A stretch of DNA of 64,000 nt from Eutreptiella sp. 'Long Island Sound 2002' (Eukaryota > Euglenozoa > Euglenophyceae > Eutreptiales > Eutreptiaceae): NCBI GenBank assembly GCA_964036045.1, contig OZ038384.1, positions 42,140,704 to 42,204,703 on the forward strand, given 5' to 3'. Both the position numbers and the translations under genes were made by a program. This document shows positions 1 to 64,000 of the stretch, in pieces (the first letter of the stretch is position 1; each line of letters begins with the position of its first letter). Below the pieces are notes generated by a model. That model was not told the DNA's origin. It saw only the letters and a program-made list of their open reading frames with translations, and ran no database searches.

Positions 1-215
1 TCTAAAAACCCTCAAGATGGTAGCTGTGGGACGGATTGCCCACACGCACCGCCACGCTCGAAGCCAGTCGTGATACGTCTCGATTTCTCGTGCGTCTTCC
101 CTGTGTCAGGCCGGGCCCACCCCGCCCGCCAACCGTCTAGGACCCCTCCCTGGGCCAGACATGCAGTCCTGTGGGGGACAGATGCACATACGTGGCCTCC
201 CCCCGACCGCCAGAC
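1..215. other. GC-rich sequence, no gene seen
   Basis: No coding region, RNA gene or clear repeat is supported here. Reading frames are open on both strands only because the sequence is GC-rich. It leads into the 30-bp minisatellite. Confidence 0.4.
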
Positions 216-1030
216 GCCAACGTGGCGCTTGCCCCGACAGCTCTGCGCCGACATGGCGCGGGCTCAGTGGCAGGGCACCATCGTGGTGTCGCGAACGTGC
301 CCGTGCGCCGTCGTGGCGCGGCATTCTAGGCAGAGTGCCATCGTGGCGCGGCCTTCTCGGCAGAGTGCCGCTGCGACGCCGCCCAAACAGTCCAGCGCCA
401 ACGTGGCGCCACTTCAGTGACAGCACACCACCGTGGTGCAGCCAACACGCACGTGGGCCGCCGTGGCGCACTGTTCGGGGCACGGCGCCGTCGTGGCACT
501 GCCCGGACAGCCCTATGCCTCCATGGCGCCAGTTCAGTGGCAGAGTGCCATTGTGGTGCCGCCAACATACACGTGCGCCATCGTGGCGCAATCCTCAGGG
601 CGGAACGCCACCGCGGCGCTGGCCAGCCAGCCCTGCGCCGACGTGGCGCTAGTTTAGTGACGTGGCACCACCGTGGTGCAGTCAACGTACACGTGCGCCG
701 TCGTGGCGCAACCTTCAAGGCAAAGCGCCACCGTGGCACTGCCCAAACGGTCTTCGTGCGCCGGCCTCGCCATGGTGTGTCCTCCAGGCCAATACTCGAG
801 GCACCATGGCGGGGTCTGCACCTGGCGCTCCGCCACCCACCGCGACACCCCGTGCAGAGTTGACGGGTCATCGGCGGTACTCACCGCCTCACGTGCCATC
901 GGCGAATGTCGCCGTCTCGCTCGGGCACCATCGTGGCGCCATTTTCTCGGTCGCGTGCCGTCTCGGTGCACGTTTCGTAGGACTCGTCGTTTGGGCTCGG
1001 CCTTTGCGGCCCGGCGTCGTCGGTGACCTC
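216..1030. repeat. 30-bp minisatellite with a 120-bp higher-order period
   Basis: From 216 to about 770 the sequence divides almost perfectly into 30-bp units that begin gcc(g/a)(t/a/c)cgtgg(c/t)gc. Every fourth unit is more alike (for example those carrying 'agttcagtggcag' and those carrying 'ccaacatacacgtgc'), giving a 120-bp higher-order repeat. Units become degenerate between 770 and 1030. Because 30 is divisible by three and stops are rare, several frames stay open on both strands and would encode 10-residue repeats. No conserved start or flanking gene structure supports translation. Confidence 0.85.
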
Positions 1031-1527
1031 CACGGCGGTGCACCACCGTGGTGCTGTGGCAGTGACGCACGTTCCGCACTCACAGAACCCGGGGGTACCC
1101 AGGCCACCGGCGGTGCGCGTGATTGTGTATCGTGGCCGTAGTCGCGACGCCGGCGGTACTCAGCCCGCCGGCAGTGCGCATAGTCGTGCTGGGCCGCGTT
1201 GTATTTAGCCCGGCGACGTTTTTAAGTCGGGGGTGATGCCCCGGGAGACCCACACCTTCCGCTCACGTTGATCTTGGAACACTGACTCGGGTGGATCCAG
1301 GACAGGTCGGGGCGGTCGGTGGCCAGGACCGGAGAGCTGATCGGACCGTAGCGTTGTCGTACACCGGCGTTGTGACCCAGACGGCCTGCTGGGAGGAGCG
1401 TTCTCAAGTGTGCGGCGAGATTCGTCTTACTCTAGCGGAGGTAAGACGGAGGACTCCCTCGGCAGTGCCTGCGTGGGTCCCGAGGGACGACGCCACGGCT
1501 CACGGTACGTGGGACCACGGCAGGCGC
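1031..1527. other. intergenic GC-rich sequence
   Basis: No supported gene. This is unique-looking sequence between two repeat tracts. Short overlapping ORFs exist on both strands but none has recognisable content. Confidence 0.4.
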
Positions 1528-1680
1528 TCCTCCTCCTCCTCCTCCTCCTCCACCACACCACACCACACCACACCACACCACACCACACCACACCACACCA
1601 CACCACATCCTACCACCCCACACCACAGCACCGCACACCACTCCACACCACCGCACCCAACACCACACCACACCACCATG
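1528..1680. repeat. simple repeats (TCC)n and (CACAC)n-type
   Basis: About eight TCC triplets are followed by about 130 bp of ACCACACCACAC-type pentanucleotide repeat that decays toward its right end. This is low-complexity DNA. The translated His/Thr- or Gly/Val-rich ORFs are artefacts. Confidence 0.9.
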
Positions 1681-1982
1681 GATTGTGTTGCCTCTGGGTA
1701 CTTGAGTTGGTGCACGCCACACGGTAGAGGTGCGCGTGTGTGCGAAAATGAATGCAAAAGTCAGTGCGAAAATCGCTCGAATTTGGTACATATTCGCGTT
1801 CGCACACACAAGGAAAGCCCACAGCAAAAATACAGCAATTTGTGGGGTACCATGGAACCGTGATGTCTTAGAAAAGAGCTTTTTTTTTGTAGACACCTAG
1901 GTTTTAAGTTTTTAGAATTTTTAAAAATATTGACACCATGCTAACTCTTTGAGACACGTCTTTTCGGGCGAAACCGTACATT

Positions 1983-2680
1983 TTGCACCCATATTCGTGC
2001 AATACTCGGTGCTCATTCAAAAGTTCCCTTAGCAGCTGTTCGCAAAGGGTACAGCTGGGTTTGGGTATCCTGTGGTGGTTGGTGAATTTGCTTGAGGACC
2101 CCAACAACGGGTGGGACGACACAACCATGAATACAGATGCATTGCGCTGCCTCTTGGCATTGTTCTACGGCCGCCGCCCCGACCTTATCACTCTTAGCTG
2201 CATCCACTTGCCTGTCCCGTTGAATTGTGCATGGGGTGTATTGTCTGAGGGTCTCTTACGGGCAGCTGATGTGGTGAGTCTGCCGAAGACAAGCGTCCGA
2301 AAAGGGGACACCGAGGAGGATGTTGAGTGGCGGAGTGTCATGCAGTGGGTAAGCACGGGCTAGCTGCTGTTCCAAGAGCAGGAGCACCCTGACGAGGCAT
2401 GTGACACGGACAATAGTGAAGAAGAAATCGAGGAGGTGACGGGTCAGCAAACCTCCAAGCCGAAGGGGATAAACAACGGCACCCAGAGTAGGAGAAGGCT
2501 GAGCGTGAGTGGCGGAAGCAGCAGGAGGTGCGGGAGCGGCAGCATACAAGGGAGTCGAAGGAGAAGGAGAAAAAGGCCAAAGAGGACGAACGAGCCAACC
2601 TAAAGAGGAAGGAAGAGGACGACAAGCTGGCACTGGCAGCAGCAGCGGCTTCCCCGTCACAAAACAACCGCGCAGTCTAG
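1983..2680 (+). pseudogene. broken gene of unknown function with charged C-terminal part
   Basis: Frame 1983-2363 encodes about 126 residues including CLLALFYGRRPDLITLSCIH. It meets a TAG at 2361-2363 but continues in the same frame with an acidic stretch (EACDTDNSEEEIEEV). Near 2490 the likely frame changes to a highly charged, coiled-coil-like segment (EKAEREWRKQQEVRERQ, later rich in K and E) that ends in an alanine tract and a stop near 2680. Either these are exon pieces with very short introns (GGTAAGC...CTAG surrounds the TAG) or the gene is decayed. No family was recognised. Confidence 0.35.
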
Positions 2681-3934
2681 GGCTTGCAGGCTACCCTGGC
2701 ACGTGGCGTGAGGGTTGGACTGCCCAAGAGTGGTGGCAAGACCAACGGCAAGTGAGTGGAAGCCCCGTGTATCGCTGGACCATAACAGACGTATGACCAC
2801 TGACACAAACTATGTGACCGTGCTGGAGTTCTCAATGCCTGGTGTGAGTGGGGCTGTCTTGTGCAGTCCCAAAAGGCTGTTCAATCCATGGGACCGTGAG
2901 TGAGGTGCCTTGTTTGTCTCAGTATGTGTTTGCGATTGAATTTTTCGGTCAATTTTTGATTTTGGACTAAGCTTCGCTCTGTAGAGGCCAGCCTTTGAGA
3001 TTTGATTGATTTGCCCCCCAAATAGGATGAATTTTGTACTGTTGGGTCCGCAGAGCCTAGCATACTGTATGACTCGAATTTGCATGGTGTTAAGAGGGTT
3101 GTCGTGTTGCCCTCATCTCGACAGTCCAGCACTGTCCCTGCGAGTTTGGTTGCAAGAGCGCCACATTTTGCTTTAGCATTTCTTTTCGCACGTCCCTCTT
3201 TGACACAGTGTATGAACTGTCGTGTTTGCCTATGATTCAGTTGGATCCACGGTGACAGGTTTGTGTGTGTGAATCCTACATGCTCTACTTATGTACCAAT
3301 TTTTAGCAGCCCATGCACTGCGCACGCCAGATTCAATATGTCCCCTCAATTGTTTGTTACCTGTTCCCTGGCCCCGCAGAGCTCAAGCGAATGTGTCTGC
3401 GATTTAGAGTTTACCCTGTGTACTGAGAGTCCTATCTCTAGTGTGCATGCTAGGCACAGCTTTGCCACTGTTCGCTGGGCCGTGGTACATTTTGCGCTGC
3501 CATGTGTGACCCCATTTCATTGGTCTAGCTGATTTTTTTTAAATTTCTTCAGTGGTTGACAATGCGTATGTTGGGCACTGCTTTACCACTACTCACTATG
3601 CCATGATACATTTTTTTGGTGCCATGTTTGACCAGTTTTGGTTGGTGTGGACCAGAGGTTCATCACATTTCCTCGTTCACTCAAGATTTAGAATCGGGAA
3701 CAAGCATGGTGTATCCAGGATTTAGTAGGTGCTTATGAACCACATGTCGGGACACATCCATCTGTAGTCAGTACAGCAGCAATTCCAGAGTTACGACGGA
3801 CGTCCTGTAGCGCATGTCAAGGTGTTTACAATTTGCGTGCTTTGTTTTCCATTTGTATGCCTTTCACATTCGTCGACTAGTATGTTCGATGCTACCATGC
3901 TTTGTCTTTGACTGGCGGTCTTTGGTATATTTAA
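2681..3934. other. intergenic region with a tandem duplication at about 3440-3660
   Basis: No gene is supported. Within it, a segment of roughly 120 bp appears twice in diverged form. Both copies contain a 'ggcac(a/t)g..tt(g/a)ccact' stretch followed by 'tacattttg/ttt' and 'gccatgt(g/t)tgacc'. The sequence is less GC-rich than the left end of the window and could be 5' flank of unit A. Confidence 0.4.
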
Positions 3935-4619
3935 GGATCACATGTACCACCGGTGCCCAGCATAGAACATTGAAAGAGAGACCAATATTGTCCGGTTACC
4001 GGTGGCAATTTTAGGAAATCTGTACCGACGTGCATGCGATATGCTTCGGTCCGTCGCTTGGAAGTTTTCGAAAACCCTTGGAAAGATGCTCGGAAGTTTT
4101 GGCAGCCAGATCGGCCCCCCAAAACGCAACCGATATCGGTAGGAATGTTCCATGGGCTTCCCAGCCGACCGTGCCGGGGGAGCTCGGGAGAAATTTTTCA
4201 GCCCAAACCCAGTGGAATTTTGGTTGGATGCTTGGTGGAAAGATGCTCGGAAGTTTTGGCAGCCAGATCGGGTCCCAAAACGTAACCAATATTGGTAGGA
4301 ATGTTCCATGGGCTTCCCAGCCGACCGTGCCGGGGGAGCTGGGAAGAAATTTTTCAGCCCGAACCCAGTGGAATTTTGGTTGGATGCTTGGTGCCTACCT
4401 TGCCTGCAAGATGCCATGGAGAACAGCACGTTGAAGCTAATGTTTGTCTACCCTTTGTTTGCTTTGCCTACAAAACTGCATGGAGAACACTGTGCTCAAG
4501 CTTATGATTGCTTCCCCTTTGTGCTCCTTTGTGAATTTGGACTTTTGCTTTTGACATGTGCAACGCCAGTTTGATCCTTGGTGGCTGCTTTGCCTACAAA
4601 CGTGCATCGAGAACACTGT
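3935..4619 (+). repeat. left repeat block L of unit A
   Basis: Nearly identical to 39,146-39,677. It begins 'catgtaccaccggtgccc', contains 'tccggttaccggtggca', the 12-bp palindrome accgatatcggt, and a core 'cttggaagttttcgaaaacc' running to 'gccgggggagctcgg'. It ends with tandem modules of about 70-125 bp that start 'gcctac(a/c)..gcatggagaacac'. This copy carries an extra internal tandem duplication of about 158 bp (4,085-4,240 repeated at 4,243-4,395). The core is also shared with the R blocks at 33.3 and 45.3 kb. It is a dispersed repeat and a candidate terminal block of a large mobile element. Confidence 0.75.
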
Positions 4620-4785
4620 ACTCAAGCTTCTAAATGTTTGCCCTTTGTGCCTTGTGATGCTTTGTGCCTGCTTTTGTGGTTTTTTTTTTGCATGTGTGTC
4701 GCTTTCTCACCTAGGCCCCTTTGAGTAGACTCACTAATGTATTCCCTTTTTGTGCTCAGAACACTTTTTGTCACCTGCAACAGAC

Positions 4786-5802
4786 ATGTCTGGTAGTCAA
4801 GGCAGTGCCGCTAGTGCCTCGTCTTCGTCCGCTCAGCCCCCTCAGCCCGTTCAGCAGCTCCCGGAACCAGATTTGGAGCTTGAGGGCGAGCTCATTGACG
4901 CGGACACAGCCAATACCGAAGTTCCCGAACCGGGTGATACACAATCGCGCCTCCAACACGCCCTAGCAGCACTGTGCCTGCGGCATAAGCCGTCAGAGAC
5001 CATTGAACCCAGAATGCTAAGGGTTTTTTTGGACAGGGTCGTCCCTGATGCATACCGCATCCAGCCCAAGGATACCTTGCTGGCTATGCTTATGCATAAG
5101 CATTTTTCAATCCCTGTCTTGACGACACGGGAGGCTGTGGGCAAGACAAGCCGCAGCAAACATGAGACCTCGTACGGTGTACAATACAGAAACCTCTGCA
5201 TTGTTGGTCCCGATCGGAAATACAACACGGACCGGACCTTTGCAGAGGAATCTGAAGAGAGGCTGCGTGTACATTACATGTACTTGAAATCAATACTGTC
5301 CGCACACCCGGACAGTACCATTCGCGAGTTAAAGTGGACCCAGAGCGATGTAGTTACTTGGTTCAAAGAGGCCAAGATCAAGAAGCGGTCCAAAAAAGTA
5401 GTTTCTTGCAACGTGCAGTTCCCCCCCCTCTCATTTATTCATGTTCCGTTCGAGGTTTTGAGGGTTATCATAAACGATGCCTTCTGCGAGTCCCCACATG
5501 CAACGATTCACAGCGCCCTCAGAGCCACCATCACAGGTGCACATGTGGTAGTGGTTTTCGGGGAAAAGGACGGCTGGCGGGTGTGGGACCAAGCCCCCTC
5601 AGGCAAGTGGGAAAAGGTGGTTACCCCCCCCGACGGTGAGGTTTTCAGAACAGACCAGCAACCCACGTACCATGCGCACGGTGTCTTGTGGGGCATTGAG
5701 TTTCTTTTGGCCCCAGCCCCCAAACCTTCCTCCGAGGGCGCACCAAAGCGGCAGCGACTTACCATCTTAGGTGCATGGTTGCAGGCCAAGGGTGAGGGCT
5801 AG
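4786..5802 (+). CDS. ORF1: hypothetical protein, candidate accessory protein of giant element
   Basis: The ORF is uninterrupted, 338 aa from the ATG at 4,786, chosen because the sequence just upstream looks non-coding and includes a polypyrimidine stretch ending in CAG. The N-terminal 50 residues are rich in Ser, Pro, Gln and acidic residues. The middle (about 55-300) looks globular, with DAYRIQPKDTLLAMLMHKHF and a basic cluster AKIKKRSKK near residue 200. The C-terminus has a basic KRQR motif that could be a nuclear signal. No known domain was recognised. It lies between repeat block L and ORF2 on the same strand, about 90 bp from ORF2's likely start. I infer an accessory or DNA-binding factor, analogous in position only to the second gene of CACTA transposons. 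Confidence 0.6.
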   Translation: MSGSQGSAASASSSSAQPPQPVQQLPEPDLELEGELIDADTANTEVPEPGDTQSRLQHALAALCLRHKPSETIEPRMLRVFLDRVVPDAYRIQPKDTLLAMLMHKHFSIPVLTTREAVGKTSRSKHETSYGVQYRNLCIVGPDRKYNTDRTFAEESEERLRVHYMYLKSILSAHPDSTIRELKWTQSDVVTWFKEAKIKKRSKKVVSCNVQFPPLSFIHVPFEVLRVIINDAFCESPHATIHSALRATITGAHVVVVFGEKDGWRVWDQAPSGKWEKVVTPPDGEVFRTDQQPTYHAHGVLWGIEFLLAPAPKPSSEGAPKRQRLTILGAWLQAKGEG

Positions 5803-5891
5803 GGCCAGGTTGGGACCGCAGAAGCCCCCCCCCCCTGCCTAAGCTGGGGATGCACTGTGTTGGGTCTTCATCAGCCCTCTTTTTCGCTCTG

Positions 5892-7983
5892 ATGTCTTCC
5901 ATCTCTGCTGCCCTGGCTGCCCGCGCCGAGCCACCAGCTCCTGCCGCCGTCCCCATCTCCTCGGGTCGACTGGCCGATCTTGGGACTGGGAACCCAGCGC
6001 CGATAGCAGTGCCGGTGCCAGCAACCCTTTGCCAGCCACCCCCGCTTTGTGGGAGGCGCCAGCAGTCGGAGGAGCAGCAGGAGCAGCAGCCGCAGGGCCC
6101 GCCGCCGCAGCAGAAGATGCGGAGGACCCCAAGGGCATGCAGGCTGCCCACTGCGCAGCTTTGTTGGCGGCTGTTGCAGCTGTGCAAGTCCAGATGGTGC
6201 TTGCACAGCTGAGTAAGAAGACAGTGTCCTTGTTCGCGGCCGGGGCACGCTACGGGCCAGAGGGGGAGGGGGTGGTGGTGTGGGTCACTCGGGGGGCCGT
6301 GACCTCCCGCAGGCAAGTGGAGCATCGTGCTCCAATTGGGCAGACGCCCCCAAACGTGGCCAAGGTGGTTCTGGACGTGGCCATTTTTGACCGGAGTGTG
6401 GCAGTGTGTGGGGAGTTGGGGGTTCCGGACCAGTTGAGGAAACTGGTCCTCAAGGAGTACCGATCACCAGCCGATCGGTACTCCAAGTTGAGAGGGCAGT
6501 TTGAGCAGGCCTGCCAGTCCTTCAAGAAGGCTGAGCAGGCTGTCCGGGAGGGGCCGGGGGGGAAGAGGCAGGGGGGGCAGGGGGTGAAGAGCAGGGAGGG
6601 AAAGTTGCGGGCAGCAGCTACTGCCCAGCAGGGAAGGGCAGAGGATATGCTGGGGCATATGCGGGGGGCTTGGGAGGAGACAAAGAAACACCGCCTCCTT
6701 AAGGCCCCCCTCCCCAAGATGCCCCCCAGCACCCTCCCCCCCTTTGGGAAATGGGAGGTGACAGGGGGACACCAGGAGGAGCTCCTGCATGGGGTGGTTT
6801 TTGCAGGGACTCCTCGGGGTTGGGAGGTGTACGACCTTGCAGCTACGGCTGTTTCAAGGTCGTGCACCCAGAAGCTGAGGGACAGGGGGGTTTCGGTGAG
6901 GATGCACACCGCCCCCGACTCGTGCAACCGCCACAACTGCATGTATGTGGCGGTTAAAATAATTTTGTGGCACATGAGCCACCCTGTGGGTGTTTGGGAC
7001 ACCCCCCCCGCCCTGAGCCATTTTGCCATGTGGGGGCGCCAGTGCCGGGAGTTGTTGGACAAAACCCTGGCATGGGCTCAGGTGAAAGGGAGCTGGAAGT
7101 GCCGCCGCACTGGCTGGGGCCCTGCGGCCCTGAAGGAGATGAAAGAAGTCTCCAGGCAGCTGGCCCCAGTTGGGGGGGGCAAAGGGCCTGTCCCCTTTGC
7201 CCCCCTCTCCGGCAACATGGTACCAATTGTGGTACTTTTTTGCATCGCGAACCCTGACTCTGGCCCTGCTATCCCTGGTGTGGGTAAGGGGAAAGGGAAG
7301 GGGAAGGGGAAGGGGAAGGGGGGGGGTGATTCAGACTCTTCAGACTCTGCCCCAGAGATTGCAGTGGGTAAGGGGAAGGGGAAGGAGAAGGGTAAGGGTA
7401 AGGGGAAGGGGGGGGTGATTCGAACTCTTCAGACTCTGCCCCAGAGATTGCAGTGGGTAAGGGGAAGGGGAAGGAGAAGGGTAAGGGTAAGGGGAGGGGG
7501 AAGGGGAAGGGGAAGGAGGAGGAGGTGGTTTCAGACTCTGAGTCATCTGACTCAGACGTGCCTATTTCCTCGACAGGGGTGAGGAGAGGGCACGTGGCCC
7601 CTGAGTCATCTGACTCAGATTCCAAGGTGCCTGTTTCCTCCACAGGCGTGAAGAGAGGGCGGGCGGCCCCTGACTCTGGGGCCCCTTCAGGTAAGAGGAG
7701 GAAGAAGATCAGCCGCAGCCCATATGTAGGCTGGAGTGGAGCGGGATCAGGGGACCAGGGGTCACTGCCCCTTCGCATAGTCACACAGGTCAGGACTGTC
7801 ATTGACTATGTGAAGGGGTCTGCCCACCGACCTCGCAATTGGATGAGGTCCTTCCCCCTCATCCATGGGGGTGATTCCGGGCCAGGGGAGTTGATACTCC
7901 TCATTGTGCCCCCTGAGACCAAGGCCGAGGCCTCTCACAAGGCACAGCCTCAGCCTGAGCCTGACTCTGAGGGGGAGGACTGA
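5892..7983 (+). CDS. ORF2: hypothetical protein with GKGKGK tracts and acidic Ser/Asp tail, two apparent frameshifts
   Basis: The likely start is the ATG at 5,892 (MSSISAALAARAEPPAPAA). The frame shifts once in the C-run near 6,046 and once in a G-run near 7,410. Adding one base to each run would give one reading frame of about 697 aa. In order: Ala/Pro/Gln-rich N-terminus; a globular part with VVVWVTRGAV and LRKLVLKEYRSPADRY; a helical charged segment; a part with RHNCMYVAVKIILWHMSHP; then lysine-glycine repeats alternating with SDSSDS blocks, an NLS-like GKRRKKISRS, and an acidic end DSEGED. The lysine-rich part contains an internal tandem duplication of about 100 bp. No family was recognised. 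It ends about 115 bp before the satellite array. The frameshifts could be sequencing errors or decay. Confidence 0.55.
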
Positions 7984-8097
7984 GAGGGAGGTATATATTC
8001 CCATTCGAGGCACTGAAATGAACTGCAGCTGCACCTGAACTGCCTGTTGGCATCCATTCATGCTTCCAGCCCAGCTTGTGCTTGTTGTGCCTGTGGC

Positions 8098-11000
8098 AGG
8101 GGGCGGATAGTCGAGCACACTTTGGACCCTTGGATCTCGAAACTGGTAGGAGCAATCCTGGCAAAAGAAGGTTCTGGTGAAAGGTACTGGTTGGGGCTTT
8201 CCATACATGGTTTCCTTGAAACCTACCAAAACAGTGGCGCAGAGTGAGGGGGCGGATAGTCGAGCACACTTTGGACCCTTGGATCTCGAAGCTGGTTGGA
8301 GCAATCCTGGCAAATGAAGGTTCTGGTGAAAGGTATTGGTTGGGGCTTTCCATACATGGTTTCCTTGAAACCTACCAAAACAGTGGCGCAGAGTGAGGGG
8401 GCGGATAGTCGAGCACACTTTGGACCCTTGGATCTCGAAACTGGTTGGAGCAATCGTGGCAAAAAAAGGTTCTGGTGACAGGTACTGGTTGGGGCTTTCC
8501 ATACATGGTTTCCTTGAAACCTACCAAAACAGTGGCGCAGAGTGAGGGGGCGGATAGTTGAGCACACTTCGGACCCTTGGATCTCGAAACTGGTAGGAGC
8601 AATCCTGGCAAAAGAAGGTTCTGGTGAAAGGTACTGGTTGGGGCTTTCCATACATGGTTTCCTTGAAACCAACCAAAACAGTGGCGCAGAGGGAAGGGGC
8701 GGATAGTCGAGCACACTTTGGACCCTTGGATCTCGAAACTGGTTGGAGCAATCCTGGCAAAAAAAGGTTCTGGTGAAAGGTACTGGTTGGGGCTTTCCAT
8801 ACATGGTTTCCTTGAAACCTACCAAAACAGTGGCGCAGAGTGAGGGGGCGGATAGTTGAGCACACTTCGGACCCTTGGATCTCGAAACTGGTAGGAGCAA
8901 TCCTGGCAAAAGAAGGTTCTGGTGAAAGGTACTGGTTGGGGCTTTCCATACATGGTTTCCTTGAAACCAACCAAAACAGTGGCGCAGAGGGAGGGGGCGG
9001 ATAGTCGAGCACACTTTGGACCCTTGGATCTCGAAACGGGTTGGAGCAATATTGGCAAAAAAAGGTTCTGGTGAAAGGTACTGGTTGGGGCTTTCCATAC
9101 ATGGTTTCCTTGAAACCTACCAAAACAGTGGCGCAGAGTGAGGGGGCGGATAGTCGAGCACACTTTGGACCCTTAGATCTCGAAACTTGTTGGAGCAATC
9201 CTGGCAAAAGAAGGTTCTGGTGACAGGTACTGGTTGGGGCTTTCCAAACATGGTTTCCTTGAAACCTACCAAAACGGTGGCGCAGAGTGAGGGGGCGGAT
9301 AGTCGAGCACACTTTGGACCCTTGGATCTCGAAACTGGTTGGAGCAATCCTGGCAAAAAAAGGTTCTGGTGAAAGGTACTGGTTGGGGCTTTCCATACAT
9401 GGTTTCCTTGAAACCAACCAATACAGTGGCGCAGAGGGAGGGGGCGGATAGTCGAGCACACTTTGGACCCTTGGATCTCGAAACTGGTTGGAGCAATCCT
9501 AGCAAAAGAAGGTTCTAGTGAAAGGTACTGGTTGGGGCTTTCCATACATGGTTTCCTTGAAACCAACCAAAACAGTGGCGCAGAGGGAGGGGGCGGATAG
9601 TCGAGCACACTTTGGACCCTTGGATCTCGAAACTGGTTGGAGCAATCCTGGCAAAAAAAGGTTCTGGTGAAAGGTACTGGTTGGGGCTTTCCATACATGG
9701 TTTCCTTGAAACCTACCAAAACAATGGCGCAGAGTGAGGGGGCGGATAGTCGAGCACACTTTGGACCCTTGGATCTCGAAACTGGTTGGAGCAATCCTGG
9801 CAAAAGAAGGTTCTGGTGAAAGGTACTGGTTGGGGCTTTCCATACATGGTTTCCTTGAAACCAACCAAAACAGTGGCGCAGAGGGAGGGGGCGGATAGTC
9901 GAGCACACTTTGGACCCTTAGATCTCGAAACTGGTTGGAGCAATCCTGGCAAAAAAAGGTTCTTGTGAAAGGTATTGGTTGGGGCTTTCCATACATGGTT
10001 TCCTTGAAACCTACCAAAACAGTGGCGCAGAGTGAGGGGGCGGATAGTCGAGCACACTTTGGACCCTTAGATCTCGAAACTGGTTGGAGCAATCCTGGCA
10101 AAAGAAGGTTCTGGTGACAGGTACTGGCTGGGGCTTTCCATACATGGTTTCCTTGAAACCTACCAAAACAGTGGCGCAGAGTGAGGGGGCGGATAGTCGA
10201 GCACACTTTGGACCCTTGGATCTCGAAACTGGTTGGAGCAATCCTGGCAAAAAAAGGTTCTGGTGAAAGGTACTGGTTGGGGCTTTCCATACATGGTTTC
10301 CTTGAAACCAACCAAAACAGTGGCGCAGAGGGAGGGGGCGGATAGTGGAGCACACTTTGGACCCTTGGATCTCGAAACTGGTTGGAGCAATCCTAGCAAA
10401 AGAAGGTTCTAGTGAAAGGTACTGGTTGGGGCTTTCCATACATGGTTTCCTTGAAACCAACCAAAACAATGGCGCAGAGTGAGGGGGCGGATAGTCGAGC
10501 ACACTTTGGACCCTTGGATCTCGAAACTGGTTGGAGCAATCCTAGCAAAAGAAGGTTCTGGTGAAAGGTACTGGTTGGGGCTTTCCATACATGGTTTCCT
10601 TGAAACCAACCAAAACAGTGGCGCAGAGGGAGGGGGCGGATAGTCGAGCACACTTTGGACCCTTGGATCTCGAAACTGGTTGGAGCAATCCTGGCAAAAA
10701 AAGGTTCTGGTGAAAGGTACTGGTTGGGGCTTTCCATACATGGTTTCCTTGAAACCTACCAAAACAGTCGCGCAGAGTGAGGGGGCGGATAGTCGAGCAC
10801 ACTTTGGACCCTTAGATCTCGAAACTGGTTGGAGCAATCCTGGCAAAAAAAGGTTCCGGTGAAAGGTACTGGTTGGGGCTTTCCATACATGGTTTCCTTG
10901 AAACCTACCAAAACAGTGGCGCAGAGTGAGGGGGCGGATAGTCGAGCACACTTTGGACCCTTGGATCTCGAAACTGGTTGGAGCAATCCTGGCAAATGAA

Positions 11001-14000
11001 GGTTCTGGTGAAAGGTACTGGTTGGGGCTTTCCATACATGGTTTCCTTGAAACCTACCAAAACAGTGGCGCAGAGTGAGGGGGCAGATAGTCGAGCACAC
11101 TTTGGACCCTTGGATCTCGAAACTGGTTGGAGCAATCCTGGCGAAAGAAGGTTCTGGTGAAAGGTACTGGTTGGGGCTTTCCATACATGGTTTCCTTGAA
11201 ACCTACCAAAACAGTGGCGCAGAGTGAGGGGGCGGATAGTCGAGCACACTTTGGACCCTTGGATCTCGAAACTGGTTGGAGCAATCCTGGCAAAAAAAGG
11301 TTCTGGTGAAAGGTACTGGTTGGGGCTTTCCATACATGGTTTCCTTGAAACCTACCAAAACAGTGGCGCAGAGTGAGGGGGCGGATAGTCGAGCACACTT
11401 TGGACCCTTGGATCTCGAAACTGGTAGGAGCAATCCTGGCAAAAGAAGGTTCTGGTGAAAGGTACTCGTTGGGGCTTTCCATACATGGTTTCCTTGAAAC
11501 CTACCAAAACAGTGGCGCAGAGTGAGGGGGCGGATAGTCGAGCACACTTTGGACCCTTGGATCTCGAAACTGGTTGGAGCAATCCTGGCAAATGAAGGTT
11601 CTGGTGAAAGGTATTGGTTGGGGCTTTCCATACATGGTTTCCTTGAAACCTACCAAAACAGTGGCGCAGAGTGAGGGGGCGGATAGTCGAGCACACTTTG
11701 GACCCTTGGATCTCGAAACTGGTTGGAGCAATCCTGGCAAAAAAAGGTTCTGGTGAAAGGTACTGGTTGGGGCTTTCCATACATGGTTTCCTTGAAACCT
11801 ACCAAAACAGTGGCGCAGAGTGAGGGGGCGGATAGTCGAGCACACTTTGGACCCTTGGATCTCGAAACTGGTAGGAGCAATCCTGGCAAAAGAAGGTTCT
11901 GGTGAAAGGTACTGGTTGGGGCTTTCCATACATGGTTTCCTTGAAACCTACCAAAACAGTGGCGCAGAGTGAGGGGGCGGATAGTCGAGCACACTTTGGA
12001 CCCTTGGATCTCGAAACTGGTTGGAGCAATCCTGGCAAATGAAGGTTCTGGTGAAAGGTATTGGTTGGGGCTTTCCATACATGGTTTCCTTGAAACCTAC
12101 CAAAACAGTGGCGCAGAGTGAGGGGGCGGATAGTCGAGCACACTTTGGACCCTTGGATCTCGAAACTGGTTGGAGCAATCCTGGCAAAAAAAGGTTCTGG
12201 TGACAGGTACTGGTTGGGGCTTTCCATACATGGTTTCCTTGAAACCAACCAAAACAGTGGCGCAGAGGGAGGGGGCGGATAGTCGAGCACACTTTGGACC
12301 CTTGGATCTCGAAACTGGTTGGAGCAATCCTGGCAAAAAAAGGTTCTGGTGAAAGGTACTGGTTGGGGCTTTCCATACATGGTTTCCTTGAAACCAACCA
12401 AAACAGTCGCGCAGAGTGAGGGGGCGGATAGTCGAGCACACTTTGGACCCTTAGATCTCGAAACTGGTTGGAGCAATCCTGGCAAAAAAAGGTTCTGGTG
12501 AAAGGTACTGGTTGGGGCTTTCCATACATGGTTTCCTTGAAACCTACCAAAACAGTGGCGCAGAGTGAGGGGGCGGATAGTCGAGCACACTTTGGACCCT
12601 TGGATCTCGAAACTGGTTGGAGCAATCCTGGCAAATGAAGGTTCTGGTGAAAGGTACTGGTTGGGGCTTTCCATACATGGTTTCCTTGAAACCTACCAAA
12701 ACAGTGGCGCAGAGTGAGGGGGCGGATAGTCGAGCACACTTTGGACCCTTGGATCTCGAAACTGGTTGGAGCAATCCTGGCAAATGAAGGTTCTGGTGAA
12801 AGGTACTGGTTGGGGCTTTCCATACATGGTTTCCTTGAAACCTACCAGAACAGTGCCGCAGAGTGAGGGGGCAGATAGTCGAGCACACTTTGGACCCTTG
12901 GATCTCGAAACTGGTTGGAGCAATCCTGGCGAAAGAAGGTTCTGGTGAAAGGTACTGGTTGGGGCTTTCCATACATGGTTTCCTTGAAACCTACCAAAAC
13001 AGTGGCGCAGAGTGAGGGGGCGGATAGTCGAGCACACTTTGGACCCTTGGATCTCGAAACTGGTTGGAGCAATCCTGGCAAAAAAAGGTTCTGGTGAAAG
13101 GTACTGGTTGGGGCTTTCCATACATGGTTTCCTTGAAACCTACCAAAACAGTGGCGCAGAGTGAGGGGGCGGATAGTCGAGCACACTTTGGACCCTTGGA
13201 TCTCGAAACTGGTAGGAGCAATCCTGGCAAAAGAAGGTTCTGGTGAAAGGTACTGGTTGGGGCTTTCCATACATGGTTTCCTTGAAACCTACCAATACAG
13301 TGGCGCAGAGTGAGGGGGCGGATAGTCGAGCACACTTTGGACCCTTGGATCTCGAAACTGGTTGGAGCAATCCTGGCAAATGAAGGTTCTGGTGAAAGGT
13401 ATTGGTTGGGGCTTTCCATACATGGTTTCCTTGAAACCTACCAAAACAGTGGCGCAGAGTGAGGGGGCGGATAGTCGAGCACACTTTGGACCCTTGGATC
13501 TCGAAACTGGTTGGAGCAATCCTGGCAAAAAAGGGTTCTGGTGACAGGTACTGGTTGGGGCTTTCCATACATGGTTTCCTTGAAACCAACCAAAACAGTG
13601 GCGCAGAGGGAGGGGGCGGATAGTCGAGCACACTTTGGACCCTTGGATCTCGAAACTGGTTGGAGCAATCCTGGCAAAAAAAGGTTCTGGTGAAAGGTAC
13701 TGGTTGGGGCTTTCCATACATGGTTTCCTTGAAACCTACCAAAACAGTGGCGCAGAGTGAGGGGGCGGATAGTCGAGCACACTTTGGACCCTTGGATCTC
13801 GAAACTGGTTGGAGCAATCCTAGCAAATGAAGGTTCTGGTGAAAGGTATTGGTTGGGGCTTTCCATACATGGTTTCCTTGAAACCTACCAAAACAGTGGC
13901 GCAGAGTGAGGGGGCGGATAGTCGAGCACACTTTGGACCCTTGGATCTCGAAACTGGTTGGAGCAATCCTGGCAAAAAAAGGTTCTGGTGACAGGTACTG

Positions 14001-17000
14001 GTTGGGGCTTTCCATACATGGTTTCCTTGAAACCAACCAAAACAGTGGCGCAGAGGGAGGGGGCGGATAGTCGAGCACACTTTGGACCCTTGGATCTCGA
14101 AACTGGTTGGAGCAATCCTGGCAAAAAAAGGTTCTGGTGAAAGGTACTGGTTGGGGCTTTCCATACATGGTTTCCTTGAAACCTACCAAAACAGTGGCGC
14201 AGAGTGAGGGGGCGGATAGTCGAGCACACTTTGGACCCTTGGATCTCGAAACTGGTTGGAGCAATCCTGGCAAAAAAAGGTTCTGGTGAAAGGTACTGGT
14301 TGGGGCTTTCCATACATGGTTTCCTTGAAACCTACCAAAACAGTGGCGCAGAGTGAGGGGGCGGATAGTCGAGCACACTTTGGACCCTTGGATCTCGAAA
14401 CTGGTAGGAGCAATCCTGGCAAAAGAAGGTTCTGGTGAAAGGTACTGGTTGGGGCTTTCCATACATGGTTTCCTTGAAACCTACCAATACAGTGGCGCAG
14501 AGTGAGGGGGCGGATAGTCGAGCACACTTTGGACCCTTGGATCTCGAAACTGGTTGGAGCAATCCTGGCAAATGAAGGTTCTGGTGAAAGGTATTGGTTG
14601 GGGCTTTCCATACATGGTTTCCTTGAAACCTACCAAAACAGTGGCGCAGAGTGAGGGGGCGGATAGTCGAGCACACTTTGGACCCTTGGATCTCGAAACT
14701 GGTTGGAGCAATCCTGGCAAAAAAGGGTTCTGGTGACAGGTACTGGTTGGGGCTTTCCATACATGGTTTCCTTGAAACCAACCAAAACAGTGGCGCAGAG
14801 GGAGGGGGCGGATAGTCGAGCACACTTTGGACCCTTGGATCTCGAAACTGGTTGGAGCAATCCTGGCAAAAAAAGGTTCTGGTGAAAGGTACTGGTTGGG
14901 GCTTTCCATACATGGTTTCCTTGAAACCTACCAAAACAGTGGCGCAGAGTGAGGGGGCGGATAGTCGAGCACACTTTGGACCCTTGGATCTCGAAACTGG
15001 TTGGAGCAATCCTGGCAAATGAAGGTTCTGGTGAAAGGTATTGGTTGGGGCTTTCCATACATGGTTTCCTTGAAACCTACCAAAACAGTGGCGCAGAGTG
15101 AGGGGGCGGATAGTCGAGCACACTTTGGACCCTTGGATCTCGAAACTGGTTGGAGCAATCCTGGCAAAAAAAGGTTCTGGTGACAGGTACTGGTTGGGGC
15201 TTTCCATACATGGTTTCCTTGAAACCTACCAAAACAGTGGCGCAGAGTGAGGGGGCGGATAGTCGAGCACACTTTGGACCCTTAGATCTCGAAACTGGTA
15301 GGAGCAATCCTGGCAAAAGAAGGTTCTGGTGACAGGTACTGGTTGGGGCTTTCCATACATGGTTTCCTTGAAACCAACCAAAACAGTGGCGCAGAGGGAG
15401 GGGGCGGATAGTCGAGCACACTTTGGACCCTTGGATCTCGAAACTGGTTGGAGCAATCCTGGCAAAAAAAGGTTCTGGTGAAAGGTACTGGTTGGGGCTT
15501 TCCATACATGGTTTCCTTGAAACCTACCAAAACAGTGGCGCAGAGTGAGGGGGCGGATAGTCGAGCACACTTTGGACCCTTAGATCTCGAAACTGGTAGG
15601 AGCAATCCTGGCAAAAGAAGGTTCTGGTGACAGGTACTGGTTGGGGCTTTCCATACATGGTTTCCTTGAAACCTACCAAAACAGTGGCGCAGAGTGAGGG
15701 GGCGGATAGGCGAGCACACTTTGGACCCTTGGATCTCGAAACTGGTTGGAGCAATCCTGGCAAAAAAAGGTTCTGGTGAAAGGTACTGGTTGGGGCTTTC
15801 CATACATGGTTTCCTTGAAACCAACCAAAACAGTGGCGCAGAGGGAGGGGGCGGATAGTGGAGCACACTTTGGACCCTTGGATCTCGAAACTGGTTGGAG
15901 CAATCCTAGCAAAAGAAGGTTCTAGTGAAAGGTACTGGTTGGGGCTTTCCATACATGGTTTCCTTGAAACCAACCAAAACAGTGGCGCAGAGGGAGGGGG
16001 CGGATAGTCGAGCACACTTTGGACCCTTGGATCTCGAAACTGGTTGGAGCAATCCTGGCAAAAAAAGGTTCTGGTGAAAGGTACTGGTTGGGGCTTTCCA
16101 TACATGGTTTCCTTGAAACCAACCAAAACAGTGGCGCAGAGGGAGGGGGCGGATAGTGGAGCACACTTTGGACCCTTGGATCTCGAAACTGGTTGGAGCA
16201 ATCCTAGCAAAAGAAGGTTCTAGTGAAAGGTACTGGTTGGGGCTTTCCATACATGGTTTCCTTGAAACCAACCAAAACAGTGGCGCAGAGGGAGGGGGCG
16301 GATAGTCGAGCACACTTTGGACCCTTGGATCTCGAAACTGGTTGGAGCAATCCTGGCAAAAAAAGGTTCTGGTGAAAGGTACTGGTTGGGGCTTTCCATA
16401 CATGGTTTCCTTGAAACCAACCAAAACAGTGGCGCAGAGGGAGGGGGCGGATAGTGGAGCACACTTTGGACCCTTGGATCTCGAAACTGGTTGGAGCAAT
16501 CCTAGCAAAAGAAGGTTCTAGTGAAAGGTACTGGTTGGGGCTTTCCATACATGGTTTCCTTGAAACCAACCAAAACAGTGGCGCAGAGGGAGGGGGCGGA
16601 TAGTGGAGCACACTTTGGACCCTTGGATCTCGAAACTGGTTGGAGCAATCCTAGCAAAAGAAGGTTCTAGTGAACGGTACTGGTTGGGGCTTTCCATACA
16701 TGGTTTCCTTGAAACCAACCAAAACAGTGGCGCAGAGGGAGGGGGCGGATAGTCGAGCACACTTTGGACCCTTGGATCTCGAAACTGGTTGGAGCAATCC
16801 TGGCAAAAAAAGGTTCTGGTGAAAGGTACTGGTTGGGGCTTTCCATACATGGTTTCCTTGAAACCAACCAAAACAGTGGCGCAGAGGGAGGGGGCGGATA
16901 GTGGAGCACACTTTGGACCCTTGGATCTCGAAACTGGTTGGAGCAATCCTAGCAAAAGAAGGTTCTAGTGAAAGGTACTGGTTGGGGCTTTCCATACATG

Positions 17001-20000
17001 GTTTCCTTGAAACCAACCAAAACAGTGGCGCAGAGGGAGGGGGCGGATAGTCGAGCACACTTTGGACCCTTGGATCTCGAAACTGGTTGGAGCAATCCTG
17101 GCAAAAAAAGGTTCTGGTGAAAGGTACTGGTTGGGGCTTTCCATACATGGTTTCCTTGAAACCTACCAAAACAGTGGCGCAGAGTGAGGGGGCGGATAGT
17201 CGAGCACACTTTGGACCCTTGGATCTCGAAACTGGTTGGAGCAATCCTGGCAAAAAAAGGTTCTGGTGAAAGGTACTGGTTGGGGCTTTCCATACATGGT
17301 TTCCTTGAAACCTACCAAAACAGTGGCGCAGAGTGAGGGGGCGGATAGTCGAGCACACTTTGGACCCTTGGATCTCGAAACTGGTAGGAGCAATCCTGGC
17401 AAAAGAAGGTTCTGGTGAAAGGTACTGGTTGGGGCTTTCCATGCATGGTTTCCTTGAAACCTACCAAAACAGTGGCGCAGAGTGAGGGGGCGGATAGTCG
17501 AGCACACTTTGGACCCTTGGATCTCGAAACTGGTTGGAGCAATCCTGGCAAATCAAGGTTCTGGTGAAAGGTATTGGTTGGGGCTTTCCATACATGGTTT
17601 CCTTGAAACCTACCAAAACAGTGGCGCAGAGTGAGGGGGCGGATAGTCGAGCACACTTTGGACCCTTGGATCTCGAAACTGGTTGGAGCAATCCTGGCAA
17701 AAAAAGGTTCTGGTGACAGGTACTGGTTGGGGCTTTCCATACATGGTTTCCTTGAAACCAACCAAAACAGTGGTGCAGAGGGAGGGGGCGGATAGTCGAG
17801 CACACTTTGGACCCTTGGATCTCGAAACTGGTTGGAGCAATCCTGGCAAAAAAAGGTTCTGGTGAAAGGTACTGGTTGGGGCTTTCCATACATGGTTTCC
17901 TTGAAACCTACCAAAACAATGGCGCAGAGTGAGGGGGCGGATAGTTGAGCACACTTCGGACCCTTGGATCTCGAAACTGGTTGGAGCAATCCTGGCAAAA
18001 GAAGGTTCTGGTGAAAGGTACTGGTTGGGGCTTTCCATACATGGTTTCCTTGAAACCAACCAAAACAGTGGCGCAGAGGGAGGGGGCGGATAGTCGAGCA
18101 CACTTTGGACCCTTGGATCTCGAAACTGGTTGGAGCAATCCTGGCAAAAAAAGGTTCTGGTGAAAGGTACTGGTTGGGGCTTTCCATACATGGTTTCCTT
18201 GAAACCTGCCAAAACAGTGGCGCAGAGTGAGGGGGCGGATAGTCGAGCACACTTTGGACCCTTAGATCTGGAAACTGGTTGGAGCAATCCTGGCAAAAGA
18301 AGGTTCTGGTGACAGGTACTGGTTGGGGCTTTCCATACATGGTTTCCTTGAAACCTACCAAAACAGTGGCGCAGAGTGAGGGGGCGGATAGTCGAGCACA
18401 CTTTGGACCCTTGGATCTCGAAACTGGTTGGAGCAATCCTGGCAAAAAAAGGTTCTGGTGAAAGGTACTGGTTGGGGCTTTCCATACATGGTTTCCTTGA
18501 AACCAACCAAAACAGTGGCGCAGAGGGAGGGGGCGGATAGTCGAGCACACTTTGGACCCTTGGATCTCGAAACTGGTTGGAGCAATCCTAGCAAAAGAAG
18601 GTTCTAGTGAAAGGTACTGGTTGGGGCTTTCCATACATGGTTTCCTTGAAACCAACCAAAACAGTGGCGCAGAGGGAGGGGGCGGATAGTCGAGCACAAA
18701 TTGGACCCTTGGATCTCGAAACTGGTTGGAGCAATCCTGGCAAAAAAAGGTTCTGGTGAAAGGTACTGGTTGGGGCTTTCCATACATGGTTTCCTTGAAA
18801 CCTACCAAAACAATGGCGCAGAGTGAGGGGGCGGATAGTCGAGCACACTTTGGACCCTTGGATCTCGAAACTGGTTGGAGCAATCCTGGCAAAAAAAGGT
18901 TCTGGTGAAAGGTACTGGTTGGGGCTTTCCATACATGGTTTCCTTGAAACCAACCAAAACAGTGGCGCAGAGGGAGGGGGCGGATAGTCCAGCACACTTT
19001 GGACCCTTGGATCTCGAAACTGGTTGGAGCAATCCTGGCAAAAAAAGGTTCTGGTGAAAGGTACTGGTTGGGGCTTTCCATACATGGTTTCCTTGAAACC
19101 TACCAAAACAGTGGCGCAGAGTGAGGGGGCGGATAGTCGAGCACACTTTGGACCCTTAGATCTCGAAACTGGTTGGAGCAATCCTGGCAAAAAAAGGTTC
19201 TGGTGAAAGGTACTGGTTGGGGCTTTCCATACATGGTTTCTTTGAAACCTACCAAAACAGTGGCGCAGAGTGAGGGGGCGGATAGTCGAGCACACTTTGG
19301 ACCCTTAGATCTCGAAACTGGTTGGAGCAATCCTGGCAAAAGAAGGTTCTGGTGACAGGTACTGGTTGGGGCTTTCCATACATGGTTTCCTTGAAACCTA
19401 CCAAAACAGTGGCGCAGAGTGAGGGGGCGGATAGTCGAGCACACTTTGGACCCTTGGATCTCGAAACTGGTTGGAGCAATCCTGGCAAAAGAAGGTTCTG
19501 GTGAAAGGTACTGGTTGGGGCTTTCCATACATGGTTTCCTTGAAACCAACCAAAACAGTGGCACAGAGGGAGGGGGCGGATAGTCGAGCACACTTTGGAC
19601 CCTTGGATCTCGAAACTGGTTGGAGCAATCCTGGCAAAAAAAGGTTCTGGTGAAAGGTACTGGTTGGGGCTTTCCATACATGGTTTCCTTGAAACCTACC
19701 AAAACAGTGGCGCAGAGTGAGGGGGCGGATAGTCGAGCACACTTTGGACCCTTAGATCTGGAAACTGGTTGGAGCAATCCTGGCAAAAGAAGGTTCTGGT
19801 GACAGGTACTGGTTGGGGCTTTCCATACATGGTTTCCTTGAAACCTACCAAAACAGTGGCGCAGAGTGAGGGGGCGGATAGTCGAGCACACTTTGGACCC
19901 TTGGATCTCGAAACTGGTTGGAGCAATCCTGGCAAAAAAAGGTTCTGGTGAAAGGTACTGGTTGGGGCTTTCCATACATGGTTTCCTTGAAACCAACCAA

Positions 20001-23000
20001 AACAGTGGCGCAGAGGGAGGGGGCGGATAGTCGAGCACACTTTGGACCCTTGGATCTCGAAACTGGTTGGTACAATCCTAGCAAAAGAAGGTTCTAGTGA
20101 AAGGTACTGGTTGGGGCTTTCCATACATGGTTTCCTTGAAACCAACCAAAACAGTGGCGCAGAGGGAGGGGGCGGATAGTCGAGCACACTTTGGACCCTT
20201 GGATCTCGAAACTGGTTGGAGCAATCCTGGCAAAAAAAGGTTCTGGTGAAAGGTACTGGTTGGGGCTTTCCATACATGGTTTCCTTGAAACCTACCAAAA
20301 CAATGGCGCAGAGTGAGGGGGCGGATAGTCGAGCACACTTTGGACCCTTGGATCTCGAAACTGGTTGGAGCAATCCTGGCAAAAAAAGGTTCTGGTGAAA
20401 GGTACTGGTTGGGGCTTTCCATACATGGTTTCCTTGAAACCAACCAAAACAGTGGCGCAGAGGGAGGGGGCGGATAGTCGAGCACACTTTGGACCCTTGG
20501 ATCTCGAAACTGGTTGGAGCAATCCTGGCAAAAAAAGGTTCTGGTGAAAGGTACTGGTTGGGGCTTTCCATACATGGTTTCCTTGAAACCTACCAAAACA
20601 GTGGCGCAGAGTGAGGGGGCGGATAGTCGAGCACACTTTGGACCCTTAGATCTCGAAACTGGTTGGAGCAATCCTGGCAAAAAAAGGTTCTGGTGAAAGG
20701 TACTGGTTGGGGCTTTCCATACATGGTTTCTTTGAAACCTACCAAAACAGTGGCGCAGAGTGAGGGGGCGGATAGTCGAGCACACTTTGGACCCTTAGAT
20801 CTCGAAACTGGTTGGAGCAATCCTGGCAAAAGAAGGTTCTGGTGACAGGTACTGGTTGGGGCTTTCCATACATGGTTTCCTTGAAACCTACCAAATCAGT
20901 GGCGCAGAGTGAGGGGGCGGATAGTCGAGCACACTTTGGACCCTTGGATCTCGAAACTGGTTGGAGCAATCCTAGCAAAAGAAGGTTCTGGTGAAAGGTA
21001 CTGGTTGGGGCTTTCCATACATGGTTTCCTTGAAACCAACCAAAACAGTGGCACAGAGGGAGGGGGCGGATAGTCGAGCACACTTTGGACCCTTGGATCT
21101 CGAAACTGGTTGGAGCAATCCTAGCAAAAGAAGGTTCTGGTGAAAGGTACTGGTTGGGGCTTTCCATACATGGTTTCCTTGAAACCAACCAAAACAGTGG
21201 CGCAGAGTGAGGGGGCGGATAGTCGAGCACACTTTGGACCCTTGGATCTCGAAACTGGTTGGAGCAATCCTGGCAAAAAAAGGTTCTGGTGAAAGGTACT
21301 GGTTGGGGCTTTCCATACATGGTTTCCTTGAAACCTACCAAAACAATGGCGCAGAGTGAGGGGGCGGATAGTCGAGCACACTTTGGACCCTTGGATCTGG
21401 AAACTGGTTGGAGAAATCTTGGCAAAAGAAGGTTTTGGTGAAAGGTACTGGTTGGGGCTTTCCATACATGGTTTCCTTGAAACCAACCAAAACAGTGGCG
21501 CAGAGGGAGGGGGCGGATAGTCGAGCACACTTTGGACCCTTGGATCTCGAAACTGGTTGGAGCAATCCTGGCAAAAAAAGGTTCTGGTGAAAGGTACTGG
21601 TTGGGGCTTTCCATACATGGTTTCCTTGAAACCAACCAAAACAGTGGCGCAGAGTGAGGGGGCGGATAGTCGAGCACACTTTGGACCCTTGGATCTCGAA
21701 ACTGGTTGGAGCAATCCTGGCAAAAAAAGGTTCTGGTGAAAGGTACTGGTTGGGGCTTTCCATACATGGTTTCCTTGAAACCTACCAAAACAATGGCGCA
21801 GAGTGAGGGGGCGGATAGTCGAGCACACTTTGGACCCTTGGATCTGGAAACTGGTTGGAGAAATCTTGGCAAAAGAAGGTTTTGGTGAAAGGTACTGGTT
21901 GGGGCTTTCCATACATGGTTTCCTTGAAACCAACCAAAACAGTGGCGCAGAGGGAGGGGGCGGATAGTCGAGCACACTTTGGACCCTTGGATCTCGAAAC
22001 TGGTTGGAGCAATCCTAGCAAAAGAAGGTTCTGGTGAAAGGTACTGGTTGGGGCTTTCCATACATGGTTTCCTTGAAACCTACCAAAACAGTGGCGCAGA
22101 GTGAGGGGGCGGATAGTCGAGCACACTTTGGACCCTTAGATCTCGAAACTGGTTGGAGCAATCCTGGCAAAAAAAGGTTCTGGTGACAGGTACTCGTTGG
22201 GGCTTTCCATACATGGTTTCCTTGAAACCTACCAAAACAGTGGCGCAGAGTGAGGGGGCGGATAGTCGAGCACACTTTGGACCCTTGGATCTCGAAACTG
22301 GTTGGAGCAATCCTAGCAAAAGAAGGTTCTGGTGAAAGGTACTGGTTGGGGCTTTCCATACATGGTTTCCTTGAAACCAACCAAAACAGTGGCGCAGAGT
22401 GAGGGGGCGGATAGTCGAGCACACTTTGGACCCTTGGATCTCGAAACTGGTTGGAGCAATCCTGGCAAAAAAAGGTTCTGGTGAAAGGTACTGGTTGGGG
22501 CTTTCCATACATGGTTTCCTTGAAACCTACCAAAACAATGGCGCAGAGTGAGGGGGCGGATAGTCGAGCACACTTTGGACCCTTAAGTCTGGAAACTGGT
22601 TGGAGAAATCTTGGCAAAAGAAGGTTTTGGTGAAAGGTACTGGTTGGGGCTTTCCATACATGGTTTCCTTGAAACCAACCAAAACAGTGGCGCAGAGGGA
22701 GGGGGCGGATAGTCGAGCACACTTTGGACCCTTGGATCTCGAAACTGGTTGGAGCAATCCTAGCAAAAGAAGGTTCTGGTGAAAGGTACTGGTTGGGGCT
22801 TTCCATACATGGTTTCCTTGAAACCTACCAAAACAGTGGCGCAGAGTGAGGGGGCGGATAGTCGAGCACACTTTGGACCCTTAGATCTCGAAACTGGTTG
22901 GAGCAATCCTGGCAAAAAAAGGTTCTGGTGACAGGTACTGGTTGGGGCTTTCCATACATGGTTTCCTTGAAACCTACCAAAACAGTGGCGCAGAGTGAGG

Positions 23001-26000
23001 GGGCGGATAGTCGAGCACGCTTTGGACCCTTGGATCTCGAAACTGGTTGGAGCAATCCTGGCAAAAGAAGGTTCTGGTGAAAGGTACTGGTTGGGGCTTT
23101 CCATACATGGTTTCCTTGAAACCAACCAAAACAGTGGCGCAGAGGGAGGGGGCGGATAGTCGAGCACACTTTGGACCCTTGGATCTCGAAACTGGTTGGA
23201 GCAATCCTAGCAAAAGAAGGTTCTAGTGAAAGGTACTGGTTGGGGCTTTCCATACATGGTTTCCTTGAAACCAACCAAAACAGTGGCGCAGAGGGAGGGG
23301 GCGGATAGTCGAGCACACTTTGGACCCTTGGATCTCGAAACTGGTTGGAGCAATCCTGGCAAAAGAAGGTTCTGGTGAAAGGTACTGGTTGGGGCTTTCC
23401 ATACATGGTTTCCTTGAAACCAACCAAAACAGTGGCGCAGAGTGAGGGGGCGGATAGGCGAGCACACTTTGGACCCTTGGATCTCGAAACTGGTTGGAGC
23501 AATCCTGGCAAAAAAAGGTTCTGGTGAAAGGTACTGGTTGGGGCTTTCCATACATGGTTTCCTTGAAACCAACCAAAACAGTGGCGCAGAGGGAGGGGGC
23601 GGATAGTGGAGCACACTTTGGACCCTTGGATCTCGAAACTGGTTGGAGCAATCCTAGCAAAAGAAGGTTCTAGTGAAAGGTACTGGTTGGGGCTTTCCAT
23701 ACATGGTTTCCTTGAAACCAACCAAAACAGTGGCGCAGAGGGAGGGGGCGGATAGTGGAGCACACTTTGGACCCTTGGATCTCGAAACTGGTTGGAGCAA
23801 TCCTAGCAAAAGAAGGTTCTAGTGAAAGGTACTGGTTGGGGCTTTCCATACATGGTTTCCTTGAAACCAACCAAAACAGTGGCGCAGAGGGAGGGGGCGG
23901 ATAGTCGAGCACACTTTGGACCCTTGGATCTCGAAACTGGTTGGAGCAATCCTGGCAAAAAAAGTTTCTGGTGAAAGGTACTGGTTGGGGCTTTCCTTAC
24001 ATGGTTTCCTTGAAACCAACCAAAACAGTGGCGCAGAGGGAGGGGGCGGATAGTGGAGCACACTTTGGACCCTTGGATCTCGAAACTGGTTGGAGCAATC
24101 CTAGCAAAAGAAGGTTCTAGTGAAAGGTACTGGTTGGGGCTTTCCATACATGGTTTCCTTGAAACCAACCAAAACAGTGGCGCAGAGGGAGGGGGCGGAT
24201 AGTCGAGCACACTTTGGACCCTTGGATCTCGAAACTGGCTGGAGCAATCCTGGCAAAAAAAGGTTCTGGTGAAAGGTACTGGTTGGGGCTTTCCATACAT
24301 GGTTTCCTTGAAACCAACCAAAACAGTGGCGCAGAGGGAGGGGGCGGATAGTGGAGCACACTTTGGACCCTTGGATCTCGAAACTGGTTGGAGCAATCCT
24401 TGCAAAAAAAGGTTCTGGTGAAAGGTACTGGTTGGGGCTTTCCATACATGGTTTCCTTGAAACCAACCAAAACAGTGGCGCAGAGGGAGGGGGCGGATAG
24501 TGGAGCACACTTTGGACCCTTGGATCTCGAAACTGGTTGGAGCAATCCTAGCAAAAGAAGGTTCTAGTGAAAGGTACTGGTTGGGGCTTTCCATACATGG
24601 TTTCCTTGAAACCAACCAAAACAGTGGCGCAGAGGGAGGGGGCGGATAGTCGAGCACACTTTGGACCCTTGGATCTCGAAACTGGTTGGAGCAATCCTGG
24701 CAAAAAAAGGTTCTGGTGAAAGGTACTGGTTGGGGCTTTCCATACATGGTTTCCTTGAAACCAACCAAAACAGTGGCGCAGAGGGAGGGGGCGGATAGTG
24801 GAGCACACTTTGGACCCTTGGATCTCGAAACTGGTTGGAGCAATCCTAGCAAAAGAAGGTTCTAGTGAAAGGTACTGGTTGGGGCTTTCCATACATGGTT
24901 TCCTTGAAACCAACCAAAACAGTGGCGCAGAGGGAGGGGGCGGATAGTCGAGCACACTTTGGACCCTTGGATCTCGAAACTGGTTGGAGCAATCCTGGCA
25001 AAAAAAGGTTCTGGTGAAAGGTACTGGTTGGGGCTTTCCATACATGGTTTCCTTGAAACCTACCAAAACAGTGGCGCAGAGTGAGGGGGCGGATAGTCGA
25101 GCACACTTTGGACCCTTGGATCTCGAAACTGGTTGGAGCAATCCTGGCAAAAAAAGGTTCTGGTGAAAGGTACTGGTTGGGGCTTTCCATACATGGTTTC
25201 CTTGAAACCTACCAAAACAGTGGCGCAGAGTGAGGGGGCGGATAGTCGAGCACACTTTGGACCCTTGGATCTCGAAACTGGTAGGAGCCATCCTGGCAAA
25301 AGAAGGTTCTGGTGAAAGGTACTGGTTGGGGCTTTCCATACATGGTTTCCTTGAAACCTACCAAAACAGTGGCGCAGAGTGAGGGGGCGGATAGTCGAGC
25401 ACACTTTGGACCCTTGGATCTCGAAACTGGTTGGAGCAATCCTGGCAAAAAAAGGTTCTGGTGACAGGTACTGGTTGGGGCTTTCCATACATGGTTTCCT
25501 TGAAACCAACCAAAACAGTGGCGCAGAGGGAGGGGGCGGATAGTCGAGCACACTTTGGACCCTTGGATCTCGAAACTGGTTGGAGCAATCCTGGCAAAAA
25601 AAGGTTCTGGTGAAAGGTACTGGTTGGGGCTTTCCATACATGGTTTCCTTGAAACCTACCAAAACAATGGCGCAGAGTGAGGGGGCGGATAGTTGAGCAC
25701 ACTTTGGACCCTTGGATCTCGAAACTGGTTGGAGCAATCCTGGCAAAAGAAGGTTCTGGTGAAAGGTACTGGTTGGGGCTTTCCATACATGGTTTCCTTG
25801 AAACCAACCAAAACAGTGGCGCAGAGGGAGGGGGCGGATAGTCGAGCACACTTTGGACCCTTGGATCTCGAAACTGGTTGGAGCAATCCTGGCAAAAAAA
25901 GGTTCTGGTGAAAGGTACTGGTTGGGGCTTTCCATACATGGTTTCCTTGAAACCTACCAAAACAGTGGCGCAGAGTGAGGGGGCGGATAGTCGAGCACAC

Positions 26001-29000
26001 TTTGGACCCTTGGATCTCGAAACTGGTTGGAGCAATCCTAGCAAAAGAAGGTTCTAGTGAAAGGTACTGGTTGGGGCTTTCCATACATGGTTTCCTTGAA
26101 ACCAACCAAAACAGTGGCGCAGAGGGAGGGGGCGGATAGTCGAGCACACTTTGGACCCTTGGATCTCGAAACTGGTTGGAGCAATCCTGGCAAAAAAAGT
26201 TTCTGGTGAAAGGTACTGGTTGGGGCTTTCCATACATGGTTTCCTTGAAACCAACCAAAACAGTGGCGCAGAGGGAGGGGGCGGATAGTGGAGCACACTT
26301 TGGACCCTTGGATCTCGAAACTGGTTGGAGCAATCCTAGCAAAAGAAGGTTCTAGTGAAAGGTACTGGTTGGGGCTTTCCATACATGGTTTCCTTGAAAC
26401 CAACCAAAACAGTGGCGCAGAGGGAGGGGGCGGATAGTCGAGCACACTTTGGACCCTTGGATCTCGAAACTGGCTGGAGCAATCCTGGCAAAAAAAGGTT
26501 CTGGTGAAAGGTACTGGTTGGGGCTTTCCATACATGGTTTCCTTGAAACCAACCAAAACAGTGGCGCAGAGGGAGGGGGCGGATAGTGGAGCACACTTTG
26601 GACCCTTGGATCTCGAAACTGGTTGGAGCAATCCTTGCAAAAAAAGGTTCTGGTGAAAGGTACTGGTTGGGGCTTTCCATACATGGTTTCCTTGAAACCA
26701 ACCAAAACAGTGGCGCAGAGGGAGGGGGCGGATAGTGGAGCACACTTTGGACCCTTGGATCTCGAAACTGGTTGGAGCAATCCTAGCAAAAGAAGGTTCT
26801 AGTGAAAGGTACTGGTTGGGGCTTTCCATACATGGTTTCCTTGAAACCAACCAAAACAGTGGCGCAGAGGGAGGGGGCGGATAGTCGAGCACACTTTGGA
26901 CCCTTGGATCTCGAAACTGGTTGGAGCAATCCTGGCAAAAAAAGGTTCTGGTGAAAGGTACTGGTTGGGGCTTTCCATACATGGTTTCCTTGAAACCAAC
27001 CAAAACAGTGGCGCAGAGGGAGGGGGCGGATAGTGGAGCACACTTTGGACCCTTGGATCTCGAAACTGGTTGGAGCAATCCTAGCAAAAGAAGGTTCTAG
27101 TGAAAGGTACTGGTTGGGGCTTTCCATACATGGTTTCCTTGAAACCAACCAAAACAGTGGCGCAGAGGGAGGGGGCGGATAGTCGAGCACACTTTGGACC
27201 CTTGGATCTCGAAACTGGTTGGAGCAATCCTGGCAAAAAAAGGTTCTGGTGAAAGGTACTGGTTGGGGCTTTCCATACATGGTTTCCTTGAAACCTACCA
27301 AAACAGTGGCGCAGAGTGAGGGGGCGGATAGTCGAGCACACTTTGGACCCTTGGATCTCGAAACTGGTTGGAGCAATCCTGGCAAAAAAAGGTTCTGGTG
27401 AAAGGTACTGGTTGGGGCTTTCCATACATGGTTTCCTTGAAACCTACCAAAACAGTGGCGCAGAGTGAGGGGGCGGATAGTCGAGCACACTTTGGACCCT
27501 TGGATCTCGAAACTGGTAGGAGCCATCCTGGCAAAAGAAGGTTCTGGTGAAAGGTACTGGTTGGGGCTTTCCATACATGGTTTCCTTGAAACCTACCAAA
27601 ACAGTGGCGCAGAGTGAGGGGGCGGATAGTCGAGCACACTTTGGACCCTTGGATCTCGAAACTGGTTGGAGCAATCCTGGCAAATGAAGGTTCTGGTGAA
27701 AGGTATTGGTTGGGGCTTTCCATACATGGTTTCCTTGAAACCTACCAAAACAGTGGCGCAGAGTGAGGGGGCGGATAGTCGAGCACACTTTGGACCCTTG
27801 GATCTGGAAACTGGTTGGAGCAATCCTGGCAAAAAAAGGTTCTGGTGACAGGTACTGGTTGGGGCTTTCCATACATGGTTTCCTTGAAACCAACCAAAAC
27901 AGTGGCGCAGAGGGAGGGGGCGGATAGTCGAGCACACTTTGGACCCTTGGATCTCGAAACTGGTTGGAGCAATCCTGGCAAAAAAAGGTTCTGGTGAAAG
28001 GTACTGGTTGGGGCTTTCCATACATGGTTTCCTTGAAACCTACCAAAACAATGGCGCAGAGTGAGGGGGCGGATAGTTGAGCACACTTTGGACCCTTGGA
28101 TCTCGAAACTGGTTGGAGCAATCCTGGCAAAAGAAGGTTCTGGTGAAAGGTACCGGTTGGGGCTTTCCATACATGGTTTCCTTGAAACCAACCAAAACAG
28201 TGGCGCAGAGGGAGGGGGCGGATAGTCGAGCACACTTTGGACCCTTGGATCTCGAAACTGGTTGGAGCAATCCTGGCAAAAAAAGGTTCTGGTGAAAGGT
28301 ACTGGTTGGGGCTTTCCATACATGGTTTCCTTGAAACCTACCAAAACAGTGGCGCAGAGTGAGGGGGCGGATAGTCGAGCACACTTTGGACCCTTAGATC
28401 TGGAAACTGGTTGGAGCAATCCTGGCAAAAGAAGGTTCTGGTGACAGGTACTGGTTGGGGCTTTCCATACATGGTTTCCTTGAAACCTACCAAAACAGTG
28501 GCGCAGAGTGAGGGGGCGGATAGTCGAGCACACTTTGGACCCTTGGATCTCGAAACTGGTTGGAGCAATCCTGGCAAAAAAAGGTTCTGGTGAAAGGTAC
28601 TGGTTGGGGCTTTCCATACATGGTTTCCTTGAAACCTACCAAAACAGTGGCGCAGAGTGAGGGGGCGGATAGTCGAGCACACTTTGGACCCTTAGATCTG
28701 GAAACTGGTTGGAGCAATCCTGGCAAAAGAAGGTTCTGGTGACAGGTACTGGTTGGGGCTTTCCATACATGGTTTCCTTGAAACCAACCAAAACAGTGGC
28801 GCAGAGGGAGGGGGCGGATAGTGGAGCACACTTTGGACCCTTGGATCTCGAAACTGGTTGGAGCAATCCTAGCAAAAGAAGGTTCTAGTGAAAGGTACTG
28901 GTTGGGGCTTTCCATACATGGTTTCCTTGAAACCAACCAAAACAGTGGCGCAGAGGGAGGGGGCGGATAGTCGAGCACACTTTGGACCCTTGGATCTCGA

Positions 29001-30734
29001 AACTGGTTGGAGCAATCCTGGCAAAAAAAGGTTCTGGTGAAAGGTACTGGTTGGGGCTTTCCATACATGGTTTCCTTGAAACCTACCAAAACAATGGCGC
29101 AGAGTGAGGGGGCGGATAGTCGAGCACACTTTGGACCCTTGGATCTCGAAACTGGTTGGAGCAATCCTGGCAAAAAAAGGTTCTGGTGAAAGGTACTGGT
29201 TGGGGCTTTCCATACATGGTTTTCTTGAAACCAACCAAAACAGTGGCGCAGAGGGAGGGGGCGGATAGTCGAGCACACTTTGGACCCTTGGATCTCGAAA
29301 CTGGTTGGAGCAATCCTGGCAAAAAAAGGTTCTGGTGAAAGGTACTGGTTGGGGCTTTCCATACATGGTTTCCTTGAAACCTACCAAAACAGTGGCGCAG
29401 AGTGAGGGGGCGGATAGTCGAGCACACTTTGGACCCTTAGATCTCGAAACTGGTTGGAGCAATCCTAGCAAAAGAAAGTTCTGGTGAAAGGTACTGGTTG
29501 GGGCTTTCCATACATTGTTTCCTTGAAACCTACCAAAACAGTGGCGCAGAGTGAGGGGGCGGATAGTCGAGCACACTTTGGACCCTTGGATCTCGAAACT
29601 GGTTGGAGCAATCCTGGCAAAAGAAGGTTCTGGTGAAAGGTACTGGTTGGGGCTTTCCATACATGGTTTCCTTGAAACCAACCAAAACAGTGGCGAAAGG
29701 GAGGGGGCGGATAGTCGAGCACACTTTGGACCCTTGGATCTCGAAACTGGTTGGAGCAATCCTAGCAAAAGAAGGTTCTGGTGAAAGGTACTGGTTGGGG
29801 CTTTCCATACATGGTTTCCTTGAAACCAACCAAAACAGTGGCGCAGAGGGAGGGGGCGGATAGTCGAGCAATTTTGGACCCTTAAATCTCGAAACTGGTT
29901 CGAGCAATCCTGGCAAAAGAAGGTTCTAGTGAAAGGTACTGGTTGGGGCTTTCGATACATGGTTTCTTTGCAACCAACCAAAACAGTGGCGCAGAGGGAG
30001 GGGGCGGATAGTCGAGCACACTTTGGACCCTTGGATCTCGAAACTGGTTGGAGCAATCCTGGCAAAAAAAGGTTCTGGTGAAAGGTACTGGTTGGGGCTT
30101 TCCATACATGGTTTCCTTGAAACCAACCAAAACAGTGGCGCAGAGGGAGGGGGCGGATAGTCGAGCACACCTTGGACCCTTGGATAACGAAACTGGTTGT
30201 AGCAATCCTCGCAAAAAAAGGTTCTGGTGAAAGGTACTGGTTGGGGCTTTCCATACATGGTTTCCTTGAAACCTACCAAAACAGTGGCGCAGAGGGAGGG
30301 TGCGGATAGTCGAGCACACTTTGGACCCTTGGATCTCGAAACTGGTTGGAGCAATCCTGGCAAAAAAAGGTTCTGGTGAAAGGTACTGGTTGGGGCTTTC
30401 CATACATGGTTTCCTTGAAACCAACCAAAACAGTGGCGCAGAGGGAGGGGGCGGATAGTCGAGCACACTTTGGACCCTTAGATCTCGAAACTGGTTGGAG
30501 CAATCCTGGCAAAAAAAGGTTCTGGTGACAGGTACTGGTTGGGGCTTTCCATACATGGTTTCCTTGAAACCAACCAAAACAGTGGCGCAGAGGGAGGGGG
30601 CGGATAGTCGAGCACACTTTGGACCCTTGGATCTCGAAACTGGTTGGAGCAATCGTGGCAAAAAAAGGTTCTGGTGAAAGGTATTGGTTGGGGCTTTCCA
30701 TACATGGTTCCTTTGAAACCAACCAAAACAGTGG
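8098..30734 (+). repeat. satellite array A: about 152 tandem copies of a 149-bp monomer
   Basis: Monomers recur at exactly 149 bp for over 22 kb; the phase slips only by a few bases near the right end (29.7-30.3 kb). Each begins gggggcggatagtcgagc and includes ggttggggctttccatac and aaaacagtggcgcag. Variants recur (tggcaaaaaaaggttctgg against tagcaaaagaaggttctag; taccaaaac against aaccaaaac; gtcgag against gtggag), and blocks of monomers are duplicated. Copies at the right end (29.5-30.7 kb) are more divergent. The array starts right after ORF2 and ends 30 bp before ORF3's start. The periodic 60-590 aa ORFs on both strands are by-products of the repeat. Confidence 0.97.
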
Positions 30735-30764
30735 CCTACTGCAATCTTCTGTTTCCCAGGCACC
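30735..30764 (+). promoter_or_regulatory. possible 3' splice site between satellite and ORF3
   Basis: The last monomer breaks off at 'aacagtggc' and is followed by a pyrimidine-rich stretch ending cttctgtttcccag, then by the ORF3 start. This resembles a spliceosomal 3' splice site, so the whole array could lie in an intron, or in the leader of ORF3. RNA data would be needed to confirm it. Confidence 0.3.
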
Positions 30765-32975
30765 ATGTTTCACCATGAATTTGTTGTGAACCACCATGCT
30801 ATATGGGTGAAGGGGGAGATCTCCAAGCTGGAGGCATTTGCCAGCATATGCCCTATTCCAGCTGATCAATTCATGGTGTCAGCATTTGCCATGAACTTCC
30901 CCACGGCCACCCCCTTGCAGGCCAAGGACCTAGACCAGCTACAGCGCCCCCGAAGTGGCACCTTCACAGTTGTGCGTAGGATCCTTGGCCCTTTGCCTAC
31001 CACACAGGCCACATCAGTCACCCAAGCACCAGAGTGCCAGGCTGCTGCACTTCGCCTTCGCCATGAGCATGTGGTGCCAGCCGCTGTCTTGCGCACCTTA
31101 GACCATCTCCCACCAGGGGTTGGTTGGTCAATGGTTGCTTTAAGGCAACAGGAGCACCTGCATCTTCCTGCAGTGGACTACTCCCTGGACAACAGGAAGT
31201 TGTTACCACAGCTGTGCCACCTACTTCTACAGAAGTGTGGCTCATTGGCTGCCCAAGGCCGGCAGAAACCCCCACCACCCCATGCCACCCTGACCTTAGG
31301 CCTCTACGCCGACGCTTACCAGCCCCGGGGCCGTCCAAATATTAACACAAAATCCAGTCTAATTGATTTCCAAGGACACTGGTTCCCAATGTCTGGCAAT
31401 ATGCCTAGGTGCACAGACATGTTGACCTGGCAAGAGCTTCCCAAGGTCAGTGATTGCCAGTGGCTACCCAAACGTGCAGAGGCCTTACAAGCCCTGCCTT
31501 CTTGTAAATTTAAGCAACGTATGAAGTATGCTGGTGCAGTGTACAACACCACCCTGCAGATAAGGCTCGGGGCAATCACTGCCGATCACCACCATTTGTG
31601 GTCTGAGTGCCGGCAAAAGGGCTGTGTGGCGTGTCCCTGGGTGAATAAGGATGGGGCGGGAGAACTCTTTTTGCACAAAGGGGGATGTCTCAATGGTGTG
31701 CGTGGGTCCCTTAAGTTTCAGGGGGTTTCTAACCTGGAAGAGGTATATATTGTGCAACCTGTATTGCACAACACCAAAGGAGCAGCCTCCAGGATCCTGG
31801 GTGTCATAGGTCGAACACTACCAGCGCCCTACAACCATGAGCTACTCCAGGTCATAGCACATGTGGCAAGGAGGTATGATCCTGGATCTTTGCCACCTGA
31901 TAGCACGCAGCACATGCGTCACGTACGAGGTAGATTTCAGGCAGGCATTAGCCTCACAGGTCGCGAGGCCCGCACAGTCATGGGCAGACTAGCAGGGGGT
32001 ATGGTGCTCCCCCTGCCTTTCCATTCCTTGGTGGTGGCATGTTGCCACATGGTGCATCTATGCTATGGTTGTAATAACCTGGCAACTGTCACATGGCAAG
32101 CTATGGGGATGTTGTACACATATAGTGTGCACATCATCCCCGAGTTTGCTGAAGAAGGTTGCACTGCAACCTTATATATGCATGGGTGGTCCCACACATG
32201 GTTTAATCCACGGACACCCATGCTGTATTCCGATGAGGCCGGCGAGCGGGATCTGAGGGTGGCTAAGAGATATGCCCCCGTCACTAGTACCAGGCAAGAT
32301 GCCAGTATTGGTGAAAGTTTGAAGCATGAGCTGTATCAGAAGTTCGTGCAGAAAAAAAAGAAGATCCCCTGTGCCAAAATTTGGGCGCCCGTGCAACGAA
32401 ACGTTGTTCTGGAGGCGTGCATGGTTGCTGCCAATGCCGTGTGGCATGTGGTCTTCCAACGCCTCTTAGAGCATTTGCTGCATTTCCAGGAGGGAGGTGG
32501 TTGCCCCCTATATATGCACCCACACACCCGTTCGGTGAAATGCGCCTTTCCAGGTGCAAATCCCGAGAGTGATGTGGTATGTGTGTGTGGGACCTGTGGC
32601 TCAAAGCGTGGTGTCCGTCAATGGGTACCACTGGACAGGGAAGCTATCTGCAAGTGGCCCAAACTGGGTTTGAAGAGCCGTGCCACATTTAAGTCCTGTG
32701 CTGCACGCCGTAAGGCGCTGAAGGACAAGGGAAAGGGTAAGGGACGTGTGGGGCCCATCCCTCAAAGCCGAGTTATCCTGCGACAGTTGATATTGTACCC
32801 CCTTCGGAGGGCGAGGACAGTGCTGCTTCATTTCAAGGTCCTACGGGTTTGAACGAGCAGCAGCGTGTTCAACCCATGAGACGTACGAAGTTGGCGCGTG
32901 TACCCATTGTTGATAGCGACAGTGAGCAGCAACTTGTGTGCCCTCGTGGCAGTGGCAGTAGCAGCAGTAACAGTA

Positions 32976-33016
<41 letters not shown>

Positions 33017-33262
33017 TGCAGTGATAGTGGGAGCAGTAGCATTCCCGAGGATAATGATTCGGATGATGATGCTTTGCACCTATGTGGTGCCTCCACAGTA
33101 AGTGCCTCAGATTCTTCCTCATCATCCATCGACAACCCTGAACCCCAACCTCAACCCAAGAAGTATCGCCGTGTGGTGGTGGATGTGGATGCCATGTCAA
33201 GCGATGGCTGTCCTTTGCAGATGCTCAGCGAAGGAGATTACAGCATTCACAGTTCAAGCTGA
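30765..33262 (+). CDS. ORF3: CACTA/EnSpm-like (Transposase_21-type) DDE transposase, one apparent frameshift
   Basis: A 695-aa ORF from the ATG at 30,765 runs into a second frame near 32,752. One extra G in the GGGG run there would extend it to about 832 aa ending at 33,262. Its layout matches CACTA transposases. LYADAYQPRG (D183) fits the first catalytic Asp. ITADHHHLWSEC (D274) is followed by C282, C287 and C290, like the D...C-C segment. LTGREARTVMGRLAGGMVLP fits the conserved mid-helix. MHGWSH then DEAGERDLRVAKR (E494) then DASIGES fits the H...E...SI end. A later CVCGTCGSKR may bind zinc. The added C-terminus is an acidic, polyserine tail. Family assignment rests on motif order seen by eye, not on a search. 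It would cut and join element ends in the nucleus. Confidence 0.55.
32955..33020 (+). repeat. (AGC)n microsatellite encoding polyserine in ORF3
   Basis: About 20 AGC/AGT triplets encode a serine run in the tail of ORF3. The same DNA read in reverse gives leucine or alanine runs, which are artefacts. Confidence 0.85.
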
Positions 33263-33301
33263 AATGAACAGGCAAGGCACTGAGCATTCACATTTCAAGC
33301 G

Positions 33302-33689
33302 TAAGTGAACGGTCATGCTCGTCTTTTTGTGTGTTTCTTTGCTGAGGTGTGGGATTTGGGAACCAAGAACGGTGTAGGTCATTGTACAAAAAACCGATGG
33401 AAAAACGCTTGGAAGTTTTCGAAAACCCTTGGAAAGATGCTCGGAAGTTGGCAGCCAGATCGGGGCCCAAAACGCAACCGATATCGGTAGGAATGTTCCA
33501 TGGGCTCCCCAGCCGACCGTGCCGGGGGAGCTCGGAAGAAATTTTGGCTGGGACTTCCGAGATCAACCCTGCAATATGAGTCCCATTTGCTGAGCATGAA
33601 TGCTGAGCATCCCCAAATATCCTGAGCAATATGCTCAGCATTTTCCTGCCATTTTTTACCTTCTATGCTGTGCGTCCGAGCACCATGTG
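33302..33689 (+). repeat. right repeat block R of unit A
   Basis: Nearly identical to 45,338-45,729. It starts 'taagtgaac(g/c)gtcatgct', has 'gtgtgggatttgggaacc', then the same core as block L including accgatatcggt and 'gaccgtgccgggggagct', then a tail specific to R blocks ('gagatcaaccctgcaatatg'). The tail carries tgctgagcat twice (33,589-33,598 and 33,601-33,610) and its reverse complement atgctcagca (33,631-33,640), so it can fold into a hairpin. It begins 40 bp after the ORF3 stop. Confidence 0.75.
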
Positions 33690-34085
33690 TTGCAGGGGGG
33701 GGGGGGCATACAATGCGCCGCTAATGGTATCCAATACCACATCCGACTGGTCGTCCGGCTATGTTCATAGTTATCGTACTTCATCGATGTATTCTGTCGT
33801 TTCTATTGATCTAGGCTCTGCATAGTCCAGCCCGTAGGAATTTTCCACTTTAGGCCCCATTACTACCTATTTGCCGGTATAGCGTTGTGTTGGTATACAT
33901 CCCTGTAATAGTACCCTAGTTTTTAGTGAATTTCTTTGGTCTGGGCTCTGCAAAGCCCACCTTGCCAAAATTGCTTGTTTGCAGCCTCATTTGTCACAGG
34001 TGTTGTTCTTTGTTGTTCCAGGGTACACCGTGCAACCGCTCTCCGCTAGCGGACGCAATATGGTCATCAGTGGCGGCTCATAACG
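33690..34085. other. intergenic, no gene seen
   Basis: It begins with a run of twelve or more G. The rest is unique-looking, with a repeated 'gggctctgca(a/t)ag' phrase at about 33,810 and 33,945. No coding content is supported. Confidence 0.4.
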
Positions 34086-34514
34086 ATGGTTGCTAAGGCG
34101 ACTGTGCCACGTGCCGTTGACAAACACGTGTTCCGTATGTCATATCAAACCACAAAACATATTTTTACGGCGGTGCTTGTCCATTTTTTGTGTTTCATGC
34201 CTCCAAAATGGAAAAAAACAGGCTGCACTCACGGGCCGTGGGGGCACCCAATGCTGCTTTTTTGCTCCTTGGCACTCCTAAATCGCGCGTCGCTGCTCCT
34301 CCCCATACACCCTGACTGGAAACAACCCCTCCATTACGCTGGGCAGTGCAACACAAAGGCTAGCGTCTGTGCACAACATCAATGTTTTGAAAAAATTATA
34401 GGGGGCACTATGGGCCTCCTAAGACCTCGGGACGTGTCTTGTGGGTGGTGCAACCTAATCATCAGTGGCAGGATTTTGTTATTCATCATGCTCGCTCCTA
34501 TAGAACATGGGTGA
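34086..34514 (+). other. ORF of unknown nature, probably retroelement debris
   Basis: An ORF of 142 codons reads MVAKATVPRAVDKHVFRM and onward. No family was recognised. Other frames here are also partly open, so this may be decayed coding DNA. It precedes the GIY-YIG-like fragment on the same strand. Confidence 0.2.
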
Positions 34515-34795
34515 TTCGTGTTCTGGATGATAGGTCGGATTCACTTCAAGGTTTAGATAGTTACCGTTGTCGGGGACTGGCTTATTTTGCGTAAGCCGGG
34601 AGTGCATCCTATGACCTATGCAGATGTTGAGAGATAAGATTGTGTGCTTGCCCACACATACAAAGCTCACCATTGCTATTCACTGGTATGTGGTAAACAA
34701 AAGTGAATTGATATCCACGGGCGGATTGCTTGTTGGAGTGGCCTAAGCAAAGGGGACGGATTATGCAGCGCGCGTTTTTTTGAGGTTTCTGGATA

Positions 34796-35246
34796 GTGTT
34801 GTGCACTGAGCGTGCACACATTTTGCGTCAAGGTGTGGATTGGCTCTTCTTTGTACATAATATGGAGCAGACAAAACGCATCATCCCTCATGCTTCTTTC
34901 AGTTGGATGTGGCGACTGTTTGCTATTTCCAAAGCATGGAATGTTCCTCTGGACCAAAAGGGATGCCTCATCTATTCATGTGTTTCCATGTTGTCTTATA
35001 TTGGTCAAACCGGGTGTAAGACGGGGCGTGGGGCAGTGGGGAAGCAATTTAGTGAACATTTGGTTGGCGCCGCACTATTTGCAAAAGGGAATTCACTTAA
35101 AGGTATCCGGAAAGAAAGTCCAAAATATTTTTGTGAAGCGATGGCTCATATTGGCTGAGAGGATTTCATTGTTTGACTTAATTGTTGCTTTGGAATTTGT
35201 GCGGCCCCAACAGGCTAATGCGAAAGAGATTCCGTGGTTCCGCTGA
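34796..35246 (+). pseudogene. degenerate GIY-YIG endonuclease-like fragment
   Basis: The frame from 34,796 contains LIYSCVSMLSYIGQTGCKTG, followed by a segment ending QFSEHL. This resembles the GIY-YIG nuclease core: an I-Y pair, YIGQTG, then a helix ending in EH. The usual catalytic Arg before EH is not evident. The frame stops at 35,158 and a neighbouring frame stays open to 35,246, consistent with a frameshift. GIY-YIG domains occur in Penelope-like retroelements, and a Penelope-like RT lies next door on the opposite strand, so I infer a truncated copy of such an element. A resolvase or homing-nuclease origin is possible. Confidence 0.4.
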
Positions 35247-35289
35247 TGGGGGTCACGCGTTTATGACATTCAACACACCCGCTGGTGTA

Positions 35290-36600
35290 CTGCCAAGCGT
35301 TGACACTCAAGAAAAGGTGAACCCCCCGCCCAAATAAAAAGCTGGTTCAGCAACAACTTTATAAACCCTGTCGTGGACAATCACTAGGAGACCTGTTGCA
35401 GCTCTGGCGGGTTGCCAGCAGAGTCTTGAAACACTCAAACAAAAGTTACGCAATCCACTCCGCGAAGTGCCAAAGGCACGGGTGCACATGCATTTGCCAG
35501 CAATCGGTCCCTTGGAGCTCAACAGCCAGCACACGCTGAAAGCGCTTGCAAACAAAGTCTGTGGACGACCTGCTAGACCTAAACCGACCATGTTGTCACG
35601 GTATCTGTAAGGGCAGCAGTGCAATGACAAAGTCACCCGGTGTCGCCGTCATACATTGCAATCTGGATCCTAGGATACCCCTTTCATTGTTTGTTGATGG
35701 TGCCGAAAATGTTCAGGATACATTTAGTAAATACTTGCGCTTTGAGCACTCTACCCCCCCCCCCCCCATAGCCACCCCTCGTTTTTGCTGCATCACTTGC
35801 CCTCCTAAAACAAAAATGTCATGAAAAAATAGATCAAACTTCATATGATTACAAATATCAGTCCATGAGATGTTGGTGAACGTATCATACCCCTTACCCA
35901 ACCGATCCCATTTGCGAGAGTATTATTCACCGCGACCCAAGGCGCAGCAGCAATAAGCCTACGGCCTTGCGCCTCCCAGGCTTGAGGACGCTCGCAGAAT
36001 TGTATGGCTTCCCAAACACCCCAATTAGCGTGCCACTGGTCACCCTCAGGATGTGGCCTGTGGAAAACATTATGTACATTGCCTCTAGGGAGTCGTGGGA
36101 ACATTTCACACACATCCATTTCCCATGTCTTCACTTTATCACAATCACGGATGCGTTTAGTGGTCAACCGACGGTTGGTTTCAGGCACCCACTCTTTCAC
36201 GTCCAATGTTTCCAACATTTCAAACGTGTGCGTGCATGACCTACCGGCAGCAATGCATACATTCATTGCCCTACCAACACGCCAACCAATGTCCCTCAAT
36301 GGCTGTGGGGCATACGAAAAGAGAACAAGACACTTCAGCTCCCCCGCAAACTCATTGGACTTGAATGAAAGCAAAAGGGGCAATGGTATTGTTGCCTTTG
36401 AAAAACTGTTCAACATCACACTTTATAGCATTACAAAAAAGGACATCCTTTGCCCAATTCATGGGTTCCTTCTTTGGGCCCGGGGAGGCCAACGGCTCAA
36501 ACTGCAGAGTATCGCAAAAAATGTTTTCCAGCAACTTCGCATACAACGTGTTACACAGCACAAAAACCTTTGCTTGGGTCCTTGTCAACAGGACCCCGTT
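35290..36600 (-). pseudogene. Penelope-like reverse transcriptase remnant, frameshifted
   Basis: On the minus strand successive frames show RT motifs in the right order. Fingers motif: SYAPQPLRDIGWRVGRA (about 36,317-36,267). Motif A: WEMDVCEMFPRLPR (around 36,116). Motif B: QQKRGVAMGG (about 35,790-35,761). Motif C: YRYRDNMVGL (about 35,609-35,580). Spacings of about 110 and 50 residues are normal for RTs. The DVxEMFPxLPR form of motif A and the fingers motif resemble Penelope-like and related eukaryotic RTs. At least three frame changes occur (near 36,360, in the G-run near 35,760, and near 35,640), so it is non-functional as read. Motif C has YRDN instead of YxDD. The 5' side is cut by CA/TA microsatellite and the foldback element. 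Confidence 0.6.
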
Positions 36601-36656
36601 CCCATTGTTTACTGAGTTCATCTCTGACCCGATCAAAATGATTCTGATGCATTTGT

Positions 36657-36718
<62 letters not shown>

Positions 36719-36735
36719 GTATATATGTATATACA
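36657..36735. repeat. (CA)n(TA)n microsatellite
   Basis: About 20 CA dinucleotides are followed by TA and TGTATA repeats, directly abutting the inverted-repeat element at 36,736. Confidence 0.95.
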
Positions 36736-37360
36736 TATGGCAATATCATGCTTTTGCCCCCCCCCCCGCAGCCCCACTACCGGGTGGGTATTGAAGGGGA
36801 AGTAAGGACACCCCCCCCTATTTTGGGGGTGGCGAACACAAAAAAACATGTTTTGAGACGTGTTTAGATGGGTCGGGGTGGGTCTTTGTGTCCTACTAGG
36901 GGCTTGGAAGGGCTAAAAATAGGGTATGACATCATTGATGACAAACTCCTAACCACCTTGCCAAGACTAGGCAACCTAGGGACAAAATCTGTGACGTGAG
37001 CCATTATTTATCCCTTGAAGTGTCGAAAAGTGACCGTGGATGATAAAAAAGAACAAAAGCAAAGGGAATGTTTCCAGTTTCCTTGGCACAGGGGGTTAAA
37101 GGGTAGGGTTGGGCTATTTTTAGGGGTAAAGTGGCTATTTTTGGAACTGTCGGTAAGATCCTACCAAGAAAGATGCCATACCCCATTTTTTTAATTTTGC
37201 CCTCATGCTGCTCTCCCACTGTCCCACCCTTCCCGCAAACATCTTTTTCTGAACTCTCCACCCTGAAAATAGGGCGGGGGGTAGATCTACCCCCCCCCCC
37301 CCCCAAAAGTGCCGCTGGTGGTGGGGCTTTGGGGGGGGGCAAAAGCATAATATGGCCATA
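36736..37360. mobile_element. inverted-repeat (foldback) element inserted in TA-rich DNA
   Basis: The left end tatggcaatatcatgc, followed by a 'ttttgccccc' run, is matched in reverse complement by the right end at 37,311-37,360. Arms stay recognisably complementary for roughly 200 bp but are diverged. It shares 'aacacaaaaaaacatg' with the foldback element at 52,171-52,780, so both belong to one family. Both flanks are TA microsatellite. No coding capacity is seen. It looks like a non-autonomous DNA element. Confidence 0.65.
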
Positions 37361-37402
37361 TATATATATATATATATGTATATATATGTATATATATGTA
37401 TA

Positions 37403-37458
<56 letters not shown>

Positions 37459-37524
37459 TAGATATACACATATATATATGTATATACATATATATATGTA
37501 TATATATATATTTATATATATAGG
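37361..37524. repeat. (TA)n / TGTATATA microsatellite
   Basis: About 160 bp of nearly pure alternating TA with periodic TG substitutions. The tyrosine/isoleucine ORFs over it are artefacts. Confidence 0.95.
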
Positions 37525-37860
37525 GGGGTGACGACAAGGTTCTCCCCCCCCCCACACACACCTCCGCCCCCCCAAGGGTGGGGGATGAAGGTAGGGAGGG
37601 GCGGACAGCGCCCCCCCCCCCCCCCGAGGACAAAGCGGCAAGATGGGGAGGCAGCGGAGAGAGGGTGCGGAACGGACCACACGACCGTGCCCGTAGGAAG
37701 CACGCGCCGTGCAAGCCCCAGCGGGGGGGGCACCGGGGGTGCGAACGCAGGGTAGGAAGGGCGACGATGGGAGCCACACGGCAAGCCCCCCCCCCCCCCT
37801 GCAGAGGGACAAGTGCCGCGCCTCGTGCCTGCGCCGTGCTTGCGACGTGCTTACGCCAAT
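37525..37860. repeat. GC-rich repeat block upstream of the LHC exon
   Basis: It contains long C-runs, 'cacacacctccgccccccc', 'gaggacaaagcggcaag', 'ccgtgcaagccccagcgggg' and 'gcagagggacaagtgccgcg'. The same block precedes the second LHC copy (49,615-49,950), and related copies stand in tandem at about 49,080-49,610. Confidence 0.75.
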
Positions 37861-37893
37861 GTTGGGTACTCTCTGTGCCTGACCCTTGGGCAG

Positions 37894-38557
37894 CTGCAGA
37901 CGTACACCACCATCGACAGTGGTGCCAGCAAAGATGTGTGGTTCAAGGCTGGTGCCATGATCTTCGAGTCTTATGTCTGGATCTGCATGGGTGCCCCCGC
38001 GTTGGTGAGCGCCCAGTCCATACTTGCCGAGTTGGCCAGCCAAGTTGTCATGATGGGTGCCATCGAGGCTCACCGTGTGAACGGTGGTCCATTCGGTGGA
38101 GGGGACCTTGATCTGGTGTACCCTAGTGGCAAGCAATTTGACCCTCTGGGTTTGGCCGACGACCCTGACACGGCTGCCGAACTGAAGGTGAAGGAGAACA
38201 AGAAGGGCCGATTGGCGATGCTCTCCTTGTTCGGCTGCTATGTGCAGGCTGCCGTCACCGGCCAGGGCCCTGTTGAGCACTGGGCCTCCCACAATGCTGA
38301 TCCGTACGCGGTGAACGGGTTGACCCTTGAGATTATCGGCCAGTACACGCCGTCTGTGGCCATGTTCACAGATGCTGGGAAGCAGAAGGAGCCCCAGGTG
38401 GATTTGTCGGACTGGGGTGGTCCTCACCGCAAGAGGTGGTTGGGCCCCAACGCTGCGGACAGCTACGTCCCTGACTACCTGACCAGTGAGTACCCTGGTG
38501 ACTACGGTTGGGGCAGCGCTGGGCTTGCTGCAGGCCCCAAAGCCTTCGAGTCAGCAC
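37894..38557 (+). CDS. LHCII-type chlorophyll a/b-binding protein, internal exon of a polyprotein
   Basis: An open frame of about 221 codons starts after a CAG 3' splice site and ends at a candidate 5' splice site (GCAC|GTGGGT). It encodes, in order: the lumenal part and helix C ([10 protein letters not shown]); [29 protein letters not shown]...[16 protein letters not shown]; helix A with the chlorophyll ligands ([19 protein letters not shown]); the C-terminal [13 protein letters not shown]; then, with no stop, a linker ([13 protein letters not shown]) and the mature N-terminus of a second unit ([33 protein letters not shown]). Helix B is absent, so the exon spans two units of a tandem LHC precursor, as in euglenid and dinoflagellate polyproteins. 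The product would bind chlorophyll in thylakoids. No helix-B exon is visible nearby, so it may be an orphan duplicated exon. Confidence 0.8.
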
Positions 38558-38934
38558 GTGGGTAGCATCGCCATCTTCAATCTCGTCTTGTGCCCATGCT
38601 TGCTGCTTTGTTTCTTGGTTGCTGCAGTGCTGCCCCCCTAGGAGTTGTGCTTGCTTGTTGCAGTGCTGCTGCTCTGCCATGCCTTGACCCTTACCCCCGG
38701 CGAACAAACGGGCCAGCGCTCGTCGCCGTTGCTAATGCTAACGCTCTGCAGTTGCCACTGCCCCCAAAGCCTGGTTGGCCGGTATCCCCGGTCCTCTGGG
38801 TCCTCCGTCAAGCTGTGGACCACCTCAGGCAGCCCTGGGACCCACGGGATCGAGCAAGGCAGGAACCACCTGTCGGTGCGAGATGCCCGGTAACACCAGT
38901 AGACGGCATGATAAGTGGTTATGACTATGACTAT

Positions 38935-38980
<46 letters not shown>

Positions 38981-38987
38981 TCCAATC
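38558..38987. repeat. 3' part of the duplicated LHC segment, ending in (TA)n
   Basis: This sequence recurs at 50,663-51,123 with a few percent differences and ends in (TGACTA)n then (TA)n. No helix-B coding exon or other gene is recognisable. Confidence 0.65.
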
Positions 38988-39145
38988 TACACCCCTCTCC
39001 CAACTCTAGGTGGCTCCACCACAAGGCTCTAAGGTACATGCGAAGGGCACAAAGTGGTGCATACATGTGGTGGAAGGGGCTAAACTTGGTCAAAACGGGC
39101 TCAAAACGGGCTACAAACACTTGTTTGAGCATCCCAAATGGTCCG
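38988..39145 (+). mobile_element. 5' fragment of the 1-kb terminal-inverted-repeat element
   Basis: It starts with the terminal motif CTACACCCCTCTCCC right after (TA)n and matches the first about 155 bp of the elements at 51,124 and 52,796. It then breaks off where repeat block L begins. Confidence 0.65.
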
Positions 39146-39677
39146 GGATCACCACATGTACCACCGGTGCCCAGCACAGAACATTGAAAGAGAGACCAAT
39201 ATTGTCCGGTTACCGGTGGCAATTTTAGGAAATCTGTACCGACGTGCATGCGATATGCTTCGGTCCGTCGCTTGGAAGTTTTCGAAAACCCTTGGAAAGA
39301 TGCTCGGAAGTTTTGGCAGCCAGATCGGCCCCCCAAAACGCAACCGATATCGGTAGGAATGTTCCATGGGCTTCCCAGCCGACCGTGCCGGGGGAGCTCG
39401 GAAGAAATTTTTTAGCCTGAACGTAGTGGAACTTTGGTTGCATGCTTGGTGCCTACCTTGCCTGCAAGATGCCATGGAGAACAGTACGTTGAAGCTAATG
39501 TTTGTCTACCCTTTGTTTGCTTTGCCTACAAAATTGCATGGAGAACACTGTGCTCAAGCTTATGACTGCTTCCCCTTTGAGCTCCTTTGTGAATTTGCAC
39601 TTTTGGTTTTGACATGTGCAATTGCAGTTTGATCCTTGGTGCCTGCTTTGCCTACAAACTTGCATGGAGAACACTGC
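39146..39677 (+). repeat. left repeat block L of unit B
   Basis: It matches 3,935-4,619 closely in the same orientation, with the same order of parts, but lacks the 158-bp internal duplication. It ends within a 'gcatggagaacactg' module. Confidence 0.75.
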
Positions 39678-41350
39678 AGCTATGGGTATAGTAACCCAAT
39701 AGGCTATCAGACTTCAGACTTCAGACTTTTATGGACCATCACCCCCAACCCCCAACCCCCAACCCCCCAAGCCCCCCATGATAGGCCTTTGCCCCCCCCC
39801 CCCCCATATCAGACATGCGCTTTGCCCCCCACATGAGACTTGCCCCCCCCCCCTTTTCTCTTGCCCAATTCTGCACCTTGCTTCCTTGACCATGGCCGTA
39901 GGCATGAATTAGGTCTGTGAATATGAGGATAAAGAGTATTATTTATGGGGTGGGCTGGTTGCACAGTCAAGGGGGCCACCCATTCTCAGGTTGTCGGCTT
40001 CAACACCAATGTTGTTTTTAATGCGTGTGTATGTGTGTATGTGTGGGCATGCGTGGGTGTCTGTATGTTTGCTCTGGGTCCCCCTGCAAGGGGGGACTCA
40101 TCGGCTGGGCAGCTATACCCCTTAAACCCCTCCCCTCTGCTCTCGACCCCTTCCCCGACCCTCTGTTAAACAACCAGCACAAACAAAAGTCAGTTAAACA
40201 CAAGGGGGCCACTGACAGCACCGCTTTCGGAAATTTTTTTTCATTTTTGGAGAACACTTTCTTGCCTGTTAAACGGTGCTGTCTGATGGCGGGGTGCCTG
40301 GGCAGGCAGGCTTGCCTTCACTGCCCTACAGGGGGGGGGAGGAGAGGACGCCCGGGCACCCAAGGGGTCAGAGAGAGCAGGGTGGGATGTAAAAATAAAA
40401 ACTTGTAAGTTCCTCTCCACCCTCCCCGCCTGGGCGGTCCACATGGACCAACCCCTCCTGGCTTCGGCTTCCACACATTTTTAAGGACTTTAACAGGTTA
40501 GGGATGTTGCAGACAATACAATTTTCTGTGATTTGCCCTGGTGCTTTAGTTAGGAATAGCCCCTGCACTGTACCGCACCACACTGCACTACACTCCCCCC
40601 AATATCAAACTTGTCCATTGTCACCACACCCTTGAGGTGTAGAAGTGGGTTGTGGTCTTGACCCTAGCGTCTGAAACCCAACCAGTGCTTGCAACCCCTT
40701 CAATGATGGTACGTCCCCCCCCCCCCCCACCCCCCCACCCCACCCCACCCCACCCCACCCCATCTCTCTGACTCAAACCGATCGGGGGGCTCATATGTGA
40801 CTGAAGACAAGTGGGAACAGAATCCTGATGTCTGACCCAAGCAACCTCACCTGAGCTAATCGGGTCGGTTTTGCTGGTGGGGTGGGTGGGTGGGGGTTCA
40901 TCGGGTTGGGCCGGAACTGTGGAGAGGGGGGGTAGTGGGTTTCAAGTACGGCACAGCACAGCACGGCACAGCACAGCACATCACAGCACATCACAGCACA
41001 CCACAGCACAGCACAACATACAGCATAGCACAGCATATTACAGCACAACACAGCACAACACAGCCCCTACGGCCGCCCAAGAGAGCCCCCCTCCCTCCCT
41101 CCCTCCCTCCCTCCCTCCCCTCCCTCCCTCCCTCCCACCCTGTCATTTCCCTTCTTGTGTGGTGAGGTTAGGGAGGGTATGCCTGTTTTTCTTTTTCAGG
41201 TTTTCTTTTATAAGAGAGTGCTTTCCCGCTTGCCAGCTTACCAAGGTCCGAACCCCGCCAAAAAAAAATAGGAGGTATGTTACTCCGTTCCTTAGTTAGT
41301 TCCGGTGGACCCCTCTGTGAATTGTTTACCCCCCTCCGTGAATTATTCAC
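39678..41350. other. gene-free spacer of unit B with simple repeats
   Basis: This corresponds in position to the ORF1-ORF2 region of unit A, but no ORF resembling either was found. It holds C-runs at 39,795 and 39,845, a (CACCC)n tract at 40,711-40,765, a (CAGCACA)n tract at about 40,950-41,065 and a (CCCT)n tract at about 41,085-41,140. Just before the array, 41,305-41,350 carries two 'gtgaatt(g/a)tt' phrases. Confidence 0.5.
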
Positions 41351-44300
41351 AGTTTTAGAAGGCTCCAAAGTGAGCTCGACTATCCGCCCCCCTACAGGGG
41401 CCCACTGTTTCAGATTTTTACAACTAGGGGCTCTATGTAAAGCCCCAATCACCAGCTTTCACCACAACTTTGTTTTGTGGAATTTTACCACACCATCACA
41501 GAATTAGAAGGCTCCAAAGTGAGCTCGACTATCCGCCCCCCTACAGGGGCCCACTGTTTCAGATTTTTACAACTAGGGGCTCTATGTAAAGCCCCAACCA
41601 CCAGCTTTCACCACAACTTTGTTTTGTGGAAATTTACCACACCCTCACAGTTTTAGAAGGCTCCAAAGTGAGCTCGACTATCCGCCCCCCTACAGGGGCC
41701 CACTGTTTCAGATTTTCACAACTAGGGGCTCTATGTAAAGCCCCAACCACCAGCTTTCACCACAACTTTGTTTTGTGGAATTTTACCACACCATCACAGA
41801 TTTAGAAGGCTCCAAAGTGAGCTCGACTATCCGCCCCCCTACAGGGGCCCACTGTTTCAGATTTTTACAACTAGGGGCTCTATGTAAAGCCCCAATCACC
41901 AGCTTTCACCACAACTTTGTTTTGTGGAATTTTACCACACCATCACAGAATTAGAAGGCTCCAAAGTGAGCTCGACTATCCGCCCCCCTACAGGGGCCCA
42001 CTGTTTCAGATTTTTACAACTAGGGGCTCTATGTAAAGCCCCAACCACCAGCTTTCACCACAACTTTGTTTTGTGGAAATTTACCACACCATCACAGTTT
42101 TAGAAGGCTCCAAAGTGAGCTCGACTATCCGCCCCCCTACAGGGGCCCACTGTTTCAGATTTTCACAACTAGGGGCTCTATGTAAAGCCCCAACCACCAG
42201 CTTTCACCACAACTTTGTTTTGTGGAATTTTACCACACCATCACAGTTTTAGAAGGCTCCAAAGTGAGCTCGACTATCCGCCCCCCTACAGGGGCCCACT
42301 GTTTCAGATTTTTACAACTAGGGGCTCTATGTAAAGCCCCAATCACCAGCTTTCTCCACAACTTTGTTTTGTGGAAATTTACCACACCATCACAGAATTA
42401 GAAGGCTCCAAAGTGAGCTCGACTATCCGCCCCCCTACAGGGGCCCACTGTTTCAGATTTTTACAACTAGGGGCTCTATGTAAAGCCCCAACCACCAGCT
42501 TTCACCACAACTTTGTTTTGTGGAAATTTACCACACCCTCACAGTTTTAGAAGGCTCCAAAGTGAGCTCGACTATCCGCCCCCCTACAGGGGCCCACTGT
42601 TTCAGATTTTCACAACTAGGGGCTCTATGTAAAGCCCCAACCACCAGCTTTCACCACAACTTTGTTTTGTGGAATTTTACCACACCATCACAGATTTGGA
42701 AGGCTCCAAAGTGAGCTCGACTATCCGCCCCCCTACAGGGGCCCACTGTTTCAGATTTTTACAACTAGGGGCTCTATGTAAAGCCCCAATCACCAGCTTT
42801 CACCACAACTTTGTTTTGTGGAATTTTACCACACCATCACAGAATTAGAAGGCTCCAAAGTGAGCTCGACTATCCGCCCCCTTACAGGGGCCCACTGTTT
42901 CAGATTTTTACAACTAGGGGCTCTATGTAAAGCCCCAACCACCAGCTTTCACCACAACTTTGTTTTGTGGAAATTTACCACTTCCTCACAGTTTTAGAAG
43001 GCTCCAAAGTGAGCTCGACTATCCGCCCCCCTACAGGGGCCCACTGTTTCAGATTTTCACAACTAGGGGCTCTATGTAAAGCCCCAACCACCAGCTTTCA
43101 CCACAACTTTGTTTTGTGGAATTTTACCACACCATCACAGATTTAGAAGGCTCCAAAGTGAGCTCGACTATCCGCCCCCCTACAGGGGCCCACTGTTTCA
43201 GATTTTTACAACTAGGGGCTCTATGTAAAGCCCCAATCACCAGCTTTCACCACAACTTTGTTTTGTGGAATTTTACCACACCATCACAGATTTAGAAGGC
43301 TCCAAAGTGAGCTCGACTATCCGCCCCCCTACAGGGGCCCACTGTTTCAGATTTTTACAACTAGGGGCTCTATGTAAAGCCCCAACCACCAGCTTTCACC
43401 ACAACTTTGTTTTGTGGAAATTTACCACACCATCACAGTTTTAGAAGGCTCCAAAGTGAGCTCGACTATCCGCCCCCCTACAGGGGCCCACTGTTTCAGA
43501 TTTTCACAACTAGGGGCTCTATGTAAAGCCCCTACCACCAGCTTTCACCACAACTTTGTTTTGTGGAATTTTACCACACCATCACAGTTTTAGAAGGCTC
43601 CAAAGTGAGCTCGACTATCCGCCCCCCTACAGGGGCCCACTGTTTCAGATTTTTACAACTAGGGGCTCTATGTAAAGCCCCAATCACCAGCTTTCACCAC
43701 AACTTTGTTTTGTGGAATTTTACCACACCATCACAGAATTAGAAGGCTCCAAAGTGAGCTCGACTATCCGCCCCCTTACAGGGGCCCACTGTTTCAGATT
43801 TTTACAACTAGGGGCTCTATGTAAAGCCCCAACCACCAGCTTTCACCACAACTTTGTTTTGTGGAATTTTACCACACCCTCACAGTTTTAGAAGGCTCCA
43901 AAGTGAGCTCGACTATCCGCCCCCCTACAGGGGCCCACTGTTTCAGATTTTCACAACTAGGGGCTCTATGTAAAGCCCCAACCACCAGCTTTCACCACAA
44001 CTTTGTTTTGTGGAATTTTACCACACCATCACAGTTTTAGAAGGCTCCAAAGTGAGCTCGACTATCCGCCCCCCTACAGGGGCCCACTGTTTCAGATTTT
44101 TACAACTAGGGGCTCTATGTAAAGCCCCAACCACCAGCTTTCACCACAACTTTGTTTTGTGGAATTTTACCACACCCTCACAGTTTTAGAAGGCTCCAAA
44201 GTGAGCTCGACTATCCGCCCCCCTATAGGGGCCCACTGTTTCAGATTTTTACAACTAGGGGCTCTATGTAAAGCCCCAACCACCAGCTTTCACCACAACT

Positions 44301-44710
44301 TTGTTTTGTGGAAATTTACCACACCCTCACAGTTTTAGAAGGCTCCAAAGTGAGCTCGACTATCCGCCCCCCTACAGGGGCCCACTGTTTCAGATTTTCA
44401 CAACTAGGGGCTCTATGTAAAGCCCCAACCACCAGCTTTCACCACAACTTTGTTTTGTGGAATTTTACCACACCATCACAGTTTTAGAAGGCTCCAAAGT
44501 GAGCTCGACTATCCGCCCCCCTACAGGGGCCCACTGTTTCAGATTTTTACAACTAGGGGCTCTATGTAAAGCCCCAATCACCAGCTTTCACCACAACTTT
44601 GTTTTGTGGAAATTTACCACACCCTCACAGTTTTAGAAGGCTCCAAAGTGAGCTCGACTATCCGCCCCCCTACAGGGGCCCACTGTTTCAGATTTTCACA
44701 ACCAGGGGCT
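41351..44710 (-). repeat. satellite array B: about 22.5 tandem copies of a diverged 149-bp monomer, inverted relative to array A
   Basis: Monomers start at 41,357 (agaaggctccaaagtgag) and recur exactly every 149 bp to 44,635, that is 22 intervals with no net indel. The reverse complement aligns without gaps to an array A monomer: 97 of 149 positions match in a hand comparison. Conservation is concentrated at positions 1-33, about 74-108 and 131-139. A C/T marker (gattttcac against gatttttac) recurs every third monomer, so there is a 447-bp trimeric higher-order repeat. Confidence 0.95.
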
Positions 44711-44712
44711 CT

Positions 44713-45290
44713 CTCTTAACGCTCTGCCAACCCTCTCCCACCCTCTCCCAACCCTCTCCCACCCCCTCCCAACCCTCTCCCACCCCCTCCCAACCCTCTC
44801 CCACTCTCTCCCACCCTCTCCCAACCCTCTCCCACCCTCTCCCAACCCTCTCCCACCCTCTCCCAACCCTCTCCCAGCCTCTCCCAACCCTCTCCCAACC
44901 CTCTCCCACCCTCTTCCAACCCTCTCTCAACCGTCTCCCAACCCTCTCCCACCCTCTCCCAACCCTCTCCCACTCTCTCCCAACCCTCTCCCAACCCTCC
45001 CCCACTCTCTCCCACCCTCTCCCAACCCTCTCCCACCCTCTCCCAACCCTCTCCCACCCTCTCCCAACCCTCTCCCACCCTCTCCCAACCCTCTCCCACC
45101 CTCTCCCAACCCTCTCCCACCCTCTCCCAACCCTCTCCCACCCTCCCCCAACCCTCTCCCAACCGTCTCCCACCCTCTCCCAACCCTCTCTCAACCGTCT
45201 CCCAACCCTCTCCCACCCTCTCCCAACCCTCTCCCACTCTCTCCCAACCCTCTCCCAACCCTCCCCCACCCCCCCCCACCCTCTAACAAT
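44713..45290. repeat. cytosine-rich minisatellite (CCCTCTCCCAA / CCCTCTCCCAC)
   Basis: About 580 bp of alternating ccctctcccaa and ccctctcccac modules (roughly 10 and 21 bp), with longer duplicated stretches. It fuses directly to a truncated last monomer of array B. The repetitive Gly/Glu/Trp or Pro/Leu/Ser ORFs are artefacts. Confidence 0.9.
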
Positions 45291-45337
45291 GGGGCAGGGT
45301 GTCTAATCTCAGTGGATTCCGGCAGCAGTAGAGGTGT

Positions 45338-45729
45338 TAAGTGAACCGTCATGCTTGCCTTTTTGTGTGTTTCTTTGCTAAGGTGTGGGATTTGGGAACC
45401 AAGAACGGTGTAGTTCATTGTACAAAAAACCGATGGAAAAACGCCTGGAAGTTTTCGAAAACCCTTGGAAAGATGCTCGGAAGTTTTGGCAGCCGGATCG
45501 GCCCCCCAAAACGCAACCGATATCGGTAGGAATGTTCCATGGGCTTCCCAGCCGACCGTGCCGGGGGAGCTTGGAAGAAATTTTGGCTGGGACTTCCGAG
45601 ATCAACCCTGCAATATGAGTCCCATTTGCTGAGCATGAATGCTGAGCATCCCCAAATATCCTGAGCAATATGCTCAGCATTTTCCTGCCATTTTTTACCT
45701 TCTATGCTGTGCGTCCCAGCACCATGTGC
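45338..45729 (+). repeat. right repeat block R of unit B
   Basis: It matches 33,302-33,689 closely in the same orientation, including the palindrome, the core shared with L, and the tgctgagcat/atgctcagca hairpin tail. Confidence 0.75.
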
Positions 45730-45930
45730 TTTTGGAAAAACGCGTTTCTGACCCATTTTTGACCCATTTTTGGTCCCAAAATGGCCCACTTTCAAGGCAT
45801 TTTGGGATTTTCCATGAGCCAAAACCCGTCGCCACGGGCTCAAAATGGGCTAAAACCACTTGTTTGAGCATCATGAATGGTCCAGTGTCATTTTTGTAAA
45901 AACACGTTTTTGACCCATTCTTTTTTTCTT
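45730..45930 (+). mobile_element. internal fragment of the 1-kb inverted-repeat element
   Basis: It matches about 51,290-51,440 and the equivalent part of 52,970-53,110 ('tttgacccatttttg', 'aaggcattttgggattttcc', 'cacttgtttgagcatc'). No ends are present. Confidence 0.65.
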
Positions 45931-45959
45931 CGATCTCTTACAGGAACTTTTGATGGATC

Positions 45960-48200
45960 CCCCCGGCGACCAGGCGCCGCGGGGGGTACAGTGAAACCCT
46001 GCCCGGGGGGCAGCCGGGGCCTGCTAGGGCCGCGCCCCCCGCGGCATATGGAACGGCCACCCGCGGCAGCGGCTCCTGCGGGGGCTGTGGCAGCGGCGGG
46101 CAGCCGCAGCGTGATGCTTCTTTGGCAGCACGTGCAGTCCGGCGCCCAGAGTACTACTGGTGGGCAAGGTGCAGGTGCGTGCGCGCGGGGGATACAGTGA
46201 AACCCTGGCCGGGGGGCAGCTGGGGCCTACCAGGGCCGCGCCCCCCGCGGCATTTGGAGTGGCTGCCCGCGGCGGCGGCTCCTGCGGGGGCTGTGGCAGC
46301 GGCGGGCGGCCACAGCGTGGTGCCAACCAGCCCGACGACGCCGCCGATAGCGACGAGGTGCGTGCCTGCGACATGCGTGCACCTTGCCTACACAGTGTCC
46401 TGCGTAGTGTCCGAGAGGGAAAAGGGCAGGGGAGGGAGGGGGAGGCAGGGCAGGCGTAGAGGGACAAAGGCCACAGGCGGGTGCAGTGCGACGTGCGTGC
46501 CACAAGCCCAGGGACCAGGGCACCAGGGGGCGGCAAGGTGAAGAGGGAGTGGGAGGGATGCCTCGCGTATTGCTCCGCGAAGTGTATGCTGGGGGGGTAA
46601 AGGGAGGACGGGGACAGGGAGACAAAGGGCCAGGGACCAAGGGGCCTGGGAAGGGGGGCAAGGGAGGACGAGGGAGGGCGAACAGACAGGGGGCAGGACA
46701 GGGCCAGGGGGCCGGGGCAGAGAGAGGGGGCAGAGAGGGAGCGCTGCCTCGCGAATTGCTCCGCATCGTGCTCGCGCTGGCCGGAAGGCACAGGGACAGA
46801 GATGGCAGGGCAGGGAAGGGGGCGTGCCCCGGCGGCATGAAAGAGCGAACGTGGGGCAGGGGCATAAAGGTGCCACACAACCGAGCGAGCCGCACGCAGT
46901 GCGCGGGGGCACAGGACAAGGCGGGGCGCCGCGGCGTGCTGCCACAAGGCAGTCCACCCCCAAAGGTGCAGTGTCCTGCGTAGTGTCATGCAACGAGGGC
47001 CGGCAAGGACGAGGGGAGAGGGCATCAGCAGGGCGAAAGAGGTAGGACACTCAGGAGGCGAATGCAGGCCGGACAGCCGGGGCAGAGAACCCTGGCCGGG
47101 GGGCAGCCGGGGCCAGCCAGGGCCGCGCCCCCCGCGGCGTTTGGAGTGGCTGCCCGCGGCGGCGGCTCCTGCGGGGGCTGTGGCAGCGGCGGGCGTCCGC
47201 AGCGTGGTGCCAACCAGCCAGACGGCGCCGACGATAGAGGCCAGGTGCGTGCCTGCGACATGCGTGCGACTTGCCTACACAGTGTCCTGCATAGTGGCAG
47301 AGGGGGCAAAGGGCAGGGAGGGGAGGGGGGGCAAGGGCGGGCATAGAGGGAAAAAGGCCACAGGCGGGTGCAGTGCGACGTGCGTGCCACTTGCCCAGGG
47401 ACCAGGGCAACAGAGGGCAGAAAGGTGAAGGGAGAGAGGGAGGGATGCCACGCGTATTGCTCCGCGAAGTGTTTGCCGGGGAGGTAAAGGGAAGACGGAG
47501 ACAGGGAGACAGAGGGCCAGGGACACAGGGGCCTGGGAAGGGGGGCAAGGGAGGACGAGGGAGAACGGGCACACAAGGGGCAGGGCTGGGCCAGGGAGCG
47601 GGAGCAGAGGGGGGGAGCAGGGAGGGAGGGTTGCCTCGCGAATTGCTCCGCACCGTGCTCGCGCTGGCCAGAGGGCGGAGGTAAGGAAGAGGAGGCGAGA
47701 GAACAGAAGCAAGCTAAACACGGACCTTATGCACGGCTAGTGTGAGCGGACTAGGGGCAAGAACGACGGGGGTGCCCCGCGACCGAGCTGACCGCTTGCG
47801 GCGAGCGGGAACCCTGGACGTGCCGCGGCCGCTAGGGAGCCTGCCCCCGGGGGTATCGTGTGCGGTACAAAGTGCGTGCCGCATACCAGGAGCTCATGAC
47901 ACCAGGGGGCAGCAAGGGAGAGAGGGAGTGGGAGGGTTGCCTTGCGCATTGCTCTGCACTGTGCACGCCGAGGGGATAGAGGGACCAGGGGGACAGAGAG
48001 ACAGGAGGCCGGAGACCCTGCAACCAGGGACGAGGGGCAGGGCAGGGTGAGAGAGGGCGAGCAGACAGGGGGCAGGACAGGGCCAGGGGGCCGGGGCAGA
48101 GAGGGGGGCAGAGAGGGAGCACTGCCTCGCGAATTGCTCCGCACTGTGCTCGCGCTGGCCGGAGGGCAGAGGGTGTGAGATGGCAGGGCAGACACACGGA
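45960..48200. repeat. GC-rich higher-order repeat region
   Basis: Two kinds of module recur. One ('gccgcgccccccgcggca' with 'ggctcctgcgggggctgtgg') stands at about 45,995, 46,198 and 47,085. The other (gcgaattgctccgca) stands at about 46,748, 47,636 and 48,126. A block of about 890 bp is therefore duplicated, followed by a shorter third copy. Long overlapping ORFs on both strands reflect GC content and repetition and are not annotated as genes. Confidence 0.7.
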
Positions 48201-49079
48201 CGGGGCACTGCACCCGCCAAGGCAGTAGTGGCGCATTGCGCCACGCCCCAGCCCCTAGGCTAGGCAGCCTCCGCGCCAGCCCAAGGGGGTCCCACTGGCG
48301 ACAAGCCAGTAGCACGGGCCCGGCAGCGCTGGCGCCCCGGGCGACCACGCATTAGGGGGGCCACGCAGTGGCTAAGCGCCCGCAGCCACGGCTGCGAATT
48401 GATGCACTGACCGGTGAGTGGCGAAATGGGGAAGCCGGGGAGGGACGGGGCTCCGAGCTCTGTGAACCCAGGGGACTCCGCCACCAGGCAGGAGGTGCGT
48501 CTTGGAGGGCCCCCCACTAGGACCCGGAGGGGAGGATATCACCTGGCCCGACCAGGTGGCCCCCCGGGGCCGAAAGGCGTCTAGGACTCGCAAAAACAAA
48601 CCTCAAACCTCAAACCTCAAACCTCCGCACTGTGTTCGCGCTAGCCTGAGGGCAGAGGGTCAGAGATGGCAGAGCGGAGAAGGGGGCAACAAGGTGCCCC
48701 ACACCCGAGCGAGCCGCCCGCAGCGCACGGGGGCACTGGGCAAGGCGGGGTGCCGCGGCGTGCTGCCACAAGGCAGCCCGCCCCCAAAGGTGCAGTGTGC
48801 TGTGTGCCTGCGTAGTGTCATGCATCGAGGGCCGGCAAGGACGAGGGAAGAGGGCACGGGCAGGGCGAAAGAGGTAGGACACTTAGGAGGTGAGCGAAGG
48901 CCGGACAGCCGGAGCAGAGGGAGGGAGCAACGAGGGAGACAGGGGCTTTGCTCAGCACCAAGCGAGCACAGAGGGCGAGGGAGGGAGCAGAGGGGGCAGG
49001 GTAGGGGATAGTTGCCATGCGTCGTGCCGTGCGCCGTGCGCGTCCTGAAACCGACTCTGCGTCGTGCCTGCGACATGCG
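48201..49079. other. GC-rich spacer, partly repeated
   Basis: 48,201-48,590 is unique-looking with no supported gene. Four cctcaaa units stand at about 48,600. From about 48,625 the sequence resumes module material similar to 46,750-47,060 ('cgaaagaggtaggacact', 'ggtgcagtgt'). Confidence 0.45.
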
Positions 49080-49960
49080 TGCAACGAAGGGACGACGACA
49101 AGCCCCCCCCCCCCCCCACACACCTCCGCCCCCCCGGGGGTGCGCACGCAGGGTAGGAGGGGCGACGACGGGTGACACACGGCAAGCCCCCCCCCCCTGC
49201 AGAGGGACAAGTGCCGCGCCTCGTGCCTGCGCCATGCTTGCGTTGTGCCTGCGACGTGCGTGCTGCGGAGGGAAGACGACAAGGGCGCACCTCCCCCCCC
49301 CACACACCTCCGCCCCCCCAAGGGTGGGGGATGCAGGTAGGGGGGGGCCAAAAGCGCCCCCCCCCCCGAGGACAAAGCGGCAGGGTGGGGAGGCAGCGGC
49401 GAGAGGGTGCGGGACGGACCACACGACCGTGCCCGTAGAGAGCACGCGCCGTGCAAGCCCCAGCGGGGGGACCACCGGGGGTGCGAGCGCAGGGTAGGAA
49501 GGGCGACGACGGGAGCCACAAGGCATGCCCCCCCCCTTGCAGAGGGACAGGTGCCGCGCCTCGTGCCTGCGCCGTGCTTGCGTCGTGCCTGCGACATGCG
49601 TGCAACGAAGGGATGACGACAAGGCTTCCCCCCCCCCCACACACCTCCGCCCCCCCAAGGGTGGGGGATGAAGGTAGGGAGGGGCGGACAGCGCCCCCCC
49701 CCCCCCCCCCCCGAGGACAAAGCGGCAAGGTGGGGAGGCAGCGGAGAGAGGGTGCGGGACGGACCACACGACCGTGCCCGTAGGAAGCACGCGCCGTGCA
49801 AGCCCCAGCGGGGGGGGCACCGGGGGTGCGAACGCAGGGTAGGAAGGGCGACGACGGGAGCCACACGGCAAGCCCCCCCTCCCCCCTGCAGAGGGACAAG
49901 TGCCGCGCCTCATGCCTGCGCCGTGCTTGCGACGTGCTTACGCCAGAGGACGGACAGCGA
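49080..49960. repeat. tandem copies of the GC-rich block upstream of the LHC copy
   Basis: The block seen at 37,525-37,860 appears here two to three times in whole or part ('cacacacctccgcccccc' at about 49,115, 49,300 and 49,640; 'gagggacaagtgccgcg' at about 49,200 and 49,890). The last copy abuts the LHC pseudogene exactly as at 37.5-37.9 kb. Confidence 0.75.
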
Positions 49961-49997
49961 GGACGCCCCCCCCCCCCACCCCCTTGACCCTGAGCAG

Positions 49998-50662
49998 CTG
50001 CAGACGTGCACTACCGTCGACAATGGTGCCAGCAAAGGTGTGTGGTTCATGGCTGGTGCCACGATCTTCGAGTCATATGGCTGGAACTACATGGGTGCCC
50101 CCGTGTTGGTGCGCGCCCAGTCCATCCTTGCCGTATTGGCCAGCCAGGTTGTCCTGATGGGTGCCATCGAGGCTTAACGTGTGAACGGTGGTCCATTCGG
50201 TGGACGTGACCTTGATCTGGTGTACCCTACTGGCAAGCGATTTGACCCTCTGGGTTTGGCCAACGACCCTGATATGGCTGCCGAGCTGAAGGTGAAGGAG
50301 ATCAGGAAAGGCCGTTTGGCGAAGCTCTCCATGTTCGGCTACTTTGTGCAGGCTGCCGTCACCGGCCAGGGCCCTGTTGAGAACTCGGCCTCCCACATTG
50401 CTGATCCGTACGCGGTGAACGGGTTGACCCTTGAGATTGCCTTCCAGTATACGCCGTCTGTTGCCATGTTCACAGATGTTGGGAAGAAGAAGGACCCCCG
50501 GGTGGATTTGTCGCACTGGTGTGGTCGTCGCCGCAAGAAGTGGGTGGGCCCCAACACTGCGGACAGCTGTGTTTTTAGATTACTCGACCGGTGAGTACCC
50601 TGGTGACTACGGTTGGGACAGCGCTGGACCTGCAGCAAGCCCCAAGGCATGCGGGCCAGCAC
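49998..50662 (+). pseudogene. second copy of the LHCII-type exon, disrupted
   Basis: Close copy of 37,894-38,557 preceded by the same CAG splice-like site. A TAA at 50,175-50,177 replaces the His/Arg region after GAIEA, and a small indel near 50,572 shifts the frame before [11 protein letters not shown]. The remaining sequence still shows [37 protein letters not shown] and [12 protein letters not shown]. The K after RLA, where the functional copy has M, is a further unusual change in helix A. It would give no full-length product. Confidence 0.8.
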
Positions 50663-51039
50663 GTGGGTTGCATCACCATCTTCAATCTCGTCCTGTGCCC
50701 ATGCTTGCTGCTTTGTTTCTTGGTTGCTGCAGTGCTGCCCCCCTAGGCATTGTGCTTGCTTGTTGCAGTGCTGCTGCTCTGCCATGCCTTGCCCCTTACC
50801 CCCGGCGAACAAACGGACCAGCGTCCGTCGCCGTTGCTAATGCTAATGCTCTGCAGTTGCCACTGCCCCCAAAGCCTTGTTGGCCGGTATCCCCGGGCCT
50901 CCGGGTCCTCCGTCATGCTGTGGACCACCTCAGGCAGCCCTGGGACCCACGGGATCGAGCAAGGCAGGAACCACCTGTCGGTGCGAGATGCCCGGTAACT
51001 CCAGTAGACGGCATGATAAGTGGTTATGACTATGACTAT

Positions 51040-51088
<49 letters not shown>

Positions 51089-51123
51089 TATGTATATATA
51101 TATATATGTATATATCCTCCAAT
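50663..51123. repeat. 3' part of duplicated LHC segment with (TA)n
   Basis: Copy of 38,558-38,987. It ends with (TGACTA)n and about 75 bp of TA repeat at 51,043-51,117. No gene seen. Confidence 0.65.
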
Positions 51124-52086
51124 CTACACCCCTCTCCCAACTCTAGGTGGCTCCACCACACGGCTCTAAGGTACGTGCGAAGGGCACAAAGTGGTGCATA
51201 CATGTGGTGGAAGGGGCTAAACTCGGTCAAAATTGGCTCAAAGCGGACTAAAAACACTTGTTTGGGCATCATAAATGGTCCAGGATCATTTTTGTAAAAA
51301 CGCGTTTTTGACCCATTTTTGACCCATTGTTGGTCCCAAAACGGCCCATTTTCAAGGCATTTTGGGATTTTCCATGGCCCAAAACGTGCCACCACGGGCT
51401 CAAAACGGCCTGAAAACACTTGTTTGAGCATCCCAAGTGGTCTAGGAACAAGTTTGGAAAAAATCATTTTTTTCGCCCCGGGGACCCTGGTGGACCCACC
51501 GTTGGCCCCCACTGTGCGTGGGCTGGCCGGCCCTCCGGCTGCACCAAGTGACCACCGGTACGGGGGTCTACGTGTCTCGTTGGGCGATTCTGAGGGTTGG
51601 AAACCATAAAAAGTGGGGGGTTGCGGGTGGACTAGGTGCCCTCGGAATTCCTTTTTGAGCCACGTAGCCCAAGATACGGCCCGTTCTTGGTTTCGGGGTG
51701 ATGGTGCACATTGCGCAGTTTTTGGGGCTTTTTGGCGCCTTTTTGGGCCGTTTCTCGGATATATCGTGGAGGTAGAGGGCACCAAAGGTCCCTTGGTCAC
51801 GAGAAAGTCAAGCCGCACGTGCAGTGTAGCAGCCGTTTGCCTTCGTTTGGCTGTTTTGCACCCTTACTAGGGCTGTTTTGGGCGAAAAATGGCTGTTTTT
51901 GGCCCAAAACTGCGCAAATTCGGGAGGGCACCTCCCGACTTGGCGCCACCGCCCCGGGCGGCCACCGGTGAGTTTTTGGCTCAAAACTTGGATTTGGCAA
52001 GGCCACCACCTAGGCTCCAAGATGGCTACATGGGCAAATGATCCGAAGCGTTGGGACGGAGCAATGGCCAAAACGGCACGGAGACG

Positions 52087-52123
<37 letters not shown>

Positions 52124-52162
52124 GCTTGTTGTTAGCTAAATTTAAGGGGAGAGGGGTGTAGT
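51124..52162 (+). mobile_element. non-autonomous terminal-inverted-repeat element, copy 1
   Basis: About 1.04 kb. It starts CTACACCCCTCTCCC and ends with the reverse complement (ggggagaggggtgtag), giving inverted ends of about 15 bp, and is flanked on both sides by TA repeats. The body is unlike any gene, with many 'tttttgg'/'caaaa' phrases. A (GTT)n tract sits just inside the right end (52,088-52,130). It is about 80% or more similar to copy 2 by eye. It is probably mobilised by a TA-targeting transposase encoded elsewhere. Confidence 0.6.
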
Positions 52163-52170
52163 AATATATA

Positions 52171-52780
52171 TATGGCATATGTTTACTAATGTATCCACCA
52201 GGGTGCAGGGTCACCGGGGGGGCTTGGGGTGGGGTGTAGGGACCCCCCCCCCTATTTTGAGGTCGGGAAACACAAAAAAACATGTTTTAGAAGTGAATCG
52301 GATGGTTATTCGTGGGTATTAGCCCCTATAAAGGTCTAAAATGGCTAAAATTAGGGTATGACATCAGTGATGGTAGGATCCTAACCAGAGTACTAAAAAT
52401 AACCACTAAATCCTAAAAATAACCCACACCACCCCTATATACACCCAATGACATAGTAATTCAGCATTTGTAACATACCCTTGTCCATTTTCATGTCCCT
52501 CAAACTATTATTGGGGGTATTTGGTGCTAGTATTAGGGGTTTGGACCACAATTGTACCTATGTTTCCTAGGATCCTACCAGCAGTGATGTCATACCCTAA
52601 TTTTAGCCATTTTAGACCTTTATAGGGGCTAAAACCCACTAACAACCATCCGATTCACTTCTAAAACATGTTTTGTTGTGTTTCCCGACCTCAAAATAGG
52701 GGGGGGGGTCCCTACACCCCACCCCAAGCCCCCCCGGTGACCCTGCACCCTGGTGGATACATTAGTAAACATATGCCATA
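52171..52780. mobile_element. foldback element with 214-bp near-perfect inverted arms
   Basis: The arms 52,171-52,384 and 52,567-52,780 are reverse complements with only scattered mismatches and no net indel; paired positions always sum to 104,951. The unpaired centre is about 182 bp. Ends are tatggcatatgtttac and its complement, in TA-rich flanks. No ORF. It is related to 36,736-37,360 but far better preserved, suggesting recent insertion. Confidence 0.8.
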
Positions 52781-52795
52781 TATATATCCTCAAAT

Positions 52796-53836
52796 CTACA
52801 CCCCTGTCCCCAACTCTAGGTGGCTCCACCATACGGCTCTAAGGTGCGTGCGAAGGGTACAACTTGGTGCATACACGTGGCGGAAGGGGCTAATCTCGGT
52901 CAAAACGGGCTCAAAATGGGCTCAAAACACTTGTTTGTGCACCCCCAATGGTCCAGAATCACTTTTGGAAAAACGCGTTTTGACCCATTTTTCACCCATT
53001 TTTGCTCCCAAAACAGGCCCTTTTCAAGGCATTTTGGGATTTTCCATGGGCCAAAACCCGTCACTAGGGGCTCAAAACGGGCTAAAAACACTTGTTTGAG
53101 CATCCCAAGTGATCTAGGAACAACTTTGGAAAAAATGATATTTTTTGCCGTAGGGACCATGGTGGACCCACCGTTGGCCCCCACCGTGCGCGGGCCGAGT
53201 TGCCCTCCAGCTCCACCAAGTCAGCACTAGTACAGGGGTCTGGGCGTCTCGTTGGGCGATTCCGAGGGTTGGAAACCACAAAAAGTGGGGGGTTGCAGGT
53301 GGACTAGGTGCCCTCGGAATTCGGTTTTGAGCCACGTAGCCCAAGATACGGCCCGTTCTTGGGTTTGGGCTTGTTTGACACATTCAGGCCATTTTTAGCC
53401 ATTTTTGGGCCGTTTCTCGGACATATCGTGGACTTAGAGGGCAACAAAAGGCTCTTTGTCAAGGGGCAATCAAGGCGCACGTCCATGTAGCAACCATTTC
53501 CCTTCATTTGTCCGTTTTGAGTGGGTTTCGGGATTGTTTTGGGCCAAAAAAGGATGTTTTGGGGCACAAAACGCGCAGTTTTGGGAGGGCACCTCCTAAC
53601 TTGGCGCCCCCGCCCCGGGGCGCCACCTGTGAGTTTTTGGCTCAAAACTTGGATTTGGCCAGGGCACCACCTAGGCTTTAGGATGGCTAGAGTAGAGTAG
53701 AGCCCGAAGCGGTGGAACGGATTAATGGCCAAAACGGAAAGGAGAAGTGCTTGCTTGTTGCTTGTTGCTTGTTGCTTGTTGCTTGTCGCTTGATGCTTGC
53801 TTGCTTGTTAGCTAGATTTAAGGGAGAGGGATGTAG
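52796..53836 (+). mobile_element. non-autonomous terminal-inverted-repeat element, copy 2
   Basis: About 1.04 kb, same orientation and structure as 51,124-52,162. The left end is CTACACCCCTGTCCC and the right end is 'gggagagggatgtagt' followed by TA repeats. The inner right end carries a (GCTTGTT)n-type tract (53,748-53,812) where copy 1 has (GTT)n, so this microsatellite changes quickly between copies. Confidence 0.6.
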
Positions 53837-53861
53837 TAATATATATAGGTGTTTCAGCTTA

Positions 53862-54275
53862 AGCTGCATCCAACATGTCATCCACATACCGATCGAGCGC
53901 TTCACGCACCCCATACTTCCATTGTGCGCTGATTCCTAGGAAAGATTTATGCAACTGTGCATAAATGCGATGGCAGGCATTAGCGAAATATTTTTTGTTT
54001 CCTAGCGCCGCATTTTTCATATTGTGACATAATGTGGGCGCTAAAGCTGGGACAACTTGCTTCAAATGAGTACGTGCCAACACCGCAACACAACCATGAA
54101 CACGCAGGAGAGAACTCGACAACAACCCACACATACACGGAGCACACACATGCTTATGTAATTGCACTTTAGTGAGGGCAGTGCCGTGAGTGAAAAGTGC
54201 ATGAACCACAGGCTGTTGCCTACGCGCCACAAAGCAGACGACAGTTTGCAAGCAAGCACGAACCAATTTCCGCAC
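53862..54275 (-). pseudogene. possible N-terminal region of a Penelope-like retroelement protein
   Basis: A minus-strand ORF of 138 codons contains HVCAPCMCG, VHGCVAVLARTHLKQVVPAL and LCHNMKNAALGNKKYFANAC. The C-x(2)-C then HG pattern followed by a helical stretch is reminiscent of the region preceding the RT in Penelope-like elements, but this is a weak resemblance. RYVDDM near the end is not accepted as an RT active site, because motif A and motif B are missing before it. It ends where element copy 2 begins, so it is truncated. Confidence 0.25.
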
Positions 54276-54335
54276 AAGCAGGTGCCGAGTAATGTCCTAT
54301 ACTGTGTGCTTAAGGTGTGTCAAATCCACTGAATT

Positions 54336-54821
54336 GTGGACAGGATAAGGAATGGGATGGAGGGTGAGGGACACGAGTGGACCAATCTTGAAGCGTGCAT
54401 GCGTTTGTATGATCGTCAAATTCATTTACCCATGAAGCAAAAAATGACATGGGACATTCCTGAGCACAAGCGCTTCTTCGCTTTCCTGATGTGTTCAGTC
54501 CTAATGCCCGAATTGTTCAGTGCTCTCTGCCGCCTGCTCTTATGCCAAAAGGCTTTGTTCTATGCATCTGATGTGCCAGGTGCTGTCTGTAACCTACACA
54601 ACATCATGTATGAGCTTCAATGTAAGCGGTACGCAACGTCCTGGTGGCTACCGCATTTACATAGGGCGTTGCATATGACCCCAAGGCGCCTATGGGACCT
54701 AGGTGTCGACGACACTGTTGTGGACGGTACACGCATCATTTTGTCTGCACTCTCCAGCCCTTCTTTGGGTCCATTAGTGCACTCCATGGGGCATGTATGT
54801 GTGGATGGTACAGGTTCATGA
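54336..54821 (+). CDS. hypothetical ORF, unknown function
   Basis: 161 codons from the ATG-containing frame at 54,336. Normal-looking composition, with MRLYDRQIHLPMKQKMTWDI and HKRFFAFLMCSVLMPELFSA. No domain recognised. Another frame (54,793-55,224) overlaps its end and is also open, so a frameshift or exon structure is possible. It may be retroelement-derived like its neighbour on the other strand. Confidence 0.3.
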   Translation: MDRIRNGMEGEGHEWTNLEACMRLYDRQIHLPMKQKMTWDIPEHKRFFAFLMCSVLMPELFSALCRLLLCQKALFYASDVPGAVCNLHNIMYELQCKRYATSWWLPHLHRALHMTPRRLWDLGVDDTVVDGTRIILSALSSPSLGPLVHSMGHVCVDGTGS

Positions 54822-55472
54822 AGGGCCCCACTCAAAGCCTCCTCACCAGCCAGTTGTGCTTCGCTCTGCCACGGCTGGCTCGAAGCCCTTGAGAGGCTTC
54901 TTCGTGATTTCACATGTGCATGGTGATTACATGAAGTGTCATGCGAACGACCAATTTGTTTCATGCCCAAAAGCGACTTACACGCGTCATATTGGTCACA
55001 TTGCAGTGTGTTGTTATGGGCATAACCCATTCCTGCTTAATCCTTGCTTACATTGCCCGTTGAAGAGGACATCAAATCTGGAATTGCAAGTATTGCAGAG
55101 GTACTACATGCACCACAACAGCATGCACCACACCTCCATAGACCCTGCATGCTCCACACCTCCACGGGTCTCCAATTGCATGTGCCCAACCCGCACGACA
55201 CCCGAACAGCCCTCGGGTTGCTAGGCAAAGGTTTAGGATTGATGCAGATTTCGGTCTTGGAACTAAAGGTGTGTCCAGATCCACATTTTGATGAGGATCT
55301 GCCTCGGGATGCACCTTGTAATCGCAATCAGAAATGAAGTTTTCGAAATTTTCGACTCTTTAGACATCTGAAATCTAAGACTCTCCTGTTGGCGCAAAGT
55401 GCACACGAGTTGCTTGTTTTTAATTCATTGCTTTCCCCATTTTTGTCGGGTCTTCGCGCTCTGTTTTTGTAG
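54822..55472. other. possible intron or flank upstream of the MORN gene
   Basis: Partly open frames but no recognisable domain. The first visible MORN exon starts after TTTTTGTAG at 55,472 and needs an upstream exon ending in two bases of a codon, which I could not place. Confidence 0.3.
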
Positions 55473-57173
55473 ATATGAAGGTGAATGGAAGAACGATGTT
55501 TGGCATGGCCGAGGAGTACTGTATTATGCATCAGGTCTGGTTCGCGTCCGTGAAAATGGAGCGGTTTGGAGGGACATGCAATGTGTATGGTGGTTGCGGA
55601 GGGGCGTGTTGCGTGAATGGAGTGGATTGCTGTTGATGGATGATGGCATCAGTGTACAGGTGTGGAGGGATGTGTGGCGTTGTGTGTGCCCGTGGAGGGG
55701 TTTAGAGAGGAATGGAGTGTGTGGAGAGTGTGCTTTCGTTTTTGTTAGGAAAGTTGAAGGGGCGTCCCTCCATGGGACAGCAGAGGCCTAGTGCATTGGT
55801 GATTGGCGGCGCCTAGCCGCATTTTCTTCCGAGCGTACCATATGATGTGCCGACAGAATTACAATAAGTGCTGGTTTCCGTTTCGCCCGCATCTCCATGA
55901 AGAGTTTGGTCGACCAGCAGCTTGACCATCAGCAAAAAAGACGAAACCACAGTGTTCAGGACTCTGTGGAACCTCGTTTTTGATACAATGTCCAGGAATA
56001 TGCCTGTGCCATGCCTAGATCGCTGCAAGGTGGCTGCCATGGTCATCACATATCCTCGCTCTCTGATTGTGGGATAGGTGACAAGTATGATGGGGATTGG
56101 CGCAATGGCATGGCCAATGGATATGGAATCTTTACTGGCAGTGATGGTGAGGTGTGTAAGGAATAAAGCAAGACAAACCTCCGTGTGAACGACATTTAGC
56201 GCGCGGGTTTCTGAGTGTCGAATTTTTTTTTACCTGTGTGCAAGGTGCCTAGGGTTCACTTATTATTTGACAAGGCGATCTCATTTCTTGTCGATTCCAA
56301 TCTGTCTAAGCTGTTGCGTTTGTTCGCACACCCGTGACATAACAAGGTGTCATTATACAGGTGTGGGGTGGGGAATTCCTGCGAAGGGCCGCTTCAGTAC
56401 GTTTCACATTTCCTGAGACAAAAGAGAACTGGGTGGGTCTCAGCGAAAAGACCTCCTCCCCATCACAGCAGGCCCAACAACGCCAGGGATTTCGGCACAG
56501 GACTCGGCGCACGCCTCAGCATGCCAAAAGCTTTCGATGAGCTGTGTGTCTGTGTATCTGTGTGGCTATTGGACAGCTCCTCGAAGCAGTGGCAACTCAC
56601 CAGAGACTCCATCCATACGTTCTCCCGTGCAACAGTACTCAGCAGACTGCTGGCAGTGCCTCTTCATTCCTGGACCAATAACCACTGACGAGAGAGATCG
56701 GGGGGAGGGGAGGGAGGGGGGGAGGGAACCTGTATTTCTATGTGCCACTGCGTTGGTGACTCCGGATATTTGACAAGAATAATGCCCATCGTCTTTCCCC
56801 ATCAGTGTCATGCGCCAGCCCCTTGTTCCTTCCGTGCACCGTGCATCGGGGCATTCTGAATGCACGGTTGGCAGTAAGTGTGTCAGGTTTGTGTGGACAA
56901 GCATATGCAAGGGATCATGCATGTATATGTGGAAGGAGAAATGGAGGTCTGTCTGCCTGCCTGCTTCTCCGCTCGCTTGCTCGCTTGCATGTGTGTGTAG
57001 TTGTGCACATGCAGCAACTGCTTGGTGGTGCTACGCACCCAGCAGTCACCACCTTCCCATGGCTGCAGGTCTACAAGGGTCAGTGGAAGGATGACCAGCG
57101 GCACGGTTTTGGAGTGCTGTATTCATGCCAAGGGGGATTGGCTTATTCAGGTCAATGGATCAGCGATGAACAG
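55473..57173 (+). CDS. MORN-repeat protein gene, three internal exons
   Basis: Three exons were found by splice sites and reading phase: 55,473-55,534 (YEGEWKNDVWHGRGVLYYAS), 56,078-56,151 (DKYDGDWRNGMANGYGIF) and 57,069-57,173 (VYKGQWKDDQRHGFGVLYS, then YSGQWISDEQ). Each is bounded by AG and GT, and joining them keeps one frame and rebuilds consecutive MORN repeats (YxGxWxxxxxxGxGxxxxxxG). MORN repeats mediate membrane or protein contacts in many eukaryotic proteins, including phosphatidylinositol kinases and flagellar proteins; which kind this is cannot be told. Both ends of the gene are unresolved. Intron sequences hold no gene. Exon junctions split repeats rather than fall between them. 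Confidence 0.75.
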
Positions 57174-58113
57174 GTGCGTGAATGCTGCTGAGCCCTAATT
57201 GTGTTTACGCCCAATCGTGTTGCCCCCTTGTTCCCCTGTACTGTGCATGGTGCGGGCAACACAGGGGATATCCTCTACGAACCGACACCAGTCTAGAGAC
57301 CAAAATCACCGGAGGCAGTTTCATTTTCCACCCCTGGTCCGCCCCCTATCGACCCATTAAACCTCGACAACCTTCTGTCAGTCTCCAAACTGCATTTCCC
57401 TTCCCCACTCTACACTCTTTAGAGACACAAATGACCTCAACCAACAAGAGCAGGCCACACAAAAGACACGGGACTGGACGCTGGTTTGTTCTGGAGGAGC
57501 ATGACTCATCCTCGAATTGTGAGGTTCAAGTACTTTTTATCGGAGGCAGCGATGTTTATGTGTTAGAGCAGTTTCCATGAGCCTGCGCCTTTGGTCACTA
57601 TTGGTGTCCAATGCCGGCCATTTGCCGCTAGGTGTTACCCTCAGGTGTACAATTTTTTTTTGTTCAAGGAAAGTCCGGAATCGCCGGGGCGGCGACCTAC
57701 CGCCACCCCCTGCGGTGAACTGCCAACTGCTGGTGGTTCATCCCAACTGCCGACGGTTTACCGTCAACCGCGGACAGTTGATCGCCAACCGACAGCCAGT
57801 TGGCAGTTGTCTCAGGGTGCTCCATGGCGGTTTTTGTACACCCGCCTTGCACGGTGAGTTTTCTTTGTACGGCAGAGGGCTGGTGGTTTGCTGGGGCTAG
57901 GGACGGTGATGGAGGTGGAGGTGGAGATACGGACGCACGTGCATTGCCCTGTTGCGTGGCATTGCCCTGCATTACCAATGGGGATGGGGGTGACAAGGGC
58001 GATGCGTATAGGGATGGGGATGGTGATGGGTGAAACTCGGACAGTGACGGATAAAGGGATGATGACAAACATGCGAGTGCAGGGACGCGGGTAGAGCGCG
58101 GAGAGGGTTGCAG
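57174..58113. other. probable intron or intergenic sequence
   Basis: No convincing exon. At 57,710-57,810 there is a run of imperfect short repeats around 'aactgcc' and 'ccaaccg'. Around 57,905-58,030 many GATGGxGATG phrases occur. Confidence 0.35.
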
Positions 58114-58540
58114 CGGTATGCAGGCGGGTGGAGAGATTTGCGGCACACGATCAACAGGTCCCCGACGCGGGCGTTGGCCTCTCGGATTCTCTTCGCCACA
58201 TTGACGTCGATCGATTGGACGAGTTCATCAACAACAGACAGCCTCAGGTTTGCGGTGTGGAGACAAGGCAACGCGCCAGGCGAGCATGGACACGCCCTGC
58301 TGCCCCCCCCCCCCCCCAGGGGTTCTCCCTAAGTCCGAACATGATTCCGATTGTGTGATGAACGGCGCAGCACAGAAGCGCTGCACAGCGAAGGTCATGG
58401 GTGAGCTACGCACGAATGCGTCAGGGTACGCTGCCCCCAATCAAATGCAAAAAGCAATCAAGGCGTCCACCCAAGGCGCTCTGCATGTCTACGACTGCAG
58501 CGCCGGCGAGAGAGGAATGGGGAGGGTCATTATTCACTAG
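58114..58540 (+). CDS. possible further exons, perhaps the 3' end of the MORN gene
   Basis: After a TTGCAG at 58,113 one frame begins RYAGGWRDLRH, a MORN-like YxGxW start. Another frame in the same stretch gives SLRHIDVDRLDEFINNRQPQ up to a CAG|GT. After a C-run ending CCAG near 58,319 a frame gives KSEHDSDCVMNGAAQKRC and runs to a TAG at 58,538-58,540. The frames do not join unambiguously. This is a candidate terminal part of the MORN gene, not a firm model. Confidence 0.3.
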
Positions 58541-58884
58541 AGCTGCAAAGTTTCTTCAAAGGCTTCTCACCTAGTGTGAGTAGTATCTTCTGGTCAACCT
58601 CAGGAAGCACGTTGCCCCCCCCGAAAAAGAGGAATTTGAGGGTCAGTGGTGGTGGGAGGGGCAGTGCTGGTGGTGTTGGCCAGCCCCTCCCCCCGTCGCT
58701 GGATCCGGCAACTGTATCCCTTCCTCACTGTTGCACCCAATGGCACCTGACGCGCCTGGTGCTCGGCGGCAAGTATTTGGACAACTGGGGGTAGGCATAC
58801 AACGTGCTTCTTGTTTTTGTGTTTGGTGCACCTTGAGTGTTTGGCTGAAACTGCGTGCCTCGTTATATCAGGCGCAAATTGGGC
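58541..58884. other. intergenic, no gene seen
   Basis: No supported coding region. Short ORFs on both strands lack recognisable content. Confidence 0.4.
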
Positions 58885-59085
58885 TTGGCGCGCGCCTCGT
58901 TAGCGCCAAACTCCCTCCCCCCCCCCGTGCGCCTCGTTAGCGCCAAACTCCCCCCCCCCCCCCCCCGTGCGCCTTGTTAGCGCCAAACCCCCCCCGCGCC
59001 AACCCCCGTGCACCTCGTTAGTGCCAACCCACCCCCCCCCCCCCATGCGCCTCGTTAGCGCGCCAAACCCCCACCCCTATGCACC
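58885..59085. repeat. about 40-bp minisatellite with C-runs
   Basis: About five copies of gcgcctcgttagcgccaaac followed by a variable C-run. The length variation lies in the C-run. Confidence 0.8.
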
Positions 59086-59164
59086 GCCTTGTATGTGGAC
59101 CTCCCTCAACTTCGGTTCGCTTCGCTCGATGCAGGGGGCACCCCCGCACCCCCCTTAAATAACT

Positions 59165-60735
59165 AGCCTCCTGCGGTGGCTATAGACCGCCTTTTGTGTG
59201 CACCGCCTTGTGTATGCACCGCCTTGAATCTGTGCCGCCTTGTGTATACACCGCCTTGCCTGTGGCCCCTTAAATCACAAGACTCCTGCTGTGGCTACAG
59301 ACCGCCCTTTGTGTGCGCCGCCTTGTGTGTGTACCACCTTGCCTGTGGCTTCTTAAATAACAAGACTCCTGCGGTGGCTACAGACCGCCTTTTGTGTGCA
59401 CCGCCTTGTGTGTGTACCGCCTTGTGTGTGTACCGCCTTGCTTGTGGCCCCTTAAATAACAAGACTCTCGCGGTGGCTGCAGACCGCCTTTTGTGTGCAC
59501 CGCCTTTTGTGTGTACCGCCTTGAATCTGCACCGCCTTGTGTATACACTGCCTTGCCTGTGGCCCATTAAATAACAAGACTCCTGCGGTGAATACAGACC
59601 GCCTTTTGTGTGCACCGCCTTGTGTGTGTACTGCCTTCTATGTGTACGACCTTGCTTGTGGCCCCTTAAATAACAAGAATCCTGCGGTGGCTATAGACCG
59701 CCTTTTGTGTGCGCCGCCTTGTGTGTGTACCACCTTGCCTGTGGCCCCTTAAATAACAAGACTCTTGCGGTGGCTACACACCGCCTTTTGTGTGCACCGC
59801 CTTGTGTGTGTACCGCCTTGTGTGTGTACCGCCTTGCTTGTGGCCCCTTAAATAACAAGACTCTCGCGGTGGCTACATACCGCCTTTTGTGTGCACCGCC
59901 TTGTGTGTGCACCGCCTTGAATCTGTGCCGCCTTGTGTATACACCGCCTTGCCTGTGGCCCCTTAAATCACAAGACTCCAGCTGTGGCTACAGACCGCCC
60001 TTTGTGTGCGCCGCCTTGTGTGTGTACCACCTTGCCTGTGGCCCCTTAAATAACAAGACTCCTGCGGTGGCTACACACCGCCTTTTGTGTGCACCGCCTT
60101 GTGTGTGTACCGCCTTGTGTGTGTACCGCCTTGCTTGTGGCCCCTCAAATAACAAGACTCTCGCGGTGGCTACATACCGCCTTTTGTGTGCACCGCCTTT
60201 TGTGTGTACCGCCTTGAATCTGCACCGCCTTGTGTATACACTGCCTTGCCTGTGGCCCATTAAATAACAAGACTCCTGCGGTGATTACAGACCGCCTTTT
60301 GTGTGCACCGCCTTGTGTGTGTACTGCCTTCTATGTGTACGACCTTGCTTGTGGCCCCTTAAATAACAAGACTCCTGCGGTGGCTATAGACCGCCTTTTG
60401 TGTGCGCCGCCTTGTGTGTGTACCACCTTGCCTGTGGCCCCTTAAATAACAAGACTCCTGCAGTCGCTACAGACCGCCTTTTGTGTGCACCGCCTTGTGT
60501 GTATACCGCCTTCTGTGTGTACCGCCTTGCTTGTGGCCCCTTAAATGACAAGACTCTTGCGGTGGCTATAGACCGCCTTTTGTGTGCGCCGCCTTGTGTG
60601 TGTACCACCTTGCCTGTGGCCCCTTAAATAACAAGACTCCTGCGGTGGCTGCACACCGCCTTGTATGTGCACCGCATTGTGTGTGTACCGCCTTGAATCT
60701 GCACCGCCTTGTGTATACACTGCCTTGCCTGCCCC
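59165..60735. repeat. minisatellite of 16-bp subunits with about 693-bp higher-order repeat
   Basis: The basic 16-bp unit is ccgccttgtgtgtgta with variants (ccgccttgaatctgtg, ccgccttgtgtataca, ccgccttttgtgtgca). Three to six units alternate with a 'ccttaaataacaagactc' spacer at intervals of about 75-115 bp. The block starting near 59,271 recurs near 59,964, showing a larger duplication of about 693 bp. The Cys/Leu-rich ORFs are by-products. Confidence 0.9.
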
Positions 60736-62194
60736 CCACTGCCGCCCAGGGGCGCCCGACCTCACTGTGGGCTTGGGGTGAAACCAAGGGGGGTCCCCTG
60801 GGCTATCACGCAATGTGGGGGGTGACCCAGCCCAGCCGCGGCGGCTGGGTCACGGGATCATGCGCCTCACCCCTCGCCGGCCACCGTGGGGGAGCCACGA
60901 TGGCACAGGGCGGGCTCCACCGGGGGCTGGCGGTATGCAAGGGTGCTCCGGGTCTCCCTGTGACCAAGCCCGCCCCAGGGCTCGCTTCTGTATTCTCTGT
61001 TCCCCAACCCATCACACCGCGTGTCTCTGCACAGGTGCATCATGGGGTGGGGACCGAGTGCGATGACCGGCGGCCGTTAGGCTCCTCCGCCGCCCGTTCG
61101 GGCCTGGGAATGGGGGGGAACAAAGGGGAGAGAGCGGCGCGGCCGGGGCAAGGGCCGGAACCTGCCGCTACGGTGCTCACTGGGCCTGGGCGCTGGCACC
61201 TACCCGCAGCTTCGGCAGAGTGGATCCCCATGAACTGCGGGGAGGCCCCCCGAGCCACAGGAGAATGTGGCGACCATGATGGAAGGGGCGGCCCCCCCTA
61301 CTACTCTCGGCGGGACGTTCCCCGCCCGGCGTGCCTTGAAATAAGGGGAGCCCCCCCGATTTCTTTCTGCGGAGGGGTCGCCAGCCCCTCCCAGTGCCCG
61401 GAGGTATTCAGAGGCCCCCCGGGTCCATGGGGACCTGCTATTCGTGGGGGGCGCCATTTGCGGTGGCCCCGTGGGGGCGTCATGTGCGATTGAATCAAGG
61501 GGAAGGGGGCGCCATCCCCTCCCAGTGCGGGTGGTACCCTAAAAGAAGGGGAGGCCCCCCAGACCACGGGCAGTGTCCATTGGGAGTTGTTTGGATTTTT
61601 TTTTTGGAACAGTTTGTTGTCTTTCTATTGGACCTGGCGCCAACCCCCCCACGAGCCCGTCTGGACCTATGTGATGTGTATGTATCAAGTAATGTACGTC
61701 GTATAATCAATGAACCGCAGTACCGTATAATGTACACCTCCGGTCAACAGCCTGGGAGGGCCGGAGGTCCGGGTAAAAGCCCCGGTCCCCCCAACGGCAA
61801 CCCCAAAGGTGAGCGCACCACTGGATGGGGTATGTCTGCGGGGTAAATCTGTACATAGGTAATTAACGCAATAAATAGAGCTTACTGCCGTAAGTAACGC
61901 TGAGCGGGTAAATGGGCTCCCCCATGCCTAGTTTAGTGCGCTGCACCGAGCCGGACCCGACCGGCCGTGCTGAGGCGGGCCCAGAAATGGGTATGGCAGG
62001 CCAGACGTAAGTGCTGGCAGTCACGCCTCAGTACAATTTGCGGGCTTAAAAGGCCCAAGGGGGCCCTAAATTCCGTTACGTTCGGGAGTTAAGCCCCGGC
62101 GGGATTTAGGGTTGTTCTGTTTAAGAGGACTCACGTTGAGTCCCAATTACTGCTACCCCGGGGCTATGACCCCTGGTATGCTTGCCTACTCGCC
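60736..62194. other. GC-rich region without supported gene
   Basis: 61,230-61,570 has loosely repeated phrases ('ccatcccctcccagtg', 'ggggaggccccccag'). The stretch 61,640-61,845 stays open in one frame (LCDVYVSSNVRRIINEPQYR) and could be the end of a gene, but nothing upstream supports it. 61,850-62,110 is unique-looking with no ORF. Confidence 0.4.
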
Positions 62195-62470
62195 TGCTGC
62201 ACCCGAGTCCCTCCGGTCCTGCCTGGGCCGCGGGGGGATAGGGACGCCCTGTGGGGGTTTTGAGGAGGCACCACACCACCCACCCCCACACAGCGGCAGA
62301 TACACCCGAGTCCCTCCGGTCCTGCCCGGGCCGCGGGGGGATAGGGACGCCCTGTGGGGGTCTTGAGGAGACACCACACCATCCACCTCCACACAACGGC
62401 CTATACACCCGGGTCCCTCTTGGGCCATTTGGGGGGATAAGGGCGCCGCGTAGGGGGATGGGGGGCAGGG
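62195..62470. repeat. tandem repeat of about 104 bp, two and a half copies
   Basis: Copies start 'cacccgagtccctccggtcc' at about 62,202 and 62,306, with a degenerate third at about 62,406. Confidence 0.8.
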
Positions 62471-62564
62471 ACGCCCCGGGGGGATGGAGGAGGGACGACG
62501 GCCGCCGAGAACGCTCAACACAGGGCAACCCCTTGGACGGACAGGCCCGGCACGGCGGGGGGAA

Positions 62565-64000
62565 CACTTTGGGATCGCCGAGGCCCCCGCCGCATGGGCG
62601 AGGGGGTCTTCTTCGCATTGGGACCACTGAGGCCCCCGCCGCGTGGGCGCGGGGGCCTCCTTCACTTTGGGACCACCGGGGCCCCCGCCGCATGGGCGAG
62701 GGGGCCTCCTTCGCATTGGGACCACTGAGGCCCCCGCCGCATGGGCGAGGGGGCCTCCTTTGCTTTGGGGTATTCGAGGGCCCCGCCGCATGGGCGAGGG
62801 GGCCTCTCCCGTTTTGGGACCAGCGCGGCCCCCGCCCCATGGGCGAGGGGGCCTCCTTCGCTTTGGGACCACCGAGGCTCCCCGCCGCACGGGCGAGGGG
62901 GCGTCCTTCGCTTTGGGACCACCGAGGCCCCTGCCGAATGGGCGAGGGGGCCTCCTTCGCTTTTTGACCACCGAGGCCCCTGCCGAATGGGCGAGGGGCC
63001 CTCCTTTGCTTTGGGGTGACCGAGGCCCCCGCTACGCGGCGAGGGGGCCTCCTTCACTTTGGGACCACTGAGGCCCCCGGCGCATGGGCGAGGGGGCCTT
63101 CTTCGCTTTGGGACCACCGAGGCCCCGGCCGCATGGGCGAGGGGGCCTCTCCCGTTTTGGGACCAGAGAGGCCCCCGCCCCATGGGCCAGGGGCCCTCCT
63201 TCGCTTTGGGACCACCGAGGCCCCCACCGCATGGGCGAGGGGGCGTCCTTCGCTTTGGGACCACCGAGGCCGCCGCCGCATGGGCGAGGGGGCCTCCTTC
63301 GCTTTGGGGTCACCGAGCCCCCCGCTACGCGGCCAGGGGGCCTCCTTCGCTTTGGGACCACCGAGGCCCCCACCGCATGGGCGAGGGGGCTTCCTTTGTT
63401 TCGGGCCCACCAAGGCCCCCGCCGCATGGGCAAGGGGGCCTCCTTCGCTTTGGGACCACCGGGGCCCCCGCCGCATGGGCGTGCGGGCCTCCTGCTTTTT
63501 GGGACCACCGAGGTCGCCGCCGCATGGGCGAGGGGGTCTTCTTCGCTTTTGGACCACCCAAGCCCCTGCCAAAAGGGCGAGGGGGCCTCCTTCGATTTAG
63601 GATCACCGAGGCCCCCGCCACGCGGCAAGCCGGCCTCCTTCGTTTCGGGAACGCCCAGGCCCCCACCGCATGGGCGAGGGGGCCTCCTTCGCTTTGGGAC
63701 CAACGAGGCCCCCGCCGCATGGGCGAGGGGGCCTCCTCCGCTTTGGGACCACTGGGGCCCCTGCCGCATGGGCGAGGAGGCCTCCTTCGCTTTGGGGTAA
63801 CCGAGGCCCCCGCCACGCGGGGAGGGGGCCTCCTTCGCTTTGGGACCACCGAGGCCCCGACCGCATGGGTGAGGGGGCCTCCTTCGCTTAGGTAACACCG
63901 AGGCCCCGGCTGCACGAGCGAGGGGGCCTCTTTCGCTTTGGGGTCACTGCGGCCCCCGCCGCATGGGCGAGGGGGCCTCCTCCGCTTTGGGACCACCGGG
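62565..64000. repeat. 49-bp hairpin-forming minisatellite, running off the window
   Basis: 'gcatgggcg' recurs at 62,592, 62,641, 62,690 and 62,739 and onward at 49-bp steps, about 29 copies. Within each unit gaggccccc and gggggcctc are reverse complements separated by about 13 bases, so each monomer can form a GC hairpin. Some units carry small indels ('cgctacgcggcgag'). ORFs are open in most frames because stops are rare, and none is accepted as a gene. Confidence 0.92.

Follow-up and report, generated by a model that had tools for sequence, protein, structure and literature searches.

Two satellite-bearing units in the window

The window, that is the whole stretch of 64,000 nucleotides analysed here (G000:C7:42140704-42204703), lies within a 2.28-Gb assembly that was also searched as the organism's own genome. 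It contains two units, A and B, each built around an array of a 149-bp satellite, and a light-harvesting (Lhc)-type gene whose best match was to the chains named LHCI of PDB entry 9vfj, from Euglena; the host is probably a euglenophyte or an alga of similar kind. The features of unit A are as follows (TIR, terminal inverted repeat; TSD, target-site duplication; L numbers, genomic loci; P numbers, protein clusters).

3938..3938, no strand: left TSD of A, 1 bp (T)
3939..33689, plus strand: unit A, a transposon copy of 29751 bp in which both ends are present; termini common to 18 fetched copies and B
3939..3967, plus strand: left TIR of A, 29 bp, matching the right TIR at 21/29 positions
3939..4618, plus strand: L block of A, with a duplicated 156-bp core
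4786..5802, plus strand: ORF1, ATG at 4786; its start is the N-terminus of P0008
5792..7582, plus strand: ORF2, open from 6029 on in A; 701 aa open in L011
8098..30735, plus strand: 149-bp satellite of A, about 152 monomers, between ORF2 and ORF3 (Tandem Repeats Finder, 149 bp x 151.9)
30765..33259, plus strand: ORF3, transposase candidate; open for 695 aa, after which it is frameshifted against P0001 (827 aa)
33302..33689, plus strand: R block of A
33661..33689, minus strand: right TIR of A
33690..33690, no strand: right TSD of A, 1 bp (T)

Unit B, which follows A, has these features.

39152..39152, no strand: left TSD of B, 1 bp (C)
39153..45728, plus strand: unit B, gene-less element of 6576 bp with a 1-bp TSD; two empty sites for it lie in the window
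39153..39676, plus strand: L block of B
40009..41347, no strand: nested repeat of 1.34 kb, a high-copy sequence of the genome that was also seen with neither L nor satellite in its flanks
41347..44712, minus strand: 149-bp satellite variant of B, 22.6 monomers, 3-monomer higher-order repeat (Tandem Repeats Finder)
44718..45284, no strand: CCCTCTCCCAA-type short-unit repeat
45338..45728, plus strand: R block of B
45729..45729, no strand: right TSD of B, 1 bp (C)

Both units begin with CACATG and end with CATGTG, and their L and R blocks have the same order and orientation. A satellite-masked self-comparison showed that 3939-4237 of A's L block aligns with 39153-39451 at 97% identity and 4236-4618 with 39293-39676 at 93%, while the R blocks (33302-33689 and 45338-45728) are 96% identical; a core of 143 bp is common to L and R in direct orientation. 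The two ends of A form a 29-bp imperfect inverted repeat, and its 21/29 match was reached by 0 of 100000 shuffles. The original prediction had described this order of blocks around both arrays, the shared core, the opposite orientation of the two arrays, and three plus-strand ORFs in A with none in B, and all of this was confirmed. The span it gave, 3935..45729, does hold the units, with the exact borders slightly inside it (3939-33689 and 39153-45728); A and B are separate and not nested as they had appeared.

Unit B had been taken for a gene-less derivative of A. It is gene-less and shares the ends, but it has its own satellite variant and the nested 1.34-kb repeat. A query containing the nested repeat (40009-41347) gave 3895 first-look candidates in the own genome, 40 of which were scored. 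Among the eight loci returned, the L block and/or B-type satellite adjoined the repeat in three (the window's own L037, together with L038 and L043), and neither was present within the 1.5-kb flanks of the other five (L039-L042, L044). L038, at C3:102.12-102.13 Mb, is a second copy of B, and its ends could be read, with an a/a duplication. The loci at C1:63.23 Mb, C5:36.71 Mb and C22:15.77 Mb, which combine parts of B, are probably more copies of B. When the interior of B was compared with the fetched copies L001-L036, the satellite alone matched (about 69-75%, reversed) and nothing else was found. B is a member of a gene-less subfamily with its own satellite variant, not a simple gene deletion of A.

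Genes and satellite across the genomic copies

The search of the own genome with L gave 1581 first-look candidates, and the best 40 of these, A included, were scored. These best 40 were 99-100% identical over nearly the whole query, starting within window positions 3935-3939. L is high-copy. Stretches of 10 kb were fetched for 20 of the best 40 loci, with short right-end pieces for eight; being drawn from the 40 best-scoring of the 1581, the fetched copies are young by choice, and older copies are not represented. Both ends were obtained in 18 of the 20, all with R, and the pairing of L with R that had been put forward for checking was thus found in 18/20; the right end was masked in L009 and was not found in the stretch fetched for L019.

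The 18 fetched two-ended copies measured 3816 to 11948 bp. The original prediction spoke of a giant family, which does not hold for these 18 other copies (3.8-11.9 kb). Since arrays elsewhere have 3-16 monomers (16 array-bearing fetched copies) and that of A about 152, A is giant because one array expanded, and giant size is not the rule in the family.

Copies that keep genes have the order ORF1, ORF2, array, ORF3, R. Of the 20, 9 (L009, L011-L013, L017, L018, L022, L023, L026) have a spacer of about 2.1 kb in which there are more open frames. It lies between two arrays in eight of these nine, and L018 lacks the first array; L016 keeps a remnant of the spacer, which is absent from A as from L010, L014, L020, L021, L024 and L027. 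In L011 the spacer contains open, putatively coding frames of 179, 176 and 416 aa from ATG, and ORF1 (351 aa) and ORF2 (701 aa) are both open. A itself had been proposed as an autonomous element. This copy is not intact: its ORF2 is cut by an in-frame stop relative to P0019, and its ORF3, open from 30765 to 32774, continues in another frame to 33259 with a frameshift near 32774 relative to P0001.

Close relatives of ORF3 form the protein clusters P0001 (157 members) and P0005 (121 members); many diverged relatives are at least 51% identical, and P0017 is 37% identical. The clusters of ORF2 have up to 179 members (P0019). In P0008, a single predicted protein unites ORF1 with ORF3 of the same contig, which fits the location of both in one element. 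As the original prediction had it, one ORF is transposase-like. This stood at the level of a D-D-C(2)C-H(3)H-E motif in ORF3, without any profile or fold match. In P0001 numbering, the motif comprises D183, D274, C287-x2-C290, H473-x3-H477 and E491. Among the alignment rows with a residue at the position, D183 was kept in 24/29, D274 in 26/31, C290 in 30/31, H473 in 33/39, H477 in 36/38 and E491 in 37/38; C287 was kept in 11 of the 13 covering rows, and P0017 retains all motif positions. The acidic residues D183, D274 and E491 may well be the catalytic ones.

ORF3 matched no Pfam family at E <= 1, and 17 of its relatives matched only weak, unrelated Pfam families at E <= 10 (best E 0.059). Against the PDB, the ORF3 sequence found prohibitins alone (E 0.42-0.54), and the ORF3 profile found nothing among PDB chains at E <= 1 or E <= 10. 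The AlphaFold model of ORF3 was poor (pLDDT 46) and gave no Foldseek match at E <= 0.001. For ORF1 and ORF2, no convincing Pfam family was found, with weak unrelated matches alone, and a Ulp1-like protease, considered from a motif, was dropped for either of them. The two resemble each other in short, weakly similar stretches alone, and the AlphaFold model of the ORF2 relative P0019 was useless (pLDDT 31). We infer that ORF1 and ORF2 are accessory genes.

The consensus monomers of A and B are both 149 bp long and align without gaps at 65% identity (97/149), the next best shift or strand giving 59/149 matches. The claim of one satellite family therefore stood for length and gap-free alignment, but identity between the monomers is only 65%. 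The higher-order repeat is clear at three monomers in B and barely visible in A. Between A and B, the L and R blocks differ by 3-7% and the monomers are 65% identical, so that the satellites have diverged far more than the ends. This points either to an exchange of the satellite cassette or to a satellite that evolves much faster. Long minus-strand ORFs within the arrays were dismissed as chance, the consensus having one stop trinucleotide on that strand for A and four for B, and no conservation. An array lies inside the element, downstream of L and in one orientation each time, in 16 of the 20 fetched copies, and it exits into ORF3 at monomer position 134 in 4/4 array-bearing copies checked. 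No array was present in the stretches fetched for L015, L019, L025 and L028 (L019 being incomplete). Some 5 kb in the interior of L025 had no match in the other fetched loci or the window. B-type satellite is present at many places in the genome, and L and R were looked for at a minority of them.

A satellite that holds its 149-bp length while its sequence drifts might be a working part of the element, as a boundary, an RNA-processing or a transposase-binding repeat. The monomers of A and B, gap-free at 65% identity between L and R blocks at 93-97%, point in this direction, as do positions relative to the genes: in L011 the arrays come after ORF2 and after the last spacer frame, a single monomer piece inside the spacer (6530-6615) lies past the first frames and overlaps the start of the 416-aa frame, and ORF3 of A starts about 30 bp past the array, beside a pyrimidine-rich CAG. 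However, arrays can be as short as 3 or as long as about 152 monomers, and 4 of the 20 stretches have none, and we consider a working role possible but doubtful.

Empty sites and a 1-bp target duplication

Four positions in the window correspond to sites without the insertion.

38108..38108, no strand: second empty site for the L020 insertion
50212..50212, no strand: empty site for the L020 insertion, in an Lhc-type repeat
51289..51289, no strand: empty site 1 for B, a single T where B has C...C
52962..52962, no strand: empty site 2 for B, a single C

The surroundings of B are repeated nearby. In the self-comparison, 37525-39151 aligned with 49610-51288 at 89.5%, and the sequence right of B, from 45729/45730 to 45872, matched both 51290-51432 and 52962-53104. 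The junction of B reads ...ATCAC|CACATG...CATGTG|CTTTTGG, and the two uninterrupted relatives, with ATCATTTTTG and ATCACTTTTGG, lack the entire 6.6-kb unit with its satellite and have one base fewer. Another case is the copy L020, which sits within a relative of the light-harvesting gene repeat. Its joined flanks run through window positions 49985-50462 (89.4%) and 37867-38357 (85.5%), and at the junction these are likewise shorter by exactly one base. The joined flanks of 10 other copies found no empty site among the fetched loci.

Target duplications were counted in 21 complete elements (A, B, the 18 fetched copies and the second B copy on C3). In 20 of them the same base precedes CACATG and follows CATGTG, the miss being L028 (g/t). 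Agreement over 2, 3, 4 and 5 bp was seen in 0, 1, 0 and 0 of 21, which rules out duplications of these lengths, and neighbouring-offset controls matched in 2-8 of 21. Read along one strand, the two flanking bases are the same and not complementary, indicating a target duplication and not a variable terminus. Empty sites, terminal inverted repeats and insertion duplications, named beforehand as checks on whether L and R are element ends, were all found, and L and R are such ends. In the copies examined the satellite likewise belongs to the element as predicted, given its order after L in 16/20 fetched copies and its absence together with B from the empty sites.

One could still suppose that the ends are joined without any duplication, in a crypton-, Helitron- or Spy-like manner, and that the matching base is chance or a variable terminus. 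One base is indeed the minimal footprint, and it is absent in L028. Yet the frequency of the junction match exceeds that at the other offsets, the bases are not complementary, the four empty-site comparisons (two insertions, two sites each) all show exactly one extra junction base, and the termini are inverted repeats, which makes this explanation very improbable. The supposition that L, R and the satellite are independent dispersed repeats, with repeats inserted in ordinary satellite DNA, draws on the core common to L and R, on the 65% identity and opposite orientations of the two arrays and on the many B-type satellite places, a minority of them examined for L and R, but we rejected it as scarcely credible, because B, satellite included, is missing as one piece from two paralogous empty sites, 16 of the 20 copies picked by L alone have a same-orientation array downstream, whose exit point was the same in the four copies examined for it, and 1-bp duplications flank the entire L...R unit.

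Interpretation and comparison with known systems

Defined ends with a TIR, empty sites, a target duplication and dispersed copies, as of a cut-and-paste transposon, were all found. We put the probability at roughly 85% that A and B belong to one high-copy cut-and-paste DNA transposon family with a satellite between its genes and a 1-bp TSD, a reading made from sequence. The element family, its ends and its 1-bp footprint are well supported, and the motif suggests that ORF3 is the transposase.

Under the transposon reading, ORF3, as the candidate DDE transposase, would bind the ends and the core repeats of L and R, cut before CAC and join the two strands to the target at points one base apart, and gap filling would leave the 1-bp duplication. 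B would presumably be mobilised in trans via the shared ends. The 149-bp satellite travels inside the element as a tandem repeat of variable copy number between genes. The longer copies have an array, a spacer with open frames and a second array; recombination between these arrays, which are in direct orientation, may delete the spacer. The single array could then grow or shrink through slippage or unequal exchange, up to the roughly 152 monomers of A.

How wide a target duplication is depends on the distance between the two strand-transfer reactions, and a 1-bp footprint is shorter than usual for cut-and-paste elements. We lean slightly towards a distinct DDE lineage, possibly a superfamily, allied to EnSpm/Transib/RAG1, with one-base joining and with the 149-bp satellite as gene separator and satellite source. 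If this is true, coding members carry a length-conserved 149-bp satellite and the element, besides being mobile, supplies satellite DNA. V(D)J recombination arose from the EnSpm/Transib/RAG1 clade, and the known range of this clade would become wider if a DDE-type transposase proved to have a stagger of 1 bp. Satellite DNA moves as cargo in this family, and arrays of 3 to about 152 monomers between near-identical ends form a natural expansion series for a transposon-borne repeat, informing how satellites may spread and renew in large algal-type genomes. A literature search on 1-bp target duplications, its scope leaving out Repbase and most subscription papers, found no paper on them and one unrelated LINE-1 entry, and the titles and abstract openings examined for Euglena gracilis DNA transposons contained no such family.

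Spy elements, which have a PIF/Harbinger-related transposase and are not known to make any target duplication, are alike in being DNA transposons with a minimal insertion footprint. Crypton and Helitron insertion is not known to produce a target duplication either, whereas 20/21 elements here have one of 1 bp, and here the termini are inverted repeats.

The CMCT clade (EnSpm/CACTA, Transib and relatives) is closer. Its termini are 5'-CA...TG-3', as in the CACATG...CATGTG found in 21/21 elements, and it has both gene-bearing and gene-less members. The ORF3 motif matches, at motif level only, the D-D-C(2)C-H(3)H-E pattern of EnSpm/Transib/RAG1-type transposases of this clade as described in PMC12730594. 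The same paper gives a target duplication of 2-5 bp for the clade, whereas it is 1 bp here; further differences are the satellite arrays between genes and an ORF3 with no detectable sequence match to Pfam families. ORF3 may thus work like a CMCT-type transposase, since motif and termini fit, but we do not file it as a member, since the duplication does not.

An internal satellite-like tandem repeat in a DNA transposon is also known from the Tetris/DAIBAM foldback elements of Drosophila virilis, whose unit of about 220 bp can form long arrays according to PMC4079207. As described there, those repeats lie in the TIRs, with separate satellite arrays in addition, whereas here they are enclosed by a coding element and lie between its genes, all examined copies having them in a single orientation.

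Common core of the end blocks

The left (L) and right (R) end blocks of the transposon copy A and its gene-less relative B share a core in direct orientation, located as follows.
4055-4197, common core in L of A
33406-33545, common core in R of A
39269-39411, common core in L of B
45442-45584, common core in R of B
The 12-bp palindromes GTTTTCGAAAAC and ACCGATATCGGT were observed within this core and its margins, and are candidate sites for protein binding.

Sequences inside the elements

In the fetched copy L011, a spacer with extra open frames (L011:5729-7815) adjoins the 149-bp satellite arrays; spacer of this type was present in 9 of the 20 fetched copies, and its open frames in L011 had no Pfam match. 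Within B, a 1.34-kb repeat (40009-41347) showed very high copy number across the genome, and five of the eight returned loci had neither L nor the 149-bp satellite within the 1.5-kb flanks examined.

Surroundings of the insertions

The window ends in a tandem repeat of 29 copies of a 49-bp, GGCCCCCGCCGCATGGGCGAGGG-rich unit (62567-63998). Duplicated fragments of chlorophyll a/b-binding (Lhc) genes were found at 37525-39151 and 49610-51288, and relatives of this repeat were the host sequence of both the B and L020 insertions. Beside the Lhc repeats lies another duplicated segment (51106-52172 versus 52778-53847, 83% identical), accompanied by an inverted 220-bp piece (52164-52383 versus 52568-52787, 97% identical). 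The Lhc fragments run from C-terminus to N-terminus, an order like that of polyprotein light-harvesting genes.
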